A stretch of 64,000 nucleotides of DNA. Source: Phorcus lineatus. Taxonomy: Eukaryota > Mollusca > Gastropoda > Trochida > Trochidae. How positions within the stretch are numbered: position 1 is the first letter of the stretch; each line of letters starts with the position of its first letter. Position numbers and translations under genes: made by a program. Shown here in pieces: positions 1 through 64,000 of the stretch. The notes under the pieces are model-generated. The model saw nothing but the letters and a program-made list of their open reading frames with translations. It had not been told where the DNA came from and did no database searches. The stretch lies in the NCBI GenBank assembly GCA_921293015.1, contig OV121081.1:50679877-50743876 (forward strand). The letters are read 5' to 3'.

Positions 1-93
1 AATATATCATATCCACCACGCATCACTCCACGAGTCAATGAAATATTGTCGTAAGGCAGTCATACTTAGTTTCATATTTCTGTTTGTCCTCAG

Positions 94-442
94 GTCGACA
101 CAGAAGGATGAAATGTGCAACTTCTACATCATGTACTCGGTGAAGGGAGACAGAATCATGAAGGAGAACTACTGCTTCAGTGCTGGACCTCCCCAGTGGA
201 GCTGGAAGGACGAGGCGGAGAGCATGGCCCTTGAGAACATGCCAGAAGACGTCAGCACCGTGCCAGACTCCTCAGAACCGTTGAAGGAGACTGTTGATGA
301 CGTGAATGAAAACGGAGAGTTCTTGGAGACGGTGATGGAGGAGATGAAGCCGAGGGATCTGGAGGACTTCATCCAGGAGCTGGAGGAGGAGCAGGAGAAG
401 GAGAGGGCCTTGAGGGATTACTACAACTACAACGGCTACTAG
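94..442 (+). CDS. Terminal exon of a peptidylglycine alpha-hydroxylating monooxygenase (PHM)-like gene
   Basis: PHM is a copper- and ascorbate-dependent enzyme of the secretory pathway that hydroxylates glycine-extended peptides in the first step of C-terminal amidation. A pyrimidine-rich tract ending in CAG at 91-93 is the intron acceptor. The exon begins with one base completing a codon, then runs 115 codons to TAG at 440-442. Its start carries DEMCNFYIMYS, matching the end of the PHM catalytic core, where the Met of DEMC is a ligand of the catalytic copper and the Cys is in a disulfide. After about 50 residues the protein becomes a low-complexity acidic tail rich in Glu and Asp, ending NYNGY. 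No lyase (PAL) domain follows, so this would be a monofunctional PHM. Earlier exons lie outside the window. The alternative is another member of the DBH/MOXD family, but DEMCNFYIMY fits PHM best. Confidence 0.75.
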
Positions 443-454
443 GCGCGGGGCAAA

Positions 455-489
455 GGGAGATAATCATAAACATCTTGGAGTTATCTCCC
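455..489 (+). other. Short inverted repeat in the PHM 3' UTR
   Basis: GGGAGATAA at 455-463 is matched by TTATCTCCC at 481-489, giving a 9-bp perfect stem with a 17-nt loop just after the stop codon. The arm belongs to a word, AAGGGAGATAAC, that recurs through the window, so this may be a chance pair of that common word rather than an RNA element. Confidence 0.4.
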
Positions 490-2060
490 TGTGCAGTTTG
501 TCAATCGTGTGAAGAGATAGACTGATTTTGGTTTGATTGCAGATAATTTTAATATCTTATTATGAATTTAGGGAAACTTTTGGAAAGAAACTTAATCTTT
601 TGAAAATGTTTAATGGGATAAAAAAACTGACTTTCCTTATACAAAAAGTGCTATCTTAATTCAAAGAGTTGGTTATGGAATGAAGTCATGCTTATGGATG
701 AGCATATCGCTGTGTTTCCTTAACAGTAACTTTATTGTAGATACTTTCTGTAGGACAATGTCTCCTGTCATCGTTATTAGCTTGTCTTTGTGCACGTACG
801 ATCTATGTCTGCTCAGAAAGACTTCAGGAGATGTAACAACACTTTCTTGTATGTAGAAGCGAGATTTGTGATTATACTTTTCCCTCTGTCACAATACTTG
901 CTTTTATAAGCATGCTTCCAACATCTATTACAACTATCCATTTTTGTGTTCTTTCTTGTTTCTCTGCACGTACTTATATCATTATATAAGAACAAGGAAA
1001 TTATCTTGTAGACGTGATTTGAACTATCAATTTTTCATTCGTAGGAAAACTACAGCCTATGGTTGGTGTAATTAGAACCCCTAAAATCGCGTTTTGAAGT
1101 TAAAAATGGATTTATAGCATTTGCTATCCAAATATAAATGGAAAAAACTTATTTTTGGATTATATTACAGAAAAAAATCTTCGTTGTTAGATATATCTTT
1201 ACGAAGTCAAAACTGTAAATAAACTTATTTAATGAGGTCTGCCAATAGACTTTTTGAGGACGATTGTCTCCCTTTGTTGCTCAATGTCTTCTTGCTTATT
1301 TCCTGTACAGTGAGTCCCCTGGTGCTGTAGATACGTCAGAGATATAATATATGTATTAATATATAAATGTCCGCACAGAGATATATATTTATTTTGAAAT
1401 GAAAACGGGTTAATATGATAAATGTACAGCATTTATAGAAAATTTATTGTTATTATTCCTAATTGAAACTTCATTCCAAGAGATATATATTAAATTTGAA
1501 TATTGCATTTTCGTGAACAGAATTAGTATCAATGATTCAATGCTGATTATAAACTGTTATCATTGACATATGTAAATGCAATACTCAGATGATTTCGTCT
1601 GTCTCAATAAACTATCCGGGAATTTATTACTTTCTGTTCTTTTTCTCCCTGTCGTAAATGATATTCCTTTGGCGGTTTGCATTAAGACACGATCTTTTCT
1701 AGTCAAGAGTGGAAAAACATGAAAATCATGTTTATACTTTTCGATAGAAAAGGACACAGCAGTAAAACCTTGAAATCTAGGTAAGTAATAACGGACGAGA
1801 CTTATAACATCAAACTTAACAGAGATTGAGATTTAAAAGTTTTTTTTAAGCATATACGCCAACTTTATACTTAACTTAAATGCGAGCCATTTATCGTTAG
1901 TACTTAGAGGTATATAATTGTTGGTGTAAAATACGTTTGAAAATAGATAATTCGATGGTGATCATTAAGGACACATTATTTTTAATGGTACATTTATCCT
2001 AATTTGTTTTAAGCTTCTGAACTAAGTTTTGCAGTTGTTTTGAAAATAAAAATAGGCTCA
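490..2060. other. AT-rich stretch between convergent genes, no gene seen
   Basis: This holds the 3' UTR of the PHM-like gene and the downstream side of the PEBP-like gene. The open frames here are short, AT-rich and without recognisable motifs. I could not place a polyadenylation site with confidence. Confidence 0.5.
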
Positions 2061-4339
2061 CTAAAATACCACATTACCAATGAAACCAACAACGACATCA
2101 AACATCAAATACATGACAACCACAAGAACAACGTAAACGTAAGGGAAGACTTGGTGTTCACTCCGAAACTGGAATACTGCAACCGGTTCACCGAGATGGT
2201 TTGCACTTTGAAATATTGTTCTGTTGAATCCAGCTCTGTTATTAGGTGAGTTGTAATCCAGATCCGGAATGCGCGAGTCCGTCCAGGTGTAAAGAAAAAA
2301 CTGGTATCGGTGTATGCCTCTGGGAGGTGCAGGCGGATGGTAGTCTGAATGTGATAAGAAAACCTACTTAAGTAAAAAAATAATGTAGTCACAGAAAACG
2401 TACTTCAAGGTAAATTTCTTTAATTTTAAGTGTTTCAGTCAGTTGCCAGGCTATCGGCCCACTCAAAATGACGTGTGAAATTGTTCATTGCATATACAGA
2501 TCAGCATTACTATACAAAGATAATAAGTAATCTTTGCTGCTATGAATACAAAATAATTATTTACATCTAAAAACATGATTATTAGTATTGAAGAGTTGTT
2601 TCTGTTTATTTAGGTAAATAAAACTGGTATGACAAGTTTTCTAAAACTGTCCTTGATTGGACAATGTGCGCGGAAATGGCACTCACCTTTAAAGGGGGGG
2701 GGGATGTTGTTAGAGTCAAATATGTCAAATTTCATAACAGGTGTTATTTTATCGAGAAGTAATGGTTGTTTCAGAAAATGGGAATCCCAATGCTTATCAG
2801 TTCAATATAGCACAAAAATCAGGTCAGTGTCGTGATTTGTGATTGAAAACCGGACAGTGGCCAATGACTCAAACGTTATTACGGAAACTTAATTACAGAC
2901 CACACAACGTTAAATATTAGTTGACAGTGTCAAGTAGGTCATTTAACTAAAATACACCTTAACTGTACACATCATTTCGAATTCTGTACATTTATTGAGT
3001 CGTTTTCCGATTATCTTTGAAAACAAGAAATTGTCGATTCGTACTAAAGCAACATTAAAAATCACTCTGTGTCACTTTTATATATAGATTTAGAAATAAA
3101 GGACAAAGTCTATAAAAACCCATTAACGTTCGAGTTTGCCACATCATGTGGTTCAATCTGACAATTAGGCACTGCATTCATCTTTACTTACTTAATGCAT
3201 CATTGGTGGGAATAAGAACACCATTTATCTGAAAGAAAGATTAACAATTTATATAAAACACTAAGCCAAAACATAGATAAAGAAAACTTTTGTAAATATA
3301 TAATGCTTCCAATAATTATCTATTCTTCTTTAATATCTAATTAAAATTCCAAAGGACAGGTGCCACAACCGGTGCTGAATACTGTTCACATTGAAAACGA
3401 AAAGCAGCTATAATCACTGGTCATACATAATTTATTCATCTTTTTCATATTTTTCTTTTGACTTCATTGATGTTCATATGAAATATCGAAAGTTAGCTAC
3501 TTTTGTATCAAGGCACTTACCCATGTTACTATAGTTACATAATGAAGCACGTGCTCCATAGTGACGTCAGGAGGGGCACACGGGTATGGTGCATCCGGGT
3601 CTATCATGATTAGCAGAAAATGCTGGTCCTGTGCAATATCATTAAAAGGAACATTCAAAGTTCATCCTATCGACGTCTCCATATTAATAACAAACCTACA
3701 CCTTAAAATATTTAACGAAATGGGTTCCATGCATCTTCCTACGCAAAGCTTAACTATTGCCAGTCTCGAACTGTCCAAGTTAACCCTTGCTGCCGACATA
3801 CGACTTTCCTGTGCTGATACCAGCGCCCCCTCTGGCGATTTTTAGTAATCTCCAGTTACCTCCCTTACCCTAACCAATCGGTGACGCCGTATCATTTGCG
3901 TGATAATCAAAATGGCTGCGCCCATAGAAAGTGACCTGATCGATCAGATTACTAAGAAGTTTGCATTGCAAACCTTTCAAACAAGAAGATTCAGTTTATA
4001 AATGTATTGATGGACGGAAAAGATGTTTTTGTTGTTATTAGGACCGGTTTTGGTAAATAAATAACATATGACTGCGCCCCTTATATTTTTTCAAATGGAA
4101 GTATGTAGGCCCATTTATCGTGGTCGTTACCATTATATAATTGTATTTTTTCATCAAATAAGTACAGAAGCTGAAAAAATTTCCTGGAAAATATGTGAAA
4201 ATCAAATATATAGGGGAGAAATATCTTTAGACATACAATGAATAGTATACAGGCCCGTAGCACCAATTTCGAGAGTGGGGGGCTGAAATTAGAGATTTGC
4301 TAGCTCATTTGGGGGAGGGGGGGGGGGGGGGGGGGGTGA

Positions 4340-4380
<41 letters not shown>

Positions 4381-6030
4381 ATCTCAATCTGCAGAAAAGG
4401 GTCAGATGCCTCAAGAAACTTAAAATATTCTATTTTTTCATTCAAACACTGAAATAAAGAGCAAAAAAAGTTGCTTTATACCCCTAAAATTAGTGGGGGG
4501 GTGGGGGGGGGGGGCTATCTTTGTCATGTGCACAAGTCTCATTTTTTATTATCCAACTGTTCACAAACACACGTACAAGCCAAACGGGAAACATTTCATG
4601 GAGAGAGAATAAGTTTTATATCAAGGCACATACGTAGTAACCAAAGTAATATTTTCAAAAATGAAAATGACCCAATCAAATCAGTGAAAATGGAAGTAAA
4701 TATAACAATTGTTTTACTTTTTTAAATTTTTTTTATTGACGACATGATATTTAAATGGTACACGTCAACATACCTGGTTTTTGACTGCGAGAAGTAAAGT
4801 TTTATGAGAGTAACGTTTACTACCGCGATACAACGAGGTCACAGGCTACTACATTTCGAGTGTTATGACATCGCGAGATGTTCAAATTTTATCGGTTCAT
4901 TTATGTAAAATTTAATCAATGTTTCAGTTCAACGGGTATTCAATAACGTTTTTGCAAGCACAAAAGATAAAACAATTGTACGATGACAGGAAATAAAGTC
5001 TTGCCGGGCGTAGTGCATCGAGTCGGTGCTTCAAATCAGGGTCAAGTTTATCGATTTTGATTAGTTTACCGAAGCAATTTAAGAATAAATTCTTTGACAG
5101 GCCGCTGTCCGCTATAGGGTTGTAGTAAAATAATAACCCAAATTGACTATAACCATAAATGAACTTGAATATATTGTTCATCGCTTTGGAGGCGGCACTT
5201 TCTCTTTACAAATCTTTCAGTCGACGGACTGCGACATGGGCGCATCCATGTTTGTTCGAGTGCCCGGATTTAGCTTTTGCTAGGAGCTTTCTGATTGGAC
5301 TATCTAATTCCTTTGCAGTGAGTTAGAGAGCGAGCACAGGAAAGTCGTATGTCGGCAGCAAGGGTTAACTTGGACAGTTCGAGACTGGCAATAGTTAAGC
5401 TTTGCGTAGGAAGATGGGTTCCATGATGATTTCAATCCTTTAGATAAACATATATATTTGGCACACTAGTTATCTTACGCCGGAATTCTTAAACTGAATA
5501 GGTGTTGAATATGTAGAAGGGGATAAAAGGATATGCTTTTAGATTGCTTTTACAATATATATAGATTATTATACGTTTAATTAATGTACTTAAAGCTATG
5601 TGGAAAATACATCACCACATATCTGTCTATCAGGTACTAATGAATAACAACAACCTGTGCAAGAAAACAACAACAAATAAACCAGTACTGTAGTAATACT
5701 TTTACGTTTTGAGTAAATACTTACCCATTTGGAGTGAGCGAAATGTACTTTAGGGGCTCGTAATGTATCCTCTCTAGATACTTTTTCATTACAGTGTATT
5801 CTTCTATCATTGAAGTAGACGGTCAATTTTGGTAGAGTCGGATGCGCGCACAACACATGGTCTTGGTAACACGGATCTCTTGGGTCGGGGTGCAGCACAG
5901 TCGGAACTGTTGAAAACTGACAACCACACATACTTGCACATGTTATCAGCAACAGTCCAACCTGAACTATGAATACCTTGAGTCCCTTCGTAAGTAAATT
6001 AATTTGATCTAAATGCACACACATGTACAT
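2061..6030 (-). CDS. Secreted phosphatidylethanolamine-binding protein (PEBP) family gene, four exons
   Basis: PEBP proteins bind anionic ligands in a small conserved pocket. The exons are 5725-6030, 3521-3628, 3192-3228 and 2061-2344, all with GT-AG borders and matching phases (0, 0, 1). Exon 1 encodes a hydrophobic signal segment (LKVFIVQVGLLLITCASMCG, about residues 17-36) and the first strands (KLTVYFNDRRIHC). Exon 2 gives the family signature as LLIMIDPDAPYP followed by EHVLHYVTIVTW. Exon 3 is only 37 bp (INGVLIPTNDAL). Exon 4 gives the second signature, YHPPAPPRGIHRYQFFLY, then FQSANHLGEPVAVFQF. The Asp, His and Tyr pocket residues are present. After the domain comes a hydrophobic segment of about 27 residues (VFPYVYVVLVVVMYL onwards), unusual for PEBP, which could be a membrane anchor. 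Start choice is uncertain: Met1 and Met3 are both possible. A MULE-like element sits in intron 1. Confidence 0.85.
3732..5416. mobile_element. MULE-like DNA element with ~90-bp terminal inverted repeats and 9-bp target duplication
   Basis: The first ~90 bp, beginning CATCTTCCTACGCAAAGCTT, reappear in reverse complement at the right end (about 5330-5416), nearly identical. The direct repeat GGTTCCATG flanks the element at 3723-3731 and 5417-5425. Long inverted ends with a 9-bp target duplication are typical of Mutator-like elements. No transposase is visible inside, so it is non-autonomous. It interrupts intron 1 of the PEBP-like gene and carries a long poly-G tract. Confidence 0.75.
4310..4379 (+). 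repeat. Poly-G tract of about 70 bp
   Basis: This is an almost pure G run interrupted by single A or T bases. A second shorter run lies at about 4495-4514. Such tracts can form quadruplexes and are prone to length errors in assembly. Confidence 0.9.
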
Positions 6031-6351
6031 TTGCTTAAAGAAGGCATGTTACCTAACCTGTTCCCTGATCATGAAAAGACTATACTGTCCTGAAGGTAAC
6101 GGTGATCCACTGATATGTTGAGCTCGTTTGTTTAGGGAAAGGATATAAAAAATCGACTCCCTGTGTTGAAAACTGCTGTGAAATTAACCGCGATTGTGTG
6201 GTTAAAAGACTCGGACAACACACTTCATTGACAATAACACTTTAAATTCACGTACAAAGGATTCTTACTACTTTCATGTATTTATAGATAATTAAACGAT
6301 ACGTTTAGTGTTCGAAGAATAAGTGATCTAGGTGCATTTTCCCCTTAGCAA

Positions 6352-6399
<48 letters not shown>

Positions 6400-6862
6400 T
6401 TATTTGTCTTTGGTTTCAGTTTTACAAATATGTACAAATATATACTTCTTAGAAAAATGTGTGAGAATAAATTGTTTTACATCAAATATACCTTCAATAA
6501 AGTAGCCTTCAGCGAAAAAGACGAATAAAACTATATCCTTATCGCTTTGTTTCATCTCTCTATTTCTATTCAATATTAGCGTTTCATCAATTTCGCATGC
6601 GTTTAAAGACTACTATACTAAACATACAATTAAAAAAACTTGTTTCAAGATAACTATCACCTTTGAAACTTATTCTAAAACCTTCAGCTGCGCATTATTG
6701 CCTCAATAAGGGAGATAACCATTAAACATTACAGTCAGAGAAACATTTTTGGAATGATTGCATTGTGTATGTCATCTGCGACTGGCGTCATGATTAGTTA
6801 TACCTTTTGGTTTAGCTGTTCAACAACTAGCACAACAGTGCATAATCTACATGTAAGATTGA
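6031..6862. other. Upstream region of the PEBP-like gene, no gene seen
   Basis: This is 5' flank of the - strand PEBP-like gene. It contains the TA microsatellite at 6354-6399 and sequence shared with copy B from about 6205 onward. I found no convincing core promoter element. Confidence 0.5.
6354..6399. repeat. (TA)n microsatellite
   Basis: Uninterrupted TA dinucleotides. The corresponding place in copy B (near 31.69 kb) has only a short remnant, so the tract expanded or contracted after the duplication. Confidence 0.9.
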
Positions 6863-7930
6863 ATGACTTTCAATCTACGTAAATCAAGCCCATGGTGCCT
6901 ATCACAACCATCACTTAATACAGACTTTACCTCATTGGATGACAAACAAATGAACCCAGTCATCATCAATACAATTGCTGAAGACATCATCGACACAAAC
7001 TACTCCGGATTCACCCATATTTGTACAGATGTTTCGAAAGGTCTATTATCAGGGCATGTTGGTGCCGCGTTTTATGTTTCCGTTTGTATCTGTTATGTAT
7101 CTGTTTTTGCAAAAGAATTAACTGCGATTCTTAAAGCATTGCTCTGGGTTAAAAAAACATGACCGGAGTCAATCGTTTTTCTAATTCTTTGATCGCTGGT
7201 GGGATCGTACTTTTGAGGTAGCTGTCCTTCGCTTCGCGCGACCATATAGGTCCGTAAATCACGTATTCAGGTACCTAATTCTACTGCTGGGTGGATTTGA
7301 TGCAATGTGGATAAAGTGCCTTGCCCAAGGCAAGTAAGTGTGTAGCCACGGTCACATATATTTGGTGTCTCCCCCTGGATTCGAAATTGGGCCATTGGCG
7401 TGATGGGCCAGCGCGTTGACCACTACACCACAGTGTGTACACAATCAGTCAGGAATACAAGGTCAACGCAGTGATATCCTATTTGAGATATTCAATGTCG
7501 ATAATTTTAAATGACATCCATATCAGTTGTGACAACGTATGGGTTCCTGCACACGTTGGTCTCGTTGGTATCGAGACAGCAGATCACCTTGCCATATCTG
7601 TACTTAAAAGAACAGAAATCAAGCTTGAAAAATTATGGTCAAAGAAGATTTCTCATAGATATATAAGGCAATCTGTCAACAATGGCAAACTGACTGGGAT
7701 TCCTGTGCCAATGTCAGTCAGACACATGTACAACCTTTGTCCTGAAGTTGACAAACATTTAAAGATTCATCGTCGAAACCGGAGAGACGAAGTTATCCTT
7801 ATGCGTTGCAGACTCGGCCAATGTGGCTTAAATGCATGCAAACGTATTCTAGGATATATCTCCTAAATGGCATCATTTTCCAAGCAATTCTCAAGAAACT
7901 GCAATTCACTTTTTGATTGAGTGTTTAAGA
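6863..7930 (+). pseudogene. RNase H and C-terminal relic of a non-LTR retrotransposon, copy A
   Basis: The first frame (6863-7162) reads NTIAEDIIDTNYSGFTHIC, GHVGAAFYV and ELTAILKALLW, the layout of a retroelement RNase H domain. A second frame (7435-7863) continues with VWVPAHVGLVGIETADHLAI, the last RNase H motif, then RRDEVILMRCRLGQCGLNAC. The following sequence to about 7930 resembles the zinc-knuckle end (HFLIEC-like) in another frame. A SINE separates the two parts, and frameshifts and stops break the rest. It was present before the segmental duplication, since copy B carries it at 32.0-32.95 kb. I-clade/Nimb affiliation is an inference from the terminal RNase H. Confidence 0.7.
7190..7436 (-). 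mobile_element. tRNA-derived SINE inserted in the RNase H relic
   Basis: On the - strand the element opens with GTGTAGTGGTCAACGCGCTG, an A-box-like tRNA segment, followed by a B-box-like TTTCGAATCC. It then has CTTGGGCAAGGCACTTTATC and GGTACCTGAATACGTG, shared in part with the SINE at 28975-29165. The matching place in copy B (about 32450) lacks the insertion, so it entered after the duplication. Confidence 0.65.
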
Positions 7931-10313
7931 CACAATGAATCATGTTGTAACATCGACATCAAGCACCTTCAATCTTAGGGCTATTCTTGGAGAAAATTTA
8001 ATGTTCGGCAACATTCAAAGAGCCCTCTTAAAGTTCTTACAAATCACGAGCAATCATGGTTTCATAATTCTCTCCCTAAAAAGGTAGCTCCGTCATTAAT
8101 TCCCATACAACCTCTGTTATAATAAAAGCTCTTATCGAGCTTCAGTTTCCCCTAGAGGCACAATATTACAACTTAAACTACCTTGCAATATTTCAGCCAA
8201 AGAAAACATCGAATGCATGAATAACATATTTGTTGTCACACAGTCCTATGCAATGATGCAGTCGCAAAATGAGGCATATGCGTTCTGTAAGGAAGACTCA
8301 AAGGGCAAGGGCATATTCGAATAAGGTTTTGCTTTTTGAAAGCTTACGGAAATAACTTAGGAGATTTGAATGATACTTTGAAACGGCGTCACTGATTGCA
8401 AACTTACATTGATTGCATCCAATCAGGTTTCTAGACCGAGAGACGTTCGAGAGAGGTTGGCTAGGAATTTCTGACGCAGCTCCCTCTGTTGTACCATCAC
8501 GTACCTACATTGTGTTATTTCAATATCATTGTTGGTTAATTACCGCTTGAGAGAATTAATCTCTATCGCCTGAATTAATCTACAGACCTTCTGTGAATTG
8601 GTGCCAAGTCACTCGATGGAGGTGATATGACCAAATACTTTTATTTTGATTACCACATGTAGATTGTGAGAACTAGGTTAAACTATTGAAATATTATCCA
8701 TTGTATAACTGTGAATTAGTGCCTCAGCACTTGATTGAAGGGAGATAACCTAGTCATATGTTTGATTATATGTGTGTAGGTCAGTGGCCGAAACATCGCC
8801 CCTGAATCAACCTATATACCTACCATAAAAACAAGAAATATATTGAAACACATATTTTTCAAATATGACTAAAATCTAACTGTTGTGTGACCTACTGAAA
8901 GCAAGAATTGAGTATAGGTAGACATAAATAGATAAATGTCCCAATTACTCTTTACACTTCATCATGATCAATATTAAACCCTAAAGAACAAGTACACGGA
9001 TTTTGACATTATGAAAATGTAGATTTATTTTAAAGTATTGATACAAGTCAGAAGAATGGAAGATTCATCCATTCATTTCTAAAGTAGATAAACATAACGA
9101 ACGAATGATAGGATTTCATATATCATATTAGACGAACACGAAGTATGGTAAGTCTGTTAGTTTTGCAAAATCAAAGAAGAAATTTAACAGCAACGTATTA
9201 CTTCAAACATAATAAAGTAAAAATAATAAAAATACATAAGTGTTTACCAGAAGTGACACCGAGATAGACACATACTGGTTAAAATGGCTTACGTGCATAT
9301 CAGTATATCATATGTACTGAATTCAAATTCATTCAACTCGCATACTCCGGAAATGCTAAACATACATCTGCTTGCTCTTTTATAACGATAAAATTCCTCA
9401 AATTATATTTAGAAGCCGAAGTTATCCGCCAAAGAGATATTGACAAACTTATATCACGTAACACTACTAACCTTATTCAAGGCGTCTATACACATTATTT
9501 CAGTTTTTAAGACCTTATGTTCCTGGAGAAGACAAAACTAGTATTAACTACGTGGCCACTTTGGCCAAGAGTCACCTAAAGTTTGGTCTCTACTGTTTCT
9601 AAGAAAATGTATGTAATTTTGGTTTAGTTTAGGCGTCAATAACGTAACTTTAGCATGACAAATACATCTTAGATTGTCCACAAATATCCTTTTTTGAACT
9701 TAGTTAAGGTACAATGCATCTTCACTTCGGTACCGAAACTTCAATATTATTCTTTTAGTTTAAGAATGGCTACGGTGCCTCATTGACATCCCAAATTTAA
9801 TGATATTGCACTGGGATACGCAGGTATGTGAACAAACTTCCGGTATGTAGCTGTAACTGTCAGTACATCTTGATAAGATAATAGTATTGACACTGTTTGA
9901 CATTTTGTACCCAAACGACATTCTCTATGTCACTTTAAAGGTGCTGTAGCACATTGTGGATATATAGAGTGATCTCACGAAAACTAAAATAAATGTTTCC
10001 ATTTGCATGACATTGTCTTTTTATCAAAAGAAGCAGTTTTAAAACAAACATATCGTAATCGGTTAAGTTATGCCCATCCATTTCTCTATCTCAAATGATT
10101 AAAAGGTGTTTACTTAAAAATGGCCGCCAATAGTTTTTGCTTGATACATGATTATTTCCTCTACGACTACAGATAATCGGGAAGGGAAATGAAATGTTTA
10201 ACCCCCTGACATTTGACGTAAACTAATGTTTATTTGGGAAATTAAAGAAATAATCTTTCAAAAACGTGTGCCTCTCTAATGATCTATTTCGCAGTTGAGT
10301 TCTGTGAGTAATA
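7931..10313. other. Intergenic stretch between receptor and PEBP-like genes, no gene seen
   Basis: No coding signal is recognised. It contains an AAGGGAGATAAC-type word near 8738 and several patches matching copy B at 33.5-36.6 kb, in part rearranged in order. Confidence 0.5.
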
Positions 10314-13300
10314 TCATGATAGAGAGCCTAAGGTGGCATAGGGTGTATCAATTATTCCTTTGGTGTCCTTAGTGAACGTCATAGTTGCGTAATTTTCAAG
10401 CTGGTTGCGTTGAGCTCTCTTACGCCTGTAATATAAGAAAAAAGGGAATAAATAATGTTGCTTGACATATATAGTTGCTACAAACACTATTTTAAAACAA
10501 AATTTTAGATTTATTGTTAAACAATTTCTTGATATTGACTTCGACAGGGAGATTTAAGAAAGAAGAAAATGCTAATTGTAATTGAGGGCTGGTCAAACAG
10601 CTCTAGACACAACAAAGATTATTACCTCTTTGTCAATGCATTTTTCCAAGATGACTATCTAACCTTTTGAAAAGCGTAAGTCATTTTTGACAATGAGAGA
10701 TGACTATGGAAGATTGGGAAACTTTTCGAAAATCAAACCACAGCAGCAGCACGTGCCGGTCGGGAGATGAGAAAAGGCTAAATCACATAAAATCAGAAAT
10801 CCACCTCTCGAAACACAAGTGTGCAATTTGTAGAGATAAATAACGGGTTTTCAAGCAGCCAACGTAGATGATTACCTTCGTATCCTCAAAAGACAGTAAG
10901 AAATAATGTGGTCTAACTCTATAATAAATGGTTTGAGTCACGATCGCATTGGAAGTTCCATGCCTCAACCTCTGACATATTCCTTTTTTTATAACAAAAC
11001 TTTACCTCAGAAAAACATTCTTTTGAAATATGAGATTATTTTATAATTATCTAAAACAAAATTTCAAAACTTTGATACCTAGCAGGCATATATTTTGCCT
11101 ATCTATGCCCATGAACGCTAAAATGAATTGATCAATAAATAAGACATAAGCATGAGTCACGCGTCGGTCTCCAAGAGCATTTTCTTCCAAAGTTTAAACT
11201 AATCAGGAGCTTCATTATTCACTCTTAACGACTTACGCAAATAGGGTTAGAATATAAGCTACCATGCTGAGCCATGGAAAGATAATCATTTCCATAATTT
11301 TTCAGAATACGTTCCTTCCCAAGAGGGAATGCAACCTTTCAGACTCAAATACTTGCTTACAGCACGGCGCTTCATCTATTCTATACCAGTAAAAACACTT
11401 AATTTCGTATGCTTCGAGGACTTTTAATTATGATAGATTATGGAGTAGAATAAATTGATTTGATTTTCCATGACAATGCTACTAATGTCTGTACTCTGAA
11501 AACATCATGTAGGTCTAGAATGCTTTTACCATTCCTTTAACAAACAAAAATTATCTTATAGGATAATATTTAAGAACATACTCCACTACACAAAGAACGA
11601 TGATGACAAGGGCGACGACCATGAAGACCAATCCAACCACTCCACCGACCACTCCAGCTATCAGACCTGAAAATGATTAAGAAATATCCGATAAAATTTT
11701 GGCACACATTAATTATAACTATTAAAATAGTTTACCCTCCATAATTAATTTGTAAAAAAACTGTCATCGCAAATGAACTAATGGCTTATCAAAGTCGAGG
11801 CATCAACACTCGATCGATTCAAAATGAGCATTTCCCGTAACTGTCGAGGAAACTATCGTTTGACAGAAGATAACGTTAATAAGACAACATACAAATACAA
11901 CTGTAATTGATATTTTGGAAACCGATATGATATACGATTTCATTTCTCATTTGTACTATCATTGTATATATTCAAATTCGTGATAAATATAACTTTGCAA
12001 TGTTAACAAAAAGCAGACCAGATCTGACAGAAAAAACTTAAGTAGTTTTCAGATATATTCAAAGTAAATATGCAAATTAGAAAGACTATCTACAATGACA
12101 TAATAATTGAATCCGTCGCACACTTGTGAAGGAATGGACATATCAAAAGTACTTGAACAACCATTTCGAAATTTCGAAAGGCAATTAGTGCTACCTATCA
12201 GTGCCGACTTGAGAATTTGAAAATCCTTTACATTGCTGTTTGATATGAATAAAACTGAGCAATTATACGTTACCAACTGAAGACCCTGTTTTCTCTGCTC
12301 GGTCTCCTGAAGATGCAAAACGTTATTCCTAAGTTTGATTGTTTTTGTGACAAGTGATTTGAAACATGATAAAAGTAACACAACAGACAGAGTCGGCTTT
12401 ATCCTTCGTAAAGGGGCAACAGAAGGAGTAAATCCTTACTTTATTTGTTTCAGCTTTACATTTTTAAATGAATAAAACCATTAGTAATTAACCAAAAAAA
12501 AAGAAAAACTTAAGTAGTTTTCAGATGTATTCAAAGTAAATTTGCAGATAAGAAAGACTCTCTACGGTGACAGATTAATTGAATCCGTCAAACGAATGGA
12601 CATATGAAAAGCACTTGAACAACCATTTCGAAAATTCAAAAGGAAATTTTAGTGCTACCTATCAGGGCCGACTTGAGAATTTGAAAACCCTAAACATTGC
12701 TTTTTGATATGAATAAAACTGAGCAATTATACGTTACCAACTGAAGACCCTGTTGTGTTTAGTGACTCTCCTGAAAATACAATAATAAATACATAATGGG
12801 GATACAATCGATGAACGAAGACTAAAACATTTTGAAATCTTCTTACCTTGTCCTTTGTCATAAATAATGAACCTTATTATCCAATGGATGCCCCTGGTCG
12901 GGCTTTGACAATCAATTAGAATAATTAGATTGATAAAATGTTAATTGCTACATACTCTCCGTACAATAGGCGCCTTTCCAACCACTTTGACACCCGCCAG
13001 CACAAATTCCGGACATAAAATCACAGACCGTATTGGATTTACAAGTCTTTGAACATCTTGACGCACAGTTCTGTCCAAACGTCCCCTGAGTGCATTCTGA
13101 AAAAACGTGTCATGAGATAAGATCTAAATTGTTCGCAAATGATAACAAAATATCATTGAATGGAGAATATATATCAAATAAACCCTGATGAAAAACAATG
13201 TCATGTTTTCTTTACGATATTGTTAGCTGAGTATAATAATCTACATTTTCGATTTTACCAATACGAGAGGTCCGACTAAATATCAGATTACCACGTACGT

Positions 13301-16300
13301 TAAATTTTTTATCAAAGCAACAAAACACATTACAATTGACTGGGAAAAGATTTTATTTCAGAGTTATTTCCAGAATCAAATCCGTTGATGATTATTCATT
13401 TAAACAAAAAGGTTATCACAGTTATTCACAAAATCATAAACACATACTTTCATAAACTGATACTTTTCAAATATGAGACCAAGTTTCTGGTTGCAACTTA
13501 CGTATAGAACAGTTGGTTCCCTTCCACCCACTTGGACATCCGTCTGGGCAACTTCCGGTTTCCACGTTACAAACCCCGTTTGCTTTGCAGTTACATGTTG
13601 ACTGACAGCCAACACCAAATGTTCCTGACGGGCATCCTAGAACAAACCCAATTGACTCTTGGAAAATAGCACGTGTGCAATAGATGCTATACAATGTAGG
13701 CTTTGTTACCATTTGTAATAATTGATATTGAAATCAATGTTTTGCAAGAAATTGCAGATGTAATTAAATGATACAGTCAGCGTTAAATACACTATGTAAG
13801 AGTATTGAAACAAACCATGACATGGATTTCTACAACTAAATAACAAATTCTTAAGTTCTAGAGTTAATAAGAGAATCAAATCAAGTGATGAATATTCATT
13901 CAAAATTGTTTTGATCAAAATAAGTTCAATTGAAACAAAACGGTTATCACACTTATTCACAAAGTCATAAACAAATAATTTCTTAAACTAATACTTTTCA
14001 AATATGAGACCAAGTTTCTGGTTGCAACTTACGTATAGAACAGTTGATTCCCTTCCACCCAATTGGACATCCGTCTGGGCAACTTCCGGTTTCCACGTCG
14101 CAAGTACTGTTTCTGCAGTTACATGTTGACTGACAGTCAACTCCAAACGTTCCTGACGGGCATCCTAGAACAAACCATTGTAGAAAAATTGTATCGCCAC
14201 TGTAACCATTGTTAAATAGTTTAAAAGACCCAATCTTTTCAAACTTAAAACTTTTTTGCATCAATCCATCTTATTCACAAATTAACGAATCCTTGGGACA
14301 GTAACAGAACGATTCAATATTAATTTGACCTGATAACCAAATCTCCGGCGTTATTTGAAAACGATAGTCATGTTTGTGACTTAAACACTCATACAGAAGA
14401 AGAAGATTGTTTCTGTCTAATTCGTATATAACTAAATTTATCCTCGTGTGCAAATTTGCACACAAGTAAATTCACACTAAACGTGGCATGACATTTATTA
14501 AGTTTATTCTCTCTTTTATTCTTTATACGTGAATTAATTATAAACAGGTATATATGCATTTTACAACACACATGAAATTTGTATCCATACATTTAAAACA
14601 AACATATATACAGAGATAATGCTCTCCATACATTTGCAAATATTAATACCCACCAAAATATATCATAATAAGCACACTGCAAATACATAACATACTTTAA
14701 GTGAATATGTGCACATACAGAGTAATACATGTAGACGTACATTGTATATGTGTGTAAAAACGTTTCAGCTATACATATGTAAGGGTGTTTTTTTTTACAC
14801 AAGTGCCATTAAAACGAATACAAGTTTAATGGCTTGTCACAAACTATGAACTGAAATGTATAATCTTAAAATATTTGCCAAAATTAAGTTAAGACTTCTC
14901 AAAACATGAAATTGGTGTATTTGACTCAATGAAATATTGAATATATGCGTGCCTATGTGGATTGATCCGAGACCATGCAGAAGGCACAGTGTATGCTTTC
15001 GTCGGTAAAATCACTCGGTTCATATCGCGGAACTGCCAGCGCCGAACGATTGTCGCCATTTGATGTCTACGTCGCCGATGTTCCCGGTGTCAAGGCCTTT
15101 CAGCGCGTTGAACGTTGAGGTCTGATACCTTAATCACGGAGTCTCCTCAACACTGTGCGCTCACCAATACCGTAGTTGAAGTTTCCGCTGCCGTTCGGAA
15201 GCGGTTGAGCAGATGAAGGTTGCGCATGTGACCACCTTCTAAGGAGTTGAAATCGTCGGTCTGCCAGTTCTTGATGTGTCCTGGGTTCTACCAGTCTGTT
15301 GAAAACGTTGAATTAGTCTGATGACTTTTCCACTAGTACAGCGGAAGGTTTTTGTAATGTGGGAGTTGGTGACTCCCATTTGCCGCATTCTCTCATTCTC
15401 ATTGCTGTCAATCGTTGCATACGTCGGGTGGTTTTTGGCAGCTGTGTTGCCTGACTACCGATCAGTTGTCTTTTATCCACTCTTGACTGATTTTACATAA
15501 GACCCGTAGATAATGTTTCACATTTTCCACCTGCACGTGCCTTTCCCCCCAAAAAACGAGTTGTGTTCGTTCGGTTTTATTTTCGGTTTCTGGCCAACAC
15601 CTTTAAAAAAAGTCTAACTGTCGGACATAATTTAAAAATCAAAAATAAAAGTGTTCATTTTCTTGTGCCTGTTAGTTTATGATTAGTTTATCATTTAATT
15701 TGCTTTCATAGTTTTGTTTTCAGGTCTTACAGCATTCACATCTATATTTCTAAGGGATCTGAACTCTGCCATATACCGTCTGAATTCGGTCATTTTGCTA
15801 CTATGTGCTGTCTAATTTTTATCCTAATTAATCTTTCGCTGATCACCTATTGAGGATTACTTGAGCGCACATCCCTTAGTTTATCATTAACATAAGTATC
15901 AATAGCAGAAGGGATAAGATGTGAAAATTTATTGTTTATTATTTCTTATCTAGCTTTCCTGTTTTATTTTTATGACATTGGAGATAAGATAAAAGCGCTG
16001 ATACTCAAGTGAGTCCATTTGCTTTGCTTTAAATTTGCAATAACAATTTAATATTTATATGTATTGAGGAATTGGTGATTCAGTAGTTACATATAAACTT
16101 AGAATAATATGTTTAGCGCCAATTTCTTTAATTTGTTTTAGAGTGAGTGTTTTGGAGATATTAAACACTGGTTGAGACGCTTCTTAGGCGGGTAATGGTT
16201 CCTTTTTAAAGAAGGTTTCTGTCAATATTACTGATCGATATGTAACCTTTGGCAAAACCTTTTGACAGATTTTTTTTGACAAACTCATTGTTTCCCCTTC

Positions 16301-19300
16301 CGGCTATAAAGTCAACAAATTGCACGGCCATCCACTTATTGTACTTTCGTTTATCAAGAAAATCTATCGTTATCTATTTCAAGAATAATTGAGTGTTGCA
16401 TATTTTTGGAAAACTTAATTTCAAAATCTATATCATATCATATCATACTTATGAAATACATACATAGCAAAAATGTGTGAATATATAATATACATACTTT
16501 CAGTGCATTTTACTGTTGTATAGCCCGGTTTACAACCTCTAAAACAAACACCAGTGGTTTTCTCGCAAGCGATTGCTTCTTTACAAGCTCCGCATCTGGA
16601 ACAGTCCCTTCCATATCTACCATAGGGGCACGGATCTGAAACCAATCAATGACAATAATATACATGAAGTTGAATAATAGATATCAACAGGAATTACTGC
16701 TATTTATGAATTTAACAACTCTTGATCACGTTGATGATTTAGAATTTAGAGGAAATATTTGCAGGCAGTAGAGTTAATACATAGTAACTTGAATTGCTGT
16801 TATGACCCAATTCTCGCAAAATGAGACATGGTTGTCAGTTAAACAACGCGTGATTTCAGCAGTGGCGTATCCAGAAAGGGGTTTTCAGGGGTTTCGAACC
16901 TCCCTATTGGATTTGTTCTTCAATGTCGACGGAAAAATAGATGACTCACGAGGGTAAACCCTAAATATGTGAATCCCCCCTTTCAAATACCTGTATCCGC
17001 CATTTGATGTCATTGACCTTTAGGTATTTTTCAGAGCACATTTTTTGACTTTGATAAGTGCCAAATAAGACAAAATTGCACATCCGTCTGTATTAAACTA
17101 GGATAATGAAAACTAACATCCTGAATATAACAGTCCTTGCGATTCTTTGAAATGTTAAGCAAGAGAGAATATTGTATCACTGTAACACTGGAAGCTGCTC
17201 ACAGCCAAAGTGTGCGTTTATAGCACCATAGAATGCTTAAATGCTCTTAATTTATTCTATACTAATTTATCTAATGTTATCATTCATATCATTGTTTATC
17301 ATTTATTGTACTCCATAAACACATCATAAAATACATTTTAATTTTTTCATGTTCAACTCTATCGGTATCGCTATCAAATAGTTAAAACGAGTTTCAGGAA
17401 AAGTTGAGAACATCTATAGTAAAAGTTGTTGACTAATGTTTATTTCCGGGTTGTCATTGGCTGGTCTTATTGTAGATCTATTCGGTGAAGGTTCATATCA
17501 TATCATAAATACCTTTGACTTCAAAGTTAGGCGAAAATGCATGTATTCCTTGCGGTTGCGTGAAAGAGCTCGAGTTGAAGCTCGTAGCTTCGCCTATGTA
17601 ATCCAGCGGCAAAGCCTCCACACTCTGGCTATAAAACAATACATGATTTGAAAAGTCTACGTCTACCTCAAATGTCAATTTTCATTGAGCATTTTCAAAT
17701 TCAACACTAATGATTAAACACAAGTGACGAACTTAGCTGCAGGTAGAAAAAGACAAAAGTGAGCACAGCTAACAAACCCCCGCCTGTAATTGGACGGTCT
17801 TTATGTAGCATGTATACATACTGTTTGATGAATCTCGAATCAACGAGTGAGGATCACATACATTGTACAAAGGAAGAAGGGGATTTGAAATATTCAGATA
17901 AATTAAAATAAACATATGTAACATACTATCAAAGTTGCAGCTTTGCTGGTTTTTTTTATTACTTTTGAAAATTTTTGCATTTTGAGTTCCATCTCGTAAA
18001 ACCACATCATCAAACTATTGACAACATTCATAGTAAGGTAATAGTAAGTAATACCGTTTTTGGTTAGTAAAGGATGTCATGACATTTGGCCATTTTGGGT
18101 CAAATTAAAAAAATTAATTGGCAACAAGAGTTTTTACCCAAGTAAAAGATTAGATTCAAAGTCTCCTAGTTTTTGAGTAATTCGCCGGGAAAGAAACAAA
18201 ATCGTGGAATTTTACAGTTTTTTTTCTCAAAATTTTAATGCTTTGGGCGCCCATGCCTTTTAACCCCATAAAGCAAATCCCATATGCAAGATCCATACCA
18301 CATGTGAAGTTTCTGTGTTATATACTTTTCGAATTATTCTACAGAAACGATTATGGATGCATGGGCGGACAGACAGACACGCGGAAAATTATAAACCACC
18401 ACTAGGTCTTAGTGGGGAATAATATTAGTCAAGACTGCCAATAAGTTGAATTTTAAATGGAAACTTTGTAGGGAATGTTGCTGGTTGCACATCATAAGTG
18501 GACTAGTCAGATGTCATGACGAATTGTGTTCGATGCCTGCATATAAATATAAGTTAACTCTTCATCTCTCGTCATTTTAGGCATGTTGATCTTTACATAA
18601 GTCGAAATAAGCTTCAAATTTCATTATATTTGATATAACATTACGAAGGCCTATACAATTTAGCCATTATGAGGGCCTATAAACACATTAAAAAGCCATT
18701 TATTCTACTTTTAAAGAGACAGTCCGTGTTGTATGTGGTTGGAATCACATATGGCAATCGTAATAAATTGTGCAAGTTTATGTAGCATACTGACTCATGC
18801 TGAAAGGCTTCATTCTGATGCTTATCGACTCAGTAAAATGACAATAGTCAAGACATCAGATCACAATCATGATTAAGTAACGGCCAAATTAATGAAATGC
18901 CTTGAAAGGCCCCATGGCATTTTTCGGGATTCATTAAAATGTGTTCTAATTTTACAGTGACTTATTTTATCATTTTTAAATCATGCCGATTAACATCTTA
19001 AATACTGCTTTTATCATAACACCCGTGACCCACAGGCGGTGCCCCTGTAAACCTTCTTAGTGAAAAAAGAACGGAAAATCTTGCTGTCTTAACTACCGAT
19101 TAAACACATCAAAAGACATCCGTACACCTTAAATCTTCGCTTCAGCGATATTTAAGTTATCCTTCGTATCGTTCTAAACGAAAGACAGTGCTTTTATTCG
19201 ATGCCATGCGCACTACCCTACAGCATATGTACATCAATTACGATTATTGCTTAATGTTGTCACTACCATCACACTGAGTTAACAACTCTACTTTTTCATG

Positions 19301-22300
19301 ACAAACAGGTGCACATTATGTAATCCCAACGCATTAAAATTCAATTATTTTGTTAAAGGTCTTTAATCACATCGATTGGATTTTCACGCCTTGGACCCTT
19401 TAGCAACTAGCGATTATGTCAAACGTCCCAATCTCATTGAAATAAAATCTAAAATGATCCACTACATGACGTGCATAGATTACACAATTAAGGCTCCGTT
19501 ACACGAGCCTTTAGGTTTTCCCTGTGTCATTATCTTAAACAATCAGCGAGTTCGCCTCTAATTATTGGGTTGAAAGGAGAATATCTAACTATCTTCGCTT
19601 GTACGTCAATGCTTTTCGGCACCCAGAAAAGAAAAATTACCAACCGTTTTCCGAATGTCGAGCTTCCTACATATCCGAATGAATGAATTGTACGTTACTT
19701 TCAATTTATCGTGGCTCGGTTTGTTGGACAAAATAGTCAAATCGCAACATATCTATGGAGTTATTCTTCGTAAAGCAATCTATACACACCTTATCGTAAT
19801 GCTTTAGTAGACAGGACCAATCTAAAATGCTATTTCTGGAAACAGATACGTTGAATAAAGGTTTCGTCTTTTAGTTTGTACTATAAGTTGTGAACAAAAT
19901 AGACATAAACATGTTGAAAAATGAATAACACCAATACGTCACACACTGGACGTGGCTTCGAGTCACGATCCGATGATTTTTTCAAAGCTTTCTCCAGTGT
20001 AACTAGGCGGCTATCCAAAACCAGGGTATAAAAGCTGTCTCAATCCTAGAAATTCCTTGAGCTTAACATTCACAGTCTGTATAATCAAATAAAAACCTAA
20101 CAGCTTTGATGCGCCATCCCAGCGTATGCTTCCTTGCCAACCAAGTATTTTTACCTTTAAAGGCACTATTGCACGCTTTTATGGTTTAAATTGGCTATTT
20201 TAAGGTTTACGAAGACTTATGCATTCACTTAAACTTTCTATCGATGCAATGAAATACCCAACATTCTTTACAATTTACCTGCAATTAACAATGAAAACGT
20301 TAAGAAAGCTGCAGTCGGCTTGGACATATAAAAATCTATTGTTTGCTGTGCACAAAACGGATAAATTATTGACACTTGGAAACGGCTAAACTAGTTTTAT
20401 GTGCAGCTATTGAATTATTCTAACCTCTGAACTGAGAACAAATCATGTTTTATGAAAACAATTTCGTAAATTAACCGATGTAATAACACAGTATTAGCAT
20501 TGTTATTAGATGGACCATAGCGGTTGCCGTTTCCGCTTTTCTGGTTATGAGTAAAATTTTAATATTTCCGCTATCGTAGTTCATGCAGATTTAATGTAAC
20601 GTAACGTTAAATACTTCCGCCCTTTAAAAATCCACTTTACTAGCCGACGAGGAGTTGAACAAACTACTGTCCGGTGTGACCATCGCCCAGGGTTTTTCAT
20701 GACAAAAACAGATTGATCTAATTACGGATACTATAAACTAAATAAGGCTAAATTTAATTCACCTTAATTACCAATATATGAGAACGGAAATATCCAATGA
20801 CAAATTTACCTTTCCTTAAAATATGTTAGGTACATGACTCCGTTGAACAAACTCATGTGACTTGCCCTGGCGCTCAAAGTTGCTGTGGTTCTCCGACCAG
20901 AATTATTCAAGTTTAAAGAGTTAATGACTCCCCCGGCCTCTGTCCAGTATAATATCCCTGCTAAAAAACACAATATCAAGTGACAAAAGGATATATGATA
21001 AGCATAACAACTTTAGTCTTCTAAAATATTATCTTTTTCTTCTGTGAAAAGGTATTGTTTTATGGCTTTACGCTCAATATTTAGAATACAATATAATTAT
21101 TATATATAGAGCTAATGTTGATACAGCGTTCAAAAAGTCCATCATCTTGGAAAAAAATGTGTCCACATAGACCTTTTAACAACTTAATGAGGTCTTAACA
21201 AGGTCAGAAGTAGTTTTGGTAGTTATTTCCTTTCCTACACAGGCAGTAATCAGGTGTTCATCCGAATTACATTATCCTTATGGCAGGTCGAAACGTTTTC
21301 TGACGATTATGTTAAGGTCGTTGTATGTTCTCAAAAACACTAATTTCACATTTTTGATACTGAATTATAACGTGTCTTAGTTTAGGTGAATTATTTAGAT
21401 TAAGAGAGGACTGTATTTGTTTCGTGCCTTAATAATAACGCGGTGTTGTTCTGCATTTTGATTATGTAAAATTAATCATCTTTACCCTCCTCATCAAGAG
21501 TTATCTCGAAGGGTTTAGACAGACCAGATTCGATCACAGCTGATCTCTGTCCTCCCTCATAGTCACTCGTCTCCATCTTCGGGTGACTGCCGTAATCGAC
21601 CCAGTATAACTTCCTGAAAATACAAAAATCACTATTCAAACTCTTTGCCACAGTAACACATTGCTCGTTCATTCATATACGCTGATTTAGCAGGATGCCT
21701 TCATTTCCGTATGGGTCCGTCAGGAAGTGCAGCACATAAGTAGTTGTTCCTCGCCGTCCACAGCCCAAAACTTTCCGCAAACGTTCCTTTTGGACATGTT
21801 CAAAACGTAAAAGACATGGAAAATTACCCTCAGACCACGGAACAAAGAAGGATGACTACGGTTAAGCCAAGGATAAGAGGCGGTGTAAAGCCATCAGCAT
21901 CATGCTTGTCGTAAATGAGAGGGTGATGAAAGTATTACCAGTAATACTGATTCTGATGTATTGCATGCGATTTCAACAGGTTATACTGTGTCAGTCGTGC
22001 ACACCCACGGCATGTACCATGGTACGTTTTGTTGCACATTGTACCTTCTCACACGCCAGAGCTAAACCTCATTTGTACAACAATGAAAGGAATTTGATTG
22101 ACGAGCAAGTTAACTTCACAATACTAATCGCACATCAAGATTGGCCATTGAATTGAATAAAAAGATAATTATGTAAATTATCAACTTATACATTCCTTTT
22201 CGGAAGGATGCAAAACAAGCATTGCTGATGATGGTAACCATTTGGGTACTGCCTTTTATACCCTCATGTAGACTAAAGGCAATATAATTTATCTGGCTTA

Positions 22301-25300
22301 CTCTGTCTATAGGCATGTCAATTCTAACCTTCTTGACACTTAAATTATATCATTTATTCTCATAATCTAACGCAATAAATTCTTTGAAAAATTGCTTTTG
22401 GGTTTCGTTTTTTGAAATCGGATTCTCGAAATTTACATAACATTTTACCCAGTGGGTGAAACAGTAACATCCTCTTATATATGTAATGCTTTTAATCGTC
22501 AACAGAAATCCAAGGTATGTGGGCAAAACAGCTATCTATGACACAAAAGATTACTGGTTCTTAGTATCGGCAACAATTCCTCGAGGTTTGTCCAGCCCGG
22601 TGTTGATAATGACTGTATGGTTGAAGTTGTCCATCTCCACTCTTCCTATCACGTTGTTGCCCTTGTCTGTGTAGAACACCTGACGAGTTTTGTGGTCAAG
22701 AGTTAGGCCTTGCGGGTCAGATGCTGCAAACGATTGACAATATGAATATAATTTTATGTGAGATAAGAAAAATTTAAAGGAAAAACGCTTACCCCGATTA
22801 TATAATAAAAACGCATGTATATCTGACAACTGGTTTTGTAACATCCCTAAAAAGTTGTTTATTATTAATGGAGACATGCAATGTCGATATTAAACGTAAA
22901 AGGAGAGTGTCAAATGCAAGTTGTATGACATTAACATATTTTCAAAGGAAAATACTTATGGTCCTACTTTAGTCTCCCGTTTTTCGGGTATTTTTAGGAG
23001 AATATAGAGGCGACTCTCTCAACCCCATCGTGTCTTTGTTATTAAGAATTTGAGGCAACAGTCAGTGCATCAACTTCATTTATCACGTTTGACATATATA
23101 TTAGATTCCAACCATGTACACTATCACTTAAAAGCTTAACATTTAAGGGACAAACAAATATTGGAGATACGTGTTACTTACATGTACCTGTAGGTAAGTT
23201 AAATTGAAAACTAACACTCTCATGTAAAGCCATGAGAAATTTGTTTTTGCAGCATATGATTACGTTAACAATGAATTATTGTTAATTATTATCACTTGAA
23301 TTGAACTTCGCAACTTCAGTATCGTTTCCGCCATTGATGTCCACTCTCCTAATTTGTTTAGTGTATAAATCAGTGAAGTAGATCAACCCCTCATTGTGGT
23401 CATAGTCCAGTGCTCTCGGACCCACAACGTCGACAGGGATGCGGGAGATGTTCAAATTATGGATGTTGAGTTTGAAAAGGTGTCCAACATCGTCTGCAGG
23501 TCCATAGTCAGCTATAAGAATTATGAGTTGAGGGTCCTCTGTAATGAGAAAAAACGTTTACTTTCACCAAGGACTTTTATATAGTATACAGGTCCTTGCT
23601 TTTACAATTAGCAGGATGTGACGTAATGTAATGTGATCAATTTTCCTTGACCTGATATCACGCGCTCTACAGACCATTTAACTTCAGTTGTCAAATATAT
23701 CAACTGTTGATTTAAAAATGCCACATATTGCCAAAGGGAACTACCCTCAAAAAGTTTCTAAACCAGCAAATGGTAGAGACGAGCCATTGTAAGAAAATAA
23801 AATATGTTAATGACTAAATATACATGCAAAGAGGTCTACATGAGCACTTATATAATAGAAAGACAGCGCAGTGCTAGTGAGGTCAATACATTTAACACGG
23901 CGATATAAAATACCCTCATTTCACTGGGCCATGAAAGACCTGAGGAAGCGAATCCGAAATTACATCACAAAGGACCGTAAATCTCGCCGTTCATTCAGTT
24001 TGATTATATATATGATTATGTGTATGATTATATATATGATTATGCGTATGCTTATATATCTGCAGTCGTTCCTCGCTGCCTCCTCGGAGCCCAACATTTT
24101 CTGCAAACGTTCCTTTGACCATGTTCAAAAGAACAGAATCCCGCCAGGGGCTCGGCAACTTTGTCTGCAGTAGAGAACTGTTCTACACGCAGTCAGGTTT
24201 GGGTGAAGTGCTACACTGAGTTTCAGCGCAGTACCACCAATGATTCGCTAGTTCCAGCCGATGCTCGCAGGCATCCTGTCTCAGGGTAAGACGTATAGCT
24301 AACGCTCCACTCTTCGTAGAGTGGAGCGTCAGCTATACGTCTTACCCTGAGACAGGATGCCACGGGCAAGGATTTGTTGCAAACATGATAACACCAGACT
24401 TACATTCCGCCAGAATTATTATTAATTCTTTTAGGAGCATTCTAGAAGTTGTAGTTGTAATGGAATAAGATTTCATGGATATTCAAGTTCTATATTAATA
24501 AATTTTCGACGTTTCGGTACAACTCCTTATACCATTCACTATCCCAACTTGATCATATATACTCAATCTTGTTTTCATCACAACTTGATCATGTATACAC
24601 TATATTAATTGCTGCTGCCTTTCACGTACAACATATTAGCGTACTGTTATTGTTCTCTCATTGTCAACTGAATTGTTGTTTTTGTAAACATGTTTATATA
24701 TACAAATATACATGTTTTCTGTCCATATCTTTGAAAACGGTATAAAGAGCTATACCGAAACGGCGCAAATCTGTAAATAAAGAAGTTAAATATTCATAAA
24801 ATCTTTACTTCATGATCATTATTGATCATTAGCCTTAGCTCTCCTTCTGACGTATCCCCCATAGAGAATCTATGGGACCATTTAGAAACATAAGTTAGAC
24901 GTTCTCCACAGCAACCAGTCACCATACCATAGCTTGAACATGCACTATGGGAAGAGTGGCAAGAATGACGTCATCCGATGTTTTCAATGAAGGTCGTCTT
25001 TGCTTTTATTAACTGTAATGGGGTCACATCCGATACTGACAGCACTTTTATGGGAGTAGCAAAGCGGATTTTCTTCTGCTCTTTCGGTGTAAATTTCAAA
25101 ATCTACCCCCTGTGAAACATAAAAGTTGTTTGTTGAATACAATATATGAGGGTTTGTACCTTCTTCTGTTTTCCAGTTTATAAGTTAAATTGTCAAGATA
25201 GTTATTTTTTATTTTGTTATCATGTAAAATCAGGGTTTCGAATACCTTTGCATGGAGTCGATTTGTGGCCTCAGTATGACTTTTTTCGCATCTTTTAGTT

Positions 25301-26052
25301 AAGTTGCTGGCACACTTAATTATACTTCTATTTTATTCGTCTGTCACGAGTGTTGCTCTAACGCCTAACTACACTAACATTACGGTTAACGTTTTAAGGT
25401 ATCATTTCAACTCATGTTTTTCTTGACCTGTCACGAGGACATAGTTTGAGCATAGAGCAAGTGCTGTTACAGGTAGCTAGTTAGGGTGGTTTCCTGGCGG
25501 AAAATATCCATTACTTCAACGTTACAAATCTTTTGAGGAGTTGTCCACAACCATAGCGACTCCTCCTTCGAATCATTCGAAGCAAAAAGACACCTATATA
25601 TCTTATACTGTGGGAAAAACACATAAACACACTCTAATCAAAGCTTTTTAACACCCCTGGGAGGGTGACGTAAGACATCTAGATTTGTGAAACAATAACA
25701 TAGGTTAAACGATATATCCTTGGCATTATTGAATTTCATTTGACAAAAGTTTTAACATGAACTGAAAGAGTAAATACTGCTGTTGAAATGAAAAGGTCTT
25801 TTGAGGAACTAGTGGTCACGCGAACGATAACCAACACCTACTTAATTACCTATAAACTAGGATACACATTATTGGAATTATGACTCTATTGGCAAAACCA
25901 TAGAAGTAATTGACCAGTCTAATAGAATATTTGATGTGATCTTACTCATTTTTATGATACTCTATGTGTGATAAAGTGAAAGAAAAAATGAACGATTAGG
26001 GATTTGAACGTTGGCTTTTGAAAGTTTAGGTCAACAAAAGACACTAGCTTGA

Positions 26053-26132
<80 letters not shown>

Positions 26133-27063
26133 TTATTATCCCGAAAGGAATCAGGTTGTATCATTACAGAGAAAGAAAACACAGATTACATGTGATACAC
26201 AAACAAACACATTCTTTTGATTCAAAGATCATTTAACAGACGAATGGTGAAAGAAATGAATGTATTTTTACCTCTATTGATTTTATAACGGGGTAATAAA
26301 TATCTCCTGCCTGAAGGAAACTTTACAAACTCACCGTATAAGACATGATCCAGTGATCTGGATCTGACACAATCTTTTGGAATGATTTCAAAACTCTTTT
26401 TTTGATAAAAATATGATAATTTCATAAAAGAGACTCCGGTAATTTCCCCAGCAATTTGAACAACTTTTCCAAGCGAGACATAAAGAAGCATACCAACAAT
26501 GGAGGAAAAAGTTAGTACGCTCTCAACGACACAATGATAAAAGAGGGATAGTACACATTCATTTACATCAACAGATTGTAGCTTGCGCATGAAATCTTTG
26601 TTGACATTTTTTGAAAACTGAAGCGTCATTAGCATTCCAATTTAGTCTATTTACTTTTAGGGTGCGAAGGTACTTGTGTTTATGTACAATCTCATCGTCG
26701 GAACTATCTAATTCCTTTTAGTGTAAGGATAAAGAAAAATGTAACAGGGACAAAATATCAAAACATTCTTAGCCGACTTAAAATTGCAAGAAGTCTTTGA
26801 ATGGCGTATGTTGGGCGGCTTACAGTATCAGCAAGACTTATTGTCTAACAACTACTTTATTACGCAATTAAATGCTTTCATAATTTCAAAGTACATAATT
26901 TGTTATCTCGCTAGTTGTATATATTTCACTCCGTATGTCCTTTCTAGGCCCAACAAATACTAGGTACTTTTTAGACTATGCCTGACATAAAATAATAGTT
27001 ACCTGTTAGATTCACTTCAACCTGCAGCAGCAGGACAAATATCGTGAAGGAAAAGACAACCAT
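10314..27063 (-). CDS. Type I membrane receptor: YWTD propeller, four EGF-like domains, TM helix, tyrosine tail (14 exons)
   Basis: The exons, 5' to 3', are 27003-27063, 23296-23538, 22555-22723, 21486-21613, 20810-20960, 17513-17628, 16498-16635, 14033-14164, 13502-13636, 12956-13096, 12738-12770, 12274-12306, 11582-11666 and 10314-10425. All have GT-AG borders, all phases match, and the total of 1677 bp gives 558 residues plus TGA. Exon 1 encodes a signal peptide (MVVFSFTIFVLLLQV). Exons 2-6 form an LDLR-type six-bladed propeller with YFTD, FYTD, YWVD and YWTE motifs. Exons 7-10 each encode one Cys-rich EGF-like domain (CPSGTFGVDCQSTC type, as in MEGF/Draper proteins). Two 33-bp exons form a stalk. 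Exon 13 is the membrane helix (GLIAGVVGGVVGLVF onwards). Exon 14 is a basic-start tail with NYATMTF and PYATL. The propeller suggests ligand binding outside the cell and the tail suggests signalling or endocytosis; both are inference. The donor of exon 2 (GTGATA) is the weakest call. Confidence 0.85.
12037..12775 (-). repeat. Tandem duplication carrying two 33-bp stalk exons
   Basis: About 270-300 bp around each small exon is repeated (12037-12330 and 12506-12775). Exon 12738-12770 reads ESLNTTGSSV and exon 12274-12306 reads DRAEKTGSSV. Both are phase 1-1, so either or both could be included without a frame change. Confidence 0.8.
13421..14180 (-). repeat. Tandem duplication of an EGF-like exon
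   Basis: Exons 13502-13636 and 14033-14164 encode nearly the same domain (CPSGTFGV.CQSTCNC and ETGSCPDGCP). Their downstream flanks are almost identical for over 50 bp, including the CTTTTCAAATATGAGACC word, with a unit of about 530 bp. Confidence 0.8.
14975..15480 (-). pseudogene. Decayed Tc1/mariner transposase in intron 7 of the receptor gene
   Basis: Reading the - strand from 15480 gives pieces of a Tc1-like transposase: a helix-turn-helix region (MRMRECG, TSGKVIRLIQRFQQTG), the GRP motif (TSRTGRPTIST), RNLHLLNRFRTAAETST, RTVLRRLRD and a DDE block (FTDESIHCAF). Several stops and frameshifts break it. The stretch is visibly richer in GC than its surroundings. Terminal repeats were not found. 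Confidence 0.7.
16860..17006. mobile_element. Short MITE-like element with CAGTGGCG ends
   Basis: It starts CAGTGGCGTATCCAG and ends with the imperfect reverse complement CTGTATCCGCCATTTG, with G-rich and C-rich stretches just inside the ends. The size and ends fit a non-autonomous DNA element. I could not confirm a target duplication. It lies in intron 6 of the receptor gene. Confidence 0.5.
18041..18425 (+). mobile_element. Bivalve-type dispersed repeat with a GGACAGAC tail
   Basis: The block ends in GGGCGGACAGACAGACACGC and then ACCACTAGGTCTTAGTGGGG. This layout, conserved AT-rich body then a short GGAC/CAGA microsatellite, is common in molluscan repeats. The family assignment is inference and only one copy is seen here. 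Confidence 0.4.
20153..20645 (+). mobile_element. ~490-bp dispersed repeat (inverted copy at 58.0-58.5 kb)
   Basis: The sequence from CCTTTAAAGGCACTATTGCA to CCTTTAAAAATCCACTTTAC is matched along its length, in reverse complement, by 58020-58537, at an eye-estimated 80 percent or more. It contains no open frame and is probably a non-autonomous transposon in intron 5 of the receptor gene. Confidence 0.65.
21685..21800 (+). repeat. Fragment of the SINE-like family seen at 24.06 kb
   Basis: GTTCCTCGCCG and CCGCAAACGTTCCTTTTGGA match the 24064-24130 region with a few changes. It is a partial copy in intron 3, between exons 3 and 4 of the receptor gene. Confidence 0.45.
24003..24052. repeat. Short ATGATTATATAT minisatellite
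   Basis: About three near-copies of an 18-20-bp AT-rich unit alternating TATATATGATTATG and TGTATGATTA. Confidence 0.6.
24064..24265 (+). mobile_element. SINE-like dispersed repeat
   Basis: The core CCCGCCAGGGGCTCGGCAA to CAGCGCAGTACCACC recurs almost unchanged at 61000-61100 and, in reverse complement and more diverged, at 34575-34690. The 61-kb copy ends in TTGAAAGCGGCATTAAACC, a tail reminiscent of molluscan SINEs. The copy here stops at the hairpin that begins at 24270. Confidence 0.55.
24270..24361. other. 44-bp-stem hairpin with a 4-nt loop
   Basis: The left arm (24270-24313) and right arm (24318-24361) are reverse complements with a single mismatch. The loop is TCGT. The left arm starts GGCATCCTGTCTCAGGGTAA. 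It lies in intron 1 of the receptor gene directly after a SINE-like piece. Confidence 0.9.
26054..26640 (-). pseudogene. 3'-truncated remnant of a non-LTR retrotransposon with (ATT)n tail
   Basis: A 137-codon frame (26222-26635) reads ECVLSLFYHCVVESVLTF, then DHVLYGEFVKFPSGRRYLLP and NTFISFTIRLLNDL. This is the usual C-terminal end of many LINE reverse transcriptases (LPSGRRYR.P and NSFIP..I.LLN patterns). It is followed on the - strand by ATAATAAATTATT and a pure (ATT)n tract (26054-26132), the element's 3' tail. The 5' part is missing. It lies in intron 1 of the receptor gene. Confidence 0.7.
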
Positions 27064-28192
27064 GTTGGTTTTCTCAGTCAATGTCCTTCTCCAGAGTGAG
27101 CTGATCAGTTTTGTGCAACGGTTTCAATGTAGCGCTAAAATATTTCTGGCCATTATCAACATACACTCAATGGTTTGAAAGGCGTATTGGATCATTGAAA
27201 TGAAAATATTATTTGTAAAAGGTATGTTCAGAAATATGTACATGTACCGTGCATACAAACTGTTATATATAACAGTCAACGTTGTGGTTCACTGTGCATT
27301 ATCATTCCACTGCCAAATTAAAAGACCCATAGCTTTCTTACATCGAGCAAAATCAAAACCGGGCTTTATTCTCAGCAACTGGCACAATGTTTTTCGGTTT
27401 TATATATCTTTCAATCAAAGATATTTTTTGACTTTTTATATAATTAAAAGATTTGCTGAATTATATGTCATTTGCAATGTTGTAGAGAATAAAAGAAGAA
27501 AACTGTTCAATCCAAAACATAGTTCTCAATTACACTGTTCAGAGCTGGAACGATGTGTAACGCACGCACGGACGGACGGACGGAAGGGCGATGCCAATTA
27601 CAGCACTTCTACCTCAACTTCTTTATTGGATGGGATAATAGATATTTTCTGTTGTTGTCCAGAAAGATTCGTATTTTCTCTAACAAACACAGTTAAAAAC
27701 ATCAACCTTAACGTTTACAATATTTTCGTGTATGTGATAGAGGATAGTAGAATAGATCATGTTAATAAGATTTATGAATTTAAGAATGACTTTCTATACT
27801 GCCAACGAAAGTATTTGTAAGGAGATAGGATACACTAGTAGTTTGTTGCAATCGAAACATTGATTTTCTTGATAAATGAATACATATTTTACTTAGGGTC
27901 TTTTTCTGAAAGCTTTTGTGTGTGATTAATCTAATGATGCCTTGAATTAAGATCTTGTAAGGGCTCCGACATACTCTCAATAGGAAAAAAACCCATAAAC
28001 TGAATAATGATAATATCTTAAAGTTGATTAAGATTAATTTTAATATTGTGAGTTCTTCATACTACGATGCGCAAAGAGGTGGCATCTTACTGAAGAAAAA
28101 CCTGTCTTAACATTGTACTTTTACGCCATATTTAGATTCATGACATAATTCAACAAAATAAAACACATAAAGAGGATATTTCATAAGTAGCC

Positions 28193-28304
28193 ATGACATA
28201 CTATGTTTACAACACGAGTGCCAAAATATTTGTATTTCCCGAGCGAGAGCGAGGGACATACTGGTATGTAAGCACGAGAGTCGTAAACATAGTATGTCAT
28301 GAAC
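28193..28304. mobile_element. Small palindromic element (MITE-like)
   Basis: The left end ATGACATACTATGTTTAC is mirrored at the right end as GTAAACATAGTATGTCAT, with partly matching inner parts (ACACGAGTGCC and AGCACGAGAGTC). The total is about 112 bp, with no coding content. Confidence 0.6.
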
Positions 28305-28974
28305 ACGAATATAATATTCTATCTATTACCGAAGTCGCGAAATCAAAGAAAATTATCAAAATCAACCTCCAAACATAGGCGAATTACTCGCCGTCGTCAC
28401 ATTTGGAACGCAACGTCATAGTAGAACTGTGACGTCAAAGCATTGTTTATAACGTGACGTCACAATATAAAAGGGATATTTTCCCCTAGGGCATCGTAAG
28501 AAAAATATGAACCCCGATGTGATCGCCCTCGTAGGCAATAATTTCGGATACTTTGACATATGTATCAAACCTTCTAAGTGACATGGAATACATAAAAAAG
28601 GGCTGCAATTCATGAAATGAATGACGGAAATGTATGCACAACATGTTGCCAATTCAATGTCCTTGAATGGAGTCCCTTGTGTCGTTGATGAATTTTGTTA
28701 TAAATGAAGTAAATATCGTTTTTAGTGTACGACTGCTGTACTTGCATATTCCTGACGGGAGTTTGCCTTTACACTTATGTATAAAGTTCAATAATTTGTA
28801 CAGTTTAAAACAAGGTAATTCAAATATAACATTATTAAATTGCAATACACAAAATTTAAAACATCTCAACACAACCTCATTGTTCGTGTTAACCAATAGG
28901 TCATAGTGTAAAAAGGGAGCATGAAAACAATTTCAACATGCTGATAAAAGATAGCTTTGTAAAATATCCACATT

Positions 28975-29165
28975 GCACTCAGTCCACCCAGCTGTTAAAA
29001 TGGGTACCTGAAAATAGGGATGTACGGACCCATACGGTCGCGTTCAGCGCTAAGTAGCTGCTTTGAAAGTACACTTCACTAAGGGTAATAATGAAGGTAG
29101 CGCTTTGAGCATGCCGTTGAACGTGGAAAAGGCGCCACATATCCTAATTAATTATTATTATCCAA
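28975..29165 (+). mobile_element. SINE whose 3' end resembles the local L2 LINE
   Basis: It contains GTCCACCCAGCTG, GGTACCTGAAAATAGG and CATACGGTCGCG, shared with the - strand SINE at 7190-7436. It ends GTAGCGCTTTGAGCATGCC, GGCGCCACATA and ATTATTATTAT. The end parallels the 3' end of the L2 element at 47712-47830 on the - strand (TAGCGCTATGAGCAGGC then GGCGCTTTATAAATTT and (ATT)n). Confidence 0.6.
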
Positions 29166-31403
29166 ACCTGTACATCTAAAGCTTTTCATAGCAAGTGACA
29201 CTCAAGTTATGTTTTTTTAACTTCAGTGTACCGCAAGCCTTGACATCCTGATGATTATTGAAAGTATTTGATAATATGTAATAATAGATAATAATAGGTA
29301 ACTCAGATTGATAAAAGGTAATGCAAGCATAACATAGTTCGTTATATAATACAAGATATTCGCTTGTAAAACTAATTGTACGTTACTCTATAAACCATGG
29401 AATTTCTACACAAAGAGCGAAAAGGGATCGGAGAGGTACATGAAAAAAATGATTGATAGACGTTGCACGAAAACCTATTATACGCTTTGATAATTCTGAA
29501 AGCTATCACTAACAACGAATGGTCACACCAACCAACTTCGAACCAGGAAGTTGATAACTTCTTTGGATTGGATAAGGTAAACTTTGTGTTGTTACTACCA
29601 GTTGTGAGGCGTGCAATAATATTTCACGCATTAACTTTAGGGTTATAACAAAATGATAGCTAGAGAATCTCACCCAATTGTCGTCTTCTGTCACATATAA
29701 CAACACACGTTGATAAGAGTAACAACTCTGCGACTTGCCGAGGATAAGTTTACTTTGACAAATGATTGTTGATACAAGAGGATGAGATTCGTAATACGTT
29801 TTCATTACGTTACATGAAAATAGTATATTGCTGAACATTGTACCAACCGTAGACTCACCAATTGGTTGATGTGATGTCATTATTTGATGATGTAAAGCAA
29901 TTGTGATGCCATGTACTCTACGGCAGCAGGGCATTATTCAAAATTTACTGTCAAAACGAAATCTCCAAGGAGAAAACGATTGATCCCACAATCGATATCT
30001 CGTGTGGGACACAGTCTTGGATGATAAAAGATATTCTCAGACAGTCTGCACATAATTTAACTACAGGTTTAAATTTGTATAGCGATTGTGTCCTATATTC
30101 TAGATATGTTTTCATTGTATAGAACAAAGAAATTAAGCACCATTTAGTTAGTATACTGAATTGTTATGCTCTTCGAATGTTACGGTGTATCACTTGGAAT
30201 CACCACTCCGGGTACATGTATAACCATTGTTTATTCGTGGACGCTACACACACACAATACACCCTTAGAATTCATTTATTGTGAGCAACCTATTTTTATA
30301 AGCAGTTGATATTCATATAAATAGGACTGGCACCAATACACACACTAGGGTAACACTAGGGTCAGCGCAAGGGATTTGCTCTATTGAGGCAAGAAAAGGA
30401 GATTGAGCTAAATTTGTAGAAGTAGGAAGTGTTATAATATTTATAAACTACATATCGATCCAGTTCATACTACGGGTAAAGTTCATTAATACAGCTATTT
30501 TATTAGTTATTACGGTCAGCATTGTATCAAATACGTAAACAGGTAAACCAGGCATAAAAATTCTTAACCATCCAGAATTCTCAAACCTTTATTTTTTATG
30601 TTTGGACAATGATATTTACATATCTTTTACATATATTCTTTTAGAGGAAGTTAAACTTAGATATCAAAATATTTCAAATGAGATGTTCTGAAAAAGTTTG
30701 TTTCATAGCACTATTGGTTTCTTTAGTGGGGTCATCGAAAGGTTAAATGGTGAACACAGTGTACGCCCATTTTTGAAGGTAGTCAACAGCAAAATCTAAC
30801 AACATACGTTTCCATATACCGAAGTACTTATCGTGAACAATTTCGCTTGCTGTGTCATTTGGTTTTTCGACAAGAAGTCATTAAAAGGCTAGTGGAAATG
30901 TGCCTGTCACGCCCACTTTTAGTTTGGGGTGTTTTGGTTCGATTGAAAAGGCTCTACTTTTGCAATGGCAAACCAATAGTTCAAGGAGTCCTGTGTTGAA
31001 TAGCTAAAAATAGATATTATGGTTGCTTTATATAATTATAGCAAATGCGATTAATTGAATTTTTTCTGGAAGAGTTATTACACGCGTCTTGGCAGGGTTG
31101 GCCTATCCATTCATCCAACTTCCTGATACGAAACGATGTGTCGATTGAAAGAAGTATCAGAGCTTATCAGTGCTTTGTACAACTCCCTGAAGATTCCTCT
31201 CCGTCAAACATTGAGCAGATAGTTCATGGTTTACAAAGTAACACACCTTTTTTGGAACATAATACGAATTATGCTATGTTGCCTACACTAAAAGTTATCA
31301 ATATGATAACATGATACAAAAGACAACGTTTTAAATAGACACAATATACGCATAAGCTTCTGAACTAAGTTTAACAGTTGTATTGAAAATTAAACAAGGC
31401 TCA

Positions 31404-31542
31404 CTAAAATACCAAATTAGTAATGATACCAACTAAAACATCAAACATCAAATACTTGACAACCACAAAAACAACGTAAACGTAAGGGAAAATTTGGTGT
31501 TCACTCCGAAACTGGAATACTGCAACCGGTTCACCGAGATGG
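31404..31542 (-). pseudogene. PEBP-like gene, 3' end only
   Basis: The frame reads HLGEPVAVFQFRSEHQ, then IFPYVYVVFVVVKYLMFDV, and stops at 31404-31406, matching the last ~45 codons of the PEBP-like gene at 2061-2200. Sequence upstream of the match jumps directly to what lies at 6205 in copy A, so the rest of the gene was deleted or never copied. Confidence 0.8.
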
Positions 31543-32035
31543 GGAAGACTCAGACACCACACTTAATTAACGATAACACATGCTATTCACGTACACAGGA
31601 TCCTAACTGCTTTCATGTATTCATTGATCTTTTAAAGGTTACTTCAGTGTTCGAAGAATAAGTGATCTTATTCATTTTCTCCTCAACTATTATTATACAT
31701 ATACATATTTTGTTTTGTTTCAGTTTTCAAATATATACAAATACATACTTCTTAGAAATACGTGTGCGAATATTGTCTTACGTCGAATACACATCCATAA
31801 ATGAAAGTTTATGCGGAAACGACAAATAAAACCATACCTTTATTTTTTTGTTTCTTTTCTGTATCTTCTTTAACAGTATCGTTTCATCCGCTTTCGCGTG
31901 CATTAAAAAAACCACCATACTAATCATTCAATTAAGAAAAACATATCAAAAGTCAAGATAACCATCATCTTAGAAATCTATAATCAAACTCGCGGCTCCC
32001 CCAATAAGGGAGATAGCCATGTTACATTTCATATT

Positions 32036-32950
32036 GTGATTTACCAATCTGCGAAATATTTTTTGAATGATTGCATTAGATATGTCATCTACGAAGGAAA
32101 TGCTTCTTTGAATCTATCTACATCAAGCCCATGGTGCCTATCACACCCATCACTTAATACAAACTTGGCCTCATTGGTTGATAACCAAATGAACCCAGTC
32201 ATCATCAATACAATTGCAGAAAACATCATCGACGCATACTACTCCGGATTCAACCATATTTATATAGATGCTTCAGGGCATGTTGGTGCAGCGTTGTATG
32301 AATTATATCTCGATATATTAGAAATGTATTGACTACAAGACCATATATCTGTTTTGCAGCATAATAAACTGCAATTTTTAAAGCACTGCCTTGGGTTAAT
32401 AAAAAAAACGCGACCGAGCGTCAATCGTTTTAACTAATTCTTTGGCCGCAGTTCAGGCTATTCCTTTAGGAATACAAGGTCAACGCACTGATATCCTTTT
32501 TTAAAAATATATATACCATGTTGATATTCTTTCGATACTCACTTGTTACTTTATGTTGGTTCCTGCACACGTTGGTGTCGTTTGTAACGAGAGAGCAGAT
32601 CGGCAATAACAAGAACAGAAATCAAGCTTGAGGAATTATGGCCAAAATGTTTATCCAGAGATATATATGGTAATCTGTTGACAGTTGCAAACTGACTGGG
32701 AATGACTGGTACTCTAGCGCCAATGCCAGAAATATGTACAAACTATGTCCTATAGTTGACAAACAATTCAAGATTCGGCTCAAAAAAGGATAGATGAAGT
32801 TATCCTTACACGTTTAAGACTGGGCCATTGTGGCGTACATGCATGCAAGCAAATTCTAGGATATAACTCCCGATTTGCATAATTGTTCAAACAATTGTCT
32901 AGAAACTGTTATCCACTTTTCATTTGAGTGTGAAGGACATAATGAACAGC
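32036..32950 (+). pseudogene. RNase H relic, copy B
   Basis: NTIAENIIDAYYSGFNHIY, DASGHVGAALYE and a later VPAHVGV-like part parallel 6863-7930. It lacks the SINE seen in copy A and has extra frameshifts. It is a duplicate of an already inserted retroelement piece rather than a new insertion. Confidence 0.65.
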
Positions 32951-35468
32951 GAGATCCCAAAGACGTTGTAACAATGAGATCAAGCACCTTCAATCTTTGT
33001 GCTTGTCTTGGAGAAAATTAGATGTCCGGGTAACATTCAAAGAGCTATTTAAAATTTTATACAAATAATGAGCAATTATGATCGCACTTAATCACTTTTC
33101 ATATTTGTTTATAACCTTTAAGCATCTTAATGCCGGGCGCAATTACAATTAGGTCATTTGTAGGCTAAAACACCTCCCTCAAATTTAATTTACCTACTTA
33201 CCTACATTATGTTCTCCACCCGATCACCCAATATTTTAATGCCGAGCACATGTAGGTCTCTTTGGCCAATATTATATTTATCTATTATTTACAGATATTC
33301 AACAAAATCGTGTATCAGTTTGTAACCCGACTTAAGGCCATGATAAAAATATATTAACATATAGAACTTACATTGAAAAATAATGTAATGTTTAAGGTGT
33401 AGAACTCGATGATACGGTGTTCTATTCAATTGTTGCCGTATTCTGGTCAAACAACACATTATCACATACACAATGGGTATCACTTGAGTAGTCGTATAAA
33501 AATACATTGATACAGGTGTTGAAGTGTCAAGTTACCTACAGCTGCCTACCGAAAGTTTGTTCACTTACCACTGAATCGTAGTGAAAATATAATGTAATTT
33601 GGGTTTCGTTTCAACGTCAATAGAATAACTTTAGCAAAAGTGACAATGGATCACCCACCGTTCATGTGTGAAATTGCCATTCTTGAACTCTTTTTGTGAT
33701 CGTCTGGTCTCTCGTGCAAAAATTCGAAATTTGGCATATTGATATAGACAGAAGGGGTCATATCTTCGAAATTTCGATTTCGTTAAATGTCAAAAGAAAT
33801 GATCCATATCGACTATTTGAGATTAAAACCAACCTAATAATATTGACTTTGTGCTAAGGAACAAACGTGACTAATTTTTTAAAAAGAAGTTGATAACTAA
33901 TAAAGGATTTTACGGAGAAGAATAAAAATTAGTGGTTACGGAATTTTGACCCCTGGTCACTTCAATGGCCTGCCAAAACTGTTACGGGTAATTGTGGAGA
34001 TAAACATTTGCCTTAAAGAAGAATGGATCTGCATATCTGTATTGAAAATTCAATATTATACGTTTCTTTTCGCAACGCTACGATACAACAAAGGCATCTC
34101 AAATTACATGATATTTACACTAGTTTATTCAGGTATGTGAACAAACTTTTAGTATGCAGCTGTGTGTTTCCTTTTGGGGAGAAACACTTTCATTTTTAAG
34201 TAACAATCTTTCTGGAATTGATACTCATCTGTACCGATTTTCTAGCTAGTGCTGATGAATACACTCAATTTTAAAAATGTGGGTGTTGTGTAAGGTGTAA
34301 CCCGCTGTAAACAAAGACTGAGTATCAGTAGATTAAAGTAGGTAAATAACCCAATTACTCTTATAAGACACTGGATAATGATCAATATATAACTATAAGG
34401 AAACAATACACGCATTTTGACATTATAATAATGCACATTTATTTTAAAGTATCGATACAAAGTAAAAATGTGAAAGATGCATAGAAACATACGAACTAAT
34501 GTAAAAAAAGTATAAGGTTTGGTAAGGTGAGTTTGTGTTCAACGCCGCTTTCGAGAGCATTTAACTTATTACACGGCTTCTTGCCGGGGAAAAGCCAGCA
34601 ACACTTTCCTGACTATGCATTGCGGTGAAACAGCAGGCATCGGCTGGAACTAGCGAACCATGGATGGTACGGTGCTAAATTAAGTGTAGCATTGCATCAA
34701 AACCTTACTCCATGCAGATAAGTCTCAGGAACCAAAACAGATAATAGTTTTACAAATATTAGAAAAACACGAAATATGATAAGTGCATCACCAAAAAGGC
34801 AATTTAACAGCAACGTATTACTAAGAGAATAATAAAGTTACGAACTACAAAAAACACCAAGCATTAGCAAAAGTGACACTGAGAAAAAAATACTGGTTAA
34901 AGTGACATAGAGTATGCTTAATTCAATTCGATTTTGTTTAGATATGTTCAAAATATAATTTATGTACTGATTTAAGTAAAAAAAAAATTAAACTTGCATG
35001 GTCATACGGAAATGCATAAACAAACATCTACGTGTTTTCCTTAATAATCGATAAAATGCCTTTAAATACCATAAAATCGACGAAATTGTCCGTCCAAATA
35101 ATATGAACAAACCTGTTGGAGGACTAAGCATATATACCGAGAGGTCGTGAATCACAAAAAAGTTGTGAAGTTGTTATCCAGAAAACCCTTTCTTAGTCAG
35201 GAAGTCTGTACACAAGATTTAAGCTTTTTAGAACTTATGCTTCTGGAGAAGACAAAACTAGTTTTAACTCTTTGACCTTTATTTCGGACAAATGGTCATC
35301 ATGGGTAGTATATTATACTGTAAAAAAATGAACATAGGGTTTTAGGGTATACGTCCTCCAAAGTAAATGAAAATTAAAAGATTGTAGAGTAGGTGATTCT
35401 GTGGCCTCTGTGACCTTTATTCGGGGTAACCGAATCATCAAATCATAAAAATAGAGCCATGGGCTCTG
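32951..35468. other. Spacer within copy B, no gene seen
   Basis: AT-rich sequence with patches related to 9.0-9.9 kb of copy A and a SINE-like piece at 34528-34700. No open frame resembles a known protein. Confidence 0.5.
34528..34700 (-). mobile_element. SINE-like repeat, reverse orientation
   Basis: GTGTTCAACGCCGCTTTCGA is the reverse complement of the tail type TTGAAAGCGGCGTTAAACAC seen at 55.6 and 61.1 kb. GCATCGGCTGGAACTAGCGA matches the reverse complement of 24242-24270. Copy A has no equivalent, so it probably inserted in copy B later. Confidence 0.55.
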
Positions 35469-36394
35469 TAGCTCATCAGACTTTTGATAGAAATAGGTGT
35501 TGTGGTTTAGACCATGGGGTCATGGGCAGTGTAGGAAAGATAGCCTGTCCCAACGTTCGAGTTATTCACAATCAAGTAAAAAAGGCCCATTGCCCATCTG
35601 GGGTCAAGGGGTCACCGAACCTACAATTCAGAATCCCCATTGTCCAAGGAGTCTACACACGACTATTGACCTATCAAGACCTTTTGGAACTGGAGAAGAA
35701 GATGAAAGTAGGATTTTAAGGTTTTGACCCCTGTTACCCCATTTGGGGTCAAGTGGTCACCAAACCTACAGTTAAGAATCCCCAGTGTCGACGGAGTCTT
35801 CACACAATTTTTCAGCTCTCTTGACCTTTTGTAACTAGGGAAAAAGATGAAATTAGGTTTTTTAGGTTTTGACCCCTGTGACCCCATTTGGGGTCATGGA
35901 GTCACCAAACCTACAATTTAGAATCCCTGTTGGCCAAGGAGTCTACACACACCTTTTCAGCTCTCTAGACCTTTTGGAACTGGAGAAGAAGATGAAAATA
36001 GGTTTTTCAGGTTTTGACCCCTGTATCCCCATTTGGGGTCATGGGGTCACCAAACCTACAATTTAGAATCTCCAGTGCCCAAGGAGTCTACACCCAACTT
36101 TTCAGCTCTCTGGACCTTTTGGAACTGGAGAAGAAGATTAAAATAGTTTTTTAAGGTTTTGACCCTTGTGACCCCATTTGGGGTCATGGGGTCACGAAAT
36201 CTACAATTTAGAATCCCCATTTGCCAAGGAGTATGCACATAAAATTTCAATTAAAATTGGTTCTGGAGAAGAAGTCGAAAAAGTGAAAAGTTTACGGATG
36301 GACGGATGGACGGACAGACGGACGGACGGATGGACGGACGCCGGACGCCTTGCCATGCCATAAGCCCATCTGGTCTTTCAGACCTGATGAGCTA
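35469..36394. mobile_element. Pearl-like element: ~150-bp tandem core, GGAC microsatellite, inverted ends
   Basis: About four and a half copies of a ~150-bp unit (GGTTTTGACCCC, ATTTGGGGTCATGG, TTTTGGAACTGGAGAAGAAG) run from 35575 to 36290. A GGAC-rich microsatellite follows at 36296-36345. The ends TAGCTCATCAG and CTGATGAGCTA are inverted. This matches the published layout of bivalve pearl elements (tandem core plus ACGG-type microsatellite); family membership is inference. Its absence at the matching place in copy A shows insertion after the duplication. Confidence 0.6.
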
Positions 36395-36682
36395 AAAATT
36401 CAGCTTTCTGGGCCTTTCATGTTTGAGAAGAAGATGAAAATTGTTTTTCAGGACGTGGCCAATATGACCCTTAACATAGGCTATTTAATCACCAAAACAA
36501 CAATTATTAATTCTCACTTTCAGAGAAGTATTTATACAAGATACCAGTTTTCTTGACTTTGTTTATTCTGGAAGTACGTCTTGATAAGAAAAGAGCATTG
36601 ACAATTTTGACTTATTTAACCGAAACAAAATTCTCTATGTCACTTGAATGATTTACATAGCAGTTGAGTTCTATAAGAAATA

Positions 36683-38214
36683 TTATGAGAAAGAGGATGC
36701 GGTGGCATAGGCTGGATTGATAATTCCTTTGGTGTCGTTATCGAACGTCATAGTTGCGTAATGTTCAGACTCGTTGGCTTGAGCTCGCTTCCGCCTGAAA
36801 TATGAGGAAAATAGTGAATGAATCATCTTGCTTGACATATTTACTTCATACAAACATCTTTTTTAAAAAAGGTTCACAACCCATATAAATCACTGAAGCA
36901 CTGCAATATGAGAATGAAGACATAATGTTCAATAATTTCTTGATATTGAATACGACAAAGGGACGCAATGAAAGAAGAACATTCTCACTGAAATTGAGAA
37001 CTGTTAACAAAAAGGTTTTCAATGAGTATTTCCCAGATTATTCTCCACTGTTTTAATGTGGAGGTGGTTTGGTACAAAAAGAGGTAGATTTGGAGGATGG
37101 CTAAGCTTTTGAAAATCAAACCACTCTCTTTCAAGCAGCGAACATAGATGATTCGCATCCCATAAAACTGTCTTGATTGGGGGAATTGAGGTTTTCTAAT
37201 TCTTGCAATAAGGTAAGAATTAGAAAAAAAGATCCACGCCTTTACCTCTGCCATTTTTCTACTTATCAAATACTATAACCTTACTACATCCAAATAAACT
37301 CATTCTTTTAAAACGTAATAGTTTCTTCAAAAACATTCAAAAACTTTCATAAAGGCATAAACTCTCTTAAAAAAACAACGTAAAAGTGATTTGAATAATG
37401 AATGACTCGTTTAAAAACAGCACAAACCAATGAAAACATACTATTTCTTTCTATAACGGCACTGTTGCCTTTCGGTCGATTCCTGCTGACCAATCCCGAC
37501 AAAATGATACCGATATGAGTGCATCTTACAGTTACGAAGGCACGAACGTGAACCTTATGAATCTCATAAATATTTTTTTCGGTAATCACAAATAAAAAAA
37601 TTGTCTTTATCGGCGAGGTAGAAAATGTCTGTTTATCAAAGAATAAACGATCTCAAACCCCTATTTTCATTCAAATAGTCAACATAATGGTAGAGGCATT
37701 GTCATTGTGTAAATGGCAATAGCATTTCCTCAATGATTTTATTTAATACTGGTTAACGGAACTTTAAAAAAACTAAGTACACTAGGTCCTCGGACGTCAG
37801 TTGACGTCGATTGACAGGGAGTTGTGAAGGCATTATACACATGCTGCATGCACTATAGTCTATAACATTCCCAATGCTAACGTTAAAATCTTGCAATGAC
37901 CTTTGTAACCCCCAAATTTGATCCTTTTAAAACACTGACGGATAAATCTCGTTTGATATTCGCCTCAATGTCAACGTAGGCACAACTACGAATTGGAAGG
38001 GGAAGAAACTCTAAAAGATATTTCATCAAATTATCAAATCCTTGCCGAAAGGATGCCAAGAAAGTAACCCTGGAAATGGAAGCCATGCGCAACACTGACG
38101 CCACCTTTAGGACTAATGTAAAGAGAAGCACTGCAAACAAAAGTTACAGGCGTGTTGGCTAACTCTTTGTCTATTCACATGTGAATATTCACCTTCTTAC
38201 CCCATAAATTATAC

Positions 38215-38282
<68 letters not shown>

Positions 38283-38692
38283 TATATATACACATATATA
38301 TATATATATATATATTATTGCATCTCAAGGTAAAGCAATAATTTCCTTGAAAAGTAACTTTTGCGTTTCTTTTTTTTTGAAGAGTGTATGTTTTACTTAT
38401 GAAAGATGATCATGAAAACTAAAATGAATTGCTCCATGAATAGGACCTGTCTTATCATCATGTCATATGTCGGTCTGATAGAGTAATATCTTCCAAATTT
38501 CTACATATGTATGCATTATTCATATGTCATTCAGATCTAAAATGCTTTGACCGTTCCTATAACAACCGACCAAATTTGATTCTATGCTATCATTTTGTAG
38601 AACATACTTCACTACACAAACAACGACGACAGCAAGGACGACGACCAATGCGATGACTGCAACCACTCCACCGACCACTCCAGCTATCAGAC
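36683..38692 (-). pseudogene. Receptor paralog reduced to transmembrane and tail exons
   Basis: Exon 38608-38692 (85 bp) encodes GLIAGVVGGVVAVIALVVVL and the rest of a membrane helix. Exon 36683-36794 (112 bp) encodes RKRAQANESEHYATMTF, then NDTKGIINPAYATASSFS and TAA. Exon lengths, phases and splice sites are the same as in the complete gene (11582-11666 and 10314-10425). The homology stops at about 39210, before any stalk or EGF exon, and no such exon is seen further right in the window. It is either a dead 3' remnant or a 3' module that could be spliced to other upstream exons. Differences from copy A are mostly conservative and leave the tyrosines intact. Confidence 0.7.
38217..38314. repeat. 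(TA)n microsatellite with CA interruption
   Basis: A long TA run, a short ACACACACATA interruption, then another TA run. Copy A has no equivalent. Confidence 0.9.
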
Positions 38693-39189
38693 CTGAAAAT
38701 ATCAAGAGATATTCGGTAAAGTTAATCACACATAACCTCTACAAAACCTATAGTTTCATCGTCTGTGCGAATACAAATTGCCATATGCAACTGTTCGTGA
38801 GTGAACATAAAGATAAAGTTCAATAATTGTTTAATTGCGATCGAATTCAAATGACACAGCAGGAATACAAATGTGCTTTGTGCTTTACCAATAGTTTTTT
38901 TGTTTATCCCGTGCCGGATCTTGTGTTTGTTACGCTTACAACTAAGGGGCGTAACTCCCCGTACGCACCTCCTTGCGTACCGCTAACAAAAATATTAAGC
39001 ATGCATTATCGTTACTGGGTAAAGAAAATGAATTAAAAGGAAATGTATTTGGAACAGCAACTGTAATTGTTATATTTCCAGACCGATATGTGGAATACAC
39101 AATTTCGTTTTTGATTTATAAATCTCGCGAAAAGATTTTACCCTAGCCTAGCCATGTTGAAAGAAGACCAAATCTGACAGAAAAAAATT

Positions 39190-39390
39190 AATATAGTTTT
39201 CAGACATATTCACATTCACGTTATCACGCATATGACATTGTTTTACTGTTTCCTCAATAACATGTTTAACCTCTGTTTTGTAGCTTTCATCCTTAAGTAA
39301 ACTGTTCTTAAATTTCCAGAAATTCCGACCAAATCTAGTTAGTAAATTCAATTCATGTGATATCACACCACAAAGTTTTCCTTTCAATTC
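39190..39390 (-). pseudogene. Fragment of a LINE endonuclease region
   Basis: The frame contains LTRFGRNFWKFKNSLLKDESY followed by VKHVIEETVKQ, the pattern G..FWK.N.SLL.D..Y that follows the endonuclease domain in L1/Tx1-type elements. It sits exactly where the duplication copy B loses homology to copy A. Confidence 0.55.
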
Positions 39391-39667
39391 ATCATTTAAC
39401 TGCCTAGCAAGAGATCAGCAGATACTGTAGTTGACGTGGTGCCCGATTTCGTAAAGCATGTACGTGATATGACATGAAGTTGAGGAGCAAAATAGATTCT
39501 TTGTTACAAAAACTTGAAAACGTGTATACATGTAAGGTGTACAAATGCCTCGACCTCCATCGGTACGAATCAACTAAAGAGCTCTTTCAGAAGCTACAAC
39601 CGTTCGTGTTCCACAACTCGAAGACAAGATGTGAGGAATATATCGAGCCCCTAAGGTGACATTCTTC

Positions 39668-39750
39668 AACTAGTTGTTTTTATCACAGAACGCGTTCGCG
39701 GTACGTTTTGACTGTTATGAATGCGTTCATTATGCTTCAACAAGTAGTTG
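39668..39750. repeat. Leftmost recognisable palindrome block
   Basis: CAACTAGTTG at 39668 and GAACGCGTTC at 39688 are exactly 20 bp apart. GAATGCGTTC at 39719 and a CAACAAGTAGTTG word follow in looser register. Confidence 0.6.
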
Positions 39751-39824
39751 ATGTCTTTGTTCTGGTTACACTAAAAACTCGAAATAAATTAAAACGAATA
39801 CAGATATACACAAAATGAAAATTC

Positions 39825-39985
39825 AAAAACACCTCCTCGATAAAAAACGGAAACGGATTAAAATTGTCAATAAATTAAAAATTGAGATTTAAACGATATC
39901 CAAAAAGGTCATTCAAAACTCCTCGATAAAAAACGGAAACGGATTGAAATTGTCAATAAATTAAGAATTGAGATTTAAAAGATAT
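39825..39985. repeat. Two tandem copies of an 87-bp unit
   Basis: CCTCGATAAAAAACGGAAAC begins at 39834 and again at 39921. The units end in ATTGAGATTTAAA followed by a GATAT word and differ by a few bases. Confidence 0.85.
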
Positions 39986-40334
39986 GTGCCCTTCTGAATG
40001 TCTTAAGTTTGGCATATAAGACTCCAACAACTCACGGAGTGGCTTTTTAACCTTGTTTAATCAATGGTGTCATTTGATCGCGAAGTAACGACAGTTACCA
40101 AAACCCTAACCCTTTTTTTAAAGCTTTTTGTCTTTTTACAATGACAATATGAAGGTAGAACGTCGCAATTATGATCGAAAACCGGACAGTGGCGCGCGTT
40201 TAATAGTCAAACGTAATTTTGGAGACTTATCTGAAAGAGTTCATAGTGTTAGTTAGGTTATATAGTGTTAGTTAGGTTATGTAACTAGTATCCATGTATA
40301 CGTATTTGTTCAGGTATGTCCTTTTTAGCTATTT

Positions 40335-40530
40335 AGGCCTGAAAAGGCCGACGGGCTCATGGCATGATAAGACGTCAAGTGTCCGTCCTTCCATAAACGG
40401 TTTGTTTTTTTACTTGTTCTCGAACACCACTAACCCTACGAATTCGAACTCTTGTGTAAAGACTGACTGCTAATAAGAATTCTCATTTATAGTTTTGGTG
40501 ACTCTGTGGCCCCTATTAAAGACTTAATCA
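40335..40530 (-). mobile_element. Fragment of the pearl-like family
   Basis: GGCCTGAAAAGGCCGACGGG, CATGGCATGATAAG and later GGTGACTCTGTGGCCCC look like reverse complements of the right part of the 35469-36394 type. Only a fragment remains. Confidence 0.4.
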
Positions 40531-41070
40531 TTCTCGCGTTCTCTGATCTGATTTCCGGTGTACATATTACAAATCGTAAGATAGATAATAGAGTTTGTCC
40601 CCGGTGTCTTATAACGGTCTTAGGAAATTTCCCTTTAACAGTTTTCGGTTCCTTCTCTAGAAGTGAAAGTCCTTGAAATGTGAAATCGTGTGTTCAGACT
40701 CCTTAGCTAATTTGGATAAAAAAAATATATACTGATTAAAACAAAAGCATCGAACGTCTTCCCTGATATATTTCGAACTATATATTTTGAAGCTTTCCAC
40801 CTCTCGGGCTAAACAAAAATGAATTTTGAAATAGAAAATCAAGATAATTTATTTCACTTGTGAGAAAGGTCATAAAACTGAAACCTTTTAGACCAGACTA
40901 GGAATTATAAAATAGATTTGATGATCACCTGGTCTCGGATAAGGGACACACAAAAACATTACGCTTCTTTAACTAATGTTTTACTCCAACCTTCATCTAC
41001 ATCAAGGACTGTGCTGTACGCAACTGAATCATCCTACCTTCAACAAGGTGTTCAGTGTATCAAGAAACTA

Positions 41071-42350
41071 CCATGGATACGGGTAAAAATAAAAATGCAA
41101 AGAAGTTGAAAACCCAAAAAGGCACATCTCCGCATGATGCCCGTTGCACATACCAAGTTTCGTCGAGATAGGTCTCACCATTTTGGAGTTGTGCTCGGAA
41201 ACAAAATCCTATGTTACGTTTCCATGGAAACGGGTAAAAATAAAAATGCAAAGAAGTTGAAAACCCCAAAAGGCACATCTCCGCATGATGCCCGTTGCAC
41301 ATACCAAGTTTCGTTGAGATAGGTCTCACCATTTTGGAGTTGTGCTCCGGAAACAAAATCCTATGTTACGTTTCCATGGATACGGGTAAAAATAAAAATG
41401 CAAAGAAGTTGAAAACCCCAAAAGGCACATCTCCGCATGATGCCCGTTGCACATACCAAGTTTCGTCGAGATAGGTCTCACCATTTTGGAGTTGTGCTCG
41501 GAAACAAAATCCTATGTTACGTTTCCATGGAAACGGGTAAAAATAAAAATGCAAAGAAGTTGAAAACCCCAAAAGGCACATCTCCGCATGATGCCCGTTG
41601 CACATACCAAGTTTCGTTGAGATAGGTCTCACCGTTTTGGAGTTGTGCTCCGGAAACAAAATCCTATGTTACGTTTCCATGGATACGGGTAAAAATAAAA
41701 ATGCAAAGAAGTTGAAAACCCCAAAAGGCACATCTCCGCATGATGCCCGTTGCACATACCAAGTTTCGTCGAGATAGGTCTCACCATTTTGGAGTTGTGC
41801 TCGGAAACAAAATCCTATGTTACGTTTCCATGGAAACGGGTAAAAAAAAAAATGCAAAGAAGTTGAAAACCCCAAAAGGCACATCTCCGCATGATGCCCG
41901 TTGCACATACCAAGTTTCGTTGAGATAGGTCTCACCATTTTGGAGTTGTGCTCCGGAAACAAAATCCTATGTTACGTTTCCATGGATACGGGTAAAAATA
42001 AAAATGCAAAGAAGTTGAAAACCCCAAAAGGCACATCTCCGCATGATGCCCGTTGCACATACCAAGTTTCGTCGAGATAGGTCTCACCATTTTGGAGTTG
42101 TGCTCGGAAACAAAATCCTATGTTACGTTTCCATGGAAACGGGTAAAAATAAAAATGCAAAGAAGTTGAAAACCCCAAAAGGCACATCTCAGCATGATGT
42201 TGCACATACCAAGTTTCGTCGAGATAGGTCTCACCGTTTTGGAGTTGTGCTCCGGAAACATTATCGGGATGGACGGACGAACGGACGGATGGACGGACTG
42301 GCGGAGACCATTTCAATATCCCCCGCCAACTACGTTGGGGCGAGGGATAA
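41071..42350 (+). repeat. Higher-order tandem array: 151+152-bp dimers, then a GGAC microsatellite
   Basis: The word CCATGG marks each monomer at 41071, 41222, 41374, 41525, 41677, 41828, 41980 and 42131, so intervals alternate 151 and 152 bp. A-monomers start CCATGGATAC and carry GTCGAGATAGG and GTGCTCGG. B-monomers start CCATGGAAAC and carry GTTGAGATAGG and GTGCTCCGG. The last B-monomer has a short deletion and the A-type GTCGAG. The array ends at about 42258 in GGACGGAC repeats and the sequence CGCCAACTACGTTGGGGCG, a potential hairpin. The parallel open frames on both strands are by-products. Confidence 0.9.
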
Positions 42351-42429
42351 AAAGCAACCATAAGGGCATGGTCATGAGGGAGATATTCATTTACTTAATT
42401 CAACAGGTGCGCTCATCATGGAAAACATG

Positions 42430-42850
42430 CAATTAGTTCTCCAACGCGTGAACGAGTTGACACAGACTGTGATCGCGTTGTCGAGTCCCAACACGTTGTA
42501 GACTTGTACATTGTTGTAGATGATAATGTACTTAATGAACAATTGGAAATGAATTAAATAGTTTCTTTTTCAAGTACCTCCTGACACTTTTCAAAAACTC
42601 GAGAATAATTTAGTCAAACGAACTAGTTGTACAAAATCTGAACGCGTTCTAGATATTTAGAACTAGTTCCAGGAAAACATTCAGTTGCAAAGTTGCGATC
42701 AGTTTCCGTACGAAAAGCAGTACTACATTATGCAACAAAATGGTTCTTCATAAAGAAAATGTGTGTTAAACAACTCGGTAACAAGTTCTTGAGTGGTGAT
42801 CGAGTTGTTGAAAATTTGTCCGAGTATGCGTATCATCAGTTTGAACTTTA
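42430..42850 (+). repeat. Palindrome block with perfect 20-bp phasing
   Basis: GAACTAGTTG (42620), GAACGCGTTC (42640) and GAACTAGTTC (42660) are spaced exactly 20 bp. Looser units lie before (GAACGAGTTG 42450, GATCGCGTTG 42471, CAACACGTTG 42489) and after (GATCGAGTTGTTGAAAA near 42798). The block is a diverged copy of 57280-57760. Confidence 0.8.
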
Positions 42851-43079
42851 TTTAATCCCAAAATACTATACTGTCCATTTACAAAGGTTTTTTAGAGATT
42901 TATTTTAATCTTTATTACCATGGTGGAAAAAAGAAAAAAAACTTCTTGTCAAGGTCACTGCATTTAAAGAACAACTACTTGGAAAAAACTGAGTATTACT
43001 CAAGATGAACATAGTGCAAATCTCCATTTTATTCTCCATCTGTTCGTTGTGTATATATCCCTGATGTCATCCGCTAAAA

Positions 43080-43950
43080 CCAACTCAGTAAGCACGAGGA
43101 CCCCTCGAATAAAACAGCTTGACCGACATGTCACTAGTAGAGGAAATGAGGAACACGTTCTGCAAAGCGTGAACTAGTTGATGCAAGTTTGAACGCTACG
43201 CCTCGGAGACCCACGATTCAAACAGGAGGTGTATTGAGCGATACAACTAGGGAAGTGTGGGTATATCTAATACAAGTTGTATGTATGTTATAACTGGACT
43301 TTGACAGATGGAAACCACTTGTACATTTTGTAGATCGATTATTTAGTTGTTGAGTACGTGGGATGAGTTGTATATGTGTGATTTAGTTAGTTGAAGCACA
43401 GGATGAGACGTAGAATTTATATATTTCTGCATGTTGAGAGTGCGGAACACGTATACAAGCTTGATTTAGTTGTAGGGAGCAAGAAACTAGTTGTTCAAGG
43501 GTGATTTAGTTCTCGAGAGAGTGGAACGAGTTGTTAAAGTTTGATTAGGTTGTTGATAGCATATAACGAGTTTAACAAAGGTATATATGTTGAAGATATG
43601 TGAATTAGTATAAATAACGTCAAACTAGTTGTATATTTTTTGTTTAGTTGTTGGCTTATGTTCAAGTTCAATAAGTTGGATCTGCATGTTGTGAGTGCGA
43701 ATAGCGTTGAAGACGTGTTATAAAGGTTTTGAAAGCATAGACTTTTTGCATGTTCGAGGGTTGTTAAGTTGTGAACGATTTGTAGAAATGTGAGTAAGTT
43801 GTTGCCTAAGCGTTTGTGTACGTTATCGTGTACGTAAAGGAGTTGTTTTGAGAGAGATTTAATTGTAGAAAGCCTGGACATGATGTAAAGTTGTGATTTA
43901 GTTTTCGAGAGCGTTGAACAAGTTGTTCAAGTGATATTTAGTACTTGGCT
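43080..43950 (+). repeat. Long decayed palindrome array
   Basis: Units at 43444, 43463, 43483, 43503, 43524, 43543 and 43564 read GAACACGTA, GATTTAGTTG, AAACTAGTTG, GATTTAGTTC, GAACGAGTTG, GATTAGGTTG and AACGAGTTT, about 20 bp apart. Many sites have decayed to GATTTAGTT. Further units appear at 43622, 43641, 43894 and 43915. Confidence 0.7.
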
Positions 43951-45599
43951 GAACATCGCGGAGTGTATGTTTGAGGTCTTGCGATATTGCACCAAAATGA
44001 AACTTAACTATAACACATGAAGGAATTACCAAACACTGACGTGCATGTATCATGTTCATTACCCTGTATACGACAGTGAAGCCGAATTCCAACTGTATTG
44101 TTTTATATCTTTGAAAAAAATCAATAAACATAGCTTTTGAAGTTAAAGATTTCAAAAATGTAAATAATAGAAATATTGCAAGAGTGTGAAATAATCCCAC
44201 ATAAATTTTGCCAAGCAATGATTGATTCAGCACGAGTTACCGTATTTTGAAGTCTGTGACGATTATTCATGACGCCACTATTACGGGCCGTCGAATACAC
44301 TCGCGTTTGAAATAGAATAGAATCGGTATTAAGACGTTATTACCCTCGGAAGTGTATCATATGACACTTACGAATCTCTTTCAAATGTGTATATAACCCG
44401 AGCGAGAATTTAAAAAAATCTCACTCGTTTCGTACAAATCATACAACACACCTCCTCGGGTAATAATCTCTATATATTTAAGTAGCTCAAGAGTTACATT
44501 AAAGGCTACTCCGAACGGAGAATTAGCATTTAAAATGGACGACATAAAATAATTTCTTCAATTTTAAATTTTAATAAAAGCCGGAAAATAGTCTTTGGAA
44601 AGAAATCTTTGGTTTACATTTATCTCGACGCATGTCTACCTACATGTCGATATATCCTTTTAACTGCAATAAAACCTATACGTTTTTGTGACTTGGGTAC
44701 ATGTACATGAGTTTTCCAAAATATAGGTTTCATTAAATGAAATTTCCAAAAGGCTCAGCCACAAATTATGATTGTTCAATATGTTAATTTAGCTAGGCCT
44801 TATGGTTTTATAGTTGAGAAAAGCTGAGACGGAGATAATTTATATATGACCTGTCAGATTCGTTGTGTCTGGGGATGAAAAGTATAAGGACTTATATCCG
44901 TCACCAAATTCTTTTATGATAATCCTAACCAGGTAAGGCCTCTATACGGCCCTTTTGCTTCTGTAGCAGAAGATAAAAAGACCCCGTAGAACATGGGGTG
45001 AGAGTTATCAATATTGACCGAATAAATCCCACTAACGTTACCCAACGTAAAGAAGTGTGTAACTCTAAAAACGAAACAATGCAATTTTCAATTTCTCCTG
45101 TGCCCTAAACTGTTGAACTAATTGAGCGAGACGATGGACAAGTCCAGAAAGACATGAACTAGTTGCTGAAAGACTGGGAAATCCCATTGCAGATTTTAGC
45201 TGGTAAAAATATTAAGTAAGAAAATTGCAAACACTCTTTGAATTTTAGATATCGCTACTATTTATCAAATCATTTTTTTTATGTTTTGAGAAGAAAATAT
45301 AAGTATAAAAAATCGAAAAGAGCTGCTGAATTTACATTTTCTTTCAATTCAAAAGAATCATCAAAGAATGGTAAGCTGTAACAATCAACAATACATTACT
45401 ACTACAGTCACCCCGAAAAGTGCAACGGTGTTAAGATTCAACAAGAAACAAAAAGTTCACCACATGTGCTCTCGTAAAATCGCGTTGAGGACTCGGAAGA
45501 ATGTGAGCAAAGTTTGAATATTAATGACCAAAGTTGGATAAAATAAGTTATTCCTATTCATAAGACATGTTTTATTTGTTTATGAAATACGTTGGAACC

Positions 45600-46340
45600 T
45601 ACCTTGTTGTTTTAGACAGACATTGCTGACGACGTTGCGAACTAGTTGTAAAAAGTCAGAGCGCGTTCTAGACATATCGAACTAGTTCTCCGAAGCTCTA
45701 ATTAAAACGAGTTGTGGATTTGTTGGAAATCATTTGTTATAAACTTTTTCATCATTAAGGAGAAATGATTCTTATTTAGTTTGATCTCATTAAAACTCGT
45801 GAACTAGTTGTATAGCGCTGATCGAGTTGTTGAAAAGTTTATCGAGTTGTATCAGTGCGAACTGCCTTATACTTTGAAAGTCTTAACACGATGATCCAAT
45901 AAACATCTCTTTAGTTCATTAAGTTACCTGAAATAATTCAGATCTGTTTTGGTAATTAGTTTAAGATTTAGATCTCGAACTTAACTTTGTTTTACTAGTC
46001 CTGAGTGAATGAATTCGAATCTATTATTTTCTCGGGGACAAACCAACCTAGGTAGTGTTCAATTGTTTTTTGAACAATCATGTATCTACAATAGCAATTC
46101 AGCATAAGAATTGCTTTTTATACTGTTCATGATCAAAATCGTCACCAGAGAAAGAAGTTACTCTCAGCTTCTAACAAAAACAAGTTGTGAAAAACGTTTA
46201 ACGCGTTCCACCAAAGCTGAACTAGTTGATGTATGCTGGGTCGCGTTGTGGACTGTTTGTGATCAAGTTTTTTAGAGTTTCAAACGATTTGAACAAGTGT
46301 CATTTTGTTGTTCAGTCCAAGGAACTAGTTTAACAAATAA
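45600..46340 (+). repeat. Palindrome block, forward orientation
   Basis: GAACTAGTTG (45639), GAGCGCGTTC (45659) and GAACTAGTTC (45679) are exactly 20 bp apart. GAACTAGTTG at 45801 starts a longer unit containing GATCGAGTTGTTGAAAAG. Further sites lie at 46200 (AACGCGTT), 46220 and 46323. Confidence 0.75.
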
Positions 46341-46368
46341 CTGTAAAATGTTTAATATGTGTAAGTCT

Positions 46369-46721
46369 CAGGGGCGTAGGAACAGGGGGGCTTGGGGGAG
46401 CTTAGCCCCCCCCCCCCCCCCCCCCCCCCCCACTTTTTTTCGAAATGTTTTTTTCAAATTGACTATTTCCCTTTCTACTACATATTTCCCAATAACTGGT
46501 CTAGTATTGTTACAAAACAGTTACTATGCACTACTTTGAGGGTAGTTCTAAAACTACTCTGAGGGTAGAACTAAAACATCCAATCATCCTAATTGATGAT
46601 AAGATGGGATAAGCAGCCAGCAAGTTTCCTTTTTTTAATTTTTTTTTTTTACAAAATTTCACCCCCCTCCCCCCCCCCCCACACACACACACACACTTTC
46701 AAATTCGCTCCTACGCCCCTG
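46369..46721. mobile_element. hAT-like MITE with poly-C and CA tracts
   Basis: It begins CAGGGGCGTAGGA and ends with the perfect reverse complement TCCTACGCCCCTG, 353 bp in all. CAGGGGCGTAG ends are common among hAT-related MITEs. Inside are a poly-C run (46406-46430), a second C-rich stretch and (CA)n. Flanks GTAAGTCT and TAAAGTCA are similar but not a clean 8-bp duplication. Confidence 0.65.
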
Positions 46722-46829
46722 TAAAGTCATTAAATGTTAAATAATTTAGTTATCGTCAACTCAGGGGCTCGATAGTTATTTCATAGACAAATGAAACATG
46801 ATTGATTGAATTAAATCTGCAATACGACC

Positions 46830-46930
46830 ATAGGTAGAACTCGTTCCGACTTTTCAACAACTAGTTCACAACTAGTTCACGCTCTCGCCGAACTAGTTGA
46901 ACAGTTGTAGGACAAAAGAAGAAGTGTATC
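46830..46930. repeat. Palindrome block related to 53.62 kb
   Basis: CAACAACTAGTTCACAACTA and CCGAACTAGTTGAACAGTTG are followed by GGACAAAAG. The same order occurs at 53625-53705, including flanking TTATTTCATAGACAAA upstream. Confidence 0.7.
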
Positions 46931-47711
46931 ACTGAAATCAAGTGGGAGGGCTAATGAAAGCAACCTTAATTGTTGTTGTACAGTTGCCGTTTTCAAGATA
47001 GAAACAATAACTATCAGTCGTTGAAAATTCAGTCACTATCCCACTTTAATTGTGAAACATCAGGAGGTATTTCCATGCAGAGTCAATTTTCCTGCACTTT
47101 GTTCCGCGTGACGTCAACATGAAACTATATGTAAGAACAATAAATTAATTACAGCCAATGAAACAATGGAGTAACAGTTCACGTCCATTGAGCTTTTCCG
47201 TAAGAAAACGTCTACCGTTTATAATAAACGAATTTTCATCTTTATTTGAATTTTCTCGTAAAAAAAGACCTCGACCCAATCACATTCATTTCAGCACACT
47301 ACAGTTGAATTTTTATTATGTTCTGAGCATTTTTAACGCCTCAGTGAACGTTTTGTACAACGTTGCCCACTATCTTGTTTTTGCACAAAATGTTAGCGGC
47401 ACTAGGTATTCAGAAGGTAAATGGTAATTTAACAATTACGTTAATCCAATGTGATAATTATATTCTTTATTCCTCTAACGGAGAGTTACAAAAACATGGA
47501 CGTCTCTGTTTTGCGTTCTTGGTGGTTGTTTTTTCAACACGAGGGGTGTTAGGGTTTTAAATTTTGTCGTTAATTTAGAATCTTCTTATAGGCTTCACTT
47601 AATCTTAAATGTTTTGAATTTGAAATATAACTTTAATCGACGTAGCAATTCTATCCACGCAGCGATGTACGGCTAAAACAAAAGGAGAGCTACTTTGTCA
47701 GTTTAAATCTT
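46931..47711. other. Between palindrome block and L2 3' tail, no gene seen
   Basis: AT-rich sequence with short open frames lacking recognisable motifs. Confidence 0.5.
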
Positions 47712-50700
47712 GTAATAATAATAATAATAATAAAGTAAATTTATAAAGCGCCCAACTCCAGGCACTCAGTGCCTGCTCATAGCGCTACATGGATTAAAAA
47801 CACACTGCAATAGAAATGCTTCACTGGTTGAAGTTAAAGATTGTAGAATTTTTGAAACAGATATGTTTTCAAAGAACTTTTGAAGCTTGTCAAAGATTGA
47901 CATGTCTTAATATCAAGGGGTAAGTCATTCCACAGAGTTGGGGCCATATAAGCAAATGACCTCTGTCCAAACTTTCTGAGACGTGATTTAGGCACTTTCA
48001 GAAGAAACTGATCAGCTGATCTAAGAGTCCGAGTAGGTTCATATCGCTCTATCAGTTCAACAAGATAGCCGGGAGCAGAGTGATACACACACTTGTAAGT
48101 CAGAGTCAGAATCTTAAAATGTACTCTAGCTTGAACTGGGAGCCAATGAAGGGAGGTTAACACTGGTGTTATGTGTGCAGACTTCTTAGTTCTGGTAACA
48201 ACCCGTGCTGCAGTGTTCTGGATATGTTGAAGTTTTTTTAACTGTTCCTGACTTAGATTAACAAGCAAGCTATTTGCATAATCAAGTCTTGACAAAACAA
48301 GGGTTCTTGCCAGCATGTGTGCCATATCATGAGATAGAAAATCTCTTATTGAACCAATGTTCCTAATATGAAAATAGCAAACTTGACAGAGCTTGGAAAT
48401 ATGGTCATCCATTGACAGGTTATTATCAAAAACAACACCAAGGTTCTTGACACACTTAGAGACTTTGATAACGGAGTCTCCAACTTGTACAGTCTCTACA
48501 CCTGAGGCCAACCGTTTTGGAAGAGTCCCTGCAAGAAGAGCCTCAGTCTTGTTGTCATTGAGTTTCAACTTGTGCGTGGTCATCCAAGACTTGATGGTGT
48601 CAGTGATGACTTGTGTTTCTGACACAGCATTGCATGCGTATTGGGGTTTGAACATGTTGAGCAACTGAGTGTCATCAGCGTACATATGATGATTGACACT
48701 AGCGGCAGAAAGGGATTTACCAAGATCAGCAGTATACAACGTAAAAAGGATGGGCCCAAGCACTGATCCCTGCGGGACACCATACTTCAAGATAGCTGTT
48801 TCAGACTTTGTGTCAGCGATACAAACTGACTGAACTCTACCAGATAGGTATGACACGAACCATTTGAGCACAGTTCCATTGATACCTATCGTATCTCTGA
48901 GTGTTGTCCACAGCTGCTCATGGTCGATGGTATCAAATGCGGCCGAGAGATCTAACAATACCATCAAACCGACATTACCATCGTCCACACATGTCAACAA
49001 ATCATTCATGATGCGAAGAAGAGCTGTCTCTGTGCTGTGCTCCGATCTATAGGCAGACTGTTGTGTATGCAGCAAATGATACTCATCGAGATGTTGAGAG
49101 AGTCTAGATTTAACAGCTCTTTCAAGCACTTTAGAGAGGAAGGAAAGGTTAGACACTGGTCTATAGTTATTAAGGGTAGAAACATCCAAATCCTGTTTCT
49201 TTAGAAGAGGTCTCACTACGGCAACTTTGAGACTATCGGGAACAGTTCCAGTAGATAGACTCTTGTTGATAATCCTTGTAATTACTGGAATAAGGATATC
49301 AACATATTCAAGTAGGATTTTTGTGGGCATAGGGTCGAGATCACATGTTGTGGGTTTGCTTTGTCTTATTAGAGTCACAACTTCACTCTCAGTGAATTCG
49401 CTGAAGCAATCCAAGGGCTTTCCAGAAAATGGAAAAGTGTCAAATGAGGAGTCTTCTTCATTAGACACACTGTCCAAGTCTCTCCGTATCTTATCTATCT
49501 TAGAGATGAAATAGGAGTTGAAATCGTTTGCAAGATTTCTATCACATCTGTGTGGAGGCAGAATTGTTTTCTTCTCTTTTCCCATAAGTGAGGAAACAAA
49601 TTGATGTAACATCTTGGGATTGTTTGAACTCCTCACAATTTTGGAGAGGCAGTATTTAGCTTTTGATTTCCGTATAGTCATTGTTACTTGATTTCTAGCC
49701 TGTTTAAATATTTGTCTGTGAACTACCAGTCTGGTTTTTCTCCACTGTCGCTCTGCTATTCGACGCTGCTGTTTAGCTTTCAAGACATCTTCACAGTACC
49801 AGGGAGATGACTTCTTTTGATTCCGTCTCTTCACAACAACGGGAGCATGCTTATTGAATAGGTCAGAAAGCGTTTCATGGTACGAAGTAGTAAGTTCTTC
49901 AATATCATCACGAGGGTTTTGGACCAGTGAAGAATTTATCAAATCTTCCCTAAATCGTTCAGGATTTATATTCTTCAAATTCCGACATTTCACATCAACA
50001 TGTTGAGGCGGTGTATTAGTCAAGGACATCCTGAAGATGATAAGGAAATGATCAGACATCAGTCTGTCTTCGACAGTCACATCCGAGACAAGATCACATG
50101 TACTTCGTGATGCTACCCAGTCAATAGTATGTCCGCTTCTGTGAGTCGGGACACTCACATGTTGAACTAGATCATGGCTATCCAGCAGCTTGCGATACCT
50201 CTTGACCTCGGGGTTGTCACTATTTTCATAGTGAATGTTGAAATCTCCTAGAATGAGAAGATTTTTCTGTAGGTGCTTCTCTAGAAGTAGAGCTAGGTCG
50301 TGTAGAAACTCAGAGAGACGTATCTTGTTAGTCCGTGAGGGCGGTGGTCTATAGATACAAACAGTTCTGAGTGTTATGTCCGAGTATGACACTATGATGT
50401 CCATGCATTCCAGGGAAGCATATTTGCTGTCTACAGTATCCAAAACACTGAGCTGTAGAGTATTCCGATGAATGATGGCAATGCCGCCTCCGGTTGTGTG
50501 AGTCCTAGGGGCATGTTTCAGTGCATATCCAGGGGGAGTCATCTCGGCCATCACAGCCTCATCACCTGACGCCTTGAGCCATGACTCAGTGATGAACAAT
50601 ATGTCTAGTTGATCATCAACAATTGTATCGAATATTTCGAAAGTTTTATTTCGTGATGATTGCGCATTCCATAGCGCAGCTTTCAGTAGATTTCGTTTCC

Positions 50701-51350
50701 TTTGAGGATAAACATACATCAAATTATCAAAGTTAACTCCAGCTTCACTGAAAACTTGTTGTGTAATCTTTCTTTGTCCTGGCAAAGGCAGAGTTGTTAT
50801 TTTCCTTTGTTTCTTCCTCCCTCCCCTACAACTTCTCCTCTTCCTCCTGATTGAACGGAGTGGTACCCCAGTCAGCTTCAAGCCATCAACAATAGAGCCC
50901 GAGAGTTTAGTCTGATTGAGACGCAGTGCCCACAGCTGAGATCTGGTGTAGCAGATTGGGTGCTGATTGATGTTCATTGTTCTCAAATCACAGCTTGGGT
51001 ATTCAGTCTTTTGTTGAAGTGGATATTTACAACACAAGTGAAGAAATAATAGCAATAAAGTCCACATTTCTAATGTTGGAATACATGAAAAAATTTGATT
51101 GCAAAGTCTTCCTTGATTGTCAAGAAGTACACTGATGCAAAAAGAATTGCTGAAGAATGAGCATAAACCAGTGAAATTAGCGTATCTTTGCAGAGCTAGT
51201 GCACCTACAGCTTCACAGCGCGGGCGACTAGACTATATATCAGTCGTCAGTCGGTGGAAAGGAACATAGAGACGCATCTTAACAACGTCACGGCTGGAAC
51301 GCGAAGATTTCAAACTCGTCCCGCTCCGAGAAAATTGATAGTCTATAACG
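47712..51350 (-). mobile_element. Apparently full-length L2-clade non-LTR retrotransposon
   Basis: From 3' to 5' on the - strand it has an (ATT)n tail (47712-47731), a short 3' UTR (TAGCGCTATGAGCAGGC, GGCGCTTTATAAATTT), an intact ORF (47834-51067) and a 5' leader of roughly 200-300 bp. The exact 5' end is not resolved. The stem-like 3' end and ATT tail fit L2/CR1-group elements. It sits inside the palindrome field. Confidence 0.85.
47834..51067 (-). CDS. L2-type endonuclease/reverse transcriptase, intact 1077 residues
   Basis: This protein nicks target DNA and copies the element RNA onto it (target-primed reverse transcription). Residues 1-125 include a Cys/basic region with YTRSQLWALR and SCRGGRKKQRK, typical before the L2 endonuclease. 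Residues about 128-345 form the apurinic-type endonuclease: ALWNAQS, DILFITESWL (catalytic Glu near 161), GDFNIHY (274-280), IDWVAS and SDHFLI (338-343). The reverse transcriptase follows: NNYRPVSNLSFLSKVLER (633-650), DLSAAFDTIDH (706-716), GVPQGSVLGP (763-772) and MYADDTQLL (795-803). A C-terminal region with HWLPVQARVHFKI and SRLRKFGQRSFAYMAPTLWN ends the protein, as in other L2/CR1 elements. No stop or frameshift interrupts the frame, so this is a young, potentially competent copy. No separate ORF1 is seen. Confidence 0.93.
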   Translation of the reverse strand: MWTLLLLFLHLCCKYPLQQKTEYPSCDLRTMNINQHPICYTRSQLWALRLNQTKLSGSIVDGLKLTGVPLRSIRRKRRSCRGGRKKQRKITTLPLPGQRKITQQVFSEAGVNFDNLMYVYPQRKRNLLKAALWNAQSSRNKTFEIFDTIVDDQLDILFITESWLKASGDEAVMAEMTPPGYALKHAPRTHTTGGGIAIIHRNTLQLSVLDTVDSKYASLECMDIIVSYSDITLRTVCIYRPPPSRTNKIRLSEFLHDLALLLEKHLQKNLLILGDFNIHYENSDNPEVKRYRKLLDSHDLVQHVSVPTHRSGHTIDWVASRSTCDLVSDVTVEDRLMSDHFLIIFRMSLTNTPPQHVDVKCRNLKNINPERFREDLINSSLVQNPRDDIEELTTSYHETLSDLFNKHAPVVVKRRNQKKSSPWYCEDVLKAKQQRRIAERQWRKTRLVVHRQIFKQARNQVTMTIRKSKAKYCLSKIVRSSNNPKMLHQFVSSLMGKEKKTILPPHRCDRNLANDFNSYFISKIDKIRRDLDSVSNEEDSSFDTFPFSGKPLDCFSEFTESEVVTLIRQSKPTTCDLDPMPTKILLEYVDILIPVITRIINKSLSTGTVPDSLKVAVVRPLLKKQDLDVSTLNNYRPVSNLSFLSKVLERAVKSRLSQHLDEYHLLHTQQSAYRSEHSTETALLRIMNDLLTCVDDGNVGLMVLLDLSAAFDTIDHEQLWTTLRDTIGINGTVLKWFVSYLSGRVQSVCIADTKSETAILKYGVPQGSVLGPILFTLYTADLGKSLSAASVNHHMYADDTQLLNMFKPQYACNAVSETQVITDTIKSWMTTHKLKLNDNKTEALLAGTLPKRLASGVETVQVGDSVIKVSKCVKNLGVVFDNNLSMDDHISKLCQVCYFHIRNIGSIRDFLSHDMAHMLARTLVLSRLDYANSLLVNLSQEQLKKLQHIQNTAARVVTRTKKSAHITPVLTSLHWLPVQARVHFKILTLTYKCVYHSAPGYLVELIERYEPTRTLRSADQFLLKVPKSRLRKFGQRSFAYMAPTLWNDLPLDIKTCQSLTSFKSSLKTYLFQKFYNL

Positions 51351-51600
51351 ATACGTTTTCACTTTGCCGTGGGAAGATGGTAGAATTGAAGCACGTAGAA
51401 TAGCCTTTCAATCACCTCGAAGCGAAAAAAATGACAATCCCGAGCTTGGATGAAACCATTTTAGCTTATTCCTACATAAAATTGAGATACGTCAATTAAT
51501 TACAATTAACATTCTTTACTAAATTCCCTTTCTCTATAAAACGAAAATATTAACACATTTTGACTTAAATGTTTCTAGTACATGTATTTACCTGCTTAGT
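51351..51600. other. Flank between L2 5' leader and the compact array
   Basis: No gene is seen. It may include the unresolved 5' end of the L2 element. Confidence 0.4.
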
Positions 51601-51614
51601 AGCAGGTCAGAGCA

Positions 51615-51916
51615 AGTTCAAGCAACGCGTTCGCCAGTTGTTGAACTAGTTGTATTTTCGACAACACATTCGCAAGTTGAAGAACTAGTTCAATTATCAA
51701 CTACAAGTTTGCCAGTTGTAGAACTAGTTCAATTTTTAACATCACGTTCGCCAGTTGAAGAACTAGTTCAATTTTCAACAACACGTTCGCCAGTTGTAGA
51801 ACTAGTTCAATTTTCAACAACACGTTCGCCAGTTGTAGAACTAGTTCAATTTTCAACAACACGTTCGCCAATTGTAGAACTAGTTCAATTTTCAACAACA
51901 CGTTCGCCAGTTTAAC
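51615..51916 (-). repeat. Compact 39-bp tandem array of the palindrome unit
   Basis: AACTAGTT occurs at 51644, 51683, 51722, 51762, 51801, 51840 and 51878, i.e. every 38-40 bp, alternating with CAACACGTTC or its variants. Because the unit is 13 codons without stops, both strands are open. The - strand reads ELVLQLANVLLKI repeated, the + strand VVELVQFSTTRSP. On the - strand the unit matches the + strand array at 63.6 kb (CTGGCGAACGTGTTG). Confidence 0.9.
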
Positions 51917-52419
51917 AACATGTTCCCCACTTTTTTTAACGTTGTTTTGTTATTAATAATGAAATTCAAACCATAAAACCATGTACATATTCTGCAAGGT
52001 TAAAGTATCATCCGGCAAAATATGATAAAAATTTTTGTTAAAAAATTATTTGTGTCTCATCGAGGAACGAATTCAACGTTTTTCAGTTTGATTTTCTCCT
52101 GATTCACGGCTGTGTTGTATCAAAAGACATACATGTATTACAATGTTCTATATCCACGTCATGTTTCCCAATCTTAGACACATGCAGTTTAATTCAACAT
52201 GATAAAGCCTGAGCCTAACTAGACCGTTTGTTTTGGAGAGCGTGTTTAAGTTTAGCACAACTTGTTTAGCTTACATGATGAAAAGTAGCGATATGAAAGT
52301 ATTTCTGCAAACGAGTTTAATATGTCACAGGTAAGAAATATATAAACCTTGTACCTTAAAAAATCATGACCGAATTTAGTCACTCGCGTTACAGGAGAAG
52401 GCAGTTCACACTGATACAA

Positions 52420-52510
52420 CTCGGTCAACTTTTCAACAACTCAATCAGCGCTCGAGAACTAGTTCACGAGTTGATGTAATTAGAACTAGTTCACAAGTTG
52501 ATGTCAATCT
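52420..52510 (-). repeat. Inverted palindrome block
   Basis: CACTGATACAACTCGGTCAA, CTTTTCAACAACTCAATCAG and then GAGAACTAGTTCACGAGTTG are the reverse complement, in order, of the 45790-45850 unit. Two AACTAGTT sites lie at 52457 and 52484. Confidence 0.7.
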
Positions 52511-52513
52511 GAC

Positions 52514-52690
52514 CAGACTTACAAAACTTTTGAAAGAGATAGTCAGTCTCTCTTGGAATTAATACATGCAAAATTCGGAAGCACCTCCATAAATAGTACG
52601 AGTGACATTGATGAATAAACTCGATACATTTCAACATTATCTGCATCACATTCGCAATTGTTAAACCAGTTCGAGGTTTTCATGAACGCG
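52514..52690 (+). repeat. ~175-bp direct repeat, first copy
   Basis: From CCAGACTTACAAAACTTTTG to GTTAAACCAGTTCGAG it is nearly identical to 54281-54458. It ends at a palindrome-type word (AACCAGTTCGAG). Confidence 0.85.
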
Positions 52691-52967
52691 TTTCAAGTTG
52701 TGGAACTAGTTACAAATATCGTTTTTCCATATGATCTTTGGAATATTTTAATCACATTTAAAAAGCAAGGTTTATATCCTCTACATGTGAAATAATTTTA
52801 TATTATCACAGCTTATATTTAATCAACAAAGATTTCACACATTGTGGAACAAGTTTCACAATAAACGAGCTAGTTCCAACACACACTGTCTCGATTGTCT
52901 TCCACCGGATTTCGCGGGCAGCCCATACTTGAAGACGAAAGTGCTTCATTTTTCTATTTTATTACAG

Positions 52968-53123
52968 GTATACCTCTATAATCTACAACCCGACCTGGCC
53001 TTCATCAACTACTTCACCATTGATGAACGCGTTTCACGTTTTGCACGTTTTTATGAGGAGCAAAACTCTATATTGCAATTTGCTCAATGTGAAAGTTTTT
53101 CTGATGACGAAAAGAGGAAATAA
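52968..53123 (+). CDS. Possible terminal exon of an unknown gene
   Basis: A good acceptor (TTTTCTATTTTATTACAG) precedes 52 open codons ending in TAA at 53121-53123. The frame starts VYLYNLQPDLAFINYFTIDE and ends CESFSDDEKRK. It includes the palindrome-type word GAACGCGTTTC. I do not recognise the protein and see no partner exons, so it may be accidental. Confidence 0.2.
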   Translation, partial: VYLYNLQPDLAFINYFTIDERVSRFARFYEEQNSILQFAQCESFSDDEKRK

Positions 53124-53416
53124 CCTGTTAATTTGTTGTTTTTTTCTAAACAGCCTTTGAAGCTACAATATTCTTCATAATACCGATTTTTGTAATCGAA
53201 ATTATTCACTCGATATTAGTATAAATAGTAAGGTAAATAGTAATATTACTAGTAACAATAGTAAAATAAAGTAGAATATTTATCTTTCATTTTGGAATCT
53301 TTCACTTAATGGGACCGAGATCTTAAATATGTTTCTAATGCAATATTTTCGGTGGTTTGAATAAATCAATTGGGTAAACACACAATTTCACACTAGACAA
53401 ACTCGGTTATGTATCA

Positions 53417-53705
53417 CTTGGACTCGTACAAGGATTGAACTAGTTCAACATGTCTAGAACTATTTGTAAATGTCTTGAACGCGTTCTGACTTTTTACAAC
53501 TAGTTCGCAAGATCTTCAACTCATTCCGAATTTGACAACTATGTACATACATGTTTCGTGTTATTTCATAGACAAAACAAACATGCTACCCAATACTACC
53601 CACCAGCGGCAGAAGTCATACCGTCTTTTCAACAACTGGTTCACGTCTTGCGAACTAGTTCATCCTCTCGCTGAACTAGTTGAACAGTTGCAGGACAAAA
53701 GGAGA
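53417..53705 (-). repeat. Palindrome block with five perfectly phased units
   Basis: Units start at 53437 (GAACTAGTTC), 53457 (GAACTATTTG), 53477 (GAACGCGTTC), 53497 (CAACTAGTTC) and 53517 (CAACTCATTC), exactly 20 bp apart. In reverse complement it matches 45630-45690. A second cluster at 53625-53705 parallels 46830-46930. Confidence 0.85.
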
Positions 53706-54280
53706 GGAGTATTATATGGAATTTAACTTTACTTCCCCACTCGGTTTTCGACTTTATATCGGATCACGTACATGTTTTTGCTTAAATAGTCTATCAATAT
53801 GCATTGCTGTCAAGTCATTTTCGTAATGAAATAAGAATTAGGTTTGTTTAAAAACAATGCAAAGTACCAACATGCTACTTATTTTAATATTTACAAATAT
53901 TGTTTTAGGATCAGAACTGAATTAATATGATGTTTAGGTCATTGAATCCAGGTATATTGACAAAACGTTATGCGTAAGTTTTGTGTTTTTTCTTTGGAAT
54001 TTCAATGTTCAAACGTTATCGTTTCCTTGGGAACAAAGATTTTCGATTACCACATAGATCTAATTATCACAAGCCTTTATTATAAAAACTTTGCATGTTG
54101 TTTACAAAATGTCATCATGGAAAAACATATAATAATTTTAAAAAGGACCTAAATTTTATATAAAATCCCATCTCAGAGATTTAAAACCTAAATTACCTCC
54201 GACACTCATAAAGCTTATTTATCAACAAAATTTATAATTTGCTTTCAAGAACTAAATCACCTTTGTACCACGCCGTGTAC

Positions 54281-54458
54281 CTTGTCCAGACTTATAAAAC
54301 TTTTGAAAGAGATAGTCAGTCTCTCTTGGAATTGATACATGCAAAATTCGAAAACACCTCCATAAATAGAACGAGTGACATTGATGAATAACCTCGATAC
54401 ATTTCAACATTATCTGCATCACATTCGCAATTGTTAAACCAGTTCGAGTTATGATTTA
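54281..54458 (+). repeat. ~175-bp direct repeat, second copy
   Basis: Nearly identical to 52514-52690, including AGAGATAGTCAGTCTCTCTT, a short self-complementary word. Confidence 0.85.
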
Positions 54459-56585
54459 GCCAATTTATCAACATCTGGTGGTCATTTTGGGTTAAATCTG
54501 TGCCCTGTGCCCAAGTGTTTCAGACATATTCAGTATACAGCAGTCATCTTTGCCTCAGTCTGAGCCAAAATGACGTTTGGTTACGTTTTCAGTACGTAGC
54601 AGACATTTGAAAATAGCAAAGTTTACTCACTTTACAAGGCTTATTGCGCGTTTAGCAAAGAAACAAAAAACAGCAATATTTAGGCTTTATTTCTGGAGGG
54701 GAGAGATTGCATGTATTAAGGTTGAAAAAGGGCTAGTGTTATTGTTTAACGAGGTGAAGTAGCTTGAAGACACCTGAATATTGTTCCTAACTGCTGGTAC
54801 ATATATAGAGGGCATGAGGTCGAAATTATTGTGTTAAATGACGATACGAAGTAGAAGGTGTCCGTTCGCGAAGTAGCAAGAAATGAAGCTTTATGCGTTA
54901 CTCTCACATGTCTAATACGCGAGCCAAGTAGTTGCCATCATGATGATAAACACGGCCATGGAAAATTCAGTCGTGCCATGAGAGAGGAGATTCTTTCGAA
55001 CAAGTTCTTATCCGTTAAATTCAGTTGGAATTCTGTCAGTATTTTTGGCTAAATCGTGTCCAAAAGAAAACGTGGAATAATAATGGTAACGGGTCTTATA
55101 AGATACCCTGCAAAACACAATTGTACACAATATAAAATCCATCGCAACATTGCATAAACATACATAACATATATACATAACCTTTGTTATAATACAAATT
55201 GATACAAACCCAATTACATTGTATGGAAAATAGATAAATTCAGTAATTGGTGCTTCATTTGGCGCATACCAATCAAGGGAGGTAATTCATTATGTGCAAT
55301 ACATATTGAGAAACAGTGAATTACGACATACTCTCACATGATATTAACATAAACTAATCATCACATCATGATCATTTTTATTAACCAAATGAACAGAACA
55401 TAATGCCATTAAATGCATAATTGAAAATTTTTCAGTACATGTAAATATGAAATATTCAAACTAGCATTCCCTGAATGTTATTCCGGGATGTTAGTACATA
55501 GCCACGGTGCGTCAGCGCAGTGTGGGGCGAGTAAGCCACTGGTAAAGGCGATAGACTATAGATCACAAGGTATGGCGGGCTTTCTCCGTGCAACATTACC
55601 TGCTGCGGCGCTGTAAGTGAAGGAATTTTGAAAGCGGTGTTAAACACCAATGCACGCCCAGAGAGATCTACATTTTTTAATAAGCTAACATAATTGTTCC
55701 AAACGCACAGATTTTATAACGTCATTTGAAACGTGCTGAGCCTAATGTATACATGACACAAATTTGAACAAATTTTATTTGCTTATGTACTTGCACTCCA
55801 CTCCAGCCATACTCCTCCAAACTACGGTCATACCCAGAGAAAAAAGAAATGAAAGAAACTTAAACTTCATATATCATAAATGTCATGTCATCTTGCTGTG
55901 TTCAGTGCAGTAAGAAATCAACTGATTCAAATAATGCAATGAGAGGACAGATAGGGTTAATTGACAAAGATAGTAAAATGACTCACATTGAATGACTTCG
56001 TCCCGACTTACTTTTTTTTGACTATTAGTCAAACTTGGCTTTTTATGCAATAACCGATTAGGCCCAAAAAGCTTTCACCAGAGGTCGACTAGAAAGTTTT
56101 GCTGTTATAGCATCAGTCCTTTTCGATAAATACGCTCTATAAAATCGGTGAAATAATAATGATTTTAGAAACTTGCTGAACACGCCAATAACAATTAAGG
56201 CTGAATCCTCAATAACAAAAGAATTCACTTATAGAACGCCTATATCATGGTCAAGCCAAAAGAGCCCAAAATTGTTTCCATATCATGACATATATTCTTT
56301 GTACATATTGATTAATTGCATATTAAAAACAAAATCGAGAAAGCAACATAAATTCTACGGTTAAGAGAAATGATCGAATATATTAACATCAAGGTAATCG
56401 CAATACAAACATCAGATGTTATCATCCGGAATATTTGTAAGATATGAAGAAATCGCCATATTCTTCAGGTGATACATTTGATTTATTTAGAATAATAAAT
56501 ACAATACAACCATGAGCAAATCGTAATTGTGATCTTAAAGACATGCATTTATAGACATTTTCAGTAACTCTATTTTCTTGTGGTG
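54459..56585. other. Gap in the palindrome field, no gene seen
   Basis: No phased palindromes and no recognised coding sequence, apart from the SINE-like piece at 55490-55665. An AAGGGAGGTAATTC word lies near 55274. Confidence 0.5.
55490..55665 (+). mobile_element. SINE-like repeat with a TTGAAAGCGGTGTTAAACAC tail
   Basis: CGGCGCTGTAAGTGAAGGAA then TTGAAAGCGGTGTTAAACAC parallels the end of the 60995-61160 copy (ATATAAGTGAAAAACTCTTG, AAAGCGGCATTAAACC). The body upstream differs from the 24-kb and 61-kb copies. Confidence 0.5.
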
Positions 56586-56589
56586 TACA

Positions 56590-57030
56590 ATTTCGTTCAA
56601 TTGGTTTGTTCGAGATTGTGGTGGAAAACTTGGAACTAGTTGTTCAAGTGTCTTAGGTCAAAACTAGTTGAAACAGTCTGTGATCGCGTTCTCGATTCCG
56701 AACGCATTGTAGACATTCGGAAGAAACGCGGCTTTAGGCTGAAAACTGTTCGAGTAACTCGACTAACATTTCCTTCTCACGTTGCTAACACTTATGAATA
56801 AAAACAAACAAATAGTCAATAAAAATTAATGGAAAAAATCAAAGTACGAAAGTGTTCTAGACATTTAGAAATAGTTCAAGAAATTTTGAACTGGTTCTTA
56901 AAGGAGACGGACAGCTGCCAATTGAAGAATCGATTTATGATAGTTTCTTGTTTTGAGATATTCTAATTCGAACTTTTTAACAATTACATGTAGTATTAGA
57001 ACGGTGAAAAGTTGACCGAGTTGGATTCGT
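56590..57030 (+). repeat. Palindrome block, partly decayed
   Basis: AACTAGTT at 56634 and 56662, then GATCGCGTTC and GAACGCATTGTAGAC at about 20-bp steps. GTTGACCGAGTTGGATTCGT near 57011 belongs to the longer unit also seen at 45.8, 57.7 and 63.05 kb. Confidence 0.65.
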
Positions 57031-57279
57031 GTAAACTGTTGTATCAATTTGAACTCTATTCGCAATTCTTTAATAATTCTTTAATTCTTTCGACAAAATT
57101 CGCACAGGTAACAACTATTTCTTGCGCTATGTAGCATGGCATTTGCTGGCACTATCCATCTGTTTATTGTTTACGAATATATATATCTTTGAATTCTATC
57201 AGCCATGTTCGAAGAGTAATATTTCGTGTACATTACGAATAAACAATTGAAGTTTTGGAGTTGATAAATCAGAATCATT

Positions 57280-57760
57280 AAATGATCGCGTTGTCGAGTC
57301 GAAACACTTTGTTGAAATGTTGAAGAAACTCGGCTTTTGAACACACAGCAGGATGATGTACTAAATAAATGTATAATTGGAAATGTATCAAATAGTTTCA
57401 TTTGCAAGTTTGATACCTTTCTACAACTCTAGAATAGTTGAGTCAAACGAACCAGTTGTACAAAGTCTGAACGCGTTCTGGATTTTTAGAACTACCTGTA
57501 GTTCACGAAACTTGAACTTGTTCTCAGTCAGTCGTAAAGTTGCAATCGATTAAAAGACATGCGTTTGTTTCAGTAACAATAGCATGAGTATATTATTAAG
57601 TAACAAACAAACAATTCTTCATACAGAAAAATGTTTCTTTGTTTGAGCGCTAATGCAATTGTTTTACAACTCTTTAACGATTCTAAAGTGCTGATCGAGT
57701 TGTTGAAAAGTTGACCTAGTTGTATGCATGTAAGCTGTGTCAACAATTTGAACTTTACTC
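57280..57760 (+). repeat. Palindrome block, paralog of 42430-42850
   Basis: GAACCAGTTG (57449) and GAACGCGTTC (57469) are exactly 20 bp apart, followed by GAACTACCTGTAGTTC. The surrounding ~400 bp matches the 42.4-42.85 kb block (GATCGCGTTGTCGAGTC, AATTGGAAATG, GAGTCAAACGAAC). Confidence 0.75.
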
Positions 57761-58019
57761 GCTGTGCGCTTCTCAAAGGTTTTAAAGGTGTCTTAAATCT
57801 ACACATTATCATTGAGGAATTAAGAAAAACTACTTTTAAAAGTAACTGCATTTGAAAAACAACTACTTGGGAGAAACTGAGAATTTTAAAAAAATTATTA
57901 GTTAAACGCACTAGTGCACACCAATATTTCTTTAACACAACGAATGCACAGATACTGCATATCTCTCGATATTATTCAAGAACCTCACTCAAATAATCTA
58001 CCTCGTAAGTTATTTAACG

Positions 58020-58537
58020 AATATTTACGTATTCAGGTAGTAAGGTTGATTTTTAAAGACCGGAAGTATTTAATGTTACGGTACAATAAATCCGCATGAA
58101 CTACGATATCGGAAATATTAAGATTTTGCTTATAACCAAAAAAGCGGAAACGGCAGCCGCTTTGGTCAATCTAATAGCGATGCTAAAGCTGTGTTATTAA
58201 GTCGGTTTATTTACAACATTGCTTTCATAAAACATAATCCATTATTTGTTCTCAGTTCAGAGTTTAGGTAAATTAAACAGCTGCACATAATAAGTGTTCA
58301 GCCGCTTTCAAATGTCTTTAATTTATCCGTTTTGTGCACAACTAACCTTAGATTTGTTACATGTCCAAGCCGACAGCGGCTGTCTAAATTTTTTCATTGT
58401 TGATTGCAGGTCAATTGTGAAGAATTTTAAGTATTTCATTGCATCGATAGAAAGCTTAAGTGATTGTATAAGTCCTCTTAAACCTTAAAATAGCCAATTT
58501 AAACCGTAAAAGCGTGCACTAGTGCCTTTAAGGTGCA
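58020..58537 (-). mobile_element. Inverted copy of the ~490-bp repeat at 20.15 kb
   Basis: Its reverse complement follows 20153-20645 from TTAAAGGCACTAGTGCACGC through CTTCCGGTCTTTAAAAATC. It interrupts the palindrome field between the blocks at 57.7 and 58.6 kb. Confidence 0.65.
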
Positions 58538-58616
58538 CATAATGCACATCTCCAAACAATTCGTTTTGTAGTATATAATTCAGTAGGCAAAAAGGCAGCC
58601 TCAAATACCACAGCGT

Positions 58617-58710
58617 GACCGACGTGCAACTAGTTGAGGAAATAAGGAACATGTTCTGCAACGCGTGAACTAGTTGCTGCAAGCTTGAACGCGTTCAAGG
58701 GTTCTAGCTT
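58617..58710 (+). repeat. Palindrome block related to 43.13 kb
   Basis: CAACTAGTTG, GAACATGTTCTGCAACGCGT, GAACTAGTTG and GAACGCGTTC follow one another at 18-22-bp steps. The same order with a few changes is at 43128-43200. Confidence 0.75.
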
Positions 58711-59289
58711 CATCACGTTGTCTACCACAACATTTTCACTTAGAAGTGTTTCAGAAGAATATTTGCCGAGGCCTATCTCTCGGGAACAAGTTAAAGAGCA
58801 CAGATCGCGTGGAAAAGTTGACAGTGACGGATCATAAATTCACTCGTCAGCAGGACCCGAAAGATTCGAAACTTTTTCAATTGTCGGCGCCCTATACAAC
58901 TACCAAAACGCTTCATTGAAGATTACTAAGATTAAATGAAATGTGAAATTAAATTTCTAGTTAGATAGGATATATTCATGATTTATTAGAGTTTTAATTT
59001 TTATCTACAATTGACATGTACACACTTGTTGTGGAACGTGAAACTATTCCCCGAAGCGCAAGTTAGTTCATGTGTTACAATTAGTATTTTTCAACATTTC
59101 AACCCCGGTAAGAATTGTAGTTTTAACATATTTTTCAACTGTTTATGAACAATAATGTAACTTCAATACCTAATCAGTATAAGAAATTTTAATTACTGTT
59201 GAGGGCAAATCAAAATTGTAAGTAAAGAATACTTTCTATTCGTAAATATTGCAATCTTGCTCTTAGCTTTCTTACAAGGAATTTTTTGC

Positions 59290-60840
59290 GAAATCTTGAA
59301 CGCATTCTATCAAAGCTGAACTAGTTGATGAGGGCTGTATCGTATTGCTTTGAAGGGATTAGGACTTTCTAGTAGTTTAGGAGAATAGATATGAACTGTT
59401 TGTGTAATAGGATAACTGTTTTGTTTGTTCATTCACACCTTCAAGTAAACAACACCCCGAGAGTCAGGGTGACGACAGTCGGGATAATAATGAACTTGTT
59501 TGATAAACGTGGAAATAGTGCCGCTATGTGAGTAATATAGTCTTTATTGCCAATAAATACGCAGTCATAAGGAAATGATGATATCATTTTCAGGATATGC
59601 ATCTGGCACCTGACTTAAAATTCGTATGTGTTACTATCTCTTAAGGAAATTTGGAACTAATTCTTTCATTGGCGAGCACGAAAACGAGTTACTAGTTCTG
59701 CAATTGCATGGTGGACGCGGTGTTGCAAAAATAAAATTTTTCATATAAGTCTTAAACGTATTGCAAGAAATTATGTAACAGGCGATTTTTACGAGAAAGG
59801 TTAAATTCAATTTACCTGACAAACCCGAGACATGGGTGAAAGTGTTTCAAATGGTATTTGTAAATATCCTCACACATCAATGACGGAATGTACACCTAGT
59901 TCAATGTTCACCTTAGTTATGATTTATTTTTTTCAACAAACACAGATTTTAAAAAGAATCTATTTAAAAAAATCGAAATCTTTGGAAATATGTTATATGA
60001 TTAAATACGATATGGAGAAATATGGTTTAAAATCACATAGATAGATAAAAGGCACTGTAGCAGGTTGTTAACTTCAACTCTTGCTTTCCTGGGCTGGAGT
60101 TCCCTTGTCCTGTAACTGGGGGCTTTGTACAAAAAGTTGATTTTAAAAAATATATATATGTTTTATACCCCGCCATTTAAATATTACGGGGAAAGGTTTT
60201 GAGCAGTAATGTATTATCTCTTTGGAAACTGTAAACCAATTATATTTACGCTGATATGACTGATAACGAATGCGAAGTTACTGAAGGGTTGTGGGCATCT
60301 TATTTTAATATATCTATAAACTGTGAATAAGTTTTAACTACTTTGACTTAGCACCAAAACAAATCATACCTTTGTTAAATTAAGCTTGCATGAATGTCAC
60401 CTCATTTGAGCGATACGTTAGTCAGGGCGCGGCCTTATTTTGTTTGAATAGCTATGCGTGAAGCAAAACATCAAGATAATTGCATTATTAAGATAACTGC
60501 CCTTGGCATAGTACATTTTAAGCGCTTTTTATGAACAACGTACAACACAATGTCCACTAACAGATAACTTGTATTACCAATACACAATTGTAAAGGTTGC
60601 ACGCAATAATCTACCCGTCACCGTGATTACTGATCTTTCCTCTCCTGAATATATTCAAATGTGTCACATTTATAAGAATAATTATATTTAGTCAAGCTAT
60701 GAAAAAAAAATATATTTGATATTTTTGTTTCCCGAAATAATCGGCAAATTACTTAAAGTTTTGACAGCACCGTTGCTTCATCAAAGTTTTTAAAACATTT
60801 TTATACCTGTCGATAGCAAAATGGAATATGAATAAGTTCT
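59290..60840. other. Weak field section, no gene seen
   Basis: One clear site (AACTAGTT at 59319, preceded by GAACGCATTC) matches the 46190-46230 pair. The rest is AT-rich without recognisable genes. Confidence 0.45.
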
Positions 60841-60859
60841 TCGAACTTCAACAATGCGC

Positions 60860-61700
60860 CTCGTGCATCCAACTACTGATTCACGCTTTATCAACTTGTT
60901 CCACGCTAGACTGAAAAACAAACATCAAATGTCTTTAACAACTTACTCACGCTTCTATAACGCACCAACATAAAGATCTCGTTTCTACAACTCGTTCCCG
61001 CCAGGGGCTCGGCAAAATTGTCTGCAGTAGAGAACTGTTCTACACGCAGTCAGGTTTGGGTGCAAAGCTACACTGAGTTTCAGCGCAGTACCACCCATGC
61101 AACAATAATAGCAGCCGCGATATAAGTGAAAAACTCTTGAAAGCGGCATTAAACCCTATATCACCTCTCATCACATCTACAACTCGTCCCGTTCATCTCA
61201 TAATTATACCACGCGTTCTCATCTTCTTAAAAACCACCAGCAACTAAATAACTTAACACTTGATATCTAACAGTTTGTTTTACACATTTGACAAATATTT
61301 GTAAAACTCGTTCCTTATATTAAACAACAAAATGATACATGTTCAACTCGTTCGAAACTCTCAACAACTTGACCACATATCTTTACTTTTGAATCCGACT
61401 TGTTGTACCCCTTAAAGCCTTTCAACAACACGATCACAATTGTGCAATGAGTTCAACGCTCCGAAAAACGTATACAAAACGTCTCGACCATTCACAAATG
61501 AAATAATACGTTTATGAATCCGCCAACTTCATTAACAACAATCTCTAACACGGTCCACACAGAAAAAAATATAAAAAAACATCTTGCACATCTAGTTCCT
61601 AACCCACAGCATTTCAATAATTTTCCACGTTAACAGCGTTCACGGGTGCAGTGAACAACTAGATTGCGCTTCGTTCCGAAACATTTACGTCAACTATCCT
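60860..61700 (-). repeat. Decayed, inverted palindrome stretch
   Basis: Words such as CAACTTGTTCCACGC, CAACTCGTTCCCGCC, CAACTCGTTCG, CAACAACTTGACC and CAACAACACGATCAC recur at roughly 20-bp multiples in the CAAC-first orientation. A SINE-like copy interrupts it at 60995-61160. Confidence 0.55.
60995..61160 (+). mobile_element. SINE-like repeat
   Basis: CCCGCCAGGGGCTCGGCAAA to CAGCGCAGTACCACC is nearly identical to 24149-24238. It continues into GCAGCCGCGATATAAGTGAA and TTGAAAGCGGCATTAAACC. Confidence 0.6.
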
Positions 61701-62759
61701 CATCACGTTTCATGACTTTAAAAACTTTTCGCTGTTGATCGTCGGCATTTATAAAAACACTTGTGATAGTTTTCGTCGTTTGAATCCTGCAACTGATCAT
61801 GATGAACTCGTTGTGCAGGAAGACGAACTTGTTGAGGCCTGAGAAAGAGTTGGCGCGTTGAAAGAGTTCTCTAATTCGTAGTGCTTCCGATGCACATGCA
61901 TTTCCATAAATGACATGGTGACCTGATAAGCAGAGGTTGAATAAGTTAAATCACTTCCGTATGAAGTGATACATGAATACTAAGGAAGTTAATTTGCTCA
62001 TCCCTCATGTAACCATACTCAATTGACACAAACAAAATAGCGGGGTAAAATGTTTACCATTAAATTTCATTCTCATCATGGTACGACTCCTTTTTTATGT
62101 TGACATACATGACAATTTCATGAAAATTGGCTTCTGCATTAAGCTTCAGCATCATGTTTAATCTAACAGAATCAAACGCACTGAGCCTTTAATATCTTGA
62201 CAAATTGTAGGTCGGTTCCGAATATTTGCGGAAAACTCGACACGCGTTGATTAGTCGGAACGCTTTGTACATTTTGGGAGAGAAATATGACTTCCATTCA
62301 GCAACGAATTGCCTTGAAAAGGATAGAAATTGTTATCCCTCACACAGTCGGTGGACTAGTTCGCCAAAAGTAGAATCCTTAGTTGTAAAGAGGGTGAAAC
62401 TAGTTCTCAAATTCTGGTCGTATTGAAGATTTCACTCGGTTAAGATGTTCAAATGATAAAAACTTGCACACTGATGTTTATAAAAACAACTTTTTAGCAG
62501 TGTTGGGAAAAATTGTAAATTACTACGATGGAAAAAGTCAAAGATATATTGAAAGATTCAACAGTAGCTGCAAAGGGTCACAGCTGCTACAGACTTTGAA
62601 ATGCGCGAGGACTCGACACGCTGTGAACACATTATTGTTACATACATGTACATGTTTAATGTATTTTTAAACAATCATCGAATGACTTATTGATCAAATA
62701 TGTTTCATCTCTCTGAAAAATACCCTGCAACCAATCCTGTCTTCCAAAATGGAAAAACT

Positions 62760-63110
62760 TTAGATATTGCGAACTAGATGTACAAATCCGGAACGCGTTC
62801 AAACTTTGGTGAACTAGTTCTCAACATATGGAACTAGTTCATCAAGGCTCGCACATGTTGCATATTTGGAATCGTTTTTCAGTTCAAGCAGACCAAAACG
62901 GGTTCGCCTTTGTTTGAAATGGTTCAACATTATGGCAAAATACCATATTTGATAAAAATTGCCATTAGCACAAACGTTAGCAGACACTTTTTAAGTTTGG
63001 TCTCAATACAAAATTTACATCAACTCGTGAACTAGTTCTAGAGCGCTGGTCGAGTTGTTGAAAAGTTGACCAAGTTGTACTAGTGTGAACTGTCTTCTCA
63101 TTTATAGCAA
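62760..63110 (+). repeat. Palindrome block with five exactly phased units
   Basis: Units start at 62771 (GAACTAGATG), 62791 (GAACGCGTTC), 62811 (GAACTAGTTC), 62831 (GAACTAGTTC) and 62851 (GCACATGTTG), all 20 bp apart. A second cluster at 63028-63105 carries GAACTAGTTCTAGAGCGCTG, GTCGAGTTGTTG and GACCAAGTTG. Confidence 0.85.
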
Positions 63111-63392
63111 ATGACCAGATTCAAATTCATACCTTTTCAAGGTATTAGCTATATTAAGATTTTATGCATCTTCGATAATTAGTACAAATTTACCCGTGAC
63201 AATTCAAACTCGGTAGAAATACTTTCATATCGCTGCGTTTCAAATTGTAATCAAGTTTTGGAAAAGTTAAACAAGTTCTCTTCAAACAGAACTAGTTGAC
63301 TTAGGCTTGATAATGTTGAGTTAGACTGTTAGGAAGATTTGCAAACAATACGTTGATATTGAGCTGTAACACATGTATCTCTTTCATTGCAG

Positions 63393-63488
63393 GAGACTCG
63401 TAAAATCAGGGTGAAAAGAATCTACACAATTTCTGTTGAACGATCAAGCCATATAAACGTGGAACTCGTTCCTCTGTGGGACAAATAG
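63393..63488 (+). CDS. Possible small terminal exon of an unknown gene
   Basis: An acceptor (CTCTTTCATTGCAG) precedes 31 open codons, starting ETRKIRVKRIYTISVERSSH and ending VELVPLWDK, with TAG at 63486-63488. It contains the palindrome-type word GGAACTCGTTCC. There is no recognisable homology and no partner exon, so confidence is low. Confidence 0.15.
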   Translation, partial: ETRKIRVKRIYTISVERSSHINVELVPLWDK

Positions 63489-63613
63489 TTGTTGATTTTA
63501 TTACATTTTGCCTGATGAACGTTGCAGAATACGTACCTGGCTTTATGATTTGAAATTCATTATTCGTAAGATGTACCAGTTAAAAAATGTGGAACTTTAG
63601 TTGTTTTACTGGC

Positions 63614-63851
63614 GAACGTGTTGCGAAAAGAAATGAAGTAGTTCTTCAACTGGTGAACGCGTTGTTGGAAAAGGATGAACTAGTTCAACAGCTGGCGAAC
63701 GTGTTGCAGGAAGTTAGAACTAGTTCATCGCAGGGGAACCGAATTAGTTGTATAAAAGGAGAATCTGTTCCCATAAGTTGGAACTTATCTTACAACTGAT
63801 GACCGTGTTGGAAGGAATGTTGAACTGGTTGTGTAACAGGCGAACGTTGTG
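63614..63851 (+). repeat. Longest regular palindrome array (12 units)
   Basis: Units start at 63614, 63635, 63655, 63677, 63697, 63717, 63741, 63761, 63781, 63801, 63822 and 63842. The first six alternate GAACGTGTTG or GAACGCGTTG with GAAGTAGTTC or GAACTAGTTC. The next six are decayed (GAATTAGTTG, GAATCTGTTC, GACCGTGTTG, GAACTGGTTG). In one frame it reads DELVQQLANVLQE, echoing the 51.7-kb array. Confidence 0.85.
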
Positions 63852-64000
63852 AAGTAGACTGGCTCTGACTTATGTGAATAAAGGGAAGGGGTGAAATTTA
63901 ACCAAAATGTGTTGATTGTTTCTTAATTATAGAAACGTATAGTGAGTTAAGTAAAGAATGTTAATTGAAATTAATAGAGGTATGTCCATTTTATGTCGAA

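Follow-up and report, generated by a model that had tools for sequence, protein, structure and literature searches.

The palindromes between positions 39668 and 63851 of the window (the whole 64-kb stretch of DNA analysed) may mark what is left of large mobile elements, non-coding and foldback-like, whose cis arrays would bind dimers, a reading of the sequence to which we give slightly less than an even chance. It is favoured because the sites exceed chance and keep a 20-bp phase, because their arrays are nearly confined to this field, because gaps between paralogous blocks are rarer in the arrays than outside, and because blocks have been copied both ways, with long arrays near the outer ends of an inverted repeat; moreover, a six-frame Pfam search of the parts covered gave no match, and Galileo and Muta1 provide precedents. 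The sites, their phase and clustering, the duplication of blocks in both orientations and the inverted repeat with its outward-lying long arrays are directly visible, as is the lack of recognised coding sequence beyond the LINE in the regions searched.

As judged from word counts, all 30 copies of GAACNNGTTC and all 11 of AACGCGTT in the window fall into the field, together with 41 of the 43 copies of AACTAGTT and 97 of the 114 copies of AACNNGTT. The chance tests were run on the 18,640 bases that remain once the recent 39-bp array, the satellite and the LINE region have been taken out. These contain 81 AACNNGTT, whereas 300 dinucleotide shuffles gave a mean of 9.6 and at most 18, and 34 AACTAGTT, with a shuffled mean of 0.6 and at most 3. 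Exactly 20 bp separate 14 pairs of AACNNGTT, and 23 pairs are 19-21 bp apart, compared with means of 0.34 (maximum 4) and 1.05 (maximum 7), respectively, when 81 sites are placed uniformly in 2000 trials; in bases 1-38000 none of the 16 AACNNGTT lies 19-21 bp from another. Over the whole window the spacing peaks at 20 bp, with 42 pairs versus 15 at 21 bp. The 20-bp phasing reported in a preliminary description of this DNA is confirmed by these values, which lie well above both nulls (shuffle and uniform placement). All of the runs cited there as examples are present, although several members are degenerate: exact AACNNGTT occurs at all three positions of 42620/42640/42660, at two of three in 45639/45659/45679, at three of five in 53437-53517 and again in 62771-62851, and at six of twelve in 63614-63842, where the steps range from 20 to 24 bp. 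Base-by-base autocorrelation does not separate the field from the control, the z values at lag 20 being 2.9 (42.4-47.1 kb) and 3.4 (61-64 kb) compared with 4.0 for bases 1-35500, whereas the 20-bp excess does appear in the pairs of palindrome sites and of GTT words (43 pairs at lag 20 versus 13.5 expected in the field; 13 versus 13.6 in the control). In the AA/TT spectra, periods near 10 and 20 bp are only slightly raised.

HMM decoding resolves the field into 39 clusters of at least two units, in both orientations, plus eight weaker stretches, and the decoded arrays cover 22.5% of the field, on which the model was fitted, compared with 0.1% of bases 1-35500; within 47560-51440 nothing was decoded. 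The palindromes are concentrated in the 24-kb field as previously described, which is, however, not continuous but broken up by a LINE, a satellite and array-free stretches:

39660-39756, plus strand: outermost left cluster, about 3.6 units (HMM decoding), separated from the rest of the field by the satellite insertion
41071-42260, plus strand: 151-bp satellite array of 7.9 copies, interrupting the field and followed by a GGAC/GGAT-type microsatellite
42428-43933, plus strand: seven clusters (42428-42510 decodes on the minus strand), including arrays at 43438-43719 (13.5 units) and 43760-43933 (7.6 units)
45108-46913, no strand assigned: five clusters, among them 45627-45725 and 46179-46337
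47834-51232, minus strand: non-LTR retrotransposon ORF inside the field, an open frame of 1132 codons (endonuclease and reverse transcriptase), in which the HMM decodes no palindrome array
51470-52481, plus strand: left arm of the inverted repeat, partner of 63013-64000
51620-51934, minus strand: longest array, 15.7 units, mostly a recent 39-bp tandem repeat
52403-53696, no strand assigned: six clusters (52403, 52630, 52823, 52982, 53426, 53607; HMM decoding)
54404-54450, minus strand: weak cluster, 2.2 units long and with a posterior of at most 0.85, within a nearby copy of 52510-52683
56621-59347, no strand assigned: eight clusters (56621, 56840, 57006, 57283, 57406, 57659, 58622, 59285)
60840-61860, minus strand: three clusters (60840; 61297-61534, 10.1 units; 61799)
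62200-63849, plus strand: seven clusters, the last being a 277-bp array at 63573-63849 (13.5 units; HMM decoding)
63013-64000, minus strand: right arm of the inverted repeat, still similar to its partner at base 64000, where the window ends

Blocks of the field are copied in direct and inverted orientation: 56621-59347 is in part paralogous to 42470-43196 and 46053-46294, and 60840-61860 is in part an inverted copy of 43289-43991 with 56% identity. The inverted repeat is at least 1 kb long and carries long arrays close to its outer parts, those of 15.7 and 13.5 units lying about 150 bp inward of the outermost aligned bases of the arms. With the arrays masked, eight self-hits are left, versus two weak hits to a reversed control, and three of the eight are inverted pieces of 51470-52369 and 64000-63154. 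The arms 51470-52481 and 64000-63013 hold arrays, and the termini of a putative foldback-like element would lie beyond the window or behind the LINE; since the similarity of the right arm extends to base 64000, its true end lies outside. Several observations stand against the foldback-like reading, namely that no element end, target-site duplication or second insertion is seen within the window, which the right arm leaves at its last base, that clusters are not restricted to the ends but also occupy the interior, that the arms are only about 68-70% identical when gaps are counted (76-82% over ungapped columns), that the palindromes have only a slight advantage between copies, and that no transposase was found in the regions searched.

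The palindromes had also been described as far better conserved than the spacers, which holds when single units are compared, the palindromes being themselves the selection criterion there, but only slightly between paralogous blocks. There, palindromes are 83.2% and spacers 79.4% identical (16 overlapping pairs), the palindromes being better kept in 11 pairs, the same in one and worse in four, and sites are intact in both copies in 19 of 45 cases versus 13.7 expected under neutrality (17 overlapping pairs). Both copy-to-copy tests favour the palindromes somewhat, as may be expected because the sites were defined through the motif match. Equal divergence had been named beforehand as an outcome that would refute the description, and it applies in part to the later history; the constraint on the palindromes looks old, and recent evolution looks mostly like decay. 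Gap values between the paralogous blocks are 0.06 and 0.04 in arrays versus 0.19 outside.

If the field descended from a plain satellite, several old tandem arrays with a 20-, 39- or 40-bp unit would have been seeded, duplicated and left to rot without any binding function. The recent repeat at 51617-51912, which has a 39-bp unit with two palindromes, agrees with such a history, as do spacers that nearly match the palindromes in identity between blocks, and alternating site centres could reflect a 40-bp ancestral unit. We nevertheless consider it unlikely, as spacers resemble their neighbours no more than they resemble distant spacers, and neutral tandem decay would not spare the palindromes in this way. 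Spacer identity is 3.00 versus 2.78 of 10 in a looser test, which allowed four of six core bases and so included chance chains, and 3.69 versus 3.56 of 10 (13 pairs) with at least five of six core bases in both bounding sites, the 39-bp array being left out each time; only this array contains neighbouring monomers that are alike over their full length, as in a simple 20-bp satellite. The drop to eight self-hits upon masking also speaks against plain decay. Sites for dimers on one helix face fit the phase and spacer pattern better than simple decay of a 20-bp satellite does, and for the foldback-like elements, palindromes recurring without alike neighbouring spacers would suggest site-wise constraint at fixed spacing in the ancestral sequence. 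The docking array for a dimeric protein suggested in the preliminary description is therefore supported in part, by the 20-bp phase and the unlike spacers, and weakened by the small lead of palindromes over spacers between block copies.

The distances between clusters bear on another possibility, that of a host chromosomal platform, i.e., a locus that regulates in cis or organises the chromosome, such as an insulator or a site of pairing or recruitment, with about one cluster per nucleosome, bound by a host dimeric factor. Leaving out the eight stretches under two units and the 39660 cluster, 20 of 35 neighbouring distances fall between 140 and 270 bp, with none below 140 bp (p 0.03) and none at 270-360 bp; none of 3000 random placements gave as many in that range, which was, however, picked after the distances had been seen. 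The best period is 210 bp (p ~0.01), and the occupancy autocorrelation peaks at 160-180 bp (z ~3). Arrays restricted to one field within the window, and weak exon-like matches to LDL receptor class B repeats on its left, also agree with a host locus. Yet further autocorrelation peaks remain below z 1, single segments peak at 180, 160 and 210 bp, the block copies are not independent, the modules have been rearranged in either orientation and lie among mobile elements, and the paralogous copies decay almost freely, making a host platform rather improbable.

With the 39-bp array left out, 17 of 22 neighbour pairs of strict sites combine a TA with a GC centre, a tendency to alternate in which clusters with common ancestry are not independent. 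In an earlier count, a centre fell into neither class in 21 of the 52 neighbour pairs beyond this array. A 40-state model is ahead of a 20-state model by 67 (seeded TA/GC; BIC difference -389) to 90 log units (random starts) with 60 extra parameters; its best-scoring solutions contain no clean division into TA and GC centres, and the alternation therefore rests on the pair counts. An action of the palindromes through folding of transcripts or single strands, as RNA or cruciform hairpins, is very improbable. All eight folded clusters score lower than their shuffles do on average (z from -0.96 down to -5.16; five of eight below -2.8), but this stability comes from the self-complementary words themselves, and the spacers flanking a would-be loop are complementary at 2.76 of 10, equal to the 2.76 expected by chance (71 pairs, 39-bp array omitted), so hairpin covariation was rejected. 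Response elements of the p53 family consist of two RRRCWWGYYY half-sites 0-13 bp apart. This half-site is matched by 20 of the 30 GAACNNGTTC words and occurs 30 times in the field outside the LINE versus six times in bases 1-39000; still, full elements were rejected with only two qualifying pairs across all 64 kb, and TA-centred sites often have a GC-centred one between them, so that arrays of p53-family elements are highly doubtful. Among the papers listed as matching GAACTAGTTC, one concerns p53 response elements.

Beyond the inserted retrotransposon, no gene was recognised in the ~24-kb stretch. When 42410-47300 and 51440-64000 were compared with Pfam in six frames, no match reached E 0.05, and thus neither a transposase, which a non-autonomous copy need not carry, nor a coding domain of a VANC-type protein was found. 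Single-ORF Pfam matches at E 0.5 in the field outside the LINE all fall under the curated cut-off, the best being Polo_box_4 in 52791-53120 (E 0.0091, 16.9 bits versus 27), and Rfam (gathering scores) and tRNA scans returned nothing. Three field-derived patterns had no match in a viral contig collection, while a general three-palindrome pattern matched 3 viral and 92 prokaryote stretches. These 95 loci were rejected as relatives and read as coding heptad repeats, given their spacing (21 bp in 89, 19 bp in four, 20 bp in two) and the open plus frame spanning the match in 70; the field differs from most of them by its 20-bp peak. A literature search for palindromic 20-bp mollusc repeats and phased palindromic transposon sites found no paper.

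Besides Galileo, FB is another foldback-like long-TIR DNA transposon. The accessible portions of the reports describe several transposase THAP sites in the long inverted repeats of Galileo (PMC3688188), and nine 12-bp subterminal repeats and diverse interiors of non-autonomous copies in Muta1, a type 2 foldback element, with target-site duplications of 8-9 bp in mosquito MULE families (PMC5225508). As far as described there, these elements share with the field long inverted arms carrying tandem short repeats; they differ in that the field sites are 10-bp dyads at 20-bp phase spread throughout rather than restricted to the ends, and in that no terminus, target-site duplication or transposase is seen within the window. 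We infer for the field one or several such elements, since decayed and rearranged, whose cis parts would be clusters of dyads GAAC(T/G)(A/C)GTTC at intervals of 20 bp, or about two helical turns, which would let dimers of one protein dock adjacently on one DNA face. This protein would probably be encoded elsewhere, by an autonomous relative or the host, and might either pull the element ends together for transposition or keep the element chromatin open. If the arrays bind a dedicated protein, they would be a ready-made bait for finding it, and animal mobile elements could spread protein-docking arrays across tens of kilobases, the helix of the DNA and perhaps also nucleosomes determining the spacing; if they are merely decayed repeats, an old phased array can persist as scattered clusters.

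Plasmid iterons are direct repeats within replication origins and resemble the field in having repeated sites about two helical turns apart, whereas the field consists of clustered dyads in an animal genome. VANDAL elements of Arabidopsis, according to the available excerpts, encode the anti-silencing protein VANC, which binds a short motif and lowers methylation; this motif is dense in tandem-repeat-derived non-coding parts of the element, as are the 39 clusters in the field. The VANC21 motif YAGTATTAY has a single orientation and the word palindrome does not occur in the available part of its source, whereas the field belongs to an animal and consists of dyads with a 20-bp phase. An animal family of mobile elements with phased dyad arrays throughout its non-coding body, one cluster per nucleosome, which would recruit an element-specific dimeric protein to open or protect chromatin as a counterpart of the plant VANC targets, is decidedly unlikely; that protein would perhaps be of Myb/SANT type, because the half-sites favour AAC[T/G]. 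The Helentron-associated HINE elements of oysters are, in the available part of their description, repeat-rich non-autonomous elements of bivalves with monomers mostly of 140-180 bp, and the palindrome field has neither this monomer nor this anatomy. Two other arrays of the window, at 35593-36340 and from 41071 to about 42300, do look like HINE elements, the satellite at 41071-42260 being similar to the array portion of non-autonomous elements of Helentron type.

The palindromic words lie where the preliminary description had placed them, in positions 39668-63851 (the field), and far above chance: by word count over the whole window, all 30 occurrences of GAACNNGTTC, all 11 of AACGCGTT and 41 of the 43 of AACTAGTT fall inside it. 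Once the LINE region, satellite and recent 39-bp array are omitted, the remaining 18,640 field bases contain 81 AACNNGTT, compared with 9.6 in dinucleotide shuffles, and 14 pairs of them exactly 20 bp apart, compared with 0.34 under uniform placement; bases 1-38000 hold 16 AACNNGTT and zero pairs at 19-21 bp. A weight-matrix scan (threshold 3), with the matrix derived from the field itself and the 39-bp array counted in, yielded 42 pairs at lag 20, the mean per lag being 3.3. Many members of the example runs named in that description are degenerate. Autocorrelation run base by base fails to show the effect, because lag 20 also reaches z 4.0 in the control region.

The extent was mapped with a 20-state periodic HMM. 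Training on the field returned a unit of approximately GAACTAGTTSTASAAATCTT with most information within positions 1-10. Decoded on both strands, the model marks 22.5% of the field, a fitted figure; the controls, which were not fitted, give 0.1% (bases 1-35500), zero (47560-51440) and no more than 0.33% (five shuffled windows). The 47 stretches in 39660-63849 include 39 with at least two units, and beyond the field two weak stretches are decoded, at 6822 and 16712. The long arrays and the two elements interrupting the field are:

51620-51934, array of 15.7 units (HMM)
63573-63849, array of 13.5 units (HMM)
43438-43719, array of 13.5 units (HMM)
61297-61534, array of 10.1 units (HMM)
41071-42260, 151-bp satellite
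47834-51232, minus strand, non-LTR retrotransposon (LINE) frame with endonuclease and reverse transcriptase

The LINE, whose open frame spans 1132 codons and which has an AAT repeat on the 3' side (about 47711-47733), is probably a young insertion into an old field. Its protein shows 39-51% identity to its relatives (best 120 of 3086 found, 8000 candidates scored), and the three organism-named entries among those listed are all molluscs (Littorina twice, Patella once), compatible with a bivalve source though no proof of one. A six-frame Pfam search of 42410-47300 and 51440-64000 gave zero families at E 0.05.

Field modules recur in both orientations, as seen by comparing the window with itself:

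42470-42997 with 57283-57885, direct
43082-43196 with 58577-58692, direct
46053-46294 with 59129-59396, direct
51470-52481 with 64000-63013, inverted

With the arrays masked, eight self-matches are left at E 0.1, versus two matches (E 0.02-0.03) to a reversed control, and therefore the motif alone is not the cause of these duplications. The best is a local duplicate (52510 with 54283, E 2e-27), and the inverted arms retain E 2e-11; their repeat continues up to the final window base, so that the arm end lies beyond.

The view that the palindromes are far better conserved than their spacers holds from unit to unit, while from block to block their lead is small. Within arrays, the spacers look unrelated and the palindromes repeat: neighbouring 10-bp spacers agree at 3.00 of 10 positions (117 pairs), compared with 2.78 for spacers of other chains (20,000 pairs), and under a stricter site definition at 3.69 (13 pairs, standard error 0.50), compared with 3.56 in distant pairs. 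The independent evidence here is the lag-20 excess itself, because the palindromes were selected for recurring. In the ancestral sequence, dyad and phase were either constrained or originated in phase. Across paralogous blocks, identity is 83.2% in palindromes (711/855), 79.4% in array spacers (667/840) and 74.3% in other aligned bases (1022/1375), palindromes being ahead of spacers in 11 of 16 block pairs, equal in one and behind in four, and AACNNGTT is intact in both copies at 19 of 45 sites (13.7 expected), both tests leaning towards palindromes because of the site definition. The arrays also carry fewer gaps, and in a seven-segment alignment some copies keep spacers adjoining lost palindromes. 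Past constraint on the palindromes is well supported; the case for recent constraint is weak.

TA-centred palindromes adjoin GC-centred ones in 25 of 31 classed neighbour pairs outside the 39-bp array, if AC, GT and AT centres are taken to be decayed GC; with labels shuffled, half of the pairs do so (p ~0.001, too small a value given shared ancestry). Strict TA and GC centres alternate in 17 of 22 pairs, and a 40-state model leaves the alternation undecided. T or G directly follows AAC in 68/82 left and 69/82 right halves (control AAC words, 351/807). The Myb core is YAAC[T/G]G, which this half-site preference resembles at the sequence level. Full p53-type elements are almost absent (two pairs).

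Among 35 distances between neighbouring clusters, 20 fall in 140-270 bp, a range chosen after the distances had been seen, with none below 140 or in 270-360 bp; the best period is 210 bp (p ~0.01, allowing for all periods tried). Given this post-hoc range, the differing segments (180, 160 and 210 bp) and the weak later autocorrelation peaks, the data do no more than suggest a nucleosome-like spacing.

The nearest mechanisms are those of the foldback-like elements Galileo (PMC3688188) and Muta1 (PMC5225508), with transposase sites within long arms, and of VANDAL elements (PMC5735166, PMC10398659), whose non-coding parts are dense in VANC motifs. Judged by its anatomy, the field would work as such a docking array, membership in neither family being implied. 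No relatives of the field were found in the scanned collections, described as viral contigs and prokaryote genomes, with no animal genomes. Bacterial GAACNNGTTC arrays phased at 21 bp (loci L004, L018, L040 (Saprospira grandis) and several Treponema loci) lie mostly across open frames and probably encode heptad repeats.

Two other arrays of the window, 35593-36340 (145 bp) and the satellite from 41071 to ~42300 (151 bp), are each followed by an ACGG/GGAC-type microsatellite and are similar to the Helentron-type HINE elements of oysters, which have 140-180-bp arrays with GTCC-type microsatellites (PMC7492417). On the minus strand, 21490-21615 and 22572-22679 weakly match LDL receptor class B repeats (one just over and one under the curated cut-off) and may be exons from a receptor-like gene of the host; a weak sub-cut-off match to phosphatidylethanolamine-binding protein (~2175-2348, minus) is perhaps also a host exon. 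About 12 direct repeat pairs (70-91% identity) in roughly kept order between 2010-12061 and 31353-39212 suggest a segmental duplication joining these regions and ending just left of the palindrome field.
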